A stretch of DNA of 64,000 bases, from the NCBI RefSeq assembly GCF_001434895.1, contig NZ_AZEE01000027.1, forward strand, positions 245,360 through 309,359. Direction: 5' to 3'. The notes under the pieces are model-generated. The model was given only the letters and a program-made list of their open reading frames with translations, was not told the origin of the DNA and did no database searches. Position 1 is the first letter of the stretch, and the number at the start of each line of letters is the position of its first letter. The DNA comes from Secundilactobacillus odoratitofui DSM 19909 = JCM 15043 (GTDB lineage Bacteria; Bacillota; Bacilli; Lactobacillales; Lactobacillaceae). Below are positions 1 to 64,000 of this stretch, piece after piece. The position numbers were made by a program, and so were the translations under genes.

Positions 1-7
1 TTTTACC

Positions 8-850
8 TCATTCTCCCGCCGGAAAATCGGTCGAAGCGGCCAACTTGGTCTGAGTTTTAAAATCAGCGACACGCTTCTCTAACGTCTCAATTGTGCTTTG
101 AAGTGCTTGGGACCCCAATACCATCCGCAATGGTGCTGGTTCTCGATCTGCACTTTCAATAATCCGACTCGCCATTCGAGCTGGATCACCAGGGGCTAAC
201 CCATTTTCAGGATTCAACATGGTTTGGAATGCGTGGGCTGGATTACCTTCATACGCTGGTAATGCCTTTGCGACCTGTGCGCTCCCGTAACGAAATTCGG
301 TACGTGCACCACCTGGTTCAACGATCGTCACGCCGATATTAAAACTGGCAACTTCTTGGGCAACTGATTCCATAAACCCTTCGATACCAAACTTAGCTGC
401 GTGATACATCGAATTGCCTGGAAAAGCAACCTGACCACCATAAGACGAAATCTGAATTAACCGTCCGTGACCTTGCGCACGCATGCTTGGTAAAATTGCC
501 CGCACCATTTGAATCGAACCCGTTAAATCAGTGGCAATAATCCGCTCAACTTCTGCATCACTGAGTTCCTCAGCGGCACCAAACAGACCGTAACCCGCGT
601 TGTTAACCAGAACATCAATTTGATACGTTTTAGTTAGTTCATCAATTAGTTGGTGAATCGCGTTGATATCAGTCACGTCTAAAGTTCTACCAATAAACGT
701 TTCTGGGTATTGATCCAATAAATCCTGAACCTTCGTCATGTTACGCACCGTGCCAATCACCGTTTTGCCCTGAGCCAAAAGCTGTGTCGTCATGGCACGA
801 CCAAAACCGCTACTAACACCTGTAATTAACCAAGTTTGATTTTTTATCAT
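8..850 (-). CDS. SDR-family short-chain dehydrogenase/reductase
   Basis: Predicted cytosolic NAD(P)-dependent oxidoreductase of about 280 residues, the usual length of classical short-chain dehydrogenases. Near the N terminus it has the Rossmann motif TGVSSGFG, then VNNAGYG (the NNAG motif) and the catalytic YHAAK (YxxxK) with a Ser-rich strand (QISSYGG) before it. The start is placed at the ATG at 850 because AAGGAG lies just upstream of it; an in-frame ATG at 868 would place that ribosome site inside the gene. It is the last gene seen of a minus-strand cluster with an acetyltransferase, an NmrA-like protein, a flavodoxin and an NTF2-like protein. The substrate cannot be told from sequence. 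Confidence 0.9.
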   Translation of the reverse strand: MIKNQTWLITGVSSGFGRAMTTQLLAQGKTVIGTVRNMTKVQDLLDQYPETFIGRTLDVTDINAIHQLIDELTKTYQIDVLVNNAGYGLFGAAEELSDAEVERIIATDLTGSIQMVRAILPSMRAQGHGRLIQISSYGGQVAFPGNSMYHAAKFGIEGFMESVAQEVASFNIGVTIVEPGGARTEFRYGSAQVAKALPAYEGNPAHAFQTMLNPENGLAPGDPARMASRIIESADREPAPLRMVLGSQALQSTIETLEKRVADFKTQTKLAASTDFPAGE

Positions 851-896
851 TTTAATCTCCTTTTTCATTCAAAATTGCGATTCTCATATATACGAG

Positions 897-1454
897 CTAA
901 TCAATATACTTAATGACTTTTGCGGGCACACCGACCGCAACTGCGTTATCGGGGATGTCCTTGGTGACCACAGCACCAACGCCAATGATGGCATTTTCGC
1001 CAATTGTGACACCAGGCGCAACGTTCACTCGAGCACCCAACCAGGCATTCTTTTTAATGTGAATTGCCTTGGTACTCAGCAGCCGGATATTCTTCGGTTC
1101 ATGATTATCAGTAAATAACCCAACACCCGGCCCCATCATGACACCGTCATCAATCGTGATCGTTCCGACCGACATCATTGTTAAATTGTGGTTGGCATAG
1201 ACGTTCTTTCCGAGATGGACTTGACTGCCACAATCAATGTACATTGGTGGTGTGAAAAAAGTGCCATCGTGCATCTGATCAGCCAATAATTCATTTTCAA
1301 GTGCAACTATTTTGTCACGCTGACTTGGCAACGTCGCGTTAATTTGATAACAGAGATCATTACACCAATCAATTTCACCGTGAACTTCTTTTTGATACTC
1401 ACTGTTGCGAATATCGATCGTCTTACCAGCACGAAAATCATCAAAAATACTCAT
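897..1454 (-). CDS. Maltose/galactoside O-acetyltransferase-like hexapeptide protein
   Basis: Acetyl-CoA-dependent O-acetyltransferase of the Maa/LacA type, 185 residues. The C-terminal half shows the imperfect hexapeptide repeats of a left-handed beta helix (IGENAIIGVGAVV, VAVGVPAKVI) and the family pattern TDNHEPKN containing the catalytic His. The N-terminal part resembles the sugar acetyltransferase Mac domain. These enzymes usually act as trimers on sugars. The ATG at 1454 is preferred over two start codons immediately upstream because AGGAGG sits six bases before it. It lies in the five-gene minus-strand operon, between the SDR and NmrA-like genes. Confidence 0.88.
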   Translation of the reverse strand: MSIFDDFRAGKTIDIRNSEYQKEVHGEIDWCNDLCYQINATLPSQRDKIVALENELLADQMHDGTFFTPPMYIDCGSQVHLGKNVYANHNLTMMSVGTITIDDGVMMGPGVGLFTDNHEPKNIRLLSTKAIHIKKNAWLGARVNVAPGVTIGENAIIGVGAVVTKDIPDNAVAVGVPAKVIKYID

Positions 1455-1486
1455 CATCAACCTCCTAACCGATATTGCATACTTGC

Positions 1487-2137
1487 CTAATAAACCGGCC
1501 GTGATTCTCCCTGAGTTGCAGGATTAGCCATCCCCAAGCTCTCATTGGCACCAAAGTTGGGATCCGCAACAATTCTCAAAACAACATCAACGACACTCTG
1601 CCGGGAACCCGAAACACCAACGTATGGTTCACTCTGCTTAGTGATCGTGTACGTCACTTCATTGCGATCATTCAACCAAGGCAGCCGTAAAGTGGTGTAC
1701 GTTAAACCAGAAGTCGCTAGCAGTTTATCCGAGTTAATTGCTGCGTCGAGACCGGCACTCACCATTTGTCGATTCCAAGCGCCAAATTCACCTGGTACTT
1801 CGTTATATAAACCTAAAATATTAGTGAAAATGACCCGGTCGACATGGTGTAACTTCATGCCTGCAATGACGTTTTTGGTCATCGCGTTATCTGCATCATG
1901 GTCAACAACGGCCACAAACACCATATCCTGTCCGGCAGTCGCGGTGGCAACTGAATCTGCGTCTTCCAAATCAGTTTCAATAACCCGCACCCGCGCGTTA
2001 TCCTGAAGTGCAGATAAGCGCTGACTATGGCGCAATCCTAGCGTCAGGTCCACATCTTTGAACGTTGGTTTCGTCAGAATTCGATCAGTTACGATTCGTG
2101 CAATTTGACCATTTGCTGCTAAGATTAATAATTTCAT
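1487..2137 (-). CDS. NmrA-like/atypical SDR NAD(P)-binding protein
   Basis: A 216-residue Rossmann-fold protein. The N-terminal LLILAANGQIARIV resembles the GxxGxxG dinucleotide-binding turn of atypical short-chain dehydrogenases, and the middle holds VIFTNILGLY followed by a TLRLPWLND stretch typical of NAD(P)-binding NmrA-like proteins. It lacks a clear YxxxK pair, so it may be a sensor or reductase rather than a classical dehydrogenase. The ATG at 2137 is chosen because GGAGAT lies eight bases upstream. It begins 15 bases after the flavodoxin stop, which suggests co-transcription. Confidence 0.85.
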   Translation of the reverse strand: MKLLILAANGQIARIVTDRILTKPTFKDVDLTLGLRHSQRLSALQDNARVRVIETDLEDADSVATATAGQDMVFVAVVDHDADNAMTKNVIAGMKLHHVDRVIFTNILGLYNEVPGEFGAWNRQMVSAGLDAAINSDKLLATSGLTYTTLRLPWLNDRNEVTYTITKQSEPYVGVSGSRQSVVDVVLRIVADPNFGANESLGMANPATQGESRPVY

Positions 2138-2152
2138 TTTATTTATCTCCAA

Positions 2153-2626
2153 TCACTTTAATCTGTTGACCCATTTTTGAATTTCAGTGTCATCGTTGGT
2201 ACCACTACCTGCAATACTTAATCCAGGTAATACCGTGAGAGATCCCGCTGCCTTCTCGAAGTCCGCTTCGTATCCAACCGCACTACCAGCGTGCGTATAA
2301 AATGGTGCTAATTGAGCACTTACATTGCCGTGCTTCAATAGCTCTAACAAAGCCAAAACTGGTGTTGCCGGTGAACCTGACCACACCGGTCCACCCACCA
2401 AGATTTCATCATACTCACCAAAATTCGGTAACGGTTCGTTCAATGCTGGTAATTGACCGGTCGTCAATTGTTGCTTCGCAATATCAGATGTTGCGTACAT
2501 ATCCGTTGAGAAAGTGCCTGCTGGTACCTTTATTTCAAAGACATCTGCTGACATCAATTGTTGCAAACGATGCGCTAATGCAGCTGTATTGCCAGACCAA
2601 GAATAATAAATGATTAACTGTTTCAT
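2153..2626 (-). CDS. Flavodoxin-like FMN protein
   Basis: A 157-residue flavodoxin-fold protein. The N terminus, IIYYSWSGNTAALA, is the phosphate-binding loop that holds FMN (T/S-x-S/T-G-N-T pattern). EILVGGPVWSGSPATPV is the second FMN-contact region common in small lactobacillar flavodoxins. It probably carries electrons in the cytosol, perhaps for the reductases encoded next to it. AAAGGAAG before the ATG at 2626 decides the start; this ribosome site overlaps the last codons of the upstream NTF2-like gene, which points to translational coupling. Confidence 0.9.
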   Translation of the reverse strand: MKQLIIYYSWSGNTAALAHRLQQLMSADVFEIKVPAGTFSTDMYATSDIAKQQLTTGQLPALNEPLPNFGEYDEILVGGPVWSGSPATPVLALLELLKHGNVSAQLAPFYTHAGSAVGYEADFEKAAGSLTVLPGLSIAGSGTNDDTEIQKWVNRLK

Positions 2627-2640
2627 ACTCGTACTTCCTT

Positions 2641-2988
2641 TCAATACGTGCTGGCTTCAATATGTTCAATTAACCAGCCCTGTGGTGTGTGACTGAAAAA
2701 GGCGTGAAGTTGCAGGCGCCAAGATCCGCGACTACCCCAAATCGTGGCGTCCACAAGATTTTGACCGAGTACCTCGTTATCATTCAATTGCTCAACCCGA
2801 TGCTCTTGTGCCTCATGATACTGCATCTCACCACTATCGATTGCAGCCAACCATTCTGCCTTAGATTGCTGCATTCCCGTCATGTGGACGAGGTAGAAAT
2901 CTGGCGCTAGCAGTTTGCTTAACGCCTCAGTGTCTCCAGAAACCATTAACGTCACGTGTTGTCGGTAGAAGTCAATTAAGGTTGCCAT
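2641..2988 (-). CDS. NTF2-like (SnoaL/DUF4440-type) protein
   Basis: A 115-residue protein with the NTF2-like cone pattern: an N-terminal helix (FYRQHVTLMVSGD), a middle helix (KAEWLAAIDSGEMQ) and a C-terminal beta sheet ending WRLQLHAFFSHTPQGW. Proteins of this kind are small-molecule binding domains or isomerases, and they often sit in MerR-controlled operons with SDRs and flavodoxins in lactobacilli. It is the first gene of the five-gene operon; the MerR-type promoter lies at 3027-3057. A specific substrate is not evident. Confidence 0.85.
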   Translation of the reverse strand: MATLIDFYRQHVTLMVSGDTEALSKLLAPDFYLVHMTGMQQSKAEWLAAIDSGEMQYHEAQEHRVEQLNDNEVLGQNLVDATIWGSRGSWRLQLHAFFSHTPQGWLIEHIEASTY

Positions 2989-3026
2989 TACAGTTCATCT
3001 CACCTTTCTCTTTAGTTGATAAGGTT

Positions 3027-3057
3027 ACCTTAGACCCTTGAAGTAACTGTAAGGCAA
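3027..3057 (-). promoter_or_regulatory. MerR-type promoter with dyad operator
   Basis: On the minus strand a -35 box TTGCCT (3052-3057) and a -10 box TAAGGT (3027-3032) are separated by 19 bp. This overlong spacer is characteristic of promoters activated by MerR-family regulators. The spacer overlaps the dyad CCTTGAAGTAACTGTAAGG (3036-3054), whose arms CCTT/AAGG and AGT/ACT are symmetric around one base. It lies directly before the NTF2-like gene. No MerR gene is present in this window, so the regulator is probably encoded further left or elsewhere. Confidence 0.75.
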
Positions 3058-3080
3058 GGGTTATTCTAAAAAAATTTAAA

Positions 3081-3122
3081 AAGGCCTAATAATCGTGTTC
3101 GACAACACAATTATTAGGCCTT
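3081..3122. terminator. Bidirectional-looking hairpin terminator
   Basis: A hairpin with arms AAGGCCTAATAA / TTATTAGGCCTT and an inner GTGTT/AACAC stem. It follows the stop of the GNAT gene on the minus strand, with A/T-rich flanks on both sides. Confidence 0.8.
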
Positions 3123-3128
3123 CTATAT

Positions 3129-3680
3129 CTAATCTAACTTCAATTCCAAATGCCGGTACCGATGACCCAAAATCGTCATCTCACCAGCTAATTGATACCC
3201 TTGGCGGCGGTACAGTTTTTCTGCACGCGGGTTGACGAGGTCAACGTTAAGGGCAAGCGTCTCTGCGCCGTATTGTTCTGCCAATGACTTGGTTGCAGCC
3301 AGTAACTTTGCGCCGACACCCTGGCCACGCGTTGCTGGAGCGGTGGCAAGCAGTTCTAAGTACCACTCACCCGGCAGCGTTTCACTTTCTGGGTGGACTT
3401 GCATTGAAACATCCGTAAAAGCTGAATTCCAGTGTGCGCCAACGGCACTCTCTTGGTCAGCGTGGTAGCTAAACGCCACCCCAACGACAGTACCGCTGGT
3501 TTCGGCCACCAGTGTCTCAGCAATTTCACCAAGAAATACTTGGTCGGCGAAGCACTGTGCAACCCGTGTTTCAAGGTCAGCAGGTGGTAATTCAGTGATA
3601 CCCATTTGATCAAATATCACCATTAGAATTTTCGCAATTTGTCTTGCATCAGTCGGTTTGGCTGAACGAATCGTGATCAT
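3129..3680 (-). CDS. GNAT-family N-acetyltransferase
   Basis: A 183-residue protein with the GNAT fold. The acetyl-CoA pyrophosphate-binding motif A is visible as ATRGQGVGAKLL (R/QxxGxG/A), preceded by WYLELLATAP (beta strand 4). Motif B is VDLVNPRAEKLYRRQGY near the C terminus, the usual N-P-x-A-x-x-L-Y-x-x-x-G-F/Y pattern. It is expected to transfer an acetyl group to an unknown amine in the cytosol. The ATG start has AAGGGAG upstream. It is a single-gene unit flanked by hairpins. Confidence 0.9.
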   Translation of the reverse strand: MITIRSAKPTDARQIAKILMVIFDQMGITELPPADLETRVAQCFADQVFLGEIAETLVAETSGTVVGVAFSYHADQESAVGAHWNSAFTDVSMQVHPESETLPGEWYLELLATAPATRGQGVGAKLLAATKSLAEQYGAETLALNVDLVNPRAEKLYRRQGYQLAGEMTILGHRYRHLELKLD

Positions 3681-3805
3681 GGTAATGGCTCCCTTCGTTT
3701 GTGCATTGTCATGAATAAGGCTTTAAAATACATCTGTTGCATCCAGTGTAACATGACCATACTTTGGAACCGAACACAAGCTACATTCATTTTAAAAATC
3801 ACCAA

Positions 3806-3843
3806 AGAGGGTCAAATTTGCTTGATTGCAAACTTGACCCTCT
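3806..3843 (-). terminator. Hairpin terminator of the 3893-4366 gene
   Basis: Arms AGAGGGTCAA / TTGACCCTCT with an inner ATTTGC/GCAAAC stem that has one mismatch. It lies about 50 bases after the minus-strand stop at 3893 and is followed by a short T-rich stretch on that strand. Confidence 0.7.
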
Positions 3844-3892
3844 ATCATTAAAACGCGCTATCCACTCCTGCAAAACTAAGTGTTTCGAAGAC

Positions 3893-4366
3893 TTAGTATG
3901 CCATGTGAACTCGCACGGTTCGAGCAACTGAGGACTTGTAGCCCGTATAAACTTCCCACTTGGTGGACGCATCATTCGGAAGTTTCACCAAGACATGACG
4001 TGTCTTTCCAGCAATCTTTAACTTCGTTGGAATAAACATGAAGGTCCCACCTAAATAATCGAAACCTGCAGTCTTGTATTGCTTGGTCTTGGAGCCATTG
4101 ATGCTAAGCTTGAATTTCGTATTAATATTTCTAACTGCCTTGTTGCTGAGTTTCACGGTCTTAGGCATGCCAGACACTTTCGCGGCTCCAGCTGTAAATT
4201 TAACTTTGGTTTGGTGCTTACCAGTTTTATGATACCAAGTACCACGAATCGACGGTGCGAAGGTACGAGCTGAGGCTTGAGTTGTCGTTGAAATAGTCAG
4301 CGCCAACACGCCTAGGAAGGTTGTGACAGCTATGAGTAGGTATCGCGGAAATTTGTTTAAATGCAT
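3893..4366 (-). CDS. Small secreted protein of unknown function
   Basis: About 157 residues. The N terminus has a positive charge, a hydrophobic core (YLLIAVTTFLGVLAL) and a likely signal peptidase site after QASA. The mature part is basic and rich in Lys, Thr and Gly, with no cysteine and no cell-wall sorting motif, so it is probably released or bound to the wall by charge. The ATG at 4366 fits AAAGGAG better than the ATG six bases upstream. No family is recognised. It is a single gene with its own hairpin downstream. Confidence 0.7.
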   Translation of the reverse strand: MHLNKFPRYLLIAVTTFLGVLALTISTTTQASARTFAPSIRGTWYHKTGKHQTKVKFTAGAAKVSGMPKTVKLSNKAVRNINTKFKLSINGSKTKQYKTAGFDYLGGTFMFIPTKLKIAGKTRHVLVKLPNDASTKWEVYTGYKSSVARTVRVHMAY

Positions 4367-4565
4367 GAGCATGGTCTCCTTTGTTGGGTAGTTAATCCTT
4401 AACGCATTAATTATACTTCAATACAAAATTCAAGTATACTGAGTTTGAAATCAATCCAGCTATCGGACGTCAATACATAGGCTGCAGACTAGCACAACTG
4501 ATATATGCAATAAACCAGAAATGATTTAAAATAAAGTTATCCAATCAATCTAGGGGGATCCACTT

Positions 4566-5732
4566 ATGAAAAAAGCCATCATTACTGGTATCGCTTTAGG
4601 CACCTTCGCCTTAAGTACAGGCCTAATGACCCAGTCTGCAAACGCTAGTACCGCCTACCGAACGCTCACAACCAAGAGCTACGCAAGTACCACTCCGGCC
4701 TACCATGCCAAAAATGCGGCCAAATCCGTTTATCTATGGAATAGCACCATAACCAAGAAGTTACATAACCTAAAAAACTATCCCAAAACAACTTGGTACG
4801 TTCAAAAAAGCGTGAAGTTAACTAACGGCAAGAAGACCGGTATCTTCTATTACGTTCAAAATAAACACAACTCAGCTAATGGTTACGTCTGGCGCGGTTA
4901 CCTTAGTAAAGGAAAATTTACGTCTACCGTAACCAGTAGCACCACTACCAATGCGGTACCTCGTAACTATTCCTTTGATGCGAACGCAACGGACGCTGGC
5001 CCTGTTCCTTACATGGTAAAGCCTGGGGTTAAGAGCGGTTATATTTGGAATTACAGTCACACGAAGAAGCTATATAATATCAAAAACTTGGCTAGTTCTA
5101 ACTGGTACGTTAACTACGCTTCAACTAAAAAATACGGTCAAAAAACGGCTGTTTATTACCGAGTCATTTCAAACTCAGGCCATGTAAAGGGCTTGATTTG
5201 GAGTGGCTATCTGACTCGCTTAATGGCAAAAGCGCCCAGTGAGTTTACCACGCAATCCAACTTTGAAACTTATATGAAGACTGCGCGTTCACAACGCTTT
5301 GCTAGACAAGTCATGAAGCTATTCCCGAACGCCAAATTAAGCTTAGATTTATCTCAGATTACTCAAAACGTTGACAGCAATAATCCCCTCAAAACAAAAA
5401 AGTATACTGACGTCATTAACATTGGTGATTTGAAACCAGCCGATAAAACTAGCGAGTTAACGAGTATTTCTGCAAAAACCGGTGTTAATATGGCTGGGAA
5501 AACCATTACCCCTCGAGTTAAGTATATCGAAAGTGTCCTGAACGATAATGGTCTTACTCAAAAAAAACGGCCTACGATGAGTGATTACTATCTCGGAATT
5601 TATATCCCTGACGATGCTCAAGTTATGAGTGATTTCCCGAAAGGCTTTACCTTTTCTTCGCCATACCCAATGGCAAAAGAAGATCACGGCATGACTAGTA
5701 CGGTGCAAATTTTCATTGCTAAATTAAAATAA
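4566..5732 (+). CDS. Secreted protein with two SH3/GW-like wall-binding modules
   Basis: A 388-residue exported protein with a signal peptide (cleavage likely after SANA). Two related modules of about 65 residues follow, near residues 42-115 and 155-220, each running from a V/I-Y/W-LWN-like strand through K-KLHNLKNYP-type and TWYV blocks to GYVWRGYL or GLIWSGYL. The same module is found in the metalloprotease encoded at 56921-58075. The C-terminal 170 residues are not recognised. AGGGGGATCC precedes the ATG. It is one of the few plus-strand genes here and ends at a strong hairpin at 5810-5846. Cell-wall attachment is inferred, not shown. Confidence 0.75.
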   Translation: MKKAIITGIALGTFALSTGLMTQSANASTAYRTLTTKSYASTTPAYHAKNAAKSVYLWNSTITKKLHNLKNYPKTTWYVQKSVKLTNGKKTGIFYYVQNKHNSANGYVWRGYLSKGKFTSTVTSSTTTNAVPRNYSFDANATDAGPVPYMVKPGVKSGYIWNYSHTKKLYNIKNLASSNWYVNYASTKKYGQKTAVYYRVISNSGHVKGLIWSGYLTRLMAKAPSEFTTQSNFETYMKTARSQRFARQVMKLFPNAKLSLDLSQITQNVDSNNPLKTKKYTDVINIGDLKPADKTSELTSISAKTGVNMAGKTITPRVKYIESVLNDNGLTQKKRPTMSDYYLGIYIPDDAQVMSDFPKGFTFSSPYPMAKEDHGMTSTVQIFIAKLK

Positions 5733-5809
5733 TTCACTATATGAGTAAATGAAATAAATGTCGCAACCTCAATTCCGTACAAAAAGTAGCGCTATAAGTA
5801 GTCAAAAAT

Positions 5810-5846
5810 AAGGACCAAGATCGCACAACTGCGACCTTGGTCCTTT
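5810..5846. terminator. Shared terminator between convergent genes
   Basis: The perfect arms AAGGACCAAG / CTTGGTCCTT extend with TCGCA/TGCGA. It is T-rich on the plus side and lies between the ends of the convergent genes at 4566-5732 and 5870-6178. Confidence 0.85.
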
Positions 5847-5869
5847 TCAATACTTATAGATGGCAACGC

Positions 5870-6178
5870 CTAATCCATCACCACATGCTGGAACTCAATC
5901 GAACCAGTCCCTAAATCTACCTTGAATAAACCCTTAACGCCCGACTTCTCATCAGTCAAAACGACCATGTACTCGTCTTGAACCTCACCACGGTCAAAGG
6001 TCTCATATTCGCCACGAAAACCGTTCTTTCGAAAGAGACCGATGATCTTCATCATTTCGCGTTGTGTGACTTCTTGCTGTGCTACATTATCCAAGGTTTG
6101 TTTGCTCCATTCGATTATATTTGATTTTTTACTAAGAACCGCAGTGCCACAAAACAACACTGTAGTTGTGATTACCAT
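5870..6178 (-). CDS. Small hypothetical protein with N-terminal hydrophobic segment
   Basis: About 102 residues, no recognised family. A short hydrophobic start (VITTTVLFCGTAVL) could anchor it in the membrane, followed by a mixed alpha/beta region ending in FKVDLGTGSIEFQHVV. The ribosome site is poor (GTGGAAATAT before the ATG), and an in-frame TAA upstream blocks a longer N terminus. It may therefore be a short or slightly truncated form of a longer exported protein. It sits between two hairpin terminators as a single gene. Confidence 0.55.
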   Translation of the reverse strand: MVITTTVLFCGTAVLSKKSNIIEWSKQTLDNVAQQEVTQREMMKIIGLFRKNGFRGEYETFDRGEVQDEYMVVLTDEKSGVKGLFKVDLGTGSIEFQHVVMD

Positions 6179-6209
6179 ATATTTCCACTGTTATCCTAAA
6201 TTTCCACAG

Positions 6210-6260
6210 AAAAATGATCACCACTGGGCTTCAATTGACACCCTTCAGTGATCATTTTTT
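6210..6260 (-). terminator. Terminator of gpmA
   Basis: Arms AAAAATGATCAC / GTGATCATTTTT enclose about 25 bases just downstream of the gpmA stop. The minus-strand transcript ends in a run of T. It overlaps the upstream region of the 5870-6178 gene. Confidence 0.8.
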
Positions 6261-6296
6261 GTGTTTAACTTTAGTTGTGAGCTAAAAGTTTACTAA

Positions 6297-6989
6297 TTAT
6301 TCGCCTAACTTCGTCTTGCTTTGTACTTCAAGCTTTTCGTTGAAGTCGTAGACAACTGGTTGGCCAGTCTTCATTTCAAGGTTGATGATATCTTCATCAC
6401 TGATACCTTCGATGTACTTGCTCAAGGCACGTAATGAGTTACCGTGGGCTGCGATGATGACGTTCTTGCCGTCAAGCAACTTAGGTGCGATTTCATCTTC
6501 CCAGAATGGCATAACCCGTTCGAGGGTCACCTTCAAGTTTTCGCCACCAGGCACGATGTTAGGATCCAAGTTAGCGTAACGACGATCGTTAACTGCTGAA
6601 CCTTCGTCATCGGCACTCAAAAGTGGTGGTAATACGTCGTATGAACGACGCCAGATGTGAACTTGGTCTTCGCCGAACTTTTCAGCGGCTTCGGCCTTGT
6701 TTTGGCCTTGCAATGCACCGTAATGACGTTCGTTTAAGCGCCAAGTCTTCGTTTCTGGAATCCAGAGTTGGTCTGAATATTCCAAAGCGTAGTGCAACGT
6801 CTTGATGGCACGCGTCAAAACTGATGTGAAGGCGTAATCGAATTCGATGCCGGCTTCCTTGATCAACTTACCAGCGTTTTGGGCTTGTTTAACACCCTCG
6901 TCGCTCAAGTTAACGTCAACCCAACCAGTAAATTGGTTAGATAAGTTCCATTCACTTTGACCGTGACGGATCAATACTAATTTAGCCAT
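6297..6989 (-). CDS. gpmA: 2,3-bisphosphoglycerate-dependent phosphoglycerate mutase
   Basis: A glycolytic enzyme interconverting 3- and 2-phosphoglycerate, 230 residues, the standard length. The histidine-phosphatase signature [10 protein letters not shown] carries the phosphorylated His. [25 protein letters not shown] and [10 protein letters not shown] (second catalytic His) follow in the expected order. Cytosolic, dimeric or tetrameric in the family. It is a single gene with its own terminator; AGAGG precedes the ATG. Confidence 0.97.
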
Positions 6990-7088
6990 GAATTAATACC
7001 TCTTTCTTCTTTTAATTACCAGACCATTTTACACCAAACTGACACGCATTTCACCAAATAAAAAGTTCTTCACAAAGTTGAAAACGCT

Positions 7089-8573
7089 TTATTTACCAAT
7101 TACCTGCAATTTTGCTATTTTTTGTTGTTTTAACTGATTCACAACGTCATTTAACGCAGACCAATCATTCGTCTGAAGTGGATTTGGCCAGGTAATTTGA
7201 ATGGCCTGATTTAAATCGTTCACCACCGTGTCGGATAAATAAATATCGGTTGCCGCCGTTAAACTATGCGTCACGTGAACGCCGCCAAGAATGTGCAATT
7301 GCAACAAATTTTCAATGTAATTAACCGGCACGTTACTCTGCCCAAAGTCGATGCACACAGTCACTTGATCTTCAATCACATCCGTTGGCAATAAATCAAT
7401 CAATAACACTACAAAGTTATACACAATTTTAGGAACGCTATCCGCTGGTAATTTCAATTGGCTTGTCCGCTGCGCAATCTCACATAACTCCCGGGCCAAG
7501 CTCACAATTCCCGGAAACGACTGCGCTAGCCGATCAATGTTGAGCTCGTACTGTTCAGGCGTAGTAGTCATATTGAAAAAGGCCAGCCAATTACCAATGG
7601 TCAGCAATTGATCGATAACATGATCAGCATCAGCTACCGATAACCGTTGATGATTAATGATTGGTGTTTGGTTAAGGTATTTTTGGGATTCCTGCACCGC
7701 CAAGTTCAAACGCTTCGTCAACTTAGTTTCAAGTTTCAACGGTACGTCGTCAATCATTTTTTGACTCAATAAAAATAAGTAAAGGTACGTTACTTCAGAC
7801 GACACATCGGTATTTTCAATATTAGGCACATAGTGGTTATAGAAATTGACGATAAACCCCGTCGTTTGATTGCTTTCTAGCTGAACCGATGAGCGCGTAT
7901 TCAGGTCATGAAAGCCATGAATGCGTTGAACCTGCACCTGAAAAAACAGTTTTAGCTTCAACCGTTGGCTAGGCGTCAGTGACAATTTTAAGGTCATCGC
8001 CAAGAAGTTCAAAAAGTGGGAACTCACCTCTTCAAGTTCTGGAAACGGTGATTCGATGCCACTGAAATAGTAATAGCAAAAACTGGTCAGATCCGCTCGC
8101 TTCGCAAATTCCGGATGGACCGAAACACCTACCAGGTTCTGAAAGGCATCTTGCGTATGAAATTCTGTTTGGATCTGACTTCTCAGCGCATAATAGCGCG
8201 CCTGACTAATGTGGGCATTATCAAAGAAGTGCCGTCGATCCCCATGTCGGCGAACAAAGTACTCAAAGAACAGAATCTTGTAAGTCATATTCCGTTTCAA
8301 TAAGTGTAACTGCAGAATTCGAAACCCCGCGAAGGTTGCATTTTGTAGCACCACCAAGCCATGTTTAAGCTCAATCTGCCAATCGATTAATTCCGGCATC
8401 TCGTTAAATATTTTCTGACTTTCTTCAACACTTTTATTTAATTTGTAACGCGACAACGATAATTGTGTCATCACATCAGTCACCAGCATTGCGTTACCTG
8501 GTGCACTTTCCAATAACCATACCAATGCCAAAGTGGCCTGATCATCCTGTTCCAGTAAGCTCCAATAACTCAC
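7089..8573 (-). CDS. Mga-like transcription regulator
   Basis: A 494-residue protein resembling the Mga/AtxA family of Firmicutes virulence and surface-protein regulators. N-terminal helices near residues 1-60 (LLESAPGNAMLVTDVMTQLS followed by LSRYKLNKSVEE) look like the Mga helix-turn-helix, followed by a long helical region. The GTG at 8573 is chosen because a run of seven G lies six bases upstream; a TTG at 8588 would begin next to that run. It lies downstream of, and on the same strand as, the giant LPXTG adhesin (9303-22247), making it a candidate controller of that gene, as Mga is for M proteins. The low family similarity visible by eye keeps the call moderate. Confidence 0.7.
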   Translation of the reverse strand: MSYWSLLEQDDQATLALVWLLESAPGNAMLVTDVMTQLSLSRYKLNKSVEESQKIFNEMPELIDWQIELKHGLVVLQNATFAGFRILQLHLLKRNMTYKILFFEYFVRRHGDRRHFFDNAHISQARYYALRSQIQTEFHTQDAFQNLVGVSVHPEFAKRADLTSFCYYYFSGIESPFPELEEVSSHFLNFLAMTLKLSLTPSQRLKLKLFFQVQVQRIHGFHDLNTRSSVQLESNQTTGFIVNFYNHYVPNIENTDVSSEVTYLYLFLLSQKMIDDVPLKLETKLTKRLNLAVQESQKYLNQTPIINHQRLSVADADHVIDQLLTIGNWLAFFNMTTTPEQYELNIDRLAQSFPGIVSLARELCEIAQRTSQLKLPADSVPKIVYNFVVLLIDLLPTDVIEDQVTVCIDFGQSNVPVNYIENLLQLHILGGVHVTHSLTAATDIYLSDTVVNDLNQAIQITWPNPLQTNDWSALNDVVNQLKQQKIAKLQVIGK

Positions 8574-8735
8574 TGCAATCCCCCCCAAGTTAAGGATGTG
8601 CCGTAATCGAGATTCCCCGTTTTAGACATTCTTATCATACCATATTTTCTTGATTTCTCAGTGATTCAACTGTTCTGATTCCACCTCATCTAATCAACAG
8701 CAGATTCATCGCTGCCACTTCCACTCTAGGGATCA

Positions 8736-8886
8736 CGCTGGTTCAGTTGCTGTGGGACCGGCTTCAGCCACGTAACCGTGTCTTTCGCCTCGCTTGTGAG
8801 CCTTCATAACCCGAAGTCTCACAAGCGTCCAGTACGAGTAAGCGCTAAAGCGCCAACTCGTACTTCTCACTGCAACTGAACCAGCG
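8736..8886 (-). ncRNA. Family-1 structured intergenic element, copy A
   Basis: The outer stem has a 15-bp perfect match (8736-8750 with 8872-8886). Read on the minus strand it carries the shared core: GCAGTGA, a hairpin, TGGACG, a second hairpin, then CGAGGCGAAAGACACG with a CACG/CGTG hairpin and CCGGTCCCACAGC. It pairs head-to-head with copy B. Function unknown; see the findings. Confidence 0.7.
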
Positions 8887-9015
8887 CGTTTCCTTCCGTT
8901 ATCGTTACCAATACGAGATTAGACACAGATCTAATATTGGTACGCATTGCGTTGATCGAATTTGAACTCAAAAAGACATGAAACTTCGTACTTCACCCAC
9001 AGTGTGAGCCGTAGT

Positions 9016-9190
9016 GCCAGAAGCCTGCTTTTTGGACGGGGTTGCAGTGACTAGTGCCACTTTGCGCGCATGCGCTTAGTGGCACTGGACGTTTCTGAGA
9101 CTCGTGGTCTGCGAGGCTCAGAAGCGAGACGGAAAACGCGAAGCGGTTGAAGTCGGTCCCACAGCAACTCCGTCCAAAAAGCAGACTGGC
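9016..9190 (+). ncRNA. Family-1 structured intergenic element, copy B
   Basis: Outer stem 9025-9045 with 9164-9184, closed further by GCCAG/CTGGC. The inner hairpins are AGTGCCACT/AGTGGCACT and TTCTGAG/CTCAGAA, followed by GCGAGACGGAAAACGCG and GGTCCCACAGC. The apparent reading frames crossing it are by-products of the structure. Confidence 0.7.
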
Positions 9191-9232
9191 GGCCGAAGGC
9201 GGCCTAAACCCATGGATTTTCACGAACACACC

Positions 9233-9274
9233 AAAAAGCACCTGTTCCTCAAATTCGAGGAACAGGTGCTTTTC
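9233..9274 (-). terminator. Terminator of the giant Ig-repeat adhesin gene
   Basis: A 17-bp perfect stem (9234-9250 with 9257-9273) around a six-base loop, flanked by A and T runs. It lies 29 bases after the stop at 9303 on the minus strand. Confidence 0.9.
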
Positions 9275-9302
9275 ATGAATCAATGAGAATCAAAGCTAAG
9301 AA

Positions 9303-12300
9303 CTAGTTACGCTTACGACGCTTAGTAGCACCCGCAAGGCCTAAGCCTGCAAGAATCATACCAAGCAATCCAAGGGCACCGGCTTCATTTTGATTTTCAT
9401 CAGTTTGTGGCAATTGCTTCTTAGCAGTTGTCGCATTGTTTTGGTCTTGACCAACGCCTTGTGATGATGTGTTGGCAACCGAAGCGTTGTTGCTGTTGCT
9501 ATCAGTTGAATCACCACTGTTATCACCAGTTGTCGAATCACTACCATTTGTAGCAAATGGTTCTTCTTTACCGTTACCAGAAGCATCAGTTGTTTGATCG
9601 CCTTCAGCTTCAACAGTTACAGTGGTTGTCGCACCATCGGCCGTGGTAATCGTCAATTGATCACCGGCTGAGATACCGTTACCACCTTGGTTAGCAGGAA
9701 TGGTAATTGAGAAGTTCCCATTGCCATCAGCCGTACCAGAAGCAACGTGATCACCCTTACTGTTCGTCACCGTCACAGTTGTGTTTGGTGTCGTGGTCCC
9801 AGTAACTGTGATACTACCATCGTCACCCTTCGTGGCCGTTGGGTTCGTAATTGTTGGCTCACCCGTCGTACCAGTTGTGGTGCCCGTGGTCGTATCAGTC
9901 GTCGTACCCGTTGTGGCAGTCGTACCACCAGGAACAGTAATCACAATTGAATCACCGTTCTTTGGCGTTACCGTCAATGGATCGCCTGGTTTAACAGTCT
10001 TGCCATCCACTGAAATGGTGAAGTTGCCCTTACCATCTGACGTGCCGGTTGCAACTGGGTTACCATTTGCATCCTTGATCGTCACAGTCGTGTTTGGCGT
10101 TGTCTTACCAGTTACCGTGTAACCGCCATTACCATTATCAGTAATCTCTGGGTTAGTAATCGTTGGCTTAGGTACGGTTACCGTGACCGCATCACCATTC
10201 TTTGGCGTTACCGTCAAAGTATCACCTGGCGTAACATCTGAGCCAGATACTGGAATGGTGAAATCGCCGTTAGCATTAGTCGTACCCTTAGCGATTGGGT
10301 TGCCCTTGGCGTCGGTAATTGTGATTGGCGTATTTGGTGTGGTCTTACCAGTTACGGTGTAGCCACCCTTACCATCATTGGTTACCGCTGGATCCGTGAT
10401 AGCTGGTGTGGTTTCAGGGACAGTCACCTTGGTTGGGTTACCGTTTTCTGGGGTAATTGTAACATCGCCACCAGGTTTAACAGTATTGCCATCCACTGGA
10501 ATCGTGAAGTCACCGTTACCATCTGAGGTACCAGTACCAATCGTCTTACCTTTATCATCAGTAATCGTGACTGGCGTGTTTGGCGTTGTCTTACCAGTAA
10601 CGTCATACCCACCATTATCAGTTGGCTTGACGGTTGGATCCGTCACACTTGGCTTCGTTGTGTCAGGCACAACGGCCGTGTTTGAGACGCCGTTATCTGG
10701 TGTAATCGTAATGGTTTGACCTGGTTTAACATCGCTACCCTTCACTGGAATCGTGAAGTCACCATTGCCATCGGAAGTCCCCTTGGCAATTGGGTTGCCG
10801 TTAGCATCCGTAATCGTCACTGGGGTATTTGGCGTCGTCTTACCAGTTACCGTGTAATCTGAACCGTCCGGAGTAACGGTTGGATCACTAACAGTTGCTG
10901 GTGTCGTCGTTGGCGTCGTAGTGGTATCTTCTGGCACTGTGACCTTGGTTGGGTTGCCATTATCTGGGGTGATTGTGACATCATCGCCAGGTTTAACAGT
11001 ATTGCCATCCACTGGAATCGTGAAGTTACCATTACCATCTGAAGTACCAGTACCAATCGTCTTACCCTTATCGTCAGTGACAGTCACTGGGGTATTTGGT
11101 GTGGTCGTACCAGTTACCGTGTAATCACCATTGTCAGTTGGAGTAACCACTGGATCAGTCACCGTTGGCTTCGTGTCATCAGGCACAACAGCGGTGTTTG
11201 AAATACCGTTGTCAGGTGTAATCACAAGCGTTTCACCTGGTGTTACCTTTGCGCCAGCAACCGGAATTGAGAAGTTCCCATTGACATCCGCGTTACCGCT
11301 AGCAATGACGTTACCGTCTTTGTCAGTAACTGTGACGTGGGTGTTTGGAGAAGTCGTCCCGGTGACGTTGTAGTTATTGCCATCCGTCACAATAATTGGG
11401 TTGGCAATCGTTGGGGTATCAGCTGCAGGTACGGTGACCGTGGTTGGGTTACCGTCCTTTGGCGTAACTGTGACATCATCACCTGGTTTGACAGAACCAC
11501 CATCAACCGGAATGGTGAAGTCGCCGTTACCATCTGAAGTACCAGTACCAATTGGGTTACCCTTCTCATCGGTAATGGTTACCGGTGTGTTAGGATCCGT
11601 CTTACCAGTTACCGTGTAGTCGCCACCGTTCGTTGGTGTGATGGTTGGATCAGTCACCGTTGGTTTAGTGGTGTCTGGCACCTTCGCAGTGCTTGGCGTC
11701 CCATTCTTAGGTGTGATCGTCACAACTTGACCAGGGGTTACGTTGCTGCCCAATGGAATGGTGAAGTCACCATTGCCATCTGCAATACCAGCAGCAATTT
11801 GGTTACCCTTATCGTCGGTAATCACAACTGGTACGCCTGGTGTGGTCTTACCAGTAACGTTGTAACCCCCGTTGCCGTTAGATACGACAGCTGGATCGGT
11901 AATCGTTGGTTTAGTAGTTGGCACTGAAACGGTTGTCGTGTTGCCAGCCTTAGGTGTGACGTTGATGTCGTCACCTGGGTTGACCGCATCGCCATCCACT
12001 GGAATGGTGAAGTGACCGTTACCATCTGAGGTACCAGTACCAATCGTCTTACCATTGTCGTCCGTCAGCGTAACTGGCGTATTTGGTGTCGTGTTACCAG
12101 AAACGTTGTAGCCACCGTCATCATTAGGTGTCACAACTGTATCCGTTGCCGTTGGCTTGCTACTATCAGGAACTGTAGTTGACTTCGAAACACCGTTGTC
12201 TGGCGTCAAGGTGACAGTATCGCCGCCCTTAACCGTTGTATCCAGTGGAATCGTGAAGTTACCGTTACCATCTGAAGTACCAGAACCAACAACTTTACCA

Positions 12301-15300
12301 TTGTCAGTCACTGTGACGTTCGTGTTTGGTGTCGTCTTACCAGTTGCCGTGTAACCACCCTTGCCATCTGGTACAACGGTTGGGTTAGTGATCGTTGGCG
12401 TTGCTGCAACAATTGCTGAAGGAATCGTTGCCTTTGTGGCATTACCATCCTTAGGCGTTACAGTAACTTCTTGACCTGGTTTAACAAGGCTACCATCAAC
12501 ACCGATGATAAAGTTACCATTCACATCGGAAGTACCGCTACCAAGGATGTTACCGTTCTTATCAGTAATCGTAACTGGTGTGTTGGCCGCTGTAGTTCCA
12601 GTAAACTTGTAGTCACCAGTTGCCGTTGGTACGACCGACAAGTTCTTGATGCTTGGTTTAGTGGCATCAGGTACCACTGCCGTATTTGAAATACCGTTGG
12701 CTGGTGTCAACGTAATGGTTTGACCCGGCGTAACCTTCGTGCCACTCACTGGAATCGTGAAGTCGCCGTTAGCATCCGCCGTACCCGTTGCAATCACATT
12801 ACCATCATCGTCGGTAATGGTTACCTTCGTGTTTGGCGTGGTCTTACCTGTGACGTTGTAATTGCTACCGTTTGGCGTCACGTTAGGACTTGTGATGGTT
12901 GGGGCATCCTTAGCTGGAACCGTCACCGTGGTTGGGTTGCCATCCTTTGGTGTTACCGTGAGGTCTTCACCAGGTTTAACCTTTGACCCGTCCACTGGAA
13001 TCGTGACGTTACCATTGCCATCTGAGGTACCGCTGGCAATTGGGTTACCCTTGTCATCTGTAATCGTGACTGGTGTGTTTGGATCCGTCTTACCAGTAAC
13101 CGTGTAACCACCATTGTCAGTTGGCGTAATCGTTGGATCAGTCAACGTTGGCTTAGTGGTATCTGGCACAACTGCTGTGTTAGACGTGCCGTTTTCTGGT
13201 GTGATCGTAATCGTATCGCCAGGTTTAACTGTGCCAGTAACTGGAATACTGAAATCTCCGTTACCGTCGGAAGTGCCTGTACCGATAGGATTACCTTGGT
13301 CATCCGTCAATGTAACTGGCGTGTTTGGCGTGGTCTTACCAGTTGCGACGTAGCCACCGTTACCATCTGAAGTAATCGTTGGGTTAGTAACCGTTGGCGT
13401 CGTCTCTGGCACGGTAACCGTGGTTGGGTTGCCGTCCTTTGGCGTAACCGTCAAGTCTTCACCTGGCTTTACATCGCCATCATCAACTGGAATCGTGAAG
13501 TTACCGTTGCCATCTGAGGTACCAGTGGCAATTGGATTACCCTTATCGTCAGTAATTGTAACCGGCGTGTTTGGATCCGTCTTACCAGTAACGTCGTAGC
13601 CACCATTGTTGTTTGGTGTCACATCAGTATCCGTAACACTTGGCTTCGTGACATCAGGCACAACAACCGTGTTTGAAATACCGTTGTCTGGTGTAACCGT
13701 CAACGTATCACCTGGTGTGACTTCGCTACCAGTGACTGGAATGGTGAAATCACCGTTACCATCTGAAGTCGTCTTGCCAAGAACCTTGCCATCATCGTTT
13801 GTCAAAGTGACAGGCGTATTTGGCGTGGTCTTGCCAGTTACTTTGTAATCATCGCCATCTGGTGTGATGGTTGGGTCACTAATGGTTGGCGTTGCCGTAG
13901 TTGGCGTGGTGGTATCAGTTGGTACCGTCACAGTCGTTGGGTTGCCATCTTTAGGCGTTACGGTCAGGTCTTCACCTGGTTTCACTTCATTACCATCAAC
14001 TGGGATCGTGAAGTTACCGTTACCGTCTGAAGTGCCCTTAGCGATTGGATTACCCTTTTCATCGGTAACCGTCACTGGCGTGTTTGGCTCAGTCTTACCG
14101 GTGACATCGTAACCACCTTTATCGTTAGGCGTCACAGTTGGATCCGTCACGCTAGGCTTCGTTGAGTCTGGCACAACCGCCGTGTTTGAAATGCCGCCGT
14201 CTGGTGTAATCGTGACCGTTGAGCCTGGTGTCAAATCCTTACCAGCATTAATCGTAAAGTCACCGTTACCATCTGAGGTACCAGATGCAACCAAATTACC
14301 GTTATCATCTGTAACTGAAACGACTGTGTTAGGGGTTGTCTTACCCGTAACCTTGTAGCCGTCAGTAGCGTTACCTATGACTGCAGGATCACTGATTGTT
14401 GGTGTTGCTGGCGTTGTGGTTGCCGTTGGTACGGTGACCGTAGATGGGTTACCGTCCTTTGGCGTTACCGTTAAGTCTTCACCTGGGGTAACGTCTGTCC
14501 CCTTCACTGGAATCGTGAAGTTACCATTGTCATCTGAAGTGCCAGTTGCGACTGGGTTGCCCTTCTCATCGGTAATCGTAACTGGGGTGTTAGGGTCAGT
14601 CTTACCAGTCACATTGTAGCCATCATCAGTTGGCGTAATCGTTGGATTCGTCACACTTGGCTTGGTTGAATCTGGCACAACTGCCGTGTTAGGTGTCCCA
14701 TCTTTTGGCGTAATCGTCACAGTTTGACCTGGTGTCAATTTGCTGCCATCCACCGGAATATCAAAGTTACCGTTGCCATCCGAAGTACCGTTGGCAATTG
14801 GGTTACCTTTATCATCCTTAACGGTCACTGGCGTATTTGGCGTCGTGGTACCAGTTACGTTATAGCCAGTAGTTGGGTCGCCAGTCACGGCTGGATTACT
14901 GATGGTTGACGGAATTGTTGGTACTGTAACCGTTGATGGGTTACCGTCCTTTGGTGTCACCGTCAAGTCTTCACCTGGTGTGACCTTCGTACCGTCCACA
15001 GGAATCGTGAAGTCGCCGTTGCCATCTGAAGTATCAGTTGCGATAGGGTTACCCTTTTCATCGGTAACCGTAACTGGGGTGTTTGGTGTCGTCTTACCAG
15101 TGACATCATAACCACCGTTGCCATCAGGGATAATGGTTGGATCAGTCACACTTGGCTTGGTTGCATTTGGTACAACCGCCGTGTTTGAAACCCCATTTTC
15201 TGGTGTAATGGTGACAGTTTCGCCTGGAATGACGTTATCGCCATCCACTGGAATGGTGAAGTCGCCATTCTTATCTGAGGTCCCTGTCCCAAGTACCTTA

Positions 15301-18300
15301 CCGTTAGGATCAGTGACCGTCACGTGAGTGTTTGGTGTGGTGGTACCAGTAACGTTATAGTTATCACCATTTGTAGCTACGTTCGGATTACTGATAGTTG
15401 GCGAAGTCTTGGCTGGAACAGTGACCGTTGATGGATTACCATCCTTTGGCGTAACGGTTAAGTCTTCACCTGGTTTAACTTCAGTGCCGTCCACTGGAAT
15501 CGTGAAGTTACCACTACCATCTGACGTACCCTTAGCAATTGGATCACCGTTCTCGTCAGTGATTGTCACTGGTGTGTTCGGTGTCGTCTTGCCAGTTACA
15601 GTGTAGTTACCGTCATCAGTTGGCGTGATCTTTGGATCCGTAATGGTGGCCTTGTTATCATCAGGCACAACTGCTGTATTGGACTTCCCATTTTCTGGTG
15701 TAATCTTAACAGTTTCACCTGGTGTCAAATCAGTGCCAGCAACCGGAATGTCAAAGTTACCGTTGCCGTCTGAAGTACCAGTAGCAATTGGATTACCCTG
15801 ATCATCAGTAATTGTCACTGGTGTGTTTGGTGTCGTCGTCCCAGTTACGTGATAGCCATCGGTTGAGTCACCAGTTACAGCTGGGTTGCTAATCGTTGGC
15901 GTTGTTTCTGGTACTGTCACAGTTGTTGGGTTACCGTCTTTTGGTGTTACAGTAAGGTCTTCACCTGGTTTGACAGTATTGCCGTCCACTGGAATCGTGA
16001 AGTCGCCGTTGCCATCTGACGTGCCAGTTGCGACCGGATTACCCTTATCATCAGTGACCGTCACTGGTGTGTTTGGATCCGTCTTGCCAGTTACGTCGTA
16101 GCCACCCTTATCATTTGGTGTGACCGTTGTATCAGTGACACTTGGTTTACTATCATCAGGCACTACAGCGGTGTTTGAAACGCCGTTGTCTGGTGTGATC
16201 GTAACCGTTTCGCCAGGTGTGACAGCTGAGCCGTCCACTGGAATCGAGAAGTCGCCGTTACCGTCAGACTTGCCAGTGCCAAGCACATCACCATTACCGT
16301 TCGTCACAGTCACTGGTGTGTTTGGTGTGGTCGTTCCAGTCACCTTATAGTTATCGCCGTCAGTTGCCACAGCAGGGTTACTGATGGTTGGCGCTGCAGT
16401 CGTTGGTGTCGTAGTTGTTGTGGTCGTCGGTACCGTAACCGTTGATGGGTTACCGTCCTTTGGTGTAACGGTTAAATCTTCACCAGGTGTTACATCGCTG
16501 CCATCCACTGGAATTGTGAAGTTACCTTTGCCATCCGACGTACCAGTGGCAATTGGATCACCGTTATCGTCAGTAACCGTTACTGGTGTATTCGGTTCTG
16601 TCTTACCAGTTACGGTGTAGTTACCATCATTAGTTGGTGTGATCTTTGGATCCGTAATGGTGGCCTTGGTATCATCAGGTACGACTGCCGTATTAGATTC
16701 ACCATTTGCTGGTGTAATCTTAACCGTCTCACCTGGTGTCAAATCAGTGCCAGCAACCGGAATATCAAAGTTACCGTTGCCATCTGAAGTAGTGTTGCCG
16801 ACTGGGTTGCCTTTATCATCAGTGACAGTCACTGGTGTGTTTGGTGTCGTCGTCCCAGTGACATGATAGCCATCGGTTGGGTTACCAGTTACAGCCGGGT
16901 TGCTAATCGTTGGCGTTACAACTGGAACAGTCACCGTTGATGGGTTACCGCCCTCAGGTGTAACAGTAACGCTCTCACCTGGTTTAACATCGGTGCCGTC
17001 AACTGGAATGTTAACGTTACCCTTACCATCTGAGGTGCCACTTGCAATTGGGTTACCCTTGTCGTCAGTAACAGTCACTGGCGTGTTTGGTGTCGTCGTC
17101 CCGGTTACAGTGTAGCCACCCTTACCGTCTGGTGTGATTGCCGGATCAGTGATGCTTGGCTTCGTTGCATCTGGTACGACTGCCGTGTTGGAGATCCCTT
17201 TTTCTGGTGTGATGGTGATGGTGTCGCCACCGGTAACCTTCGTGCCAGAAACTGGGATTGAGAAGTCACCCTTAGCATTTGAAGTACCAGCACCAATGAC
17301 GTAGCCCTTATCGTTCGTTAAAGTAACCACTGTGTTTGGTGTCGTCGTCCCAGTTACGGTGTAGTCTGTGCCATTTGGCGTTACTTTAGGATTACTAATG
17401 GTTGGCACCGTAGTAGCTGGCGTGGTGGTTGTCGTGTCAGTTGGCACGGTCACCGTCGTTGGGTTACCGCCCTTAGGTGTAACCGTCAGATCTTCGCCTG
17501 GTGTGACATCGCTACTATCAACTGGAATCGTAATGTTGCCATTGCCATCAGATGTACCAGTGGCAATTGGGTCGCCGTTCTTATCAGTAACGGTCACTTG
17601 CGTATTAGGTTTAGTTGTCCCAGTGATGATGTAGTCACCGTTGCCATCTGGCGTCATCTTGGCGTCAGTGACACTTGGCTTCGTTGCATCAGGCACAACG
17701 GCCGTATTTGAAATACCACCATCCGGTGTAATTGTGACAGTCTCACCTGGTGTCACCTTGGTGCCGTCTACTGGGATTGTGAAGTTACCATCACCGTCAG
17801 AAGTCTTAGTACCAAGGATGTTGCCTTCACCATCGGTTACCGTTACCGGTGTGTTTGGTTCCGTCTTGCCAGTTACGTTGTAATTATCACCATCAGGTAC
17901 AACGGTTGGGTTGCTGATCGTTGGTGTAACAGTCGTTGGCGTGGTAGTTGTGGTGTCAGTCGGTACGGTCACCGTAGTTGGGTTACCGTCCTTTGGTGTC
18001 ACCGTTAAGTCTTCACCTGGGGTAACGTCCGTACCCTTCACTGGAATCGTGAAGTCACCGTTGCCATCTGAAGTACCGGTTCCGACTGTGGTGCCTTTGT
18101 CATCCGTAATGGTAACTGGTGTATTAGGGTCAGTCTTACCAGTCACGTTATAGCCATCATCCGTTGGTGTAATGGTTGGATCCGTCACACTTGGCTTCGT
18201 TGCATCTGGCACAACGGCAGTGTTTGAAACCCCGTTTGCTGGGGTAATCGTGACAGTGTCGCCACCAGTTACTTTATTACCACTGATTGGAACTGTGAAG

Positions 18301-21300
18301 TCACCCTTACCATCAGAGTTGGCAGTGCCAAGAATATTACCGTTGTCATCAGTTACGGTGACTTTGGTATTTGGCGTGGTCGTACCAGTGACATCGTAGT
18401 TGGTACCATTCGGTGTCACTTTGGGATTACTAATGGTTGGTGCGGTCTTAGCAGGTACAGTTAACGTTGATGGATTCCCATCCTTTGGTGTCACCGTCAC
18501 GTCTTCACCAGGGGTGACAGTCGTGCCGTCCACTGGAATGGTAAAGTCACCGTTACCATCTGAGGTACCAGTCCCAATCGTCTTACCACCAGCATCAGTC
18601 ACCGTTACTGGGGTGTTTGGTGTGGTGTTACCAGTTACGGTGTAATCACCAGTGTCGGTTGGTGTAATCTTTGGATCAGTTACCGTTGCCTTAGTCGTAT
18701 CAGGCACAGCCACCGTACTTGGTGTTCCGTCTTTTGGCGTCATGGTAACTTTATCGCCAGGGTTGACCATGCCGGTAATTGGAATGCTGAAATCGCCATT
18801 CTCGTTTGAATTACCACTGCCAAGTGGGTTACCTTCAGCGTCGGTCAGTGTGACTGGCGTATTTGGCGTGGTCTTACCAGTTGCGATATAACCGTCCTTA
18901 CCATCTGAAACAATGGCTGGATTGCTAATGGTTGGCGTATTAGCTGGCACAGTTACGTCAGTTGGTTCGCCATCCTTTGGTGTTACTGTAATCGTGCCAC
19001 CAGGCGTAACGTCACTACCATCAACTGGCACCGTGAAGTTACCTTTACCATCTGAAGTACCGGAGCCAATGACATTACCACCATCATCGGTCACCGTTAC
19101 TGGTGTGTTTGGCGTGGTGTTACCAGTCACGTTGTACCCGTTATCGGTAGGGGTCACAACTGGATTAGTAACCGTTGGCGTGGTTGTTGTCGTTGTGTCT
19201 TTAGGCACGGTCACTGTGACAGGTGTCCCGTCTTTTGGTGTGACGTTGAGTGTTTCGCCTGGGGTGACATCAGTACCTTTGACTGGGATTGTGAAATCGC
19301 CGTTAGTATCTGCCGTAGCGGTACCAACCGTTTTGGTAGGATCGCTAGGATCAGTAACCGTCACCACAGTCCCTGGCGTGGTCTTACCAGTCACGTTATA
19401 GCCACCGTTACCATCTGGCGTAATCTCTTGATTCGTAATGGTTGGCGTTTCTGCTGGAACCGTCACAGTTGCTGGGTTGCCGCCTTCACCTGGTGTGATG
19501 GTTAAATTATCGCCTGGTTTGACCTCTGTGTTTGGTACTGTAACCGTGAAATCACCGTTAGGATCAGCGATATCGGTACCAACAGGATTACCTGCAGGAT
19601 CAGTAACCGTCACTTCAGTACCCGGCGTGGTCTTACCAGTCACATCATAGCCACCATTGTCATTTGGTGTAATCTTTGGATCAGTTACACTTGGCTTGGT
19701 TGCATCAGGAATAGTTGCTGTCGCTGGTGTCCCATCCGCTGGTGTGACAGTAATCTTTTCACCAGTCGTGACTGAGTCACCTTTTACTGGAATTGAGAAA
19801 GTACCGTCAGGGTTTGAAGTGGTTTTTCCAAGATCAGCACCGTTACTGTTTGTGATAGCAACTTCAGTATTTGGCGTCGTCTTACCAGTTACGGTGTAGT
19901 CTGAACCGTCTGGTGTGACAGTTAGGTCTGTAATGGATGGCGTTTCGGATTCTGTGACAGTACCAGTGACGTTTTTAAGGTCAGCGATGGTGTAGGTTGA
20001 ATCACCGTTACTTAATGCGTTTAAAGCATTAGTAACTTTTGTAATACCATCATCACTCAATTTGTATGAATAAGTCTTATTACCGTTCGCGTCCGTCCCA
20101 GTCTCAGTTACAACGAAATCATCACTCACAAAGGCAGGTAGGTTAAGCCCTTCTACGTCGGTGGTAACCACCTTATCTGCAGCAGCCAATGCAACGGCAG
20201 GATCTTGACCAGCAGCAACCGTGATTGGGTTAAGGGTCAAATGACCAGCAACCTCAGTACCTTGAGAAATCGTTGTGGTTTCAAAGCTCGTCTTAACGTC
20301 TGGCTTGATAGCAAGCAAGGCCTTATCAACGTCTTGTTGAGAGGCGTTTGGATCATCAAGTACCGTTTGGGCAGCTGCAGCAAGATCGGCATCAACGCCA
20401 CTTTCTGCAACGGCAGCCTTTAATTGGGTCTTATCAACGTTTTGATAAGCGATCGTTGTGTTGGAACGCGTTACTGTGTTATAGAGTTTCGTAGCAGTAT
20501 TAAAGGTTTCAGCTGTAAAGGCACCTGGTGTATTGGCCGACAGATCTGGATCTGTGAAGGTCAATGGCACAGCAACCGTTTGGCTGACACCAATCCCACC
20601 ATCGATAACGTGATCGATAACACCGGCAATGGTCCCATTCAAACCACTTGTGATGTTGCTAATGCCATCTGTAATGGCATCAGAGGCAGTTTTAAGTGCA
20701 GCAGATAGGGCGCTAGAGAACGTCGTTAATAATGAACTATTCGTTAAGGTGCTCGTAATTTTAGTGATGGCCGTATCGCCATTTTCATCAGGTTGGGCAC
20801 CAATAGCACTCACTAATGATTGGGCAATCCCGTTTGACCAGCCAATAACATATGAATTTACCATGTTAGAAATGGCTGATGAAACTGACTCATCACTCAT
20901 AGCAGTGACGACACCATCAGTTAAGGTGGCCGCTGCTAATGAGGTCTGTGAAACCCCGTTGGTCATCAAATTTGAGCCATAATCGTTAGCAGATGAAATG
21001 TTGTCCTTGGCAGTTGCAATACCATCTAAATAAGTCTGAATCGCAGCATCAAAGTTAGTTGTATCCGTCCCAAAAATTGGGGCACCAACATCAACCGCCT
21101 TTTGGGCAACACCAACTGCAACAGTCAACGCATCCAGCGCTGCCGAACCGCCACCAGACAGAAAGCTGCTGACAGCTTGAATGACAGTGGTCACAGGAGT
21201 TGTTAAGTACTGCATCCCTGATCCGTTGAAGTTTGAGTTAACAACCGCCATATCGTTGATTTCGTCATCAACGTTGTATTTTTTAACTAAATCTGGATCT

Positions 21301-22247
21301 GTAATTTGATACTCTTCACCAGTTGCTTCGTCTTGTAATGTGATCCCAACGCTTGATTTGTTGGTAACTTTAAAAGTACCAACCTTAACGTTGGTCAAGT
21401 TAGCTGGGATACCGACTGAAGCACCATGTTGGTTACTACCAGCAGCTGAAACTGAAATGGCGTTGTTGATACCATTAACGTAAATAACGGTCCCACGAGT
21501 TTGCGCATTTTTCGCGTCGGAACTCACAGCACCTTGATCATTAATCATATCATTGGCAGGGTTATTGGTCTCTTGACCATCAACGTACACTGGTTCATCC
21601 AGATTATCATTGGCAGTATCTGTTACACCAGTGTTACCATAATCGCCTGCTTGTCGGTTGGTATCAGCATTCGACTTATCAACAATTGAATTAGTTCCAT
21701 TAGTATTGGTTTGGCCAATACCAGCGGTTGCGCTGTTTTCAGCTGTCCCCGAATTACCACCAATCGAGCCCTTCAAAATGGCACCGTTAGTGTTGGGATC
21801 AGTTGTATTACCAGCATCCGTCGTCGTATTACCAGTAGTATCGTCACCCTCAATGGTTGGTTTCACACCGATGTTAGTTGTGGTTGTCGAAGTACTGGTG
21901 TTCTTAGTGACAGTCGCAGTGTTTGACGCAGCATCTGACGTTGTGTCAGTTGCTGTGTTAGTTGTTGTACTGCCAGTATCAGCCGTATCGGTTGGTGTGG
22001 CAGCTGGCGTTGCTGTTCCAGAATTGCCTGTTGTATCGGAAGCAGTAGTCGTTGTTGGCGTTTCAGTAGCAGCGTGTGCTGTCACTGTGGCCGTACCAGC
22101 GAACGCTAAACCAAGTGAAAAAGTGGTCAACCCAGCAATCAGCCAAGTACGACCTGCCTTATACATCTTGTAGTGTGTTTTACCCGTTTCCCGAAGAGCA
22201 GCCAATTTTTGGTTATTCTTCGCCAAATTTTTGGATCCTTTTAACAT
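9303..22247 (-). CDS. Giant LPXTG cell-wall adhesin with about 41 Ig-like repeats
   Basis: A 4314-residue surface protein. The N terminus carries a KxYKxGKxW-type signal (HYKMYKAGRTW) and a hydrophobic core ending VTAHA. A Ser/Thr/Asn-rich stretch follows, then a unique region to about residue 770 with a FIVAR-like helical segment. About 41 tandem Ig-like (Big-type) domains of about 84 residues run from about 770 to 4210, each with a VTGKTTPNTPVTVTD-like strand and a G-D/N-F-T/S-I-P-V turn. The C terminus has LPQTD (about residue 4279), a hydrophobic span and KRRKRN, the sortase A signal. The ATG at 22247 is used because seven G lie seven bases upstream. Its promoter is at 22435-22463. Adhesion or aggregation is inferred from architecture. 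Confidence 0.93.
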   Translation of the reverse strand: MLKGSKNLAKNNQKLAALRETGKTHYKMYKAGRTWLIAGLTTFSLGLAFAGTATVTAHAATETPTTTTASDTTGNSGTATPAATPTDTADTGSTTTNTATDTTSDAASNTATVTKNTSTSTTTTNIGVKPTIEGDDTTGNTTTDAGNTTDPNTNGAILKGSIGGNSGTAENSATAGIGQTNTNGTNSIVDKSNADTNRQAGDYGNTGVTDTANDNLDEPVYVDGQETNNPANDMINDQGAVSSDAKNAQTRGTVIYVNGINNAISVSAAGSNQHGASVGIPANLTNVKVGTFKVTNKSSVGITLQDEATGEEYQITDPDLVKKYNVDDEINDMAVVNSNFNGSGMQYLTTPVTTVIQAVSSFLSGGGSAALDALTVAVGVAQKAVDVGAPIFGTDTTNFDAAIQTYLDGIATAKDNISSANDYGSNLMTNGVSQTSLAAATLTDGVVTAMSDESVSSAISNMVNSYVIGWSNGIAQSLVSAIGAQPDENGDTAITKITSTLTNSSLLTTFSSALSAALKTASDAITDGISNITSGLNGTIAGVIDHVIDGGIGVSQTVAVPLTFTDPDLSANTPGAFTAETFNTATKLYNTVTRSNTTIAYQNVDKTQLKAAVAESGVDADLAAAAQTVLDDPNASQQDVDKALLAIKPDVKTSFETTTISQGTEVAGHLTLNPITVAAGQDPAVALAAADKVVTTDVEGLNLPAFVSDDFVVTETGTDANGNKTYSYKLSDDGITKVTNALNALSNGDSTYTIADLKNVTGTVTESETPSITDLTVTPDGSDYTVTGKTTPNTEVAITNSNGADLGKTTSNPDGTFSIPVKGDSVTTGEKITVTPADGTPATATIPDATKPSVTDPKITPNDNGGYDVTGKTTPGTEVTVTDPAGNPVGTDIADPNGDFTVTVPNTEVKPGDNLTITPGEGGNPATVTVPAETPTITNQEITPDGNGGYNVTGKTTPGTVVTVTDPSDPTKTVGTATADTNGDFTIPVKGTDVTPGETLNVTPKDGTPVTVTVPKDTTTTTTPTVTNPVVTPTDNGYNVTGNTTPNTPVTVTDDGGNVIGSGTSDGKGNFTVPVDGSDVTPGGTITVTPKDGEPTDVTVPANTPTISNPAIVSDGKDGYIATGKTTPNTPVTLTDAEGNPLGSGNSNENGDFSIPITGMVNPGDKVTMTPKDGTPSTVAVPDTTKATVTDPKITPTDTGDYTVTGNTTPNTPVTVTDAGGKTIGTGTSDGNGDFTIPVDGTTVTPGEDVTVTPKDGNPSTLTVPAKTAPTISNPKVTPNGTNYDVTGTTTPNTKVTVTDDNGNILGTANSDGKGDFTVPISGNKVTGGDTVTITPANGVSNTAVVPDATKPSVTDPTITPTDDGYNVTGKTDPNTPVTITDDKGTTVGTGTSDGNGDFTIPVKGTDVTPGEDLTVTPKDGNPTTVTVPTDTTTTTPTTVTPTISNPTVVPDGDNYNVTGKTEPNTPVTVTDGEGNILGTKTSDGDGNFTIPVDGTKVTPGETVTITPDGGISNTAVVPDATKPSVTDAKMTPDGNGDYIITGTTKPNTQVTVTDKNGDPIATGTSDGNGNITIPVDSSDVTPGEDLTVTPKGGNPTTVTVPTDTTTTTPATTVPTISNPKVTPNGTDYTVTGTTTPNTVVTLTNDKGYVIGAGTSNAKGDFSIPVSGTKVTGGDTITITPEKGISNTAVVPDATKPSITDPAITPDGKGGYTVTGTTTPNTPVTVTDDKGNPIASGTSDGKGNVNIPVDGTDVKPGESVTVTPEGGNPSTVTVPVVTPTISNPAVTGNPTDGYHVTGTTTPNTPVTVTDDKGNPVGNTTSDGNGNFDIPVAGTDLTPGETVKITPANGESNTAVVPDDTKATITDPKITPTNDGNYTVTGKTEPNTPVTVTDDNGDPIATGTSDGKGNFTIPVDGSDVTPGEDLTVTPKDGNPSTVTVPTTTTTTTPTTAAPTISNPAVATDGDNYKVTGTTTPNTPVTVTNGNGDVLGTGKSDGNGDFSIPVDGSAVTPGETVTITPDNGVSNTAVVPDDSKPSVTDTTVTPNDKGGYDVTGKTDPNTPVTVTDDKGNPVATGTSDGNGDFTIPVDGNTVKPGEDLTVTPKDGNPTTVTVPETTPTISNPAVTGDSTDGYHVTGTTTPNTPVTITDDQGNPIATGTSDGNGNFDIPVAGTDLTPGETVKITPENGKSNTAVVPDDNKATITDPKITPTDDGNYTVTGKTTPNTPVTITDENGDPIAKGTSDGSGNFTIPVDGTEVKPGEDLTVTPKDGNPSTVTVPAKTSPTISNPNVATNGDNYNVTGTTTPNTHVTVTDPNGKVLGTGTSDKNGDFTIPVDGDNVIPGETVTITPENGVSNTAVVPNATKPSVTDPTIIPDGNGGYDVTGKTTPNTPVTVTDEKGNPIATDTSDGNGDFTIPVDGTKVTPGEDLTVTPKDGNPSTVTVPTIPSTISNPAVTGDPTTGYNVTGTTTPNTPVTVKDDKGNPIANGTSDGNGNFDIPVDGSKLTPGQTVTITPKDGTPNTAVVPDSTKPSVTNPTITPTDDGYNVTGKTDPNTPVTITDEKGNPVATGTSDDNGNFTIPVKGTDVTPGEDLTVTPKDGNPSTVTVPTATTTPATPTISDPAVIGNATDGYKVTGKTTPNTVVSVTDDNGNLVASGTSDGNGDFTINAGKDLTPGSTVTITPDGGISNTAVVPDSTKPSVTDPTVTPNDKGGYDVTGKTEPNTPVTVTDEKGNPIAKGTSDGNGNFTIPVDGNEVKPGEDLTVTPKDGNPTTVTVPTDTTTPTTATPTISDPTITPDGDDYKVTGKTTPNTPVTLTNDDGKVLGKTTSDGNGDFTIPVTGSEVTPGDTLTVTPDNGISNTVVVPDVTKPSVTDTDVTPNNNGGYDVTGKTDPNTPVTITDDKGNPIATGTSDGNGNFTIPVDDGDVKPGEDLTVTPKDGNPTTVTVPETTPTVTNPTITSDGNGGYVATGKTTPNTPVTLTDDQGNPIGTGTSDGNGDFSIPVTGTVKPGDTITITPENGTSNTAVVPDTTKPTLTDPTITPTDNGGYTVTGKTDPNTPVTITDDKGNPIASGTSDGNGNVTIPVDGSKVKPGEDLTVTPKDGNPTTVTVPAKDAPTITSPNVTPNGSNYNVTGKTTPNTKVTITDDDGNVIATGTADANGDFTIPVSGTKVTPGQTITLTPANGISNTAVVPDATKPSIKNLSVVPTATGDYKFTGTTAANTPVTITDKNGNILGSGTSDVNGNFIIGVDGSLVKPGQEVTVTPKDGNATKATIPSAIVAATPTITNPTVVPDGKGGYTATGKTTPNTNVTVTDNGKVVGSGTSDGNGNFTIPLDTTVKGGDTVTLTPDNGVSKSTTVPDSSKPTATDTVVTPNDDGGYNVSGNTTPNTPVTLTDDNGKTIGTGTSDGNGHFTIPVDGDAVNPGDDINVTPKAGNTTTVSVPTTKPTITDPAVVSNGNGGYNVTGKTTPGVPVVITDDKGNQIAAGIADGNGDFTIPLGSNVTPGQVVTITPKNGTPSTAKVPDTTKPTVTDPTITPTNGGDYTVTGKTDPNTPVTITDEKGNPIGTGTSDGNGDFTIPVDGGSVKPGDDVTVTPKDGNPTTVTVPAADTPTIANPIIVTDGNNYNVTGTTSPNTHVTVTDKDGNVIASGNADVNGNFSIPVAGAKVTPGETLVITPDNGISNTAVVPDDTKPTVTDPVVTPTDNGDYTVTGTTTPNTPVTVTDDKGKTIGTGTSDGNGNFTIPVDGNTVKPGDDVTITPDNGNPTKVTVPEDTTTTPTTTPATVSDPTVTPDGSDYTVTGKTTPNTPVTITDANGNPIAKGTSDGNGDFTIPVKGSDVKPGQTITITPDNGVSNTAVVPDTTKPSVTDPTVKPTDNGGYDVTGKTTPNTPVTITDDKGKTIGTGTSDGNGDFTIPVDGNTVKPGGDVTITPENGNPTKVTVPETTPAITDPAVTNDGKGGYTVTGKTTPNTPITITDAKGNPIAKGTTNANGDFTIPVSGSDVTPGDTLTVTPKNGDAVTVTVPKPTITNPEITDNGNGGYTVTGKTTPNTTVTIKDANGNPVATGTSDGKGNFTISVDGKTVKPGDPLTVTPKNGDSIVITVPGGTTATTGTTTDTTTGTTTGTTGEPTITNPTATKGDDGSITVTGTTTPNTTVTVTNSKGDHVASGTADGNGNFSITIPANQGGNGISAGDQLTITTADGATTTVTVEAEGDQTTDASGNGKEEPFATNGSDSTTGDNSGDSTDSNSNNASVANTSSQGVGQDQNNATTAKKQLPQTDENQNEAGALGLLGMILAGLGLAGATKRRKRN
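9610..19940 (-). repeat. Tandem Ig-domain coding repeats, about 41 units
   Basis: By counting the recurring VTGxTxPN-type strand I find about 41 units of roughly 250 bp. Two unit types alternate: one ends near SNTAVVPD and a KPSVTDP-type start, the other ends near PTTVTVP and a TPTISNP-type start, giving a two-domain period of about 500 bp. Linkers after the second type vary in length, with T-rich expansions such as TTTTTPTT. Codons differ between units more than residues do. Confidence 0.9.
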
Positions 22248-22289
22248 TAAAAATCCCCCCCGAAGTAAAATCCATTCTTCCAAAACGTG

Positions 22290-22321
22290 CTAAAAGTGCA
22301 GCCCACAAATTGCACTTTTAG
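22290..22321 (-). promoter_or_regulatory. Leader hairpin of the giant adhesin mRNA
   Basis: An 11-bp perfect inverted repeat (CTAAAAGTGCA / TGCACTTTTAG, 10-base loop) in the predicted 5' leader, about 45 bases before the ATG. It could be an RNA hairpin or a protein site; there is no T run to make it a clear terminator. Confidence 0.5.
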
Positions 22322-22434
22322 TCATACTGGTATTCTACAAAACTGATACGGGTAAAAGTGGGGAAATTTAAAAAATATTCTTGTGTTTACAGGTTAAAAA
22401 AACAAAAACACAAGAGAAAATCTGTCGGGTATCG

Positions 22435-22463
22435 ATTCTAACGGGATTTTATGAAAGCGTCAA
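22435..22463 (-). promoter_or_regulatory. Sigma-A promoter of the giant adhesin
   Basis: -35 TTGACG (22458-22463) and -10 TAGAAT (22435-22440) with a 17-bp spacer on the minus strand. It predicts a leader of about 180 nt. The spacer and -35 lie within the inverted repeat at 22441-22473. Confidence 0.75.
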
Positions 22464-22473
22464 CAAATCCCGT
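22441..22473. promoter_or_regulatory. Inverted repeat overlapping the adhesin promoter
   Basis: ACGGGATTT (22441-22449) and AAATCCCGT (22465-22473) form a 9-bp dyad that covers the spacer and -35 region. This is the placement of an operator; the Mga-like protein or a global regulator are candidate ligands. Confidence 0.5.
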
Positions 22474-22732
22474 CAAATCAGCGTTTAACCACAGTTTTCG
22501 TCGATTGTATACAGGGCTAATGAACTGACTTTTGACTGCAATTTCGGATAGATTTGGGTACTGTTTTTAGTGAAATCATTTTTATTTAGTATTTGAGAAT
22601 AAGAATTGTCCAATTGAATATATTACGCCGCTAGCCCTCCGTTCACGTTGCATTCAAGTCATTCAATCAATACCTCACTAAAAATAGCGTCTCAGTTCAA
22701 ACTCATTAAGACGCTTTATCGTCTGAGCAACG

Positions 22733-22769
22733 AAAAAGCACCCCAATGCAATCAACACATTGAGATGCT
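22733..22769 (-). terminator. Terminator of signal peptidase gene
   Basis: Minus-strand stem AGCATCTCAATG / CATTGGGGTGCT, with two G-U pairs, followed by TTTTT. It lies about 20 bases after the lepB stop. Confidence 0.7.
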
Positions 22770-22789
22770 CTAGCCTGATAGGACCATAT

Positions 22790-23401
22790 TTAGTTCGTAT
22801 AGTGATTAATAATCTTTGCTTTACTGTTCCAGAAGCCAACTTTCACAACGCCGACAACTTTACTCTTTGGAACAAAGCCGTAAACTCGTCCGTCTTCAGA
22901 AACGCTACGATGATCCCCCATGACGAAGTAGCAACCCTTGGGAACCTTGTTAATTTTGTTATTACCAATTGCTAAGCTCCACTTGTTACTCCAGTCATTT
23001 TGACGGGCTGCAGAAACTAACGTAAAGCCGTTTGAATAACCTGAAACCGTTCCCGCCTTTTGTTCGTACTTTGAAATAAAGTTTTGTGCTTGATATTTAC
23101 CGTTTACGTACAGCTTGCCCGTCTTTGTATACCGAATTGAATCTCCCGGTAAACCAATAACCCGCTTCACGTAATTTTCCTTCGGTGCCGCGTTTGAATC
23201 AACGCCCTGCGCATCAAAGACAATGACAGAAAAACGTTTAATTGGCGACGTTTTGACGGCTACAATCCGTTGACCATTTTTTAAGTTAGGTTCCATTGAT
23301 GCCCCAGAAACACCCACTGGCACCAACCAAAACATCCGAATGATAATTGCAAGGGCCAACCCAACCGCAATTGGGATGATCCATGACATTGCTTTTTTCA
23401 T
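22790..23401 (-). CDS. lepB: Signal peptidase I
   Basis: A membrane-anchored serine protease that removes Sec signal peptides, 203 residues. One N-terminal membrane span (IIPIAVGLALAIIIRMFWL) is followed by box B with the nucleophile Ser (SGASMEP), box D with the general-base Lys (YVKRVIGLPGD) and box E (GDHRSVSEDGR, where the usual GDNR/SDSR is slightly changed). The active site lies outside the membrane. AAGGAG precedes the ATG. It is next to genes for secreted surface proteins, although it probably serves the whole cell. Confidence 0.95.
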   Translation of the reverse strand: MKKAMSWIIPIAVGLALAIIIRMFWLVPVGVSGASMEPNLKNGQRIVAVKTSPIKRFSVIVFDAQGVDSNAAPKENYVKRVIGLPGDSIRYTKTGKLYVNGKYQAQNFISKYEQKAGTVSGYSNGFTLVSAARQNDWSNKWSLAIGNNKINKVPKGCYFVMGDHRSVSEDGRVYGFVPKSKVVGVVKVGFWNSKAKIINHYTN

Positions 23402-23423
23402 AACGACAGCTCCTTAGTATAAC

Positions 23424-24500
23424 TTAATCATCCGACTTAGAATGCCGGCGTTCTTTTAGCTTCTTGGTCAGCTCAGCTGGCGCAACGTGTAAGCCATGTG
23501 CTTTTTTGACGCCTAAAATATCAAGGAAGAAGGTAAAAATCGGAACGCTCACGATCAAACCCCAGGTTCCCCACATTGCCTCGCCTGCCAATAATACCAC
23601 GAAGGTGTAAAAAATGGGTAACTCCGTCTTACTCGACATTAACTTAGGATTCAAGACGTAGGCTTCTAGTGCATGAACCACTAATAACAGAATCAAAATG
23701 GTGACTACATCGCGGAAACCGCCAACCGAATATCCAAGGATACTGAGCGGTACCGCCGAAATAATCACGCCAGCAACTGGTACCAAGCTTAAGATAAAGA
23801 TCATGATGGCAACGACCAGCAGTTGTGGAATGTGTAGGAATGCTAACCCCACCGTGGTGATGGCCGTGTTAAAAATGGCAATCAAAAACTGGGCTTCTAA
23901 TACCACCCCAAAAGTCTCCGCAAACTTATGACCGAAGTATGAGATGTCTTGAAAGAACCAGCCGTAATCACTACTTAAAAACAACCGAGAAAACGAACGC
24001 ATTGGCTTCAGCTCAATCGTAAAGAAGAAGCTTAAAATTAAGGACATCAAAAATGTCACACCAAATGTCCCAATGCTCGTCACGTAGTCCACCAGCACCT
24101 TAACACCATCCTTAACTTGCGGAATAATGTTGGATTTACCAAGCCAGTCCGAAACAAATCGAACGGTCTGATTCGTGTCATTTGATGAATTTTGGTAGAA
24201 ATTGTAGATCGATTGGACTGATGAAACCACTTGACCGGTAATCTTGGGGATGTAAGTGGTAATCGCAAAATACAACGCTAAACATAATAAGATGTATACG
24301 ACCACCACGATAATTTGTGACGGAATTGGCACGTGTTTCTGGATACTATCAATAAGCCGTATGATTAGAAACGTGAAGATAAAGGTCAGTAGAATCTGAC
24401 TCATCTCACCCCTCACAAGCCACAGTGTCACCATTAAAACAATTAAAACCACCCAACGTCGTAACGCAACGTTGTTAACAAATCGTTGATATAACCCCAA
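23424..24500 (-). CDS. AI-2E family (PerM/YtvI-type) membrane permease
   Basis: A polytopic membrane protein of about 358 residues with the hydrophobic pattern of the AI-2E transporter family: about eight spans, including LIVLMVTLWLV, IIVVVVYILLCLALYF and a C-terminal pair around FYTFVVLLAGEAMWG and GLIVSVPIFTFFLDIL. Family members export autoinducer-2 or move Na+/H+; which applies here cannot be seen. The TTG at 24500 is preferred to a GTG at 24524 because GGGAGG lies between them, seven bases before the TTG. The C-terminal tail is basic. Confidence 0.85.
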   Translation of the reverse strand: MGLYQRFVNNVALRRWVVLIVLMVTLWLVRGEMSQILLTFIFTFLIIRLIDSIQKHVPIPSQIIVVVVYILLCLALYFAITTYIPKITGQVVSSVQSIYNFYQNSSNDTNQTVRFVSDWLGKSNIIPQVKDGVKVLVDYVTSIGTFGVTFLMSLILSFFFTIELKPMRSFSRLFLSSDYGWFFQDISYFGHKFAETFGVVLEAQFLIAIFNTAITTVGLAFLHIPQLLVVAIMIFILSLVPVAGVIISAVPLSILGYSVGGFRDVVTILILLLVVHALEAYVLNPKLMSSKTELPIFYTFVVLLAGEAMWGTWGLIVSVPIFTFFLDILGVKKAHGLHVAPAELTKKLKERRHSKSDD

Positions 24501-24589
24501 ATGGACGCCTCCCTTGAATCTCACGTACTGCCAAATTTTCTACACTTTACATACGCAGTTAATTAAATGTTGGTTTTATTTTAAAATAA

Positions 24590-24634
24590 AAAAGTTCCCG
24601 TTTCCACAGCAAATGTGAGTCAACAGGAACTTTC
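24590..24634 (-). terminator. Terminator of the 24642-25559 gene
   Basis: Arms AAAGTTCC(C)GTT / AAC(A)GGAACTTT just after the stop on the minus strand; the transcript then enters a T-rich stretch. Confidence 0.8.
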
Positions 24635-24641
24635 CGTATTG

Positions 24642-25559
24642 CTATTTGTAGTTTTTCTCTGCATACGACTTGAAAGAAATTCCCGCCTTATTTGCCGCAA
24701 TCAAACCATTACGAACATCTTGATCAGAGAAACTTCCTGATGCCACGCCAATTGACGAAAGCGTCTTACGGGCAGATGCAATCTGCGAAGCCGTGATGGT
24801 CTTACCATTCAATTCAGTTTGTGATTTTGAAACCGTATATTCGTTTGAACCAGTGTAGTTTTTGGCCGCTTGTTTTTCAGAATCAGTTAATCCAGCTACC
24901 GAGCTACTACTGCTTGTCCCGGTACTACTTGAACTGTCCGTTGTGGTCGACGTACTTGAACTTGTGACATCGCTTGACGCAGTACCATCGCCACCGTTCT
25001 TAATAGCATCATTGTTGGCCTTACGTAAATCAACGGCCTGATTATAGATGTCGGTGTAGTATGATTTCTTAGCGTCAGAATCCTTGAAGATGCGGTCCAA
25101 TGTTGCATTCGAAGCCGTGTAAGACTGACCCTTATTCTGTGTCAGGGCTTGATCATAAATCTGCTTAAACATGTCTGCCTTCAGTTGGATCGTTTTGAGT
25201 TGCTTCAAAGCAGCTTTTGCCCGCTTCATCAACGTTGCGTTGTTCGGTTCTTCATTTTGAGCCTTCGTATACTCAGACTTAGCCGTACTGAAGTCATTAT
25301 CAGACATGGCCGATTCTGCGGCCACAAAATGCTGTGTCTGCGTGAGGTACCCCTGTGCTAACTTATCGTTCGTTCGGTGTCTTAACGCCTCTTGAAAAGC
25401 CGACTCGGCCACCGAGTAGTTCTTCTTTTGAATTGCCGTTTTCCCAGTCGTCATTGCGGCCGTGTATGCTTTTTGTGTCATGTGGTGGCTGGTAAATGCA
25501 ACCCCGCCAATGACTGCAATAACCAATACCGTCACAATGGTCCATATCCACTTCTTCAA
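24642..25559 (-). CDS. Membrane-anchored extracellular TPR-like protein
   Basis: 305 residues. A single N-terminal membrane span (IWTIVTVLVIAVIGGVAF) is followed outside the cell by helical repeats resembling TPR units (AIQKKNYSVAESAFQEALRH, then SDNDFSTAKSEYTKAQNEEP). A Ser/Thr-rich linker near residues 200-225 leads to a C-terminal helical domain of about 80 residues (TASQIASARKTLSSIG onward). No catalytic motif is seen. It could be a scaffold for envelope proteins. It has its own terminator and no close operon partner. Confidence 0.75.
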   Translation of the reverse strand: MKKWIWTIVTVLVIAVIGGVAFTSHHMTQKAYTAAMTTGKTAIQKKNYSVAESAFQEALRHRTNDKLAQGYLTQTQHFVAAESAMSDNDFSTAKSEYTKAQNEEPNNATLMKRAKAALKQLKTIQLKADMFKQIYDQALTQNKGQSYTASNATLDRIFKDSDAKKSYYTDIYNQAVDLRKANNDAIKNGGDGTASSDVTSSSTSTTTDSSSSTGTSSSSSVAGLTDSEKQAAKNYTGSNEYTVSKSQTELNGKTITASQIASARKTLSSIGVASGSFSDQDVRNGLIAANKAGISFKSYAEKNYK

Positions 25560-25780
25560 ACCAATTCCTCCCAGCTCAGTTTATTACGTTTCATTATACC
25601 ATGATGCCGATGGTCACGCAGAACTCCAACGTTAAATTTAGGTAAAGGACTGTGAATCGGCTTGATTGCTCGTCACTGTCACTGCCACTACAGGGAACGC
25701 GGTTTTTATTGTAAAGCTCATTCTTTTGTTAGTAGTTCATTTTCAACCGCAAGAATTTCCCCCTGGATATAAGCCGTAGT

Positions 25781-25947
25781 GCCAGAAGCCAGTTTTGTCG
25801 GGTAGCAGTGACTAGTACCACTTTACGCGTCAGCGTTTAGTGGTACTGGACGTTTCTGAAACTCGTGGTTTTTGGGGCTCAGAAGCGAGACGGAAAACGC
25901 GAAGCGGTTGAAGTCGGTCCCACAGCTACTTGACAAAACTGGCTGGC
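25781..25947 (+). ncRNA. Family-1 structured intergenic element, copy C
   Basis: Outer stem 25788-25806 with 25925-25943, closed by GCCAG/CTGGC. The inner hairpins are AGTACCACT/AGTGGTACT and TTCTGA/CTCAGAA, followed by GCGAGACGGAAAACGCG and GTCGGTCCCACAGC. This is the only copy not in a head-to-head pair. The remaining bases from 25560 to 25780 show nothing clear. Confidence 0.7.
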
Positions 25948-25984
25948 GGCCAAAGGCGAACCTACCCCGGGAATTTTCGCCAAA

Positions 25985-26018
25985 ATAAAAAAGGCCAATT
26001 CAAAAAACGAATTAGTCT
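25985..26018 (-). terminator. Terminator of azlCD
   Basis: The imperfect minus-strand stem GACTAATTC / GAATTGGCC is followed by TTTTTT. It lies about 25 bases after the azlD stop. Confidence 0.6.
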
Positions 26019-26043
26019 CATAAATTACAATATTAAATATGTC

Positions 26044-26388
26044 TCACAACACCATCGCGAGTAAGAAAACGCTAATCAATCCTACCACAACTGAAAGTGC
26101 CATTGAACGGGTAAAGTAGGCAATAAAGCCAACAATAACCGCCGCAACGATCTCGGGTAAGTGGTGCATAATGTCAACTTGATAAGTGGCACTGATGAAG
26201 ACATCCTTGACCACAAGTGCGGTAAACAACGACACGGGCACAAATCGCATCCATTCGTTGAACCACTCCGGAATCTTACGTTGGGTAAAAATTTTGATTG
26301 GGAGATATCGTGGCGCAAAGGCCACGAAGAACCCTAATATGACTAAGATTAAGTGTTGCGTTGTGTTCCAGTGATTTACTGCTGCCAT
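26044..26388 (-). CDS. azlD: AzlD-family branched-chain amino acid exporter subunit
   Basis: A 114-residue protein with about four membrane spans (HLILVILGFFVAFAPRYLPI, SLFTALVVKDVFIS, IVAAVIVGFIAYFTR, LSVVVGLISVFLLAMVL), the size and pattern of AzlD. With AzlC it forms a two-part exporter for branched-chain amino acids or their analogues. It begins 12 bases after the azlC stop; AGGGGA precedes the ATG, so the two are very likely co-translated. Confidence 0.92.
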   Translation of the reverse strand: MAAVNHWNTTQHLILVILGFFVAFAPRYLPIKIFTQRKIPEWFNEWMRFVPVSLFTALVVKDVFISATYQVDIMHHLPEIVAAVIVGFIAYFTRSMALSVVVGLISVFLLAMVL

Positions 26389-26400
26389 AGCTTTCCCCTA

Positions 26401-27189
26401 TTAACCGTTTTCGCCAGAATCTTCGACTGCATCTTCCTTGCTACCAGGACTGTGGATTTTGTAAAGGAACCGACTGCCCGGTTTCTTGGTCTTAAGGTAG
26501 TGTTCTAACGCAAACCCGATAAACGATGCAATTAACGTTGAAATAACTAATCCCAAAGTACTCTTGGTCAGTACTAGGAAGAAGGCTGCCAAAGCAGCCG
26601 CAATAATTCCAACAAAAATTGTTAACCGACTCTTGACCTGCATAATAATCATGTACAGGAATAGCGCCGTTAATGCAAAGTGAACAACCGTTAAATCAAT
26701 CTTTAACGCACTCCCAATTAGACTACCAATCAAGTTGCTGACCGTCCAGAATAACAGTGAGTAATGTTCAACCATCAACGCTTCTCGCGGAGTCCACTTT
26801 TTATCAGTCGCAAATTTTAAGTAGTTAACCGCATAGTTTTCATCGTTCATAGAAAGTGCAAACACAAATTTAAAGCGTTCGGTCTCCTTGGTGAGGTACC
26901 GAGATAAGCTTGATCCGAGCAGTGCGTAACGTAACTCCAAGAAGAATAACATTAGCACAATGGACAACAGTGGTGCATTAATTGTTAACATCGACGCAAT
27001 CATAAATTGCGCACCACCTGAAAAGATAACAATTGAAACAAGCCCGGTTAATATCGTGTTAAATCCGGCTGCGTGCAACAACACCCCACACGCAAGACCA
27101 ATTGGGATATAACTCAAATTAAGTGGCATCGATACACGAAGCGTGGAGCGCCACTTGGGCTCATTTGGGTTTGGCACTTGTTTAGTCAA
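26401..27189 (-). CDS. azlC: AzlC-family branched-chain amino acid exporter subunit
   Basis: A 262-residue membrane protein of the AzlC (LIV-E) family, with the conserved opening PLNLSYIPIGLACGVLLH, several hydrophobic spans, and the SMNDENYAVNYLKF region typical of the family. It is the large subunit of the AzlCD amino acid exporter. It begins with TTG at 27189, supported by TGGAGG eight bases upstream. The C-terminal tail is basic then acidic and cytosolic by the positive-inside rule. Confidence 0.92.
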   Translation of the reverse strand: MTKQVPNPNEPKWRSTLRVSMPLNLSYIPIGLACGVLLHAAGFNTILTGLVSIVIFSGGAQFMIASMLTINAPLLSIVLMLFFLELRYALLGSSLSRYLTKETERFKFVFALSMNDENYAVNYLKFATDKKWTPREALMVEHYSLLFWTVSNLIGSLIGSALKIDLTVVHFALTALFLYMIIMQVKSRLTIFVGIIAAALAAFFLVLTKSTLGLVISTLIASFIGFALEHYLKTKKPGSRFLYKIHSPGSKEDAVEDSGENG

Positions 27190-27381
27190 GAATTATGCCT
27201 CCATACAAAGCTTTTGACTCTTGATGAAACGTTCGTACATATTACCAGAAACGTCCATCGACAATGACACAATACAAGCATATTTTACCATGTTTCATGT
27301 CGTTTTCCTACGACCATTTCACAAGTTAAGCGGATAGCCAGTACAGGTGAAGCGATTTACCGACTAGAAAAACAGATTAAA

Positions 27382-27420
27382 GCCGAACTGACTGATTTTA
27401 TAAATTCAGACAGTTCGGTT
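27382..27420 (-). terminator. Hairpin downstream of dacA
   Basis: Stem CCGAACTG-ACTGA / TCAGA-CAGTTCGG about 25 bases after the dacA stop. The T run on the minus strand is weak (CTTTAATC). Confidence 0.6.
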
Positions 27421-27445
27421 TTAGTTTAATTCTTTAATTAAATTG

Positions 27446-28744
27446 CTAAAATAACGCTACAAAGTTGCGCCAAGTTCGAACAATCCAGTTGGCTTGATTT
27501 ACCGAAACAGTTGTCTTGATAGGTAAGCGCATTGTACCCGATTGACCAACTTGGGGAATACTTTGACCAGCCAACGTTAGCTTCGTCACACCAAAAGTCG
27601 TATTGGCTTTGATGGGTGCTTTCAGGCCACCCTTTTTGGCTTGGTAGGCTGAGTCAATTGTGACCGATGACTTTAACTGCTTAGTTGTTTGTTGCTTACG
27701 AATCCAGACCGTAGCTGGTTTAGCCACGGTTGCACTCGTCGTCGTTGTCTTCCCCATTGGCACTTTGATATCACTCAATTGATAGGTCTTAGTTGTCAAC
27801 GCGATTGGCTTGTATGTGGCGTAAACCCACTTCATTAACCGTTTGGTTTGAACAAAGCGACTTGGATCACCCGTTGACTTGTTGGCAGCGTGCATGACCA
27901 CCGTAATAATCCGATGACCATTTTTCTTCACTGTCCCAACAAAGTTCCCGCCAGCTGCTGTCGAGGTGCCAGTTTTTAAGCCATCTACTGGTAAAGTCGC
28001 ATCATACTGGGTCTCACCCTTTAAAAGCAAGTTCCAATTCGTCATCTCAGTCTGACTGGAACCTCCTTTGTCAAACCACATTTTAGCCTGACTGGTTGTC
28101 TGTAGAATTTCTGGATAAGTCTTTAATAGATCTTGCGCTAATTTCGCCACATCACTGGCAGACATGGTGTTTTCATCTTTTTTGGGAAGTGAAGCGTAAC
28201 CCAGACTCGCCGCTTGGCCATTCGTGATCCCTGAAGCGGTAATTAACTTGGCACTATTAAGATGCAATTGCTTGGCAGTTTTACGCATTAGGCTGACAAA
28301 TTGGTGCGGTGAACCTGCGACTTTATTGCCCAACGCCGTAATCGCAGCATTGGCCGAATAAATCAGGGTTGCTTGATAGAGCTCGCGAACGGAATATGTA
28401 CGTTTTGCGCTTAACGGTACGTTAGTCAGTTCGGTGTTGCGGCTCAGTTTGGCAACAGCTGGACTAATTTTTACTCGAGAATTCCAGTGCAACTTACCAC
28501 TTTTAATCTGTTGAAGCACGATGTACGTCGATAATAGCTTGGTCATTGAGGCAACTGGCAGTGACTTGGCATCGTTTTTCTGATACAAAACCTGGCCTGT
28601 ATCTGCGTCAATGGCAATTGCCGACTTGACTTGTAGATTGAGTGATGACGCATTGGCAGTCAAACCACCAAGCAACATCATGATGAAAAATACACACGCA
28701 AATAAGCCGATTTGAAAGCGACTTTTAACTGTTTTAAATACCAT
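27446..28744 (-). CDS. dacA: D-alanyl-D-alanine carboxypeptidase (PBP5 family)
   Basis: An extracellular low-molecular-mass penicillin-binding protein of 432 residues that trims the terminal D-Ala from peptidoglycan stem peptides. After a signal peptide (GLFACVFFIMMLLGGLTANA) come the three active-site motifs SMTK (SxxK), SAN (SxN) and KTGTS (KTG) in order and at the usual spacing. A C-terminal PBP5-type beta domain follows, and the end (RTWRNFVALF) could be the amphipathic membrane anchor. GGAGG precedes the ATG. It lies directly downstream of a two-component system, which suggests that system controls cell-wall crosslinking. Confidence 0.93.
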   Translation of the reverse strand: MVFKTVKSRFQIGLFACVFFIMMLLGGLTANASSLNLQVKSAIAIDADTGQVLYQKNDAKSLPVASMTKLLSTYIVLQQIKSGKLHWNSRVKISPAVAKLSRNTELTNVPLSAKRTYSVRELYQATLIYSANAAITALGNKVAGSPHQFVSLMRKTAKQLHLNSAKLITASGITNGQAASLGYASLPKKDENTMSASDVAKLAQDLLKTYPEILQTTSQAKMWFDKGGSSQTEMTNWNLLLKGETQYDATLPVDGLKTGTSTAAGGNFVGTVKKNGHRIITVVMHAANKSTGDPSRFVQTKRLMKWVYATYKPIALTTKTYQLSDIKVPMGKTTTTSATVAKPATVWIRKQQTTKQLKSSVTIDSAYQAKKGGLKAPIKANTTFGVTKLTLAGQSIPQVGQSGTMRLPIKTTVSVNQANWIVRTWRNFVALF

Positions 28745-28785
28745 CGTTTCCTCCGTTGATTCAGTTTAAGGTTACTGTATCGGCT

Positions 28786-29949
28786 TTAATGAGTTGGTTT
28801 AACTTGTTGATTTTTTATTTTAACACCGTTTTTAACGGGTAAATGAATGACAAACCGCGTCAATTCATCATCAGAAGTGACGTAAATATAACCACCATGT
28901 AAACTAACAATACTCTGGGCAATTGCGAGTCCTAATCCAGTTCCCCCAGTGGCTTTTGAGCGGGATTCCTCAACCCGATAGAATCGCTCAAACACTTGAC
29001 CGAGTGCGGCACGCGGAATTTTTTGGCCGTCGTTTTCAACGCTGATCACGACTTCATCATCGCTTACCGGGTTCACCCGTAAAGCGATGTGCTTACCACC
29101 TTCACCGTATTTCAACGCATTGGAAATTAAGTTATTAAAGACCCGGCCGAGCTTCTCGGCATCCGCTTCAATATGGACTGGTTCATCCGGCGTTTCAACA
29201 CTGATCGACATGCCTTTCTCGCCAGCTTCTAATTCAAAACTAGCCGCGAGTTGTTCCATCATCTGGTCAACATCTAACGTCGCAATTGACAACGGTGTAT
29301 CCGTTTGGCGCATCTTAGTGTAGACGAATAAATCATCCACTAATGACTTCATCTGTTTGGCCTTGCTAAAGGCTGTGTTGGTGTACTTAAGAATTTCTTC
29401 TTCGGAGTGATACTGGTGATCTTCAATCAGGCCAAGATAGCCAATAATCGACGTCAGTGGTGTCCGTAAATCGTGGCTGACGTTGGTGATCAGCTCATCC
29501 TTGGACTTTTCGATCCGACGTTCTTCATCAATTGACGCAATGACGGAATCCACCAGCGAATTGACAGAGGTCACGACCCGTTGTGTATCGCCTTTCAACG
29601 TGAAGGGAATGCGGTGGTCGAAATGACCATTGGCAATGTAATGCAGTTCCCCAATAATATGGCGCAACTGCATCTGATGATAACGCCGAATCAGACGCCA
29701 ATAAACGACCCCAACATCAAATATCACCATTAAAACAATGAAAATATTCTCCCAGCTCCAGAGCTGATAATGCGTCGGGCCGATAAAGACTGAGCGCTTA
29801 ATGATAAAAATGCCGTCTTGTAAGCCCGGATTAGTTTGGATCATTTCGTTCAAGATCACAATCACTGATAAGTTCACCAGTAACAGGATCACAACCGTAA
29901 CGATTCCTTCCATTATCAAGGCACTTTTTTCTCGAGTGGTAAGTTTCAC
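28786..29949 (-). CDS. Sensor histidine kinase
   Basis: A membrane kinase of 387 residues. Two N-terminal spans (IVTVVILLLVNLSVIVIL and IFIVLMVIFDVGVVYW) flank a short outer loop of about 45 residues. A HAMP-like segment (HYIANGHFDHRIPF), HisKA with phospho-acceptor His (SHDLRTPLTSIIGYL) and HATPase_c with N box (LISNALKYG), G1 (VENDGQKIP) and G2 (GGTGLGLAIAQSIV) follow. The short sensor loop resembles VanS/intramembrane sensors. GTG at 29949 is used because GGAGGAAAAC precedes it. Its partner is the response regulator just upstream. Confidence 0.93.
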   Translation of the reverse strand: MKLTTREKSALIMEGIVTVVILLLVNLSVIVILNEMIQTNPGLQDGIFIIKRSVFIGPTHYQLWSWENIFIVLMVIFDVGVVYWRLIRRYHQMQLRHIIGELHYIANGHFDHRIPFTLKGDTQRVVTSVNSLVDSVIASIDEERRIEKSKDELITNVSHDLRTPLTSIIGYLGLIEDHQYHSEEEILKYTNTAFSKAKQMKSLVDDLFVYTKMRQTDTPLSIATLDVDQMMEQLAASFELEAGEKGMSISVETPDEPVHIEADAEKLGRVFNNLISNALKYGEGGKHIALRVNPVSDDEVVISVENDGQKIPRAALGQVFERFYRVEESRSKATGGTGLGLAIAQSIVSLHGGYIYVTSDDELTRFVIHLPVKNGVKIKNQQVKPTH

Positions 29950-29979
29950 GTTTTCCTCCAACAAGTCCGCGTAAGCAAA

Positions 29980-30045
29980 AACTAGCTTAGTTACAAGCTT
30001 GCTCAGCCGTCCTCAAGCTCACTTGTAACTACGCTAAAATTAGTT
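29980..30045. promoter_or_regulatory. Hairpin between response regulator and kinase genes
   Basis: The 10-bp perfect stem TAGTTACAAG (29988-29997) / CTTGTAACTA (30022-30031) is extended by AACTA/TAGTT (29980-29984, 30041-30045). It lies between the two genes of one operon without a T run, so it more likely sets mRNA processing or partial attenuation than full termination. Confidence 0.5.
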
Positions 30046-30058
30046 CATAAATTCCGTA

Positions 30059-30748
30059 TTAATGCGTTTCAATCTTATAGCCGACGCCCCAGACCGTCTG
30101 AATGACTTTTTCGCCACCAGTGGCTTCTTCAATCTTATCCCGCAAGTGAGACACGTGGACCATCACCGTTTTAGCTGAAACGATTGATTCTTGACGCCAG
30201 ACCCGTTCGAAAATCTCATCGGCAGAAAAGACGCGGTTAGGATGGCTCGCCAATAAGTAAAGGATGCCAAACTCCAAAGCCGTCAAATTAACGAGCTTGC
30301 CGGCCAACGTCTTAACTTCATGAGAATCTTTGTTGATGGTCAGTGAGCCGATGTCTAACACGTCTGGTTTTTCTTCAGTCACGTGATCAGATGCCCGTCT
30401 AAGCAAGGATCTAACCCGAGCCATCACTTCCAATGGGTTAAATGGCTTCGTCACGTAATCGTCACCACCGCTGATTAGGCCTTGAATCTTATCCATGTCA
30501 TCGGTCTTAGCCGATAAGATCAAGATTGGTAATTCGGAATCTTTCCGAACTTCCTTAATGACTTCGATCCCGTTCATTTCAGGCATCATGATATCCAAGA
30601 TCATCAAGCCAATATCTGGCGTCGTGTGCAACTTAGTTAAGGCCTCACGCCCGTTATAAGCGGAGATTGGTTCGTAGCCCTCGTTCTTAATGTAAATCTC
30701 AAGTAATTGGGCAATTTCTTTATCGTCATCAACAACTAAAATTTTCAT
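30059..30748 (-). CDS. OmpR/PhoB-family response regulator
   Basis: A 229-residue DNA-binding response regulator. Receiver domain: acidic pocket VVDDD, phospho-acceptor Asp in MILDIMMPEMNG, switch Ser in ILSAK and the KPFNP lysine loop. The C-terminal winged helix ends VMVHVSHLRDKIEE and TVWGVGYKIE, typical of OmpR-type effectors and close to VanR in pattern. It starts the operon with the histidine kinase and probably dacA. AAGGAGAAC precedes the ATG. Confidence 0.95.
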   Translation of the reverse strand: MKILVVDDDKEIAQLLEIYIKNEGYEPISAYNGREALTKLHTTPDIGLMILDIMMPEMNGIEVIKEVRKDSELPILILSAKTDDMDKIQGLISGGDDYVTKPFNPLEVMARVRSLLRRASDHVTEEKPDVLDIGSLTINKDSHEVKTLAGKLVNLTALEFGILYLLASHPNRVFSADEIFERVWRQESIVSAKTVMVHVSHLRDKIEEATGGEKVIQTVWGVGYKIETH

Positions 30749-30952
30749 GTTATAAGTTCTCCTTATGTGCCGTCATATTAAATCATGCGTTAATTTACGC
30801 TAAATTACATGTGAAACTGCCATACCATTCAGGTAAAGCCTCAGGAGCAGTGCCCACCAATAAAGTATCGGGCCCGCTTAGGTCTATCTTAACAAAACTT
30901 AGCCAATCATTCATTATTAATCGTTTAACTTAAGGTTCTTGTTAGGAATTCA

Positions 30953-31073
30953 GAGTGAGTCTGATGGCAGTTAGTTCCCAGAGGATAGTCGAATAACCCA
31001 TGTGACCTGTTTTTGGGTCATATGGGTTATTCGACTATCTGGCCGGGAGCTGCCATCATACTCACGTTTCAGC
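30953..31073 (+). ncRNA. Family-2 structured intergenic element, copy 1
   Basis: Outer stem 30955-30970 with 31050-31065 (one mismatch), then TTCCCAGAG, a long near-perfect hairpin (about 18 bp plus an inner stem containing a G-U pair), GGCCGGGA and CACGTTTCAGC. The orientation is set by the shared sequence words and G-U pairs. The rest of 30749-31190 shows no gene. Confidence 0.65.
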
Positions 31074-31191
31074 AACGCAGCCAAAAAAGTGCATCTATCA
31101 AAAACAAACGAAAGAGAAAAATCCCCAAAATCAGAAATTCACACTTTCGTTCGCTTCACTTCTGAGACCTAACCGAGTTTTGCTCCACTCT

Positions 31192-31241
31192 CAAAAAAAC
31201 ACGCCACACGACAGCAACCATTCACCATCGACCAGCGTGTT
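31192..31241 (-). terminator. Terminator of guaB
   Basis: Minus-strand stem AACACGC / GCGTGTT around a partly paired loop of about 30 bases, followed by seven T, starting 20 bases after the guaB stop. Confidence 0.7.
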
Positions 31242-31260
31242 CATTATTCAATTCACTTCA

Positions 31261-32511
<1,251 letters not shown>

Positions 32512-32628
32512 CTAGTGCTTTTCCGGCAATTTTTAGCATAGTTTAGAATTTGTTCAAATACACTCTGAACAATTTAAATTAAAAGTTACCGAATCGTTCG
32601 TAATCTCATTTGAGATTAAAGCTGAAAA

Positions 32629-32681
32629 GGGATTCATTGACTGCATTCAACAGGCGAATGCTATCAACGAATCCCTTATCT
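32629..32681 (-). terminator. Terminator of the DUF1129 gene
   Basis: Minus-strand stem AAGGGATTCGTTG / CAATGAATCCCTT with an inner GCATTCGCC / GAATGC stem and then TTTT, 15 bases after the stop at 32697. Confidence 0.75.
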
Positions 32682-32696
32682 AATTTAAGTTAACTT

Positions 32697-33449
32697 TTAA
32701 CGACTAGCTGTAAAGAAGCCTTGTCGTAAATCCCAACGTCGCTTGACGAAGTATGACCCAAGCGCAGAAAGCGCCCCTAAAATAATTTGTGGCCATGCCG
32801 TTAAGACTGGGTTTAAGATGCTTGGCAGGAAGGCCATGACGTAGAACAGCAATAGCCATGCCACCATGAATAAGATTACCAACGGAATCCGAACCCAAAG
32901 CGAATACTTGTGCTCACGTTTGGAATCAAACAACCGCGGAATCATTGGCAAGGCCAACCCGGCAATCACTGCAGAGAAAATGATTGAAGTTAAACCAACT
33001 GGTTGGCTAGCCTTTTGCGTTGCTGGTGAGACCAGATACATGATACCAAACATCAAACTAAAGATCGTAAAGAACGTTAGACCGTTATAAAGCGCACTTG
33101 GCCAATAAGGGTCATCCGCACCAGCTGGTCGCTCAGGCCCTTCTACAATCTCTTTCACGCGTGCATTAACGTCGTTGCCGTATAAATTACGCGCCGTTTT
33201 ACCGGTTTTTTGGGCCGCTTGAATTTCGGTGATCGTTGTCTGAATAATCTCAGACTTTTTCTCAGCCGTTAATTTCGACCCTTGTAAAGCTTGATTGAAT
33301 CGGTACATGTACTCCGCGTTACGCTTCGTCAGGCCGATGTTATCGAACGCAGCCCGCTCATTTTTGGCCGTATTATGACGATCCTGATGAACGCCTGCGT
33401 TACGATTACGTTGTTGCGCATTCGCATTGCGCTTTTCGTTGTCGCTCAA
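32697..33449 (-). CDS. DUF1129-family membrane protein
   Basis: A 250-residue protein. A polar, Asn/Arg-rich N terminus (NEKRNANAQQRNRNAG) and a helical region of about 110 residues precede about five membrane spans (FFTIFSLMFGIMYLV, IIFSAVIAGLALPMI, IPLVILFMVAWLLLFYVMAF, IILGALSALGSYFV). This matches the DUF1129 proteins found upstream or downstream of guaB and ychF in lactobacilli. Function unknown. A family-2 element starts 21 bases upstream on the other strand. Confidence 0.8.
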   Translation of the reverse strand: MSDNEKRNANAQQRNRNAGVHQDRHNTAKNERAAFDNIGLTKRNAEYMYRFNQALQGSKLTAEKKSEIIQTTITEIQAAQKTGKTARNLYGNDVNARVKEIVEGPERPAGADDPYWPSALYNGLTFFTIFSLMFGIMYLVSPATQKASQPVGLTSIIFSAVIAGLALPMIPRLFDSKREHKYSLWVRIPLVILFMVAWLLLFYVMAFLPSILNPVLTAWPQIILGALSALGSYFVKRRWDLRQGFFTASR

Positions 33450-33469
33450 TTGGTAATCCTCCCTGGTTA

Positions 33470-33592
33470 GAGTGTGAAAAATAGCGGTTAATTCCCAGAG
33501 TATAAGTCGCTAACCCGGACGACCCTGAAACTGGGTCGTGTGGGTTAGTGACTTATACGGCCGGGAATTGCTATTTTTCACACGTTTCAGCT
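33470..33592 (+). ncRNA. Family-2 structured intergenic element, copy 2
   Basis: The perfect 14-bp outer stem GTGTGAAAAATAGC (33472-33485) / GCTATTTTTCACAC (33570-33583) encloses TTCCCAGAGTATAAG, a long inner hairpin with G-U pairs, CTTATACGGCCGGGAA and the 3' word CACGTTTCAGC. It converges on a reverse copy at 33641-33742. Confidence 0.7.
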
Positions 33593-33640
33593 ACATTAAA
33601 ATCAAACCGCACTGACACATGTTACATAGACTAAACGTGC

Positions 33641-33742
33641 GATAAACGGCAAGGTCCGGCCATGTAAGCAACTGATTCAAATAGCCAAAATCCGGCTATC
33701 CGAATCAGTTGCTTACACTCTGGGCCTTAAACCCCGTTTATC
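33641..33742 (-). ncRNA. Family-2 structured element, copy 3 (3' of ychF)
   Basis: Read on the minus strand: outer stem GATAAACGG/CCGTTTATC, AAGGCCCAGAGTGTAAG, a long hairpin, CTTACATGGCCGGACCTT. The order and internal loops match the plus-strand copies. It begins 6 bases after the ychF stop, so it probably also forms the 3' end of that mRNA. Confidence 0.65.
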
Positions 33743-33747
33743 TCACT

Positions 33748-34848
33748 CTACACATTAAACCTAAACTCCACAATATCCCCATCGTTCATCACGTAGTCTT
33801 TACCTTCTACGCGTAAACGACCAGCTTCTTTAACCGCCGCCTCGGACTCGTATTGATCTAGATCAGCAAAAGCCATGACTTCAGCACGAATGAACCCACG
33901 TTCAAAGTCAGAGTGAATAATGCCGGCTGCTTGAGGTGCTTTAGTGCCCTTCTTGAAGGTCCAAGCACGAGTTTCTTTACCGCCTGCAGTGAAGAAGGTC
34001 TGGAGACCTAACAGGTTGTATGAGGCCCGAATCAACCGGTTCAAGCCTGGTTCTTCAACACCTTCAGCTTCCAAGAAATCAGCTTTTTCATCGTCATCAA
34101 GTTGTGCAATTTCTTCTTCAGCCTCAGCAGCAACGGCAATTGCTTCCGCGCCTTCTTGAGCGGCGTAATCTTCAATTGTCTTAAAGTATTTTGAGCTCTC
34201 TGGGTCAGCCATGTCATCTTCAGCGATGTTGGCAACGTAAAGAACTGGCTTGCTAGTCAGCAAGAATAAACCTTTTACGATTGGTTGTTCATCTTCGTCA
34301 AAGTCGATTGTTCGAACGCCCTTACCGGCTTCAAGGACTGGCTTGATCTTTTCAAGAACCGCTAGTTCAGCCTTAGCTTCCTTATCGTTACCTTTGGCAG
34401 CCCGCTGTACCTTAGCCAACCGCTTGTCAACGGCTTCGAGATCAGACATGCCTAATTCAAGGTTAATCGTTTCGATATCATCAATTGGGTCGATTTTGCC
34501 TGAAACGTGCGTAATGTTGTCGTCGTCAAAGGCACGTACCACGTGCACGATGGCATCAACTTGACGAATGTTTTCAAGGAATTTGTTACCCAGACCTTCA
34601 CCCTTGCTGGCACCCTTAACGATTCCGGCAATATCGGTAAATTCAAAGGTAGTTGGGACAACTTTCTTGGCTGGGATCAATTCTTGGATCCGGTCCAAAC
34701 GATCATCTGGCACTTCAACCATCCCGACGTTTGGATCAATCGTGGCAAATGGGTAGTTAGCCATCTCGGCGCCTGCCTTGGTAATCGCGTTAAATAGGGT
34801 TGACTTACCAACGTTTGGTAAGCCGACGATTCCTGCTGTTAATGACAT
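33748..34848 (-). CDS. ychF: Redox-regulated ATPase YchF
   Basis: An Obg-family ATPase/GTPase of 366 residues, universally conserved and linked to ribosomes and stress response. P-loop GLPNVGKS (G1), DIAGIVKGASKGEGLGN (G3 region), an NIAEDD motif in place of the NKxD specificity loop, which explains the ATP preference, and the C-terminal TGS domain (AWTFKKGTKAPQAAGIIHSD). Cytosolic. The downstream DUF951, ParB and ParA genes upstream in transcription order suggest a shared long transcript. Confidence 0.97.
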   Translation of the reverse strand: MSLTAGIVGLPNVGKSTLFNAITKAGAEMANYPFATIDPNVGMVEVPDDRLDRIQELIPAKKVVPTTFEFTDIAGIVKGASKGEGLGNKFLENIRQVDAIVHVVRAFDDDNITHVSGKIDPIDDIETINLELGMSDLEAVDKRLAKVQRAAKGNDKEAKAELAVLEKIKPVLEAGKGVRTIDFDEDEQPIVKGLFLLTSKPVLYVANIAEDDMADPESSKYFKTIEDYAAQEGAEAIAVAAEAEEEIAQLDDDEKADFLEAEGVEEPGLNRLIRASYNLLGLQTFFTAGGKETRAWTFKKGTKAPQAAGIIHSDFERGFIRAEVMAFADLDQYESEAAVKEAGRLRVEGKDYVMNDGDIVEFRFNV

Positions 34849-34871
34849 AGTACAGTCTCACTCTTCCTTTT

Positions 34872-35063
34872 TTAGTCAGTTTGTTGCTTTTTTTCAAGCA
34901 CCTTTTTTAGTTTCTTTTCGAATTCACGTCGGCTGAGCATCACAATGTGACCGCAACCGGTACACTTGATTTTAATGTCGGCGCCCATTCGAATAATTTC
35001 CCAGCGGTTAACACCGCATGGGTGTGCCTTCTTCATTTCAACTAAGTCACCTAAATCGTACAT
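34872..35063 (-). CDS. DUF951-family small protein (YyzM-like)
   Basis: 63 residues beginning MYDLGDLVEMKK. HPCGVNRWEIIRMGADIKIKCTGCGH carries the conserved HPCG and CxxC pair of the DUF951 family, which suggests a small metal- or nucleic-acid-binding fold. The charged C-terminal helix ends KVLEKKQQTD. The ATG at 35063 is selected because AAGGAG lies seven bases upstream; the in-frame start at 35090 lacks a site. It lies between parB and ychF, the usual location in Firmicutes. Confidence 0.92.
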   Translation of the reverse strand: MYDLGDLVEMKKAHPCGVNRWEIIRMGADIKIKCTGCGHIVMLSRREFEKKLKKVLEKKQQTD

Positions 35064-35092
35064 CGTATCACTCCTTACTTGCCACCGCACGT

Positions 35093-35974
35093 TTAATCAA
35101 GGTGCACGTCTAAGATGTCCAAAATGCGGTTAAGGTCTTCATCTGACAAATACTCGATTTCAATCTTACCCTGACCGGCTTCCTTGGCTTCATTGATGGA
35201 AACCTGCGTGCCAAATTTTTCTTGTAACACATTTTCACCCGCACGAAGATAAGGTGACTTTTGCTTTGCGCGCTTCTTTGGTTTAGCTTCCGCCTGACCG
35301 TTCATTTTGTTGACGACGCCCTCTAGTGCACGCACCGTCATTTTACCGTCAGCAGCCTTATTTGCAAGACTAACCATCTGTGAACGATCCTTCAGTGACA
35401 ATAGCGTTCTGGCTTGTCCCATTGAAAGGCGCTTTTTTTGCAACAAGTCTTTGACTTGCTTAGGCAAACCCAATAAACGTAAATAGTTGGCGATATATGG
35501 CCGACTCTTACCCAACCGTGATGATACTTCGGCCTGTGTCAGCTTTAGTTTACTCATCAGCATTTCGTAGGCTTCAGCCTCTTCGAGCGGAGTTAAGTCT
35601 TCACGCTGCAGGTTTTCCATGACAGCAATTTCCATCATCTGAGCTTCGGTAACTTCGCGAATAATCGCTGGAATGGTTTCATTTTTAACCAGCTTAGAAG
35701 CCCGGTAACGCCGCTCACCAGCTAAAATTTCATAACGCGCCACCTCTGGATCTGGCTGACGCAGGATGATGGGCTGGAAAACGCCAGACTTTTCAATCGA
35801 ACGTGCAAGATCTTTGAGTGCCGTCTGGTCGAATTTTTGCCGTGGTTGATACGGATTAGGCCGAATCTGATCGAGCTTAACATCAATGACTGTTTCTACT
35901 TCTGGATCAACGCTATTATCCGCAAACAATGCTTCAATGCCGCGTCCTAATCCCTTATTATTTTTGTTTGCCAT
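35093..35974 (-). CDS. parB: Chromosome partitioning protein ParB/Spo0J
   Basis: A CTP-dependent DNA clamp that loads at parS and helps position origins and SMC, 293 residues. Start MANKNNKGLGRGIEALF (ATG at 35974) is the family N terminus and overlaps the parA stop by 17 bp. The CTP-binding box GERRYRAS is preceded by NPYQPR, then the ENLQREDLTPLEEA helix, the HTH around LTQAEVSSRLGKSRPYIANY and a C-terminal dimer region. No canonical parS was found in the window. Confidence 0.96.
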   Translation of the reverse strand: MANKNNKGLGRGIEALFADNSVDPEVETVIDVKLDQIRPNPYQPRQKFDQTALKDLARSIEKSGVFQPIILRQPDPEVARYEILAGERRYRASKLVKNETIPAIIREVTEAQMMEIAVMENLQREDLTPLEEAEAYEMLMSKLKLTQAEVSSRLGKSRPYIANYLRLLGLPKQVKDLLQKKRLSMGQARTLLSLKDRSQMVSLANKAADGKMTVRALEGVVNKMNGQAEAKPKKRAKQKSPYLRAGENVLQEKFGTQVSINEAKEAGQGKIEIEYLSDEDLNRILDILDVHLD

Positions 35975-36731
35975 GGGCAGCTGCCACTTCCTTTGCAAGT
36001 TGCGTATAAACGAGAGCACCGGTTGACTTTGGATCATAATCCATAATTGGCAAACCATGACTTGGTGCCTCTGAAAGTCGCACGTTTCGTGGAATGATCG
36101 TTTCGTACACTTTATCTTTAAAGTACTTTTTAACTTCTTCGTTAACCTGTCTGCCCAAGTTGGTCCGGGCATCATACATCGTTAACAAAACACCCTCAAT
36201 CTTAAGATCAGGGTTGAAGTGTTTGCGGACCAATTGAATCGTGTTAAGTAATTGGCTTAAGCCTTCAAGCGCGTAGTACTCACTTTGAACTGGAATCAAG
36301 ATTGAGTTACTTGCGGTAAAGGCGTTAATCGTCAATAACCCAAGCGAAGGTGGACAATCCACCAAAATAAAATCGTATTGATCTGAAACAGCCTTAAGTG
36401 CGCCTAACAAACGCGTTTCCCGAGCAATTTGCGCGGTCAGCTCAATTTCAGCACCAGACAGTTGAATCGTAGCAGGTGCAATATCTAACCCCTTATGACT
36501 CGTATGTAAAATCACGTCGGTAATGGGCTCTTCGTTGACAAGCACATCGTAAATGTCTTTAGTGATTGCGGATTTGGCGATACCCACACCACTTGTTGCG
36601 TTCCCCTGTGCATCAATATCAACGATTAAGACCCGGTTGCCCAAATTAGCGAGACCGGCTCCTAAGTTAACACCCGTTGTGGTTTTACCAACGCCACCTT
36701 TTTGGTTCGCAAGCGCAATAATATCTGCCAT
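35958..36731 (-). CDS. parA: Chromosome partitioning ATPase ParA/Soj
   Basis: A 257-residue ParA-type ATPase. The deviant Walker A motif KGGVGKTTTGVNL is at the N terminus, switch I is DIDAQGNAT, and Walker B lies in FILVDCPPSLG. It acts with ParB on origin segregation and DnaA control. The ATG at 36731 is preferred; a GTG at 36743 would overlap the AAAGGAG site directly. The gene follows noc by 16 bases and overlaps parB. Confidence 0.97.
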   Translation of the reverse strand: MADIIALANQKGGVGKTTTGVNLGAGLANLGNRVLIVDIDAQGNATSGVGIAKSAITKDIYDVLVNEEPITDVILHTSHKGLDIAPATIQLSGAEIELTAQIARETRLLGALKAVSDQYDFILVDCPPSLGLLTINAFTASNSILIPVQSEYYALEGLSQLLNTIQLVRKHFNPDLKIEGVLLTMYDARTNLGRQVNEEVKKYFKDKVYETIIPRNVRLSEAPSHGLPIMDYDPKSTGALVYTQLAKEVAAAHGKQK

Positions 36732-36747
36732 CGGTTTTCTCACTCCT

Positions 36748-37572
36748 TTATGATTTTTTCATAATATCAATGATAATACGGTAACGGTCCGGATCGTCTT
36801 CTTCGGTCGTTTTGACATCTAAACCAGCGTTATTTACCATCTTCAGTGATTCTTTTATGGTATTAACCGCAATCCGGGTATCTGAAGACACTGAGCGAAT
36901 CGTCGGCTTTGGCTTAGCCTTGGCTCGGCTACGCTGAATCAACCGCTCAGCATCTCTAACCGTTAAGTGATCGGAAATGATCCGCTTCAACAGTTTTTCT
37001 TGTTGCAATGGTGTTACCGCCAATAGTGCTCGGCCGTGACGTTCGCTGATCTCGTGATTTAAAATTGCCGTTTGAACTGGATCACTCAACTTCAACAAGC
37101 GTAACTTGTTCGCAATAAACGACTGACTTTTACCAACGTTTTTAGCCAATTGGCTTTGCGTCAGTTGGTTCAGTTTCATAAGCGCTTGATAGGCCTGCGC
37201 TTCTTCGATAGGCGATAATTCTTCACGTTGCAAGTTTTCAATCAGCGCTAATGACGCCGTTTCATCATCAGACATCGTCTGAATAATGGCCGCAACTTCC
37301 CGCCATTTTAACGACTTAACCGCCCGGAAGCGTCGTTCGCCAGCAATAATCTCATAATGATGTGGCTCATACTCTCGCACAACGATTGGTTGCAGTAGCC
37401 CATGTTCTGAAATGGTCTGAGCCAACTCAACGATTCCTCGCTCATCAAAAACCTGTCGAGGCTGAAACCGGTTCGGCACAATGGCATCAACAGGTACCAT
37501 GACCACGTTTTGTTTCACTGTTTCGCTCTCAGTTTTATTGGCCTTATCCCGACCAAACAACGAAAACGCCAT
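36748..37572 (-). CDS. noc: Nucleoid occlusion protein Noc
   Basis: A ParB paralogue of 274 residues that binds chromosomal NBS sites and the membrane to prevent division over the nucleoid. N-terminal MAFSLFG is a short amphipathic membrane-targeting sequence. GERRFRAVKSLKW is the CTP-binding box, ENLQREELSPIEEAQAY the linker helix, and LTQSQLAKNVGKSQSFIANK the HTH. AAAGGGG before the ATG at 37572 supports the start. Its position between rsmG and parA matches Bacillus. Confidence 0.94.
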   Translation of the reverse strand: MAFSLFGRDKANKTESETVKQNVVMVPVDAIVPNRFQPRQVFDERGIVELAQTISEHGLLQPIVVREYEPHHYEIIAGERRFRAVKSLKWREVAAIIQTMSDDETASLALIENLQREELSPIEEAQAYQALMKLNQLTQSQLAKNVGKSQSFIANKLRLLKLSDPVQTAILNHEISERHGRALLAVTPLQQEKLLKRIISDHLTVRDAERLIQRSRAKAKPKPTIRSVSSDTRIAVNTIKESLKMVNNAGLDVKTTEEDDPDRYRIIIDIMKKS

Positions 37573-37587
37573 CACGACATCCCCTTT

Positions 37588-38319
37588 CTACCCATTACCA
37601 AGTGGTTCTTTATTAGGTGTACCGGCCTTGCGCGGATAGCGTTTTGGCGTTGGTTTCACCTTATCCACCACCACGATATGGCGTTCATCCCCTGACTCAG
37701 GTAATTCAAACGCCTGATCTAGCGCCAGCTTACCGCCCAATAGTGCGATTGCTTGGTTAGACTGTGTTAGTTCATTTTCGGTCTGTTGAGCCTTCAGTGC
37801 AATAAACTGCCCATGCAATTTGACCAATGGCAAGCAAAGTTCGCTTAACACACTCATCCGCGCCACGGCTCGTGCAGTTACGACATCGTAGGCTTCTCGA
37901 TGTTCTGAGCGTTTACCGCCAAATTCTTCAGCTCTGGCATGGTATACCGCAACATCCGTCAGTCCCAGTTCATCAATTAAAGCCTTTAAAAAATTGATTC
38001 GTTTATTCAGCGAATCCACAATAGTGACCTTCAATTGCGGAAATAAAATCTTCAACGGCAGTGATGGAAATCCGGCACCAGCGCCCACGTCACAAAGCGT
38101 CAACGCTTCCGTCCGGAGTTCAGGCACGTAGAACGCCGGCGTAACCGAATCATAAAAGTGCTTCAGATAAACGTCTGGGCGATCTGTGATCGTGGTCAAG
38201 TTCAAGTGCTGGTTAGTTTCAACCAAGCGCTCAAAATATTGATTAAACTGTTCAAGCTGCGTTTGTGACAGGGTGATGCCCTGTTTCGCTAACGCAGCGG
38301 TAAATTGACTATCGTTCAT
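37588..38319 (-). CDS. rsmG: 16S rRNA m7G527 methyltransferase RsmG
   Basis: An AdoMet-dependent methyltransferase of 243 residues that modifies G527 of 16S rRNA; loss gives low-level streptomycin resistance. Motif I is [16 protein letters not shown], followed by [15 protein letters not shown], and [19 protein letters not shown] is the RsmG family signature. The ATG at 38319 has AGGAGA eight bases upstream; a longer open frame back to 38487 is not homologous-looking. It starts the rsmG-noc-parA-parB transcript. Confidence 0.96.
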
Positions 38320-38341
38320 GCCGATTCTCCTACTCCAATTC

Positions 38342-38362
38342 TGTGAAACAATGTGTTTCACA
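38342..38362. promoter_or_regulatory. Everted parS-like half-sites before rsmG
   Basis: TGTGAAACA and TGTTTCACA form a 9-bp inverted repeat around ATG, 23 bases before the rsmG start. The half-sites equal those of parS (TGTTTCACGTGAAACA) but point the other way, so this is not a canonical site. Confidence 0.45.
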
Positions 38363-38678
38363 TCCTGTTCTACTGTACCGTAATTAAAGGCAGGAAGCAA
38401 GACCCCGTAAGCCTTAATAATGAATCGTGAACCTTTACGATTGTCCACTTGCAAGCACTTACGGCCACTGTAACAATTACCCACCAATTTTCTGTTTTGT
38501 TCAACTCTAAAATTATACTAAATTTCCAGGTTGGACACTACTGGCTGACGTTAAAAAGTTATTTGACTTGCTTCAGTCACTCTAATTCCGATCGGTGATT
38601 TGTTTGTTGCTGTGAGAATTTTGTTGTGTACATTGTCAGTTGCGAATCTTACACACCCTATCCTGCCACTTTCACTCC

Positions 38679-38846
38679 GATCAGCGGGCTTTTTCGGTTG
38701 CTGTGGGACCGATTTCAGCCACTTGCGTGTCTTTCACCTCGATTATAAGCCTCACAAAAATCGTGAGGCTTATAAGCGTCCAGTCCTTGTAACCGCCAAA
38801 GGCGCTAACAAGGGCTTGTCACTGCAACCGAAAAAGCCCGCTGATC
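38679..38846 (-). ncRNA. Family-1 structured intergenic element, copy D
   Basis: A perfect 23-bp outer stem (38679-38701 with 38824-38846). On the minus strand: GCAGTGAC, hairpin around CCTTGT/ACAAGG, TGGACG, hairpin TTATAAGCCTCAC/GTGAGGCTTATAA, GAGGTGAAAGACAC, CACGCAAGTG hairpin, CGGTCCCACAGC. Apparent frames across it are not genes. Confidence 0.72.
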
Positions 38847-38950
38847 TCCGTTGTCGTTACGTTGAATCACCATGGATATGACAACGAAACACAATTGATT
38901 ATTGCTATATCGCGCCGTTCAACTAAACTATAGTGCTAACATCATCCGAG

Positions 38951-39085
38951 ACAGTGCCTATAAAACAATAGGTGCAAAACAAATTTAGCACATTTGGCGT
39001 CATTACAAGTTTAACAATCATTGCACCTAATACTACTGCAACCATACAATTCCTCGCTATGCACCTATTTTACAATAGGCACTGT
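38951..39085. mobile_element. MITE-like element with terminal inverted repeats
   Basis: 135 bp with imperfect 26-bp terminal inverted repeats: ACAGTGCCTATA... at 38951 and ...ATAGGCACTGT ending 39085, with TGCACCTATT/AATAGGTGCA inside the arms. No open frame. It lies between family-1 copies D and E. No target duplication is obvious. Confidence 0.45.
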
Positions 39086-39135
39086 ACCAATGATTAAACT
39101 CATCTGCGTCACCGCAAACCCAGCCGGAGTGTCGT

Positions 39136-39323
39136 CAGTTCTTTCGGGTGCTGGTGGCAGTGAAAAATGTTGTTAGGTTAAAGTGAGGCACGGCACCATC
39201 GTGGCTTGCTTTAGCCTTACAACATTGGACGTCACTGAGACCTGCACTTTGGGCTCAGTGGCGAGGCGGAAAACGCGCAGCGGTTGAAGCTGGTCCCACA
39301 GCCACCAGGACCCGAAAGAACTG
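39136..39323 (+). ncRNA. Family-1 structured intergenic element, copy E
   Basis: A 23-bp outer stem with one mismatch (39136-39158 with 39301-39323). Inside: GGCAGTGAA, a hairpin, TTGGACG, TCACTGAG/CTCAGTGG hairpin, GCGAGGCGGAAAACGCG, CAGCG and GGTCCCACAGCC. Head-to-head with copy D across the MITE-like element. Confidence 0.7.
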
Positions 39324-39358
39324 GCGGCCGGAGGAGGCCAGCCAAATCAATTAAAATC

Positions 39359-39397
39359 AAAAACCGATTCAAGCCCCTTACAGCCCGAATCGGTTTA
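39359..39397 (-). terminator. Terminator of the nucleoside hydrolase gene
   Basis: Perfect arms AAACCGATTC / GAATCGGTTT with a 16-base loop and A/T-rich flanks, about 35 bases after the stop at 39433. Confidence 0.8.
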
Positions 39398-39432
39398 ATT
39401 TGTATAGTGGTATAAACAGCGTAACGCGTTAA

Positions 39433-40347
39433 TTATTGATTGATTTTTGAAACTTCGTCCAAGAACCACTTGTTAAAGGCTTCATCGTCAATGTCAACAC
39501 AAACTGACGTGTTGATCTTGCCATCGTGGTATGCGCCACGAATGTCACCAACTGTTTCGCCCATTGCAGGACCGTCCGTGACAACATCGACCCACATATC
39601 TTCAGTCTTAATGGCTTCTGGGTGAAGCAAGTAGAAGATCGTGTTCACATCGTGCACGGCACTACCAGCGTCTGACTGATCACCATCATGAATAATGATG
39701 TCATGCAGCATCTTACCAGTTTCGTTTAACTGTTCGAGCTTTTCAAGACTAGCTGGCGTCAACAAAGCCTTCATGGTAATGTCTAGGCCAACCATCACGA
39801 TTGGAATACCTGCGTTGTAAACGATATTAGCAGCATGAGGATCAGTGAAGACGTTGAATTCAGCTGCACTGGTCATGTTGCCGTAGCCTAAAGTACCACC
39901 CATCGCAACGATGCGTTCGATGTGGTCCTTTACCTCAGGATATTCTGAGAATAACAGTGCAATGTTAGTGTATGAACCGGTTGGTACCAGCGTAATTTTT
40001 TCATCATTGGCCATGATTTCGTCGTGAAGTGCTTCAACCGCGGTCTTGTTTAATGGCTTTGGCAAATCCTCTGGAAAATCATAACCAGGCATCCCTGATT
40101 CACCATGGATACGGGCCGCATCTTCAAACGGCTTGATCAATGGTTGTTCAGCACCAGCTGCAACTGGAATGTCCGAATTGAAGAACCGTACGATCTTCAA
40201 AGCATTCTTAGTGGTTTTATCAACGGTCACATTACCGGCCACCGTGGTGATCAATTTCAGGTCAATTTGTGGGTCGTTGATTGCCATCGTTAAAGCAGCT
40301 GCGTCGTCGATACCTGGATCTGTATCCATGATAATTTTGATTGTCAT
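39433..40347 (-). CDS. Inosine-uridine-type nucleoside hydrolase
   Basis: Hydrolyses ribonucleosides to base plus ribose, 304 residues. The N-terminal DTDPGIDDA calcium-binding Asp cluster is the family signature. LVPTGSYTNIALLF, AMGGTLGYGNMTSAAEFN(V) and DGDQSDAGSAVHD with the late metal Asp follow in order. Cytosolic. The NCS2 permease gene lies 31 bases upstream on the same strand, so the two are probably one operon for purine nucleoside and base use. Exact base preference cannot be told. Confidence 0.95.
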   Translation of the reverse strand: MTIKIIMDTDPGIDDAAALTMAINDPQIDLKLITTVAGNVTVDKTTKNALKIVRFFNSDIPVAAGAEQPLIKPFEDAARIHGESGMPGYDFPEDLPKPLNKTAVEALHDEIMANDEKITLVPTGSYTNIALLFSEYPEVKDHIERIVAMGGTLGYGNMTSAAEFNVFTDPHAANIVYNAGIPIVMVGLDITMKALLTPASLEKLEQLNETGKMLHDIIIHDGDQSDAGSAVHDVNTIFYLLHPEAIKTEDMWVDVVTDGPAMGETVGDIRGAYHDGKINTSVCVDIDDEAFNKWFLDEVSKINQ

Positions 40348-40378
40348 AATAAAATAGCCTCCATACTAAACTAAGATT

Positions 40379-41689
40379 TTAAAGTAGAGCACTTAACACT
40401 AAATCAATGAGAAACAAACCGCCCAAAACATACATTGCTGGGCTGACGTTACGACCATCGCCTGACGCCAATCGTAAAATTGGGTAGAAGACGAAGCCAA
40501 ATGCTAGTCCCGTTGAAATACTGTTGGTCAACGGAATCAACACAATGATCAAAAACGCTGGGAACCAGGCTGCAAAATCGTGCATATCGATACTGCCGAT
40601 GGCTTCCATCATAATTGCACCCGTAATTACGATCACAGGTGCAATTGCAGCTTGCGGCACATAAGCCAACAATGGTACAAAGAACAACGAAATGCCAAAC
40701 AAAACACCAGCCGTAATTGCCATCACACCGGTCCGGCCACCCGTTTCAATACCAGAAGCACTTTCGGCAGCCGCAACGGTTGGACTCGTCCCCAAAGCAC
40801 CTGAAAGCAGAGCCGTAACAGAACTTGCCTGAAATGACTTTTTAAACTTCCGGTCATCTGGTAACACACCCTGTAGCAACCCCATTGACTCGAAGACCAA
40901 AATCATGGTCATCGAAAAGGCGGCGAGCACGAAGGGAATGGTCAACAGCTTCGAAAAATCACCATGCAGTAAAATCTGGTGATAATCTGCCAATCGCGAC
41001 AGATGAACACTCACACTGTCATCGTCCTTAATACCGAGGAGGACGCCAATCGCACTGGTCACAACGATTCCAATTAGGAAGTTACCCGGCACGTTGCGCA
41101 AGTATAAAATAACACTCAGCAATATACCGAAAATTGCCAGTAATGGACCTGGCGTCGTCAAATTTCCAAGTACGATCAGTGAATTCTTACCAGCTACAAT
41201 CAGGCCAGCTTTTTCAAGTCCAATTTCAACTAAGAAAAGACCAATCCCTGCCGTGATACCACTCTTCAAAGATTGCGGAATGGCTTCTGCTAGTAAATGG
41301 CTCAACTTAGTAAAGGCCACCAGTATATAGATAAAGCTGGCCACCATTGAAATTGCCACGGCCACTTGCCATGACAACCCCATTGTAGAGCATATTGTGT
41401 AGGTAAAGAAAGCGTTGACACCCATTCCCGGTGTTAAAATAATCGGTGCATTCGCGTAGAACCCCATAATCAAACAGCCAATCACTGAACTGATGATCGT
41501 GGCAAACACGCTCAAGTCAGTTGGAATACCAGCATCTTTGAGAATCATCGGGTTGACTAAGATGATATAAGAAATCGCAAAAAAACCGGTGAGCCCCGCA
41601 ACAATTTCTTGCTTAAGGACCTTTTTATCCTGCCAGACTTGCTTGAGTGACATGTCGTTCTTTGCTACAATCTGTTGCACTTGTTTCAT
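40379..41689 (-). CDS. NCS2 (AzgA/PbuG-like) purine base permease
   Basis: A 436-residue proton-coupled transporter for adenine, guanine or hypoxanthine. Many membrane spans; early family motif AISYIILVNPMILKDAGIP, then APIILTPGMGVNAFFTYT (conserved TPGMG-NAFF), GLFLVEIGLEKAGLI and SVTALLSGALGTSPT with AAESASGIETGGRTG. These match the AzgA/PbuG branch. It probably runs with the nucleoside hydrolase downstream. The leader (41690-41806) contains several hairpins; see separate entry. Confidence 0.95.
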   Translation of the reverse strand: MKQVQQIVAKNDMSLKQVWQDKKVLKQEIVAGLTGFFAISYIILVNPMILKDAGIPTDLSVFATIISSVIGCLIMGFYANAPIILTPGMGVNAFFTYTICSTMGLSWQVAVAISMVASFIYILVAFTKLSHLLAEAIPQSLKSGITAGIGLFLVEIGLEKAGLIVAGKNSLIVLGNLTTPGPLLAIFGILLSVILYLRNVPGNFLIGIVVTSAIGVLLGIKDDDSVSVHLSRLADYHQILLHGDFSKLLTIPFVLAAFSMTMILVFESMGLLQGVLPDDRKFKKSFQASSVTALLSGALGTSPTVAAAESASGIETGGRTGVMAITAGVLFGISLFFVPLLAYVPQAAIAPVIVITGAIMMEAIGSIDMHDFAAWFPAFLIIVLIPLTNSISTGLAFGFVFYPILRLASGDGRNVSPAMYVLGGLFLIDLVLSALL

Positions 41690-41806
41690 ATAGAAAAATC
41701 CCTATCCTTTCGTCATCGCGACGTTTGTGATCGGGGTTGCATCTTCAAATTCATTTGAAGATGGGTTTCAGCCGGTATATGACCGGGGTCGACACCCTAA
41801 AACATC
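41690..41806 (-). promoter_or_regulatory. Structured leader of the NCS2 permease gene
   Basis: Read on the minus strand the 117-base leader holds GGGTGTCGACCC, a CCGG/CCGG hairpin, the 11-bp dyad CATCTTCAAAT/ATTTGAAGATG (41740-41763) and GTCGCGATGAC, and ends in AAAGGATAGGGA as the ribosome site. Order is riboswitch-like, but the purine riboswitch core is absent and it lacks the TPP word GATAATG. Class not assigned. Confidence 0.4.
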
Positions 41807-41844
41807 AACAGCCCAGACCGAAAGAATCCTCGATCTGGGCTGTT
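41807..41844 (-). terminator. Terminator of the NupC-type gene
   Basis: Perfect arms AACAGCCCAGA (41807-41817) / TCTGGGCTGTT (41834-41844), 79 bases after the stop at 41923, followed on the minus strand by GATGTTTT. Confidence 0.85.
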
Positions 41845-41922
41845 CGTGGTTATTAATTCATTATCAAGTTCTGTTCGATGACATAGTCTCAACTACCAAG
41901 TATTAACTATGCGAATCAATGA

Positions 41923-43182
41923 TTACCAAACAAACAGCCCAACGATACCAGCTGATAAGAGTGATACTAAGATACCAGATAAGAGCATGTAACCAACGTT
42001 CTTAGAAATCAAGGCGTTTGATTCCTTGTCAGCCAAGCCCTTGAAGGCACCGATAATCATACCAGTGGTACTGAAGTTAGCAAATGAAGTCAAGAAGACC
42101 GTCAATTGTGCTTGATAGTGCGCACCGTACTTAGTTACATCGTGAATTGTTGGGGCAATCTTACCCATAACAACGAATTCGTTAGTAACCAGCTTGGTAC
42201 CCATGTATTGCGCGAACTGGAACGCATCGTGAACATCGAGACCCATTAACCATGCGAATGGGAACATGATGATACCCAAGATGTGTTCAAGTGAGAGCCA
42301 AGGGTTGAAGAGGGCCAAAATCTTATCAATCAAAGCAGCTAAAGCAACGAAAGCGATAACGTTAGCGGCAATGATCAAGATCAAACGACCGGCACCCAAG
42401 ATAGAATCACCCAAGAATGAGAAGAATGGTTCTTTCTTACCATCATCCATCTCAGCTTCTTCAGCAGCAGAAGCGCCACCAATTTTGGCAATGGTATCTT
42501 CTTCCTTCGTCACGTCGACTGGGTTCAAGATATTAGTGACCACGATTGCATTCAAAATGTTCAGTGGAATGGCAGTCAAAACGTAGTTACCTGGCACCAT
42601 TTGAGTATAGGCACCGACAATGGAGGCAGTGATACATGACATCGACATCATGGCCAAGGTCACGTTACGTTCTGCACGCATCGTTTGAATTTGTAGACGT
42701 GAAACGGCTAAGGCTTCAGTGTTACCAAGGAACATCATTTCAACTGAGAAGAATGATTCGAACTTCGGTTGACCAGTAATTGCTGATAACCCACGGCCGA
42801 TCCATTTGATGATCCATGGTAAGACGCCAATGTAAGTTAAGATATCAAACATTGGCACAATTAGCAGGATTGGTAGCAATGAACTCGTAACGAAGTTCAT
42901 CGTCTTGGCAGTCCCACCGTAGTCGGCAGTTACCCAGTTAGGAAGTGCGAACACGATCCCTTGATAAGCAACCTGTACTAACCAGTTAAAGCCGTTGGCT
43001 GCAGCTTGCACTGCATCACGACCCCAAGAGAAACTGGTCAAGATCCAAGCAATCACAAGTGTCAATACCAGCACAATGGCTGTTGACTTCCAGTTGATTG
43101 CCTTCTTTTTCTTCGAGAATAGGAACGCGATCCCGAGATAAACTAAAACCCCAATAATGTTGACGATTAAGTACATCGACAT
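41923..43182 (-). CDS. nupC: NupC-type concentrative nucleoside transporter
   Basis: A 419-residue CNT-family H+/nucleoside symporter with about ten spans. NTEALAVSRLQIQTMRAERN is the family G-N-T-E-x signature for nucleoside binding, and YVLTAIPLNILNAIVVTNIL and LTSFANFSTTGMIIGAFKGL the C-terminal signature. The ATG at 43182 is chosen because GAGGG lies nine bases upstream and family proteins start here. The frame stays open for 60 codons further upstream with protein-like residues (VNRVVCRSERFRDMGYYGDA); this may be leader sequence or remnant coding DNA. Promoter at 43472-43500. Confidence 0.92.
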   Translation of the reverse strand: MSMYLIVNIIGVLVYLGIAFLFSKKKKAINWKSTAIVLVLTLVIAWILTSFSWGRDAVQAAANGFNWLVQVAYQGIVFALPNWVTADYGGTAKTMNFVTSSLLPILLIVPMFDILTYIGVLPWIIKWIGRGLSAITGQPKFESFFSVEMMFLGNTEALAVSRLQIQTMRAERNVTLAMMSMSCITASIVGAYTQMVPGNYVLTAIPLNILNAIVVTNILNPVDVTKEEDTIAKIGGASAAEEAEMDDGKKEPFFSFLGDSILGAGRLILIIAANVIAFVALAALIDKILALFNPWLSLEHILGIIMFPFAWLMGLDVHDAFQFAQYMGTKLVTNEFVVMGKIAPTIHDVTKYGAHYQAQLTVFLTSFANFSTTGMIIGAFKGLADKESNALISKNVGYMLLSGILVSLLSAGIVGLFVW

Positions 43183-43471
43183 TAAACTAAACCCTCTTTC
43201 TAAGATTTCGTTTGCGTCACCGTAATAACCCATATCACGGAAACGTTCACTTCTACATACAACGCGGTTAACGTCGATACTGTAGTCCTTAGATCGTTCA
43301 TGCCGTCCGGTGTTTAGTCGCTTTGAAAACAGAATAATGGCACATACACTAGCGCTAAACACCCAACGTTATCAACTCACCCTTGGTTAACAGTACCGAT
43401 TCGCCCTAATCATCGTTAACCAGATTGACCTACTTGCTTGACCACACATCAAGCGAATAAGGTCGTGACTA

Positions 43472-43500
43472 ATTCTACCTTGTTTCATGAAAGCCGTAAA
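43472..43500 (-). promoter_or_regulatory. Promoter of nupC with palindrome in spacer
   Basis: -35 TTTACG (43495-43500), -10 TAGAAT (43472-43477), 17-bp spacer, minus strand. The spacer contains the palindrome TTTCATGAAA (43483-43492), and related TGAAAC words lie just upstream (43508-43540), suggesting operator sites. Leader length about 280 nt. Confidence 0.6.
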
Positions 43501-43605
43501 CCAGAATTCCATGAAACTTTTTAGTGAAACGGTTTAACTTTCATTTGATTTTTCAAGTTTTTGAAAATAAATGAAAGAAGCCACTAATACAGCACATTCA
43601 AGGCA

Positions 43606-43699
43606 AAGAAAAAAAGGACTTACACTTGTTTCATCAACAGGTAAATCCTTTTACACAAAGAAGAAATGCCCATATTTCTTCAGTTGCCCCTGCCAAGGA
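43606..43699 (-). ncRNA. Candidate small RNA of about 95 nt
   Basis: An extended -10 (TGATATAAT; -10 hexamer at 43705-43710) precedes a sequence with the hairpin GAAGAAAT/ATTTCTTC and ends in the stem AAAAGGATTTAC / GTAAGTCCTTTT (43613-43624 with 43641-43652) plus a T run. No open frame. It has both a promoter and a terminator, so it looks like an independent transcript. Class unknown. Confidence 0.6.
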
Positions 43700-43737
43700 A
43701 CACTATTATATCATTTCTAAGTAAAATTAGCCCAAAA

Positions 43738-44350
43738 AATAAGACTCAAGGTTGATAGTTTGGATACTCAGCCTTAAGCCCTATGATGCTTTGGAAGAGA
43801 CTTGGTTATTAAACCAATAGACCCGTTTCGTAAAAATTAAATTAATAGTCTATCGCCTCAAATACTTAATTTCTGATCAACTGCCGTAATTTATTCGTCA
43901 TTCGTACGTTAGTTTCAATTACCGTTTAACCAGATGGTGAATCTAACACTTAAAACTTTAAACCTTTTGAATCTCATGACTTCGACTCTTTACACTCGAG
44001 AGGTTATTGCATAACCATCGCATAAACCCAGCCTACATCACATTCGAACCCTTTGTAACCCCTAAGCGGATATCACTACATCTAAGATATTCGTACGTTT
44101 TATGCGGAAACGCTAAGCACGTGTAACTTATTAAGTTGTAAAGTGGAACTAAACTTAGGTGGCTAGCGTTCGTTAGAAATTCACGCTGTGAACCGTTAAA
44201 TCTATGACACTTTAACTCTGTTGGACCAAACGTTGTTTCTGTCTGTTACCAATCATTCACTTCGACTTACAAAACGGGAGTAAATCAACTTCATAATCGG
44301 TGGGACTCTACAAATGGAAACGTCTTGGTTTAAGTCCTTATCTCTTCCAC
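43738..44350 (-). ncRNA. Candidate large structured RNA of about 610 nt
   Basis: A gene-free stretch with promoter at 44357-44385. The ends pair: GGAAGAGA (44341-44348) with TCTCTTCC (43793-43800). Inner hairpins include GGTTAT/ATAACC, AACTT/AAGTT, TTCAC/GTGAA, ATAGAC/GTCTAT and TTGGTT/AACCAA. A terminator stem (CTTAAGG..TGA / TCA.CCTTGAG, 43745-43778) and TTTTTT close it. Size and a closed end-to-end stem recall large bacterial RNAs such as ROOL or GOLLD, but no sequence match is claimed. Confidence 0.5.
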
Positions 44351-44356
44351 GGTTAT

Positions 44357-44385
44357 ATCATATCATCAAATGTAATCGTTTACAA
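44357..44385 (-). promoter_or_regulatory. Promoter of the candidate large RNA
   Basis: -35 TTGTAA (44380-44385) and -10 TATGAT (44357-44362) with a 17-bp spacer on the minus strand. No open reading frame follows it. Confidence 0.65.
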
Positions 44386-44547
44386 CTAAAATGACCACCT
44401 TTTTGTTATTTTTTGAGCAACCATCAGTAAAGCCTTGATATCACTGGCTTTATAGACTATTAAATTTTGAGATATTTTAGTGCTTTTACTTAAGTTTACG
44501 GCGTCTCAATTTTTTCGCATTTCAGCCCACTTCGAGGCCGAGATAAA

Positions 44548-44580
44548 CAAAAATGGCACGTAGTCTTAGACCACGTACCA
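44548..44580 (-). terminator. Terminator of rpiA
   Basis: Minus-strand stem GGTACGTGGTC / GACTACGTGCC with a TAA loop and then ATTTTTG, about 30 bases after the rpiA stop. Confidence 0.8.
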
Positions 44581-44608
44581 CCGTTAAATTTTGATTGGTT
44601 AAACCAAA

Positions 44609-45289
44609 TTACTTAGTTTTCACCACTGCACCATCTTGGGTACCAACGACCACCGTTTGGGTCATATCTAAGAACAGACCGTGTTCAACCACACCAGTCA
44701 TATTACTTAACTGGTCAGCCAAATCATATGGTGCTGCAATCTTATCAAGATGTAAGTCAACAATGATGTTGCCTTCATCGGTCTTGAAGAGTTGACCGTC
44801 CTTTTCACGAACAACTGGGTTATAACCCATCTCTTCAAACCGCTTCACCAATTGATGGTGACCGTACGATAACACTTCAACTGGCAATGGGAACTTACCG
44901 AGTTGATCAACCACTTTGCTTTCATCAACGATCCAGGCACATTGCTTGGAGTTAGTTGCAACTAGCTTCTCCCAAGTCTGTGCGCCGCCGCCACCCTTGA
45001 TACCGTTGATTGCTGGGTCAACTTCATCCGCGCCATCAATCGTGATATCAATTTGATCAACGTCATCTAGTGACTTGATTTCCATCCCTAGATTACGGCC
45101 ATAGTCTGCCGTCCGCTTTGAAGTTGGCACACCCGTAAAGTGAACGCCGTCTTTTTTGATCCGTTCGCCAAGGGCGTCAAGCAGGTAACGAACCGTGCTA
45201 CCAGTTCCTAAACCCACTGTCATACCATCTTCAACTAATTCTGCTGCTTTGTAGCCCGCAATTTTTTTGAGCTCGTCTTGTGTTTTCAT
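44609..45289 (-). CDS. rpiA: Ribose-5-phosphate isomerase A
   Basis: Interconverts ribose-5-phosphate and ribulose-5-phosphate in the pentose phosphate pathway, 226 residues. TVGLGTGSTVRYLLDALG binds the phosphate, DGADEVDP carries the catalytic Asp residues, and GIKGGGGAQTWEKLVA holds the catalytic Lys/Glu region. Cytosolic. CGGGAGG precedes the ATG. It lies close to nucleoside uptake and cleavage genes, consistent with ribose use, although it has its own terminator. Confidence 0.97.
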   Translation of the reverse strand: MKTQDELKKIAGYKAAELVEDGMTVGLGTGSTVRYLLDALGERIKKDGVHFTGVPTSKRTADYGRNLGMEIKSLDDVDQIDITIDGADEVDPAINGIKGGGGAQTWEKLVATNSKQCAWIVDESKVVDQLGKFPLPVEVLSYGHHQLVKRFEEMGYNPVVREKDGQLFKTDEGNIIVDLHLDKIAAPYDLADQLSNMTGVVEHGLFLDMTQTVVVGTQDGAVVKTK

Positions 45290-45485
45290 GAGTCCTCCCG
45301 AGTTAGTAAAACGTTTTTATTAACTTTTATTTCAACCACTATACTAGGCGATAATTATGCGGTGGTCAACTTGTAAGCGTTACCGATAATTGAGTTTTTT
45401 AGGTAAACAAGGTTCTAGAGTCGTTTCACCCATTTCTTCGCGAAATTCCCTCTATTACCCACACCGTCATTCATTCCAGTACGTA

Positions 45486-45520
45486 AAAATCCCGCGTAGC
45501 AACACCGCTACACGGGATTT
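45486..45520 (-). terminator. Terminator of the second giant LPXTG gene
   Basis: The stem AAATCCCG(C/T)GTAGC / GCTAC(A/G)CGGGATTT around AACACC, followed by a T run on the minus strand. It lies 39 bases after the stop at 45559. Confidence 0.88.
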
Positions 45521-45558
45521 AATAACCACTATTCTCCTTCTCAAAATTTACGACTTAA

Positions 45559-48500
45559 TTATTTACGTTTTTTCATCAGTGTCACTTTAACACCGAACGC
45601 TGTTACTAAGATCAGAAGTCCTAGGACCATCAGCCAGTTATCCTTCAAAAATTCACCGGTTTGTGGTAAGAAGCCCTTGCTGCTTGAACTCATCGGTCTC
45701 GTTGACGTCGTCCCTGAACCCGTACCAGTACTGGTATGCGCTTGTGGCAACGCTGAACCATCTAGGTCATCACTAGGATCCTCAGTAGCAGGTCCAACGA
45801 AGTCCGGTGTCGTTTCATCATCATCCGTATCAGTATGTGGTTGATCTTCAGTCACTGGATCCGCCCGGTTGTAATAAACGACCTTGGCAGCATTAGGCTG
45901 ACTTTGACTCACCACACCGGTAACGGTGGTGCCTTCACGAACTGGATTAGCGCCCTGACTCGTTGTCGTCACGTAGCCATCACTGGTATAGTCATCTTCC
46001 ACAATTTGGTAATGAGCCCCATCCGGTAATTCGATCCGAACTGTCTCACCGTGTTGTAATGCGACTTGTCCTGCGCCATTCTCGTCTAACATCAACTGCC
46101 CGGTTTCGCTGGTACCAGCAGCCGTTGTCTTAACGATTTGAACGGTGCCAGTGATCGGGTTCAGCACGTGATCGTGCAAGTAAACGTTGAAGTTAAAGGC
46201 ACGGTCTTTTTCGCCCGCTTCGCCCAGCACTGACTTAGTTAAAGCAAGCCAAGCAACTTGCGGTGTGACTGGTCGATCGTTTATGAAGGTCACGCGTTGA
46301 ACCTGATCTGCCGACGTTGTGATTCCGGTCGTTTCGTGACCTGCAGTCACCTCACCACTATTCACCTGATGGGTCGTAATGAACTCAACTTCAGGCGTTT
46401 CCGAAATGATGAGTCGCTGTTCTTCCGGTAAACCTTTGATTTGGAGCCGTTCACCAGCGCGAAGTTTAACAACCAACTGTCCGGCTTCAAAACTCACCGT
46501 CTGCGTCACTTGTTCACCATCTGTTCGAGTTAAGGTGGCTTTATAATCACCCTCAAACAGTTTGTCCAATTCATAAACTGGTTCAGTCGTAGTCGGTGCC
46601 GTTGTGCTATCATCTTTGACTTCATCCGTCGTTACTTCACGTTGTGCGGTTAACGTAAATTCAAACTGACGATTCAAATCAGCCGCGACCATCGCACCGG
46701 TCACTTGTTTTTCAACGATCACGCTACCAGATTTGATGAGGTTCGTGTAGACCACATGACTCGTATGGCCCTGCTTTAACGCAATTGGCTGAGTTGTCAA
46801 ACCCTCACCCTTCTGCTCATCAACCTGCCAAGTTGTCTCAACTCGGTCAGCCTGTTTAGCCTCTGTCACCGTGTAGTTTTGTAACGGCAGGTTCTTGATC
46901 AATAGCTTTTCGCCAGGCATAAACGTCACCTTGGCCTGACCCGCTTCAAACGGCACCTGTTTAGTGATTTCATGACCGTTTGCTTGCGTATACGTCGCTT
47001 CAAACGTCCCATTCAGGTTATCTTGCCCCGTAATTTCGAAGTCGATTGGCGTATTAGTTGGGTAATCACCGGCTGCAATCTTCTCTAATAGCAGCTGTCC
47101 GTCACCCTGCCAAGTATTCGTATAACGGACCGTTGTTTGTTTTTCGTCCTTGATTTGAACGGTTGGTCCTGCCTGATGGTCTTGTTGTTCGCCACCATCA
47201 ACTTGATATGTGGCATCGAATCGATCAACCTTTTGTTCACTCACTTTGAACCGTACGCCAGTTGGCAAGTGATTAAGTTGTACCTTATCACCATGCTTCA
47301 AGTTGACCTTTAATTTGCCATCCTTGAACGTCACCGTTTCAGTCATCTGAGTGCCATCTTGCCGCGTGAAGGTTGCGGTATAGTCACCATTGAAGTGCGT
47401 GTTGGTTTGATGACGCCGACGCGCTTCGATTGTAAACTCGAAGGACTGATTGAGGTTGTCGGTGCCCATCACTTGTTTTTCAACCACTAATGTCCCGGTT
47501 TTAATTCGGTTATTGAACGTCACACGGGTGATTTTATCTGCTGTCACTGGTTGTGAATCAGCTTCTAAGCCAACTTGTGGGTCGTTATTATTCACTGACC
47601 AAGTTGTCTCCATGTTATCAATCTCCGGATCCACTTCGCTGACAGTGTAGTCACTCAGTGGCAGATTATCGATCACCGCATATTGATCTGCCTTAAGTTC
47701 GAGCGAAGCGTTGCCATCTTCAAACTCTAACTGACGACTATGCGCTAGATGGCCCGTTTCACGTTGATAAACCGTGAGTGGATAACCGCCATCATCAATG
47801 TCAGCCTGAACTTCAAACTTATAACTCCGTTTGCTATTGTCAGCACCCGTCACTATCTTATCAATTCGTAAACTACCAACAGGCGGTTTAGGCACTTCGC
47901 TATTTCGGTAAGAGATAACGTCATTCTCACCGTAAGCAATCGTCACTTCTGGCGCCTGGGTCGCCGTTAAATCTTGGTAGCCACCTTGATTATTCAGGTT
48001 CCACATTGGTGTTAACCCTGCTGCTTCAGTTTCCACTACCGTTAAACTGACGTCTACCGGTAATTCATTGATAACCACTTCATCACCGTGTTTCAGGGTC
48101 AGAGTTGCCAGACCCTCTGCGTCAAATTCTACTTTCTTGGTTTCGGGATGGTTCGTTACCTTGTACGTCTTACCAGCCACCAAGTTTTTGGTAGTTTCAT
48201 CCGCACGAATTTCGAACTTGAATTCCTGATTCATATCCGCTTTATCGTCGCTTACCACGGTCTTTCGAAGTGTTAAATCACCAGTTTCAATTCGATTGGT
48301 GAAAGTCACCACGACCGTTTCATTATTTTGAACTTCTGCAGGATTCGCCTCAACTTCGTACTTGAAGTCACCCGAGTTAATCTGGGAAGTGGTCACCACG
48401 TTATCATCTTGGTCTTCTTCTCGGACAGTATAGGCTTGTTCCGGCAAACCTTTAATCAGCATCTGTTCGCCTGGATTAATTTTAACCTCAGCCTCACCCG

Positions 48501-51500
48501 CCACGAATTTAACGGTTCTCTTAGCTTCGGTGCCATCAGCTCTTTTCAAAATTGCTTCAAAGTCTTCAGTGAGTTTCAACTCATCAGTTATGGTAAACGT
48601 CACCAATTTATCGGTTGGGTAAGTTCCCATAGCAATTTTTTCAAGTAACAGTTCGCCTTCGCCGCGGCGGGTGTTGGTATAGATCAGCTTTTGAGTATCA
48701 TCTTTAACAATCTCAGTGTCGAGGCCAGTGGTGTCCTGTACATGACTTGGTCCATCATTGACCTGATGCGTGATCTTAAATTCATCTTGCGGTGTTTCTT
48801 TGATGGTAAACTTAGCGCCGGCTGGCAAACCGGAAATGGTGATGGTCTGCTTGTGTTCTAAATTAACTACGGCGCGTCCATCGCCGTCAAAACGGATTTG
48901 CTTGTCCTCATAATTTGATACTGCATATTTTTGATCTTTCACATCTTCAACTGTTTCATCTTTTGCTTGAATAACAAATTCGAACAGTTTAGCTTGATCA
49001 CCAGCCACGCCAGAAACCACGCGTTTGCCTAACGTTAGCTCACCATTCGGCAATTCATTAGTGAACGTTACCTTTTCCATGGCGTTATTAGATTCAAGTG
49101 TGATTGGGTCAGCTTCACGGCTATCTGTCTTACTCGAAGTCTTCGTTTGCCAACTCGTCGTCATATTCTTGACGTTAGGATTTTCTTCAGTAATCGTGTA
49201 GGCTGTTCCCAGTGGCAGACCATAGATCAACGCATATTGGTCACCTTTTAGCGTTATTGTGGCCTCATTCTTACTGTCAAACACTAAATCGTCACCATCT
49301 TCGCCGTGCTGTTGATTTAACTGATAAATTTCATACCGATATTTACCACTAAGTGCTTTATTGGCTTTGATTGTAAAATCAAACTCATGCTCTGCATCAA
49401 CATTACCCGCAATCCGCTTCTCTAACCTGATTTGCCCGGCATCTTCGCGGCTGTTTTTAAACACAGCCGTTTGGTCCGTTTGATTTTCAATCGTCACATC
49501 TACGACTTGACTTGCTGCAAAATCGTTGCCGTTAAGCGACGAAGAGGTTGTAAAATCATCTTCAATCTTTTCGGTAATTTTAAACTGTGCGTTTTCAGGT
49601 AAATCCTTAATCAACAGTTGCTCAGTATGCTTTAGATAAACTGTTGCTTGACCATCTTGATTAAAGCTAATTGAATTTCGTGGTCCTTCAGTATCAAACC
49701 GTTCATTAGCCACCTTAGCCTTAGTTTCATCATCATCAGCTTGAATCGTAAACTCAAACGGCTTCGTTAAGTCTTCTGCCTTACTACTGATGACCTGCTT
49801 ACTAAGTTCGAGATTACCCTTGCGCGCAGTGTTTTTCACGTTAATGGTCACCGCGTTAGGCGTTGCCTTCTCTAACATAAATTTACTAGACAGGTTGCCA
49901 GGTTGATAATCGGCACCATTCACCGCAATCGATGTCATGAAGTCACCAGTGCTGGTTTCTTCCACCTGATACTCGCGATCATAGGCTTTTTCATCTGCGT
50001 CATAGCCTTCTGTCGGTAAGTTCAAAATAGTCCGTGCCTCGCTACCAGTCACCTTGATGGTATCACTGACGCCATTAGTAAACTTAACTGTGCTGCCATC
50101 AGATAACTTATAGCTGCCGTTGAAGTTTGTATCAACAATTGTTTCATTGTTAACTTTTTTGTTGCTATATGCGTACACTTTGAAATCGAACTGCTTGTTG
50201 TCTGCCAAACCGGCTGTTAATTTACGAAGAGTTAAGTTGCCTGGTTCGACTGCGTAGTTTTTGATTTCAGGACACTTATCCAACCAACCGGCTTCTTTAG
50301 CGCTCGTCATTGTAAATTCGATTGGCGGGATTTGCCCGTCATAACCTTCACGAGCACCAACTTCAATCAGCCGATACCGGGCCAGCGTACCTAGCATATG
50401 GAACTGAACGTAACCGTCTTTTGTCGATGACACTGTACCATATGGTGTTCCATCGATACCCTTTGCGTCTGACCAATTTCCATTTTCTAGTTTCTGCAGT
50501 TTAAATTTCACATCAGACAGCGGTGTCCCGTTATTACCATCAACTTTTGCGAATCTAATCGTCCAATTGTCCATGAACGCATCTGCATCGAAGTCAACCT
50601 TTTTCGTATAGCTGTCACTGTAATAACCAGCCGAAATAGAGACTTCATTTTGATAATTTTCATCCCGAGTTTGCAGTAATGTCCGATACTTGATTTGAAG
50701 TGGTCGATTCACATCAGATAACATCGTAATTTTCATCTTTGAATAATCATCTGAGTAGCTCACTTCATAATCTTTTCCCAGCACCAGTACATCTGGTTCA
50801 ATATTTTCATCAACTGTGAAATTGAATCCACCACCATTTTGGGTGTGTTTAACACTTACAAACGATACTTCTAATGCATCAGGATCAATATCATGAATAT
50901 GGTTGCCTTTTAAAGTATCTTCTATTTTAGGCTTACCAATACTTTGCCCATCCGCATTCATAACAACTTGCCAGTTGATTTGGTTGCCATCCATTTTTGA
51001 ACTTTCTTTACTACCGAAAATTCCATTAGAACTTAGACTCGTACTTGCTTTTACTTCTAAATTCTTGAAGCTACCATATGACACCCACGCATGATTTTGG
51101 AAAATAAATGCGTCTGGTATCCCTGGTGTGTTTGTCTCTTTAGCGTATTGTTCCCAAGCGGACATATCAATTGGTGTTTCAAATACAAGCGCTAAGTGTC
51201 GATATTCTTTATCATTCGCATTTTCATTAAATTTAATCGTAAATGTCCGCCCAGCCTTGTCGTCTGACCAAGTTATCTCATAATCATCGGCATCCACTTT
51301 TTCACCACGTTCACTGATGCTCTTCATCTGATAAAGTTTATACGCCGATTGATCATTCAAAAAGCTGAGATATTCAGGTTGGTTAGTGTTTAAAATATCT
51401 TTTATTGTTACCTTATCAACCTGAGTACTTCCAGTACCAAATTCACTGTTTAACCGACTGCCAAACCCAACTTGCCATTCCACAGTGTGATTACCACTGT

Positions 51501-54366
51501 TAGGATCATTTCCATTCAGAATGAGTTTAGCTTGTTTGTGTGCATTGGTATAAACATTCTCTTCAATTTTCACAGTGCCATCATGGGAATCGTACAGCTC
51601 ATCTTCACCATTAGTAAACACAATTGCAGAGTGATTTGTATACCATCTCTCAATTTTTCCATTTGTGATTCCATTTACATATCCCTCATCCCAGGGTTGT
51701 TTTGTTTCAAGCTTAATTTGGAATTTTTCATTTCTAGTGTTCCCGTTGCCATTATCAGTACTAAAGATAAACTTCAGCGCTTCATGTTTTCTTGTGTCAT
51801 CTTTATTTTTCTCAAAATCAAATAAATTATCTTTCGGATTTCCATTCGAGTATCCACTTTGAATTTCAAGATTGAGTTTTCCATTATTACCAATTTCAAC
51901 TGGTATAAAGTTACCATCATCGGTCTTTACAGAGATAACAACATCTTCGGCTTTAACACCCTTTGGAAGTAAGTCCATTACGGTTAAAGTCTTAAAACTT
52001 CTACCCTTGGGATTCACACTCAAGACCCAGTTAATTTTTGCAAAGTCGCCATCAACATAGGTGTAGTCTAATTCGCCTTCTTTAGTAATCAGTTCATTGT
52101 CATTACCTGACTGGCTATCACTACTCTGTTGTTTGCCTTCAATCTCAAAACTAATACTGTTTCCAATTTTCGAGACATCTCCTGAACCTTTTTCTTCAGT
52201 TGCATAGGTTAACTTTAAATGTACCTTGCCACTTCCGAATTCAGTCAACAGGTTGTCAATTTGTCCTTGTTTAGGCACCAGAATCATCTGATTGTCATCA
52301 CTTTCTGGTGTCAGTTCAAAATACGATGTCACGTCTTCTGTTCCATTCGTCGTGATCGATTCAATTTTTAATGAATCTTCAACATACTTGTGCGCGCCCT
52401 CCAAAGTATCAGTGATTGTCAAAGTCGACAAAGCATCTTTAACTGCCTGATCACCAGTATACTGACTGAGGTCAAATTCTAAATCCGCTGTCCAGGAATA
52501 CTTTCCATCTTCGTACTCACCGCCGCTTTTCTTAATACTGTTAACGACACTTAAACTGCCTTCCGTCTGTTTTAATTTTAAATTTTTACCAAGGTTACCC
52601 TTTACATAATTTTTGAAGGTACCAGTTGTGCCTTGACCATAAGTTGATTTAATCGTAAATACCAGGTATTTTTTAGTCTTGTCAACTTGTGCTGACTCAC
52701 CCGTCTCTGGTTTAACACCTTCAATCGTTACCAGATTTGTCACAGTCCCCAGTGATTCCCTGAAATAGTCCTTTAAAGAGTCGGCACTGTTTTCGTAGTG
52801 AACATCCCAACTGTCTTCATCTAACGTGTGTGCTGCACCATCATTGGCTTTTAACCAATCCGTCAATTGAATATCTTCAAAACGTAAATCATCTTTGACG
52901 CCAGCTAAATTAAGTTTTACCGTCCAAAGAATTTGATTATTATCAATAAATTGACCATTTTTCTCCAGCCATCCTTTTTCTTCTTCAGGCGTCACCGACC
53001 AAATGGCACTATCGTTGTATTCAAATTCAATTTTCTCACCACTCACATACTTCTGAGAAAAAGTCATTGAGTACGAAATGTTGGTATCAAGCATTTTGGC
53101 ATTCGTTAATTTGATTGTGATTTCTTGATAGTCATTACCATCTTCTGTACCACTTGCAATTTGCCATTCTGCAACCTCTTCATTGTTAGCACCAACTTTG
53201 GCCGTAATTTTTCCCTTTTGAGTTTCCTCTGAAAACTTACCTAAACCGTGAATTCTAAACGTATATGAATCACCAACGGCTAACTGATGTGCTGGTTCCA
53301 ATTTTGATAATTTATTAATTAACGATTCTGAATTCCACTCATAAGTTAAATCAAAATCCGTTAAATTAGTAACGTTTACACCCGCTTCAGTAATATCCGT
53401 TACATTATTGCCTTGCTTAATCAAAATTTTATCAAAAAAACTAACCGCATCCCGATCGTCATTCTTAGCTAAAAGACCACTTAAATCTGTCGCCTTAGTC
53501 GATTTAGTAGCCTTATCACTAGATTCACGTTCCTGTGCATCCGACTTACTGCCCGCATCCGCAGTTCGACTATTCTTTTTCAAGGCTTCTGTAGTCTTAG
53601 CGTCTTCGTCCGCCTGATCAACTTTATCCTGGTCAGCCTTCTTTTCATTTTCTTCCAGTTCTTTTATCTCTTGGTTATCTGCTTCATTCTTATCCTTAGC
53701 AGCCTCATCCGCTGCTTCTTTTTCAGTAGCAGCCGCCTCTTCCTTCGCCTTCTCAGCCGCCTGCTGCTCCTGCAGTTTTTCACTCTGCACAAACTGATTC
53801 AGTCCGGCTAATAGGTCCACCGGTAAACTCTCCCCAGTGCCCGCTTCAGCTAGCGCTTCATCATCAGTATCCGCCGCAACCACCGTTACTGGTTGGGCGA
53901 ACGTCTTCACGCTACCAACTGCTACTGGTAGTGCCATCGCCGTCATCGGCGTTTTTAGTTTAACTGGCAGATCCAACTTAAACGTCATCTGCGTCGCTAC
54001 TTTTTCCCAACGTAACCGTAACGTTTTGTCACGCCGACGTTCAAAGTAGAGTTTGGCGTTAGTATCCGCCGTCCCTGCTTCAGCCTTAACCTGTGCTTTT
54101 AAAACTTCAAGTTGATTTTCTGGTAACCAGAGATTGGCCGAACCATCCTCCTGATCACCGTCCTTGTTGCTAATCGTTACGGTCATTGCCAGGCGTTGTT
54201 CTTCGCCGACCTTGACCTGGTTAACTTTCGCACCGTTTTTGTCGTTCAGTTGAACACTCGTCAGATCAACTCGACGCGTATCATTGGCTAAGGCCAACAC
54301 GCTTTGGTAACAGGTGCCAAATACAAGGGTGAATACTGCCACGACTTGAACTAGTACCTTCATCAT
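45559..54366 (-). CDS. Giant LPXTG surface protein with 11 DUF7601/DUF5979-like repeats
   Basis: A 2935-residue wall-anchored protein. It has a signal peptide (VLVQVVAVFTLVFGTCYQ), a beta-rich region, an acidic Ala/Glu/Lys coiled-coil stretch near 190-280, and several large beta domains to about 1260 resembling Cna/SdrC-type adhesin folds (WVLSVNPKGRSFKTLTVMDL). A SpaA-like prealbumin domain lies near 1265-1370. Eleven repeats of about 130 residues follow to about 2830, each beginning G-x-L-x-L-x-K-x-V and continuing FEFTIxA, ending in an INxLP and VTFTN strand. LPQTG at 2900, a membrane span and KKRK complete it. GGAGGA supports the ATG at 54366. The Lys and Asn/Glu pattern may allow isopeptide bonds. 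Ligand unknown. Confidence 0.92.
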   Translation of the reverse strand: MMKVLVQVVAVFTLVFGTCYQSVLALANDTRRVDLTSVQLNDKNGAKVNQVKVGEEQRLAMTVTISNKDGDQEDGSANLWLPENQLEVLKAQVKAEAGTADTNAKLYFERRRDKTLRLRWEKVATQMTFKLDLPVKLKTPMTAMALPVAVGSVKTFAQPVTVVAADTDDEALAEAGTGESLPVDLLAGLNQFVQSEKLQEQQAAEKAKEEAAATEKEAADEAAKDKNEADNQEIKELEENEKKADQDKVDQADEDAKTTEALKKNSRTADAGSKSDAQERESSDKATKSTKATDLSGLLAKNDDRDAVSFFDKILIKQGNNVTDITEAGVNVTNLTDFDLTYEWNSESLINKLSKLEPAHQLAVGDSYTFRIHGLGKFSEETQKGKITAKVGANNEEVAEWQIASGTEDGNDYQEITIKLTNAKMLDTNISYSMTFSQKYVSGEKIEFEYNDSAIWSVTPEEEKGWLEKNGQFIDNNQILWTVKLNLAGVKDDLRFEDIQLTDWLKANDGAAHTLDEDSWDVHYENSADSLKDYFRESLGTVTNLVTIEGVKPETGESAQVDKTKKYLVFTIKSTYGQGTTGTFKNYVKGNLGKNLKLKQTEGSLSVVNSIKKSGGEYEDGKYSWTADLEFDLSQYTGDQAVKDALSTLTITDTLEGAHKYVEDSLKIESITTNGTEDVTSYFELTPESDDNQMILVPKQGQIDNLLTEFGSGKVHLKLTYATEEKGSGDVSKIGNSISFEIEGKQQSSDSQSGNDNELITKEGELDYTYVDGDFAKINWVLSVNPKGRSFKTLTVMDLLPKGVKAEDVVISVKTDDGNFIPVEIGNNGKLNLEIQSGYSNGNPKDNLFDFEKNKDDTRKHEALKFIFSTDNGNGNTRNEKFQIKLETKQPWDEGYVNGITNGKIERWYTNHSAIVFTNGEDELYDSHDGTVKIEENVYTNAHKQAKLILNGNDPNSGNHTVEWQVGFGSRLNSEFGTGSTQVDKVTIKDILNTNQPEYLSFLNDQSAYKLYQMKSISERGEKVDADDYEITWSDDKAGRTFTIKFNENANDKEYRHLALVFETPIDMSAWEQYAKETNTPGIPDAFIFQNHAWVSYGSFKNLEVKASTSLSSNGIFGSKESSKMDGNQINWQVVMNADGQSIGKPKIEDTLKGNHIHDIDPDALEVSFVSVKHTQNGGGFNFTVDENIEPDVLVLGKDYEVSYSDDYSKMKITMLSDVNRPLQIKYRTLLQTRDENYQNEVSISAGYYSDSYTKKVDFDADAFMDNWTIRFAKVDGNNGTPLSDVKFKLQKLENGNWSDAKGIDGTPYGTVSSTKDGYVQFHMLGTLARYRLIEVGAREGYDGQIPPIEFTMTSAKEAGWLDKCPEIKNYAVEPGNLTLRKLTAGLADNKQFDFKVYAYSNKKVNNETIVDTNFNGSYKLSDGSTVKFTNGVSDTIKVTGSEARTILNLPTEGYDADEKAYDREYQVEETSTGDFMTSIAVNGADYQPGNLSSKFMLEKATPNAVTINVKNTARKGNLELSKQVISSKAEDLTKPFEFTIQADDDETKAKVANERFDTEGPRNSISFNQDGQATVYLKHTEQLLIKDLPENAQFKITEKIEDDFTTSSSLNGNDFAASQVVDVTIENQTDQTAVFKNSREDAGQIRLEKRIAGNVDAEHEFDFTIKANKALSGKYRYEIYQLNQQHGEDGDDLVFDSKNEATITLKGDQYALIYGLPLGTAYTITEENPNVKNMTTSWQTKTSSKTDSREADPITLESNNAMEKVTFTNELPNGELTLGKRVVSGVAGDQAKLFEFVIQAKDETVEDVKDQKYAVSNYEDKQIRFDGDGRAVVNLEHKQTITISGLPAGAKFTIKETPQDEFKITHQVNDGPSHVQDTTGLDTEIVKDDTQKLIYTNTRRGEGELLLEKIAMGTYPTDKLVTFTITDELKLTEDFEAILKRADGTEAKRTVKFVAGEAEVKINPGEQMLIKGLPEQAYTVREEDQDDNVVTTSQINSGDFKYEVEANPAEVQNNETVVVTFTNRIETGDLTLRKTVVSDDKADMNQEFKFEIRADETTKNLVAGKTYKVTNHPETKKVEFDAEGLATLTLKHGDEVVINELPVDVSLTVVETEAAGLTPMWNLNNQGGYQDLTATQAPEVTIAYGENDVISYRNSEVPKPPVGSLRIDKIVTGADNSKRSYKFEVQADIDDGGYPLTVYQRETGHLAHSRQLEFEDGNASLELKADQYAVIDNLPLSDYTVSEVDPEIDNMETTWSVNNNDPQVGLEADSQPVTADKITRVTFNNRIKTGTLVVEKQVMGTDNLNQSFEFTIEARRRHQTNTHFNGDYTATFTRQDGTQMTETVTFKDGKLKVNLKHGDKVQLNHLPTGVRFKVSEQKVDRFDATYQVDGGEQQDHQAGPTVQIKDEKQTTVRYTNTWQGDGQLLLEKIAAGDYPTNTPIDFEITGQDNLNGTFEATYTQANGHEITKQVPFEAGQAKVTFMPGEKLLIKNLPLQNYTVTEAKQADRVETTWQVDEQKGEGLTTQPIALKQGHTSHVVYTNLIKSGSVIVEKQVTGAMVAADLNRQFEFTLTAQREVTTDEVKDDSTTAPTTTEPVYELDKLFEGDYKATLTRTDGEQVTQTVSFEAGQLVVKLRAGERLQIKGLPEEQRLIISETPEVEFITTHQVNSGEVTAGHETTGITTSADQVQRVTFINDRPVTPQVAWLALTKSVLGEAGEKDRAFNFNVYLHDHVLNPITGTVQIVKTTAAGTSETGQLMLDENGAGQVALQHGETVRIELPDGAHYQIVEDDYTSDGYVTTTSQGANPVREGTTVTGVVSQSQPNAAKVVYYNRADPVTEDQPHTDTDDDETTPDFVGPATEDPSDDLDGSALPQAHTSTGTGSGTTSTRPMSSSSKGFLPQTGEFLKDNWLMVLGLLILVTAFGVKVTLMKKRK
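45870..50260 (-). repeat. Eleven tandem DUF7601/DUF5979-like coding repeats
   Basis: Units of about 400 bp encode beta-sandwich domains. Their starts read GNLTLRK, GNLELSK, GQIRLEK, GELTLGK, GELLLEK, GDLTLRK, GSLRIDK, GTLVVEK, GQLLLEK, GSVIVEK and AWLALTK. They are diverged from one another, unlike the recent-looking units of the Ig-repeat adhesin. Confidence 0.85.
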
Positions 54367-54533
54367 TGCGACTTCCTCCGTTCTGTTTGTCTGTGTTGAC
54401 CTCTCTCATGCTTTAAGACTAACAAACAATTTTGTCCGAAATTTGGCCCATTTTTGACCAGATTATGAAGCGCAAATTAGTTGCTTTTTTCAACCATATC
54501 GGTTATGTGACGGTTCTAAATCCTTATGTAGTA

Positions 54534-54559
54534 CGGATTCGTTATGTCGCACGAATCCG
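54534..54559. promoter_or_regulatory. Inverted repeat between sigma-like gene and giant LPXTG gene
   Basis: CGGATTCGT (54534-54542) and ACGAATCCG (54551-54559) form a perfect 9-bp dyad just past the sigma-like stop (54574) and about 170 bases before the giant gene. No T run follows, so an operator is as likely as a terminator. Confidence 0.45.
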
Positions 54560-54573
54560 CAAAGTCTCAAAAA

Positions 54574-55080
54574 TTATTTAAATTGGTCTCGTACTTCGCG
54601 TCGCCATTTATAGACAGTTGGTCTTGAAACGCCATATTTTTTAGCAATTTCGGTGGGCGTCAAATGGTGCTTAACCGTATCGATCAAATAACGGCCGGCA
54701 TCGTCACTCAATCGACCATGTAATTCATTTAAAATCATCTCGTCTTCGATAACCGCAAATGAATCCCCCTCTTCCGCTAACGCAACTAATCCGTCCGCAT
54801 CATCCTCATTCATCCGATCTCGTCGCTGTTGTTTTTGAATAGCGTTTAAGAACCGGCGATACGGCGCCTGGTGGGCGTAACTCAATAGTTGTCTGCGATT
54901 AGTCGCGGGATCATCCGGAAATTTATCGTAAACGGTTGGGAAAATAAGCCAACCATCCTGAACGAAGTCTTCATACCGGTCGTCACTGGGCGTAATGCCT
55001 AATCGTTTCAATGCACTATAGATAATAACAACGTGGTCGCCCTCTTGTAGAAAAGTAAATGCTGCTGGTGTCTTGTTCAT
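54574..55080 (-). CDS. Sigma-70-family-like regulator
   Basis: 168 residues. The N-terminal half has features of sigma region 2 (YEDFVQDGWLIFPTVYDKFP and YRRFLNAIQKQQRRDRM), and the C-terminal TPTEIAKKYGVSRPTVYKWR is a helix-turn-helix like region 4. It resembles ComX/SigX-like or phage-type sigma factors of lactobacilli. The ATG at 55080 has AAAGGGG eight bases upstream; the open frame to 55200 is not needed. It lies upstream of, and on the same strand as, the giant LPXTG gene and divergent to an exported protein. A regulatory link is inferred. Confidence 0.7.
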   Translation of the reverse strand: MNKTPAAFTFLQEGDHVVIIYSALKRLGITPSDDRYEDFVQDGWLIFPTVYDKFPDDPATNRRQLLSYAHQAPYRRFLNAIQKQQRRDRMNEDDADGLVALAEEGDSFAVIEDEMILNELHGRLSDDAGRYLIDTVKHHLTPTEIAKKYGVSRPTVYKWRREVRDQFK

Positions 55081-55385
55081 GTTATGAACCCCTTTATTCA
55101 AGTGATCCATAGCGCTATGGTCGCCTAACACCTTAGCAAGAAAAAAGGACACTTGAAATAAAAAGAGTAAGCATTTCACCCTTACGGAAAACTGTGCCAT
55201 TTTCTTTTAAATTGATTTAAATAATATTTATGTGTTGCTACGATAATAATCCTCATTATTTTTCACAAAAAGGCCAAAATAATCGTTCCCATTCACAATT
55301 TCTTCATAAAAACCTCTTAGAATCGCGATATTTATTTGGCATACTTATTATTAATAAGAGAGAAAGGTTAAAAAGGAGGTGCGCT

Positions 55386-55844
55386 GTGTCGCCCCACTTA
55401 ACCAAAAAGCACCATACTGTTGCGATTGTCATTATCTGTTGTCTCATCGGTGTTTTCGGCATTTCACTTTTCACACGTCAAGGTAATCTGCAATCCAAGC
55501 AACTCATGCCCCATACACAGAAGATGCTTGCCAATCACGTGAAAGTTAGTTTTGTCACCCATCGTGGCCGACTATTGAAGACCTACTACTGGTCAACCAG
55601 TCATTCACAGGGACGCGACACGGACGTCACTGATATTTTCAACAGCGACATTATTGAACCAAATAGTGGCATCAACAATCACATTCCACTCGATTATCAG
55701 TTTGACCAAACTGATCTCAAAAACATCAAGACGCTGCGCAACGTTCGCTTAGGTAGTGCGATTACGTTGGTGGTAGCCAAGATTGACCCTGCTGACCGTC
55801 CAACCGGATTTAGCCGTTTAATCAAATGGCTAGTTTCTGGTTAG
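55386..55844 (+). CDS. Small membrane-anchored exported protein
   Basis: 152 residues beginning SPHLTKKHHTVAIV, with a single N-terminal hydrophobic segment (VAIVIICCLIGVFGISLF) and a soluble extracellular part rich in His, Asp and Asn. No known family. The GTG at 55386 is chosen because AAAGGAGG lies seven bases upstream. It is transcribed divergently from the sigma-like gene, a common layout for genes under a dedicated regulator. It ends at a strong hairpin at 55900-55957. Confidence 0.65.
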   Translation: MSPHLTKKHHTVAIVIICCLIGVFGISLFTRQGNLQSKQLMPHTQKMLANHVKVSFVTHRGRLLKTYYWSTSHSQGRDTDVTDIFNSDIIEPNSGINNHIPLDYQFDQTDLKNIKTLRNVRLGSAITLVVAKIDPADRPTGFSRLIKWLVSG

Positions 55845-55899
55845 GCCTCAGTCAGTGGTTCAAGCATTACTTAATCTGTTTCCAAACATATAACAGTCA

Positions 55900-55957
55900 C
55901 AAAACGTCCCCCTAGGAGCGCACATGCTTGCGTGTGTTACTGGGAGGACGTTTGTTT
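55900..55957 (+). terminator. Terminator of the 55386-55844 gene
   Basis: Arms AAACGTCC / GGACGTTT with further pairing of CCTAG/CTGGG and CACA/TGTG inside, followed by GTTTT on the plus strand. Confidence 0.8.
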
Positions 55958-56028
55958 TAGTGGTAAATATTGATTACGGTAGCCTTGAGAGGCTGTGTTT
56001 TAAGTTTATTGGCTTACTTTTACTTTAC

Positions 56029-56144
56029 CAAAACGCGCGCCTCGAAACTGAAAGCTGCGCGTAAGGGGCTCCTAGTATAAATCCAAGTTCGGGATTTATT
56101 CTAGGAGCCCCTTACACTACGCTTTCAACCCGTTTCGTTTTGCG
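56029..56144 (-). ncRNA. Family-2 structured element, copy 4
   Basis: Minus strand: CAAAACG/CGTTTTG and GAAAC/GTTTC outer pairing, GGGTTGAAAGCGTAGTGTAAG, a long hairpin (arms around GGGGCTCCTAG and CTAGGAGCCCC), CTTACGCGCAGCTTTC. It begins 7 bases after the stop at 56151, so it also serves as that mRNA's 3' end. The rest of 55960-56028 shows no gene. Confidence 0.65.
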
Positions 56145-56150
56145 CTCTAT

Positions 56151-56426
56151 CTAATAAAACCTTCTTCTCACCCAGCTTGCGATGCCGCCAATTAGAATTA
56201 AAACCGATAGTCCTACGACGGTGGCTTGTCGGTCCGCCGGTCGCTTTGTCTGGAAAAAGCGAATCGGATTGTCCTGCTCGCCAACCTGAATCTTAGCACT
56301 TCGGTTTGGTATTCTGATTACCCGCTGTGTTGCAACTACTTGGTCAGTCGTCGAAGCCTCAGCGGTGACTGGCTGACACATCACGACTAACAAAAATCCA
56401 ACCATCAACAGCTTTAACCCAGTCAT
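56151..56426 (-). CDS. Small membrane protein with signal peptide and C-terminal span
   Basis: 91 residues: signal peptide (LLMVGFLLVVMCQPVTA), a short outer part (about 35 residues), a hydrophobic C-terminal span (VVGLSVLILIGGIASW) and a VRRRFY tail. The layout resembles a sortase substrate, but no LPXTG motif is seen (FFQTKRPAD takes its place), so it is probably a simple membrane protein or a degenerate sortase substrate. GGAGGTGG precedes the ATG at 56426. Function unknown. Confidence 0.6.
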   Translation of the reverse strand: MTGLKLLMVGFLLVVMCQPVTAEASTTDQVVATQRVIRIPNRSAKIQVGEQDNPIRFFQTKRPADRQATVVGLSVLILIGGIASWVRRRFY

Positions 56427-56524
56427 TGGACCACCTCCACTAGTCATCTTCAGCTTCTAGTTAAGGTATACACCCTGCGTTTTTAGTTTGCGTAAAGGTG
56501 GTGTAAAGGTTGGGTAAAGGTACA

Positions 56525-56648
56525 GAGTGGGACAAGCGGCGTTTAAGTCCCAGAGTATAAGCAGGCCACACCGAGTAGGCCGCTCTTGCCTGCTTGGTGT
56601 GGCCTGCTTATACGGCCGGGGCTTGCCGCTTGGCTCACGTTTCAGCTA
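56525..56648 (+). ncRNA. Family-2 structured intergenic element, copy 5
   Basis: Outer stem 56527-56540 with 56625-56638 (one G-U, one mismatch), TCCCAGAG, a hairpin with TATAAGCAGGCCACACC / GGTGTGGCCTGCTTATA arms, CGGCCGGGG and CACGTTTCAGC. Convergent with copy 6. Confidence 0.7.
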
Positions 56649-56692
56649 TGCTGCCATAAACCAACTCACCATAGCCACTTCACCCCTACTAT

Positions 56693-56770
56693 CTAGCCGT
56701 AACGCGCAAAATAAAGCAGCGACCTGCATATAAGTACCTCAGGCCATAAATCTAAATTCGGGATTTATAG
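56693..56770 (-). ncRNA. Partial family-2 copy in tandem
   Basis: This 78-bp stretch is nearly identical to 56789-56866 of the complete copy 6 downstream, differing mainly in the hairpin arms. It lacks the other half of the stem, so it cannot form the full structure; it looks like a partial tandem duplication of about 96-bp unit spacing. Confidence 0.6.
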
Positions 56771-56795
56771 CACTTTCTCCCTATTCTCTAGCCGT

Positions 56796-56911
56796 AACGC
56801 GCAAAATAAAGCAGCGACCTGCATATAAGGGCCTCAGACCATAAATCCAAGTTCGGGATTTATGGTCTGAGGCCCTTATACACCGGTCGCTAACCGCTTT
56901 ATTTTGCGCTC
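56796..56911 (-). ncRNA. Family-2 structured element, copy 6 (3' of metalloprotease)
   Basis: Outer 14-bp perfect stem GCGCAAAATAAAGC / GCTTTATTTTGCGC (56799-56812, 56896-56909), GCGACC/GGTCGC inner stem, GTATAAG...CTTATAT loop words and a long hairpin with arms of about 26 bp. It begins 10 bases after the stop at 56921. Confidence 0.68.
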
Positions 56912-56920
56912 ATTTACTTT

Positions 56921-58075
56921 TTACCAGTACCCCAGCTTTTGTGCTAACTTGGCACGATCAACATCTCGTGTTGATAGGCTTGGGGTTTCTCTTCTCGATT
57001 GGGTTGGATCCTTTGGTGAGGTCCAACTGTACTTGCCATTGACGCTACTGCTAAAGCCGTCGTCACTGGTTTCGGCGTACATGATATCCGTCAGATATGG
57101 CGTATGGTCAAGGCCCAGTGAATGGCCCAATTCGTGGACCAAGACACTTTCCCAGTAATTGGTGGCAGTTGGTGCCGCAGCTTTTTGCGCAGCAATCAAC
57201 TTGGTGTATAAGTCATGGCCCTTCGTCAGGTAACTGGCCTTTTCACTAGAACCCGCCTTAGCGCTCTTATAGGCTTGCGCAACGTCTTCGTACTGGTTAT
57301 ACAGGTCCCGAATCTCAGGCGTATCAGCCACGCTGTTGACATAAGATGCGTCCTTTAGCGCCGTTGAACTCAAGTAGAGGTGCGTCCCATCATTGAGACC
57401 GTCCCAGTCGTTGGAAGCCTTCGACGAAACCACTAAATCATGCTTGCTGGCAGTCCCGGCAATGAAGACTTTCTTGCCAAGGGCTTTGTTCCAAACGCTC
57501 ATCGCCTTAGTAACGTAGCTCTTCAAGCCGGCGTTAGAGACATAGACCCGCGTCTGATGATTCGTAAAACTGGTCAATGCGCCCGTCATGTTGTAGTTTT
57601 TTCGTAAAATAGCCCGGTACTTGCTATAAAAGGCACTCGATTGCTTAAGCAACGTTGCTGATGGGTCCAAGTCAGTGCTTGAATTGATCAGCTTAGTCAA
57701 CGCGCTTTGCGACATAATTGGCGTCGTTAAGTAGCCACGCCAAACCCATCCGGCCTTCTTACCATTGGCAGATTGAATATAATAGTAGATTCGCGTTGAT
57801 TTACCAATCTTCAGCGCCTCGTGACCCTTAGTATAAAACGTGGTATTCGGGTAATTAGAAAGCTTAAAGACTTTCTTACCCAACTTACTGGTATAAGCAT
57901 ACGCACCCTTTGCCTTCGATGCATTGACCTGATAGCTGTGCTTACCCATCGACTTCTTCCATACCACTGACACCTTGGTCTTCGCCTGCGCAGTCGGTGT
58001 CGACATCACTGGCTGAGCAATTAACGCTGCACCAAACGACAATGCTGCCACGACGATGATTCCAAGCTTTTTCAT
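56921..58075 (-). CDS. Secreted matrixin-like zinc metalloprotease with wall-binding module
   Basis: 384 residues with a signal peptide (cleavage near TPTAQA). Residues about 35-120 form one SH3/GW-like module (KVFKLSNYPNTTFYTKG, YYYIQ, GWVWRGYL), the same as in the 4566-5732 protein. The catalytic half carries HELGHSLGLDH, the zinc site HExxHxxGxxH, followed by TDIMYAE, which supplies the Met-turn. It is presumably a wall-associated peptidase, substrate unknown. The gene ends against a family-2 element. Confidence 0.85.
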   Translation of the reverse strand: MKKLGIIVVAALSFGAALIAQPVMSTPTAQAKTKVSVVWKKSMGKHSYQVNASKAKGAYAYTSKLGKKVFKLSNYPNTTFYTKGHEALKIGKSTRIYYYIQSANGKKAGWVWRGYLTTPIMSQSALTKLINSSTDLDPSATLLKQSSAFYSKYRAILRKNYNMTGALTSFTNHQTRVYVSNAGLKSYVTKAMSVWNKALGKKVFIAGTASKHDLVVSSKASNDWDGLNDGTHLYLSSTALKDASYVNSVADTPEIRDLYNQYEDVAQAYKSAKAGSSEKASYLTKGHDLYTKLIAAQKAAAPTATNYWESVLVHELGHSLGLDHTPYLTDIMYAETSDDGFSSSVNGKYSWTSPKDPTQSRRETPSLSTRDVDRAKLAQKLGYW

Positions 58076-58181
58076 ACTGATTGGGCCCCCTTAAAAACGC
58101 GCGTACCGTATTCGATACCAATTTGTTATAGCATCATTTTAACATAACCGGTACGTTTGTTCGCCCTGAATGCAATAAAGA

Positions 58182-58442
58182 TTAGAGAAACTCAATCTTT
58201 AGTTCTTTGTTAACTGCCCGGCCAATTTTTTCCAGCGTTTCAACCGTGATGTTCGTACCGCCATTTTCCCACCTGGCAATCGATGACTGTGGCACTTTGA
58301 TCATCTCGCCAAGTTGAATCTGCGTCAGTCCCGCCTCCACACGTAGTTTTTGAATTTCCACCGCATACTTGTATCGAATACTACTTTGGTGAAACTTCTT
58401 CGCGAACCCCGGCTTCTCAAAAATGTTAGTTTTCTTTCTCAA
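58182..58442 (-). CDS. Small XRE-family HTH protein (HigA-like)
   Basis: 86 residues with a helix-turn-helix at about 35-70 (LRVEAGLTQIQLGEMIKVPQ, SSIARWENGG) and a C-terminal tail VNKELKIEFL. The layout resembles HigA-type antitoxins, which bind DNA and a RelE/HigB toxin, but no toxin frame is seen on either side. It may be an orphan antitoxin or a small regulator. A LexA-type box lies 119 bases upstream at 58561. Confidence 0.8.
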   Translation of the reverse strand: MRKKTNIFEKPGFAKKFHQSSIRYKYAVEIQKLRVEAGLTQIQLGEMIKVPQSSIARWENGGTNITVETLEKIGRAVNKELKIEFL

Positions 58443-58560
58443 AATAACGGCTCCTTTGTGATGTAACTAGTTTCGGCAACATGTCATTGGCGACCGCTGC
58501 ACGTTACCGGCACGCCCGTTTGACAAAATTATTCTACAAAGGAAATCAAATTTCAGAAAT

Positions 58561-58574
58561 CGAACATATGTTCT
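58561..58574. promoter_or_regulatory. LexA/SOS-type box
   Basis: CGAACATATGTTCT, a perfect GAAC-N4-GTTC palindrome that matches the Gram-positive LexA consensus. It lies between the XRE gene (minus, weak -10 TAGAAT at 58531-58536) and the candidate plus-strand RNA promoter (58580-58607). Confidence 0.65.
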
Positions 58575-58579
58575 TGAAA

Positions 58580-58736
58580 TTGAAAATAAACTATGATAAC
58601 CTATAGATATTCGATTGACGAATTCCAATCGGATGATCCTAAAACATTCCTAATTATGTCCTATGTTAGCCGCTTTCTAAGCGTTTGACAGCCATATGGT
58701 CGTCAGTGAACTGTCCCTTCACTGACGACTTTTTTG
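58580..58736 (+). ncRNA. Candidate SOS-linked small RNA with promoter and terminator
   Basis: Promoter TTGAAA (58580-58585) and TATAGA (58602-58607), 16-bp spacer. The transcript of about 120 nt ends in a 12-bp perfect stem GTCGTCAGTGAA / TTCACTGACGAC (58699-58710, 58718-58729) followed by six T. Only very short frames (10-12 codons, no ribosome site) are present, so it is a candidate noncoding RNA or tiny-peptide mRNA. 58737-58980 holds nothing else clear. Confidence 0.5.
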
Positions 58737-58997
58737 GCACTTCTTTTATTGTGTTAAATGGTTAACGGCATAGACCTTTTCGCGAATTTTAAGCATATCA
58801 TTTCTGAAATTAATATAACCTATATGGCCAATCAAACAACATGTCCTCGGTAATTCAACACTCTCAAAATACTGTCGCACCGGCCAATGTAAACTTATCG
58901 CGACCATTATCAAGACATAGGTAACGAAGCGTTTCTAGTGCAAAATTCTGTTTTATTCTATAATTGAACCATTCAAACTCAAACGGAGGTTTTACCT

Positions 58998-59225
58998 ATG
59001 TGGTGGCATAATTCAACCAACATTTTTGTGCATCCTTACGATATTTGGAATACCTATCTGATTCGCCTCGAAACCATTACCTTCCCATTTGTCATTCTAA
59101 GTTGGTTCACCCATATTTGGTGGCTACTGATCATAAGTGGCATCGCGTGGTTTCTTGATTGTTTCTGTACGATTCTCATTATTTGTTTAAATGCGCGGAA
59201 AAAGCATCGTCAGTACAACCATTAA
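58998..59225 (+). CDS. Small membrane protein
   Basis: 75 residues with two likely membrane spans (LETITFPFVILSWFTHIWWL and IISGIAWFLDCFCTILII) and a basic tail (ARKKHRQYNH). It is rich in Trp, Ile and Cys. GGAGG lies nine bases before the ATG and a good terminator follows, so it is probably a real gene. No family recognised; small membrane regulators or toxin-like peptides are possible. Confidence 0.65.
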   Translation: MWWHNSTNIFVHPYDIWNTYLIRLETITFPFVILSWFTHIWWLLIISGIAWFLDCFCTILIICLNARKKHRQYNH

Positions 59226-59240
59226 AAACGGTTAACGTAA

Positions 59241-59286
59241 AGGACCACCTCATTAGCAATCATTGCTAGATGAGGTGGTCCTTTCA
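59241..59286. terminator. Shared terminator of convergent genes
   Basis: Perfect arms AAGGACCACCTCAT / ATGAGGTGGTCCTT with an inner TAGCAAT/ATTGCTA stem between the 58998-59225 and 59300-60379 genes. Confidence 0.88.
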
Positions 59287-59299
59287 AAATTTAAGTCAA

Positions 59300-60379
59300 T
59301 TAATTCGTAAACGTCTGAGCTAATGCTAATCCTAACCGTTGATTCGTTTGAACCGTTGGGTGTAGGTAGCCGTCGTTCAGTGTTGTCGCGTGGTTTTGAT
59401 CCGTAATAATACTTGGTGCGAGTTGCTGGAAGTCAACCACCTTCACGTGTTGCTTGTGGTACACCTTCTTGAGGTAATCGCGTTCTTGTTTGAGCGTGAA
59501 GCCACGATCATTCGAAAACGTATCACAGTTAACGTTGCTCTTCATCGTGTAGCGTGTTAACGGTAAAATACCAATCACTTTCGCCTTGGGATTCAACTTC
59601 TTAAGGTATTTCAGGTAGGTGGTTAATTTACCGCCAATATTGGTTAGACTACCGGAGCCAGATGCTTTCGTATAGTCGTTAGTCCCAATTGCCACATAAA
59701 TGTAGTTCATCTTTTTCAGTTGCGCCTTATGCTGCAGAATCTGCGTCGATAAGTCCTGACCATGTTCGATTCCTGAATTATAGGTGATGTAGCGATGACC
59801 GACAATTTTAGCATCCGGAATCGCATAGTTGTGCAGACGCTTATGATTCATGTGGACATACTGGCCGAACCAATCAAAGTAACTGTTGCCATGGTTAAGT
59901 CTGACACCATCCCAACCAGCCGGAATACTATCGCCTAATACCGCAATTTTACCAGTATATGCTGCGGGCAATTGGTACTTAGGGTGGAACTGTGATGAAT
60001 AAATAGCTTGCAGATCACACGTCTCAATCCAAAATGACTTCTGTCCGGTAATACTAGTCACGTGATAAAACCGGGTCTTCTTGCCGTTCACTTTAATATC
60101 AGCCAGTTGATCCCGATACCAAGCGGCTTTATGATTTGCTTTCGTCAAGGTTACTTTACTGGTTAAGTTCTGATTCTTGTACGCGACCGCGCGAGTCTTC
60201 AGCGCATATGCGTGTGGTTGAGCCGTCTGAGTGCTCACCACTTTAACCGTTTGCTTCGTCTTTGCTTGTCCAATCACAGGTACCATGCCAACAACTCCAA
60301 CTGCTAAACTCAATGCGACCACAAACTGCCAAATCCGACGTTGCTTAAAAATTTTAATCCACTCCCCTACTTTGAACAT
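59300..60379 (-). CDS. Secreted SGNH-hydrolase (GDSL-type esterase)
   Basis: 359 residues. After a signal segment (VALSLAVGVVGMVPVIGQAKA-like) comes an SH3-like region of about 90 residues, then the hydrolase domain: AVLGDSIPAGWDG (block I, catalytic Ser), IGTNDY (block III) and DGYLHP with the catalytic Asp/His (block V). These enzymes act as esterases or deacetylases, often on cell-wall or polysaccharide. Substrate unknown. It ends at a bidirectional terminator and has its own start without clear operon partners. Confidence 0.88.
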   Translation of the reverse strand: MFKVGEWIKIFKQRRIWQFVVALSLAVGVVGMVPVIGQAKTKQTVKVVSTQTAQPHAYALKTRAVAYKNQNLTSKVTLTKANHKAAWYRDQLADIKVNGKKTRFYHVTSITGQKSFWIETCDLQAIYSSQFHPKYQLPAAYTGKIAVLGDSIPAGWDGVRLNHGNSYFDWFGQYVHMNHKRLHNYAIPDAKIVGHRYITYNSGIEHGQDLSTQILQHKAQLKKMNYIYVAIGTNDYTKASGSGSLTNIGGKLTTYLKYLKKLNPKAKVIGILPLTRYTMKSNVNCDTFSNDRGFTLKQERDYLKKVYHKQHVKVVDFQQLAPSIITDQNHATTLNDGYLHPTVQTNQRLGLALAQTFTN

Positions 60380-60428
60380 ACTTTGATAATAGTAACATAT
60401 GTTGTACGTAGTAGGTAGCGGCGCCTTA

Positions 60429-60938
60429 CTAACTTAATTTTTGAGCCAATCGTTCAAACTCACCATGTTGATGCTTAAGCTTTTGCTCAATCAACCTTCG
60501 ATGTTGATGAAATACAGCTTGAACCGTTTCATAATTCTCCATCAATCGTAGTTTAAGTTCCTGGTCATAAGATTGAAGAATTTGATTATTTTCAATTGCG
60601 GAAAGCGTCCCATACCCCATACTTAACAGGGCAGCGGTTTGACGCAATGATAAACCAAGCTCAATTCGATTCGCTTTCACCTCCGCCGCAGTTAAAAAGC
60701 CACATATTTCACGGAATAATTGAAAATCGATCTGAGTATTGTAGTCCGGATTATCGAGTGGCTCAAGGTATTCATCAACTTCATTCAAATCAATTACTAC
60801 GGGCAACCAATTACGATGATGTGCTAAAAATGTTACGCCATTGATAGTGACTTTCTCTACAGTTTCAATCACGTTAAATTGTTCTTCTTGATTCGCAAAG
60901 TGATCGAAATAAGTCGTTTGCCCAATTAATTTAGTCAT
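60429..60938 (-). CDS. HTH-containing regulatory protein
   Basis: 169 residues. The N-terminal 90 residues form a beta-rich domain of unknown kind; the middle carries a helix-turn-helix (RIELGLSLRQTAALLSMGYG, TLSAIENNQ), similar in layout to MqsA-like or XRE antitoxin proteins, and the C-terminal 45 residues form a charged helix (ETVQAVFHQHRRLIEQKLKH). GGGAGG seven bases before the ATG at 60938 fixes the start. No toxin partner is visible, so a general transcription regulator is also possible. Confidence 0.7.
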   Translation of the reverse strand: MTKLIGQTTYFDHFANQEEQFNVIETVEKVTINGVTFLAHHRNWLPVVIDLNEVDEYLEPLDNPDYNTQIDFQLFREICGFLTAAEVKANRIELGLSLRQTAALLSMGYGTLSAIENNQILQSYDQELKLRLMENYETVQAVFHQHRRLIEQKLKHQHGEFERLAQKLS

Positions 60939-61053
60939 TTGAGAGCCTCCCATTATTTAAAACGATAGTGATACCAAGTATCAGTAATGATCCATTTTTA
61001 AATCGGCTTAAATTCTTTCAGTCATGCTTGATAAAGGGTGTGAAAAATCAGTT

Positions 61054-61077
61054 TTTTGTTTCTATATAGAAACAAAA
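61054..61077. promoter_or_regulatory. 24-bp perfect palindrome
   Basis: TTTTGTTTCTAT / ATAGAAACAAAA with no loop, about 115 bases upstream of the HTH gene (60429-60938). It is more like a protein-binding site or a cruciform than a terminator; it could be the operator of the HTH protein. Confidence 0.5.
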
Positions 61078-61200
61078 GCTTAACATGGTTAACCATCTTT
61101 CACAATGAATTAACTACATTCGCTTCTTTGAGTAGTATGATTAGTAACCTCCAGAACAACGGTTTAATCATAACTACGAATTAGGCGACCATAAAAGCTC

Positions 61201-61234
61201 ACAAAAAGAGGCCATTAAATTGGCCCTCTTTTGT
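61201..61234. terminator. Bidirectional-looking hairpin
   Basis: ACAAAA(A)GAGG-CCA / TGG-CCCTCTTTTGT around TTAAAT. It lies before the decayed coding region at 61244; no intact gene on either side needs it. Confidence 0.6.
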
Positions 61235-61243
61235 AAAGATACA

Positions 61244-61592
61244 ATGTTTCTGGACTATTTAAAATGGTTAAAAGACCGTCTTGGTAATTCCTTTGAACAA
61301 TTCACGGCATTAGATATGCTATGAAGTCCCTAGTGATTTGGGTGAAGCTGATTCAAAGTCAACAACTGGTTTGGGTAGTTCAACAAGTATAAATAGGTTT
61401 GCATATTCGAAATGGTGTGCCCGTGGAGGTTATCACATAAAAACTGGTGATATACTAATAATGTATGGCATCCAATGCTGAAATTTAAATCAATCGGAAG
61501 GTGTATGGGTCAGTTACAACGGTGAAGCTCTTCCTTCTGGAAAGATTATTCACACTTTGGATCACGTGGAGCACGCTGATCAAGTTTGAGAA
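61244..61592 (+). pseudogene. Decayed coding region with frameshifts and stops
   Basis: Protein-like residues run in successive frames: MFLDYLKWLKDRLGNSFEQF... to a stop at 61324, then SPSDLGEADSKSTTGLGSS...GGYHIKTGDIL to a stop near 61470, then EGVWVSYNGEALPSGKIIHT...HADQV to 61592. At least two breaks. The parent family is not recognised; the stretch GGYHIKTGDILIMYG before EGVWVSYNG looks like one domain broken by a stop. The frames give no functional product. Confidence 0.5.
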
Positions 61593-61799
61593 AAAAGGTT
61601 TTCTTCAACACTATGCACGACATAATTCTCAGTACCAAATTACATCTCATTTGATTCAATACAATCAGTACACCATTTTAAATTTAAAGCTCATCATTAT
61701 ATCTGGCATTATATCAATCCACATAACCTAGTTAAGGACTTTTCTGGATCATACAACCTAAGGACTTATACAGAATAAATAAATATTGAGGTGATAATT

Positions 61800-62201
61800 T
61801 TGTTAAACAGATTGGTAAACAAGTATGCCTTAATATATCTATTTCAGATATTTTTATTTGTACTTCAACTATCTGCAGGATTAAATTGGTTTATTAATCT
61901 ATTTGTTCAATACTTCGGGCTAATGGGGATGGGAAACCACCCTATAACCTTCATTGTTTTTGCCTGGTTAAGTTTTATCTTTTCTATTTGTATGGTATTG
62001 CAGGCATGCGTTTTATTATTATTTGTTAAGCGTAATATTCCCATCATGATTTGGGTATTTTCGATAGTTGTCAGCATATTGTACTTAATTATCGATTTCT
62101 TCTTTACAGATTTAATTGCCGGATATGACACTTTACTCTTTATATTCAGCAATATTGGTGTTGTTTGGATCAGCTTACTTAAACATCAACTTACTAACTG
62201 A
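61800..62201 (+). CDS. Small integral membrane protein
   Basis: About 133 residues with four strong hydrophobic spans (LIYLFQIFLFVLQLSAGL, FIVFAWLSFIFSICMVLQAC, MIWVFSIVVSILYLIIDFFF, LLFIFSNIGVVWISLL). No catalytic motif or family recognised. GAGGTG lies before both GTG (61791) and TTG (61800) starts; TTG is better spaced. The low GC content and the decayed region before it suggest recent acquisition or low constraint. Confidence 0.6.
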   Translation: MLNRLVNKYALIYLFQIFLFVLQLSAGLNWFINLFVQYFGLMGMGNHPITFIVFAWLSFIFSICMVLQACVLLLFVKRNIPIMIWVFSIVVSILYLIIDFFFTDLIAGYDTLLFIFSNIGVVWISLLKHQLTN

Positions 62202-62301
62202 TTTATATGAGATATATTTAGAAAGCTTATTATTTTTTCCGATCTTTGGGCTAATTTTTTAAAGAGTCCTCGAATATGTTAGATTCATTAAAGGTGAGAA
62301 A

Positions 62302-62622
62302 ATGAAAAAAATAAAAGCAGTACTGATAATTGTATTAATTTGTTTACTAGGGCTCAGTCTACGTTGGTTACCATTTTCCAATAAAAATGCAATTAGATTT
62401 AATTTGCTAATGCACGGTCAAGTAATTGGCTCAGTTTTTTGTGAGCCGACTATTAAAAGCGCAAACGAATCATTGTCGTTACCAAAAAAGGGCGCCAAAA
62501 TTTATTCTATTGGAAAGTACAATTATATGGACTACGATTTGGCATCAAATATCACAGATTACGAAGCGTATACTTTTAAAGGAAAAATCATTGCAAAACC
62601 ATTGGCGGAATACATGCCTTAA
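62302..62622 (+). CDS. Small exported protein
   Basis: 106 residues: N-terminal KKIKAVLIIVLICLLGLSLRW acts as a signal anchor, followed by about 75 residues outside with no known motif (KNAIRFNLLMHGQVIGSVF onward). AGGTGAG precedes the ATG. A terminator at 62681-62717 follows. It may be related in style to the lipoprotein encoded at 63354-63923. Confidence 0.6.
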   Translation: MKKIKAVLIIVLICLLGLSLRWLPFSNKNAIRFNLLMHGQVIGSVFCEPTIKSANESLSLPKKGAKIYSIGKYNYMDYDLASNITDYEAYTFKGKIIAKPLAEYMP

Positions 62623-62680
62623 TAATTCGGACAATCGTTTCAATGATTAATTAATGAAGGTGCATTAGTATCAATAGTAG

Positions 62681-62717
62681 ACGTTTCAAGGACCTCGTGT
62701 CTTGAAACGTTTTTTTT
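62681..62717 (+). terminator. Terminator of the 62302-62622 gene
   Basis: Perfect 10-bp stem ACGTTTCAAG / CTTGAAACGT with a 10-base loop and a run of nine T on the plus strand. Confidence 0.9.
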
Positions 62718-63102
62718 AATGATACAGGTAATAATCATTATTAGAATCTAAGTTTAACAGAATTACTTCATTAGCATCTACCCAAAGGTTGGTTACATTC
62801 TCTACCTAGACAATATGTAAACTACTATCCCTTCGATTCCATTTGTACCAAAACGGCTTAACAAGGACTAAGTTCAAACTGAAAAACAGCAAAATGATCA
62901 TAATAAATCTATGCGCTTCACATTACCCTTCCCCCAATGTACATATTTATTCAGCAAACACCGAATATTTCGTACAGTATTTTAATCAAAAATTACCGGA
63001 CTTGTGTGTATTCATTAAAATCTATTGACGTAAATTCAAAAAAAGTTTCATCAATTTGATAAGTCTATTACAACAATAATTGGAGCACGTTAGTTTGCAT
63101 AT

Positions 63103-63143
63103 AAAGCCCGTAAACATTGGGGAGTGCTTAACCAATGGGCTTT
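63103..63143. terminator. Hairpin in gene-poor region
   Basis: Two-part stem AAAGCCC/GGGCTTT and ATTGG/CCAAT around GGAGTGCTTAA, without a clear T run. 62720-63353 has no convincing gene; short protein-like runs near 63150-63270 look like decayed coding DNA. Confidence 0.45.
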
Positions 63144-63353
63144 GTAAGCCATAGCAGGTGTGCTATCCTAACTACGTATAATCCTGCAAAGGATGCCGAG
63201 ATTAGAGGAGAATTAACAAATAAAAAATTTGCTTCTCGGACACGAAGGCCCATCATAATTGAATAAACTATTTGATGTATGCGTGGAACGACCCTGTTTT
63301 TAAGGGAACGCGTCTTAGAACAATTGGGAAGGTAGGACCATATCACACGAAGA

Positions 63354-63923
63354 ATGAATAACAGTTTAATCAAAAAAATTTCTAGGAATAATTTATTCCG
63401 TGTCACACTTTTGGTTATCTTTGCAGTTTCCTTATTAAGCAGCTGTAAGTTTAAAAAAATAAATAACGATGCTAATCAAAGTGGCATCGGTGCAATGCAA
63501 GGAATGGTTTTTGATAAAAAAGTCCTAACCAGAGTTGTCCCACAACAAACATCTTTTTTGGGTCCTTCAAACTATCATAGAGGGTATCCTGTGATGAATG
63601 GCAAGCAGTATTCCAAGTACGTTGAGACAGGCGGTGATGGGAGCATTGTAGAAACCATCGGGAAAAATGAAACAGTTCAAACGCTTGATTTAAACAACTA
63701 TTCTAGATTGTTAGCGCAGACAAATACGGAGAAAATCTTTAGTCCTTTTTGGTATTCAGGAAAATGGATTAAGTCTGATTACCGCTTAAGATACATTTTA
63801 GTAGTTAACATTAAGGATGTTCACCGGAAACTTGCAGTCTCAAAAAATATGTATCAGCAGGCTAAATTAGGTGATTATATCAATGTCTTTAAAACTAAAT
63901 TTAAAATTATTCAAGAAAAGTAA
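63354..63923 (+). CDS. Putative lipoprotein
   Basis: 189 residues. The N-terminal segment VTLLVIFAVSLLSSC has a lipobox-like LSSC, so the mature protein probably begins at Cys after cleavage by signal peptidase II and is attached to the outer face of the membrane. The rest (about 155 residues) is basic and not recognised. The ribosome site before the ATG is poor. It is followed by another exported protein gene ten bases later, so a small operon is likely. Confidence 0.65.
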   Translation: MNNSLIKKISRNNLFRVTLLVIFAVSLLSSCKFKKINNDANQSGIGAMQGMVFDKKVLTRVVPQQTSFLGPSNYHRGYPVMNGKQYSKYVETGGDGSIVETIGKNETVQTLDLNNYSRLLAQTNTEKIFSPFWYSGKWIKSDYRLRYILVVNIKDVHRKLAVSKNMYQQAKLGDYINVFKTKFKIIQEK

Positions 63924-63933
63924 AGGCCTATAA

Positions 63934-64000
63934 ATGAAAACACAAAGAAAGTTTGACATCATCACCGTAGTACTCAGTCTAGTAACTGGGCTATTATTGT
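63934..64000 (+). CDS. Partial exported or membrane protein, N terminus only
   Basis: Begins with ATG at 63934, AAAGG seven bases upstream, and runs off the window end. The 22 visible codons give a basic start then a hydrophobic stretch (IITVVLSLVTGLLL), typical of a signal or anchor segment. It lies 10 bases after the lipoprotein stop. Confidence 0.5.
   Translation, partial: MKTQRKFDIITVVLSLVTGLLL

Follow-up and report, generated by a model that had tools for sequence, protein, structure and literature searches.

The five folded sequences of the window, the 64-kb stretch of Secundilactobacillus DNA analysed here, are arms of a paired element that belongs to a large and apparently undescribed family of folded non-coding chromosomal repeats. 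The unit of this family is composed of two unlike arms (T1 and T2 in this genome), placed head-to-head about a fast-changing spacer. Searches with two covariance models, R1 and R2, recovered 137 non-overlapping copies in the host genome, after 14 antisense shadows of R1 matches had been removed by hand, and the family was found in 61 of 251 Lactobacillaceae genomes. One architecture was kept across genera and reached another family of the order; the restriction to a single genus that R1 had suggested on an earlier sample of relatives was overturned by R2. Lactobacilli are mainstays among the bacteria of food and the gut, and yet no copy of this repeat family, present more than 100 times in some of their genomes, reaches a gathering score in Rfam. 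No earlier description was found in the literature searched, from which most subscription papers were missing.

All five copies, A to E, were confirmed by covariance-model matches at the positions given in an earlier note on this DNA, which had listed them as copies of a single element, family-1. A with B and D with E proved to be the two arms of one paired unit, whose strict head-to-head arrangement that account had overlooked. The extents given were rightly placed and somewhat too small, since sharper edges lie further out: in their profiles, T1 arms (A and D) are sharply bounded at GTAAC..GTAGTGGCA and T2 arms (B, C and E) near GCCGTAG..GCCGAAGGCGGC. Arm A, of type T1, spans 8713–8908 on the minus strand (folded core 8732–8891, 164.7 bits), with T1-profile edges set by eye, and is followed by a spacer at 8909–9007 that resembled none of the spacers compared and by arm B, bounded by T2 edges, at 9008–9203 on the plus strand (core 9026–9182, 162.2 bits). 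In the second unit, T1 arm D (38664–38860, minus strand, core 38683–38843, 147.7 bits) and T2 arm E, whose hairpin I is enlarged (39123–39339, plus strand, core 39139–39319, 111.7 bits), flank a spacer at 38861–39122 containing a second inverted repeat, CAGTGCCTAT..AATAGGTGCA, which recurs in other spacers. Arm C, of type T2, lies at 25773–25959 on the plus strand (core 25787–25943, 159.2 bits), and the minus-strand segment 25676–25702 upstream of it is probably the outer 3′ end of a lost T1 partner, as suggested by 16 nt that agree with the T1 outer-end motif but for two mismatches, an agreement seen in 0 of 100 shuffles and extended by eye. Each of the five copies contains the common word GGTCCCACAGC once without mismatch, and these are its only exact occurrences in the window; the genome has 76, versus two for the reversed control of the word. 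With up to two mismatches allowed, its 14 occurrences in the window were no excess over chance.

The pairing rule was observed throughout the host genome, where all 46 pairs of neighbouring copies were head-to-head, a number that model R2 had raised from 33. The same arrangement was found in 26 of 28 pairs at loci of other genera (57 of 119 stretches) and in 18 of 18 pairs in a further genome, G224 (20 loci). Moreover, the two arms diverge together (Mantel r 0.653, 0/2000, for 31 of the 33 pairs with outer stems trimmed), and therefore the pair is the unit. Arms typed ambiguously by pattern were corrected by hand: their edges served to assign 12 to T1 or T2, and seven were placed in a third type, T2b. 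Single copies could not be explained as plain deletions of T1/T2 pairs, as the outer end of the partner was kept in only 2 of the 46 singles examined; a more diverged arm was present on 10 of the 19 partner sides listed for single copies.

The fold of each arm, formed on the sense strand of that arm, comprises a closing stem (P1), hairpin I, a short GGAC/GTCC helix and hairpins II and III, which together form two nested three-way junctions. A MAFFT alignment of 47 copies from the host genome revealed that the outer stem, the two hairpins and the third hairpin proposed earlier were real and covarying: 43 of 59 pairs varied on both sides, pairing was kept in 97.2% of cells versus 34–40% with the partners slid, and the covariation score was 0.610 versus 0.172 in shuffles (0 of 500). 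The GGAC/GTCC helix was invariant in these copies, and the distal part of P1 was hypervariable yet largely paired (helix 1, 95.6% of cells). When 70 copies from the whole family were compared, 44 of 46 pairs had changed on both sides. Many natural compensatory mutants are on offer in this family for the dissection of one fold.

The tolerance of G-U pairs was specific to one strand. On the copies' own sense strand, G-U pairs exceeded A-C pairs by 93 to 21 (56 to 14 in T1 and 37 to 7 in T2), and 30 pair columns were rich in G-U versus nine rich in A-C. This excess holds in both arms, although T1 lies mostly on the leading and T2 mostly on the lagging strand, and it would be predicted neither by a strand-neutral DNA palindrome nor by perfect-palindrome repair. 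The claim that selection acts on a folded single strand was thus supported by the 47 host and 70 family-wide copies and by this excess; as for its nature, which had been left between RNA and single-stranded DNA, the excess of G-U over A-C in the sense of each arm favours RNA as the selected form, single-stranded DNA being the less likely alternative.

The resemblance to a described element is a distant one: the nearest relative in Rfam, RF02616 (SSRC8_2, Streptococcus sRNA 8), scored below its threshold, and the link to it was made chiefly by way of homologues from another genus. R2 detected such homologues, one or two per genome, in 23 of 118 genomes of a genus that is probably Streptococcus. 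Thirteen loci of the 27 matches were read; 12 are located in the interval from purD to purE, the other one immediately precedes a start codon read as that of dnaK, and in all 13 the homologues are in the sense of the operon, alone or in tandem, and share the arm fold, with a GGG/CCC helix and hairpins II and III. RF02616 matched all seven loci scanned in this other genus at 35–52 bits, short of its gathering score of 72. Its matches to Lactobacillaceae copies were marginal: 14.5 bits over 9079–9182 of arm B and 20.4 bits at locus L060 (E 0.12 each), the latter being the single match in a scan of 20 Lactobacillaceae loci; none was at gathering level in the window. Likenesses include the GGG/CCC-like closing helix, hairpins II and III, and the words AGACC/GAGAC and GGCTY; in contrast, RF02616 is described as an sRNA, whereas the Lactobacillaceae form occurs as head-to-head pairs, in more than 100 copies in some genomes, and the window copies fall far below gathering (14.5 versus 72 bits). 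Northern signals and circular RACE ends of SSRC8 in S. pyogenes are given in PMC3675131, whose SSRC8 is equated with RF02616 by name. Through this family, an sRNA of streptococci that was known but lacked an explanation is connected with a large set of dispersed structures.

Units were preferentially located near gene 3′ ends. Thirty lay at convergent and four at divergent sites (p 6e-6, the expectation being equal numbers, as these two kinds of junction alternate along the DNA), in a count of 78 of the 80 units, the other two having too little flank. As a point against the RNA reading, no conserved promoter was detected in the 80 nt upstream of T1 or of T2 arms. We consider it an evenly balanced proposition that the arms are parts of a non-coding, chromosomal, dispersed element acting as RNA across the Lactobacillaceae, whose unit is copied whole in trans. 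Each arm would act as RNA. With the two arms pointing outward in opposite directions, a transcript arriving from either side would meet the near arm as antisense and end with the far arm folded in sense; the unit would then be an RNA module that serves the ends of transcripts from both sides, a role suggested by this geometry. Such a module might bind a protein, or protect or trim 3′ ends, and the unit may be copied by an enzyme supplied in trans that was lost from this genome or is of a class other than Y1 transposases and reverse transcriptases. A fuller version, a pan-Lactobacillaceae mobile element of two divergent structured RNAs that have a common ancestry with SSRC8, which spreads in dependence on its RNA fold and not on the DNA sequence of its ends and serves as a direction-independent device at gene ends, is put forward tentatively and seems somewhat doubtful. 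If true, it would be a bacterial dispersed element based on structured RNA and moved by something other than an HUH transposase or a reverse transcriptase.

By layout, REPINs are the nearest analogue, and the element could be a giant REPIN-like single-stranded DNA transposon, mobilized by an HUH (Y1) enzyme, in the way that RAYTs mobilize REPINs, and inserting at the lagging-strand template near hairpins. Dispersed inverted doublets, variable spacers, singlet remnants, extragenic location and compensatory changes are all shared with the REPIN, REP and BIME repeats described in PMC3116915, PMC3733652 and PMC8049555, the first of which gives them as REPIN features. Of 73 units of the host genome, 65 had T1 running in the direction of the leading strand, a count that omits the seven T2b arms, of which six would disagree by the T2 rule. 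This bias of T1 also fits a replication-linked mechanism on single-stranded DNA, an observation that counts against the RNA reading. The plasmid and phage searches yielded a single 73-bp partial match and no clear plasmid copy, and one of the queries used, from L. brevis, retrieved other L. brevis copies at 85–91%; RAYT genes were not seen on plasmids, according to PMC8049555. Y1_Tnp (PF01797) was matched in 7 of 15 genomes of the genus. However, at E 0.001 the host genome, for all its 137 copies, gave no match to Y1_Tnp, while 5 of 14 control genomes gave one, although REPINs are reported to persist in E. coli genomes lacking a RAYT gene (PMC8049555), and its arms are multi-branched, with nested three-way junctions, and about 165–200 nt long, versus palindromes of 20–40 nt. 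Furthermore, in two near-complete genomes of another genus, G224 and G255, the untyped copies, which were the best-scored matches of capped searches, split between strands without significance (35/52 and 61/98, with 400 and 706 of 1000 shuffles as good), and only typed strong arms split, weakly (16 of 20, p 0.019). A REPIN-like transposon is thus judged unlikely. A Y1 (RAYT) enzyme or a reverse transcriptase as present mover was rejected, neither domain being found in the host genome, and a candidate autonomous version, the 5-kb stretch from C8:128953 (minus) to C8:134146 (plus), contained long ORFs in which no transposase was recognized by eye. The question posed is what copies a unit recognized by its structure in a genome where neither domain was found.

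A DNA-level signal at gene ends without an RNA role, such as a cruciform or a site for gyrase or a nucleoid protein, as in some BIMEs, would account for the convergent placement at gene 3′ ends, the strand bias tied to replication and the lack of clear plasmid copies. Nevertheless, no difference between the strands would be expected of a cruciform or other double-strand signal, and the far better tolerance of G-U than of A-C on the sense strand of both arms counts against it, as does the sense orientation of the SSRC8-like relatives within operons at all 13 loci read, making such a signal improbable. Retroposition of a structured RNA, SINE-like and copied in trans by a reverse transcriptase such as a group II intron enzyme, would agree with arms selected as sense strands, their location near gene ends and their genome-wide spread. 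Group II intron targeting has a leading-strand bias, with which that of the units is compatible. It is nonetheless hard to credit here, as RVT_1 (PF00078) was not found in 12 of 15 genomes of the genus, the host included, and one RNA cannot yield a head-to-head pair with both arms in sense. A mutational artefact, in which template switching keeps the hairpins palindromic and the covariation is unselected, would suit the hypervariable, largely paired distal P1, but it is very improbable given the G-U excess, the non-palindromic conserved words, the conservation seen in loop and junction bases, and an architecture that stays the same in different genera and even in a second family of the order.

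Other classes of repeats share some properties with the element. EFAR repeats of Enterococcus faecalis are about 170 bp long, foldable and inserted at stem-loops. In size and foldability, by this general description, they resemble the arms, and they are counted among MITEs in PMC3733652. Like the MITEs of DDE insertion sequences, the element is short, non-coding, non-autonomous and present in many copies; in contrast, its two ends do not form identical inverted repeats, the T1 and T2 arms differing in flanks and edges, and its outer stem varies in sequence between copies while pairing is kept. No target duplication was recognized by eye at orthologous sites, where the relatives are too diverged for exact insertion sites. 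The unit was present or absent at two such sites. At the site of C, four relatives (G001, G003, G008 and G009) had 1.6–1.9 kb without an R1 or R2 match, and G013 and G004 had a short site, also without a match to either model. At the D/E site, G010 and G002 carried long intergenic DNA without an R2 match, G003 and G011 had short sites of 137 and 165 nt in which neither model matched, and diverged modules were found in seven relatives.

Covariance-model matches were obtained at all five places where the earlier note had described copies of a folded repeat element, namely A (8732-8891, minus strand), B (9026-9182, plus), C (25787-25943, plus), D (38683-38843, minus) and E (39139-39319, plus), and each copy folded as claimed. 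The word GGTCCCACAGC was present without mismatch five times in the window and 76 times in the genome holding it, against two for the word reversed. Each arm is closed by a stem, P1, with hypervariable sequence and preserved pairing, followed by a conserved step of the GCAGTG/CACAGC type, hairpin I, a GGAC/GTCC helix invariant across 47 aligned copies from this genome, and hairpins II and III, both of which bear, as read by eye, a word of GAGAC..GGCTC type that includes an A-G mismatch. The element edges were sharp and placed at the fold ends: arms of type T1 start with GTAACGAGAACGGA and end with GGAGTGGTAGTGGCA, and those of type T2 start near GCCGTAG, the preceding 11 nt being weakly conserved, and end with GCCGAAGGCGGC. 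In the 80 nt preceding the arms, nothing resembling a conserved promoter was detected.

The covarying structure stood when more copies were examined. RNAalifold assigned 59 pairs to the 47 aligned copies, both sides of which had changed in 43, and 97.2% of the cells were paired, compared with 34-40% when the 3′ partners were slid by 1-3 columns, a control that favours the structure because this was derived from the same sequences; the covariation score was 0.610 versus 0.172 for shuffled alignments (0/500 shuffles). A family-wide alignment of 70 copies revealed both-side changes in 44 of 46 pairs, with 89.4% paired (31-44% when slid) and a score of 0.726 versus 0.202. The covariance model built from copies of this genome (R1) produced 127 matches there, 113 once antisense shadows were taken out, and the model built family-wide (R2) added 24, resulting in 137 copies, some of them partial.

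These copies were organized in pairs. With R1 alone, all 33 neighbouring copies were placed minus-then-plus, that is, head-to-head, with gaps of 94-355 nt, and our typing assigned 32 of these pairs to T1 plus T2 and one to T2/T2. With both models, 46/46 neighbours within 600 nt were head-to-head, and 45 copies were unpaired. The same arrangement was observed for 26 of 28 neighbours in other genera (a tally from 57 of the 119 scanned stretches), the exceptions, L191 and L201, being on the same strand, and in genome G224 a second, weaker-scoring arm was found at 18 of 20 strong-type loci, head-to-head in all 18. Moreover, over 31 pairs, T1 core distances were correlated with T2 core distances (r 0.653; 0/2000 permutations), and therefore the arms have travelled together. 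The T1/T2 pair is the unit. On the partner sides of C4:89219 and C4:414820 of this genome (L119 and L120), AGTCGGAAGT and CTCA were directly joined where other copies have a full diverged arm, as though deletion between short repeats had removed an arm.

Placement was assessed for the 78 of 80 units with enough flank, typed on R1 matches and with long ORFs taken as genes: co-directional genes flanked 43, convergent 30 and divergent 4, one being unassigned. The 30:4 ratio of convergent to divergent sites represents a real bias (p 6e-6), since both junction kinds alternate along DNA. At the 43 co-directional sites, T1 ran with the genes in 33 and against them in 10. In 65 of 73 units of this genome, T1 pointed along the leading strand, as deduced from the GC skew of the stretches examined; this count omits seven arms of a third type, T2b, six of which would disagree. 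In G224, the typed strong arms agreed with the leading strand in 16/20 cases (p 0.019) if the origin lies near the contig start, and the strand split of untyped copies in G224 and G255 was not significant. A unit of the own genome had, a few hundred bases away, a T-box leader (L012, 827-1086, minus strand) that scored 116.6 bits, above gathering.

Selection on RNA or single-stranded DNA structure, as the earlier note proposed, was borne out by the covariation and by the excess of G-T over A-C on the sense strand of the arms. These pairs would be equally frequent if both strands counted equally, because reading the opposite strand turns one into the other, and they were found at 93:21 (T1 56:14, T2 37:7), 178:43 family-wide and 30:9 by pair column, the copy counts including related, non-independent copies. 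The simplest reading is that the selected form is RNA. Alternatively, single-stranded DNA may be recognised on the own strand of each arm. A mechanism acting on the lagging-strand template only would predict opposite signs in T1 and T2, since these lie mostly on opposite replication strands, whereas both presented the G-T excess. For an element selected as RNA, the outward-facing arms mean that a transcript arriving from either flank would contain the far arm in its sense fold, and we infer that this layout would fit an RNA module acting at gene ends whatever the direction of transcription.

REPINs are described in PMC3116915 as inverted REP doublets with variable spacers, singlets being thought remnants. 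The unit resembles them in layout and in behaving as a population of units, but its arms are scaled up and multi-junction and no RAYT was found in the host; it was set apart from REPINs despite its layout and not filed as one. The own genome yielded no match to Y1_Tnp or RVT_1, domains present in 7/15 and 3/15 genomes of the genus, respectively. It seems that neither enzyme is needed today, and the mover may be an enzyme since lost or one of another class. Searches of plasmid and phage sequences returned one 73-bp partial as the only match; an L. brevis copy among the queries recovers other L. brevis copies at 85-91%.

The site orthologous to unit D/E was read in eleven relatives. It was short in two, with intergenic lengths of 137 nt (G003) and 165 nt (G011); seven had an arm that belonged to the same superfamily but was diverged (R2, 30-36 bits) and lay, as judged by eye, on the opposite side of the likely promoter; and G010 and G002 presented a different sequence with no R2 match. 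The site orthologous to copy C was short in G013 and G004, contained in G010 two head-to-head arms of a subfamily particular to that genome (R2, 115 and 24.8 bits), and in four further relatives held a longer sequence with no R1 or R2 match. None of the four short sites was matched by R1 or R2. Units have therefore been gained or lost since the genus diversified.

R2, applied with strict filters and scoring ~11 candidates in each genome, detected the family in 61/251 Lactobacillaceae genomes, covering 11/40 genera, several of which had contributed to the model; two near-complete genomes had 136 and at least 150 matches. Carriers among the pattern matches listed were Levilactobacillus, Companilactobacillus, Lactiplantibacillus, Furfurilactobacillus and Secundilactobacillus, copies from all five being matched by R1, and none of six pattern matches outside the family Lactobacillaceae was. 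Of 299 genomes sampled across the class, two matched besides the own, both from one genus, probably Streptococcus going by its proteins, in which 23/118 genomes had one or two copies. Thirteen of its 27 matches were read: the element lay between purD and purE in 12 and right before the start codon of a protein read as DnaK in one, was oriented in operon sense in all 13, occurred as two tandem copies at one, and preserved the arm architecture throughout, some loci having one or two broken pairs. Tandem same-strand copies, not head-to-head, were seen in this genus at L278 1501-1801, G590:C1:1499119-1499467 and G652:C4:89907-90254.

All seven loci of this genus that were scanned matched RF02616 (SSRC8_2) at 35-52 bits, with E down to 3.6e-12, and none reached the gathering score (72). 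Going by its name, S. pyogenes SSRC8 is presumably the seed of RF02616. Northern signals and circular RACE ends are reported for this RNA in PMC3675131. As for a match to a described element, raised in the earlier note, the Rfam scan of the window gave no family at its gathering score, but copy B matched RF02616 weakly, as did L060 (E 0.12 each); in a scan of 20 loci including L060, 19 were without a match.

Other repeats were observed in the window. Three copies at 30952-31087, 33469-33605 and 56524-56660 share AGAGTG..CCCAGAG and TATACGGCCGGG..CACGTTTCAGC, were not detected by R2 and possibly constitute a further structured family. A 93-nt tandem repeat, 89% identical, at 56676-56863 carries AGCCGTAACGCG and also a hairpin word similar, by eye, to part of the relatives' elements at the D/E orthologous site. 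The D/E spacer (38952-39084) contains a separate inverted repeat, CAGTGCCTAT..AATAGGTGCA / TGCACCTATT..AATAGGCACTG, and words resembling it are seen again in the spacers of other units in the own genome. Finally, a 4326-aa ORF at 9303-22283, probably encoding a cell-surface protein, extends over at least 33 imperfect DNA repeats spaced by ~246-249 nt.
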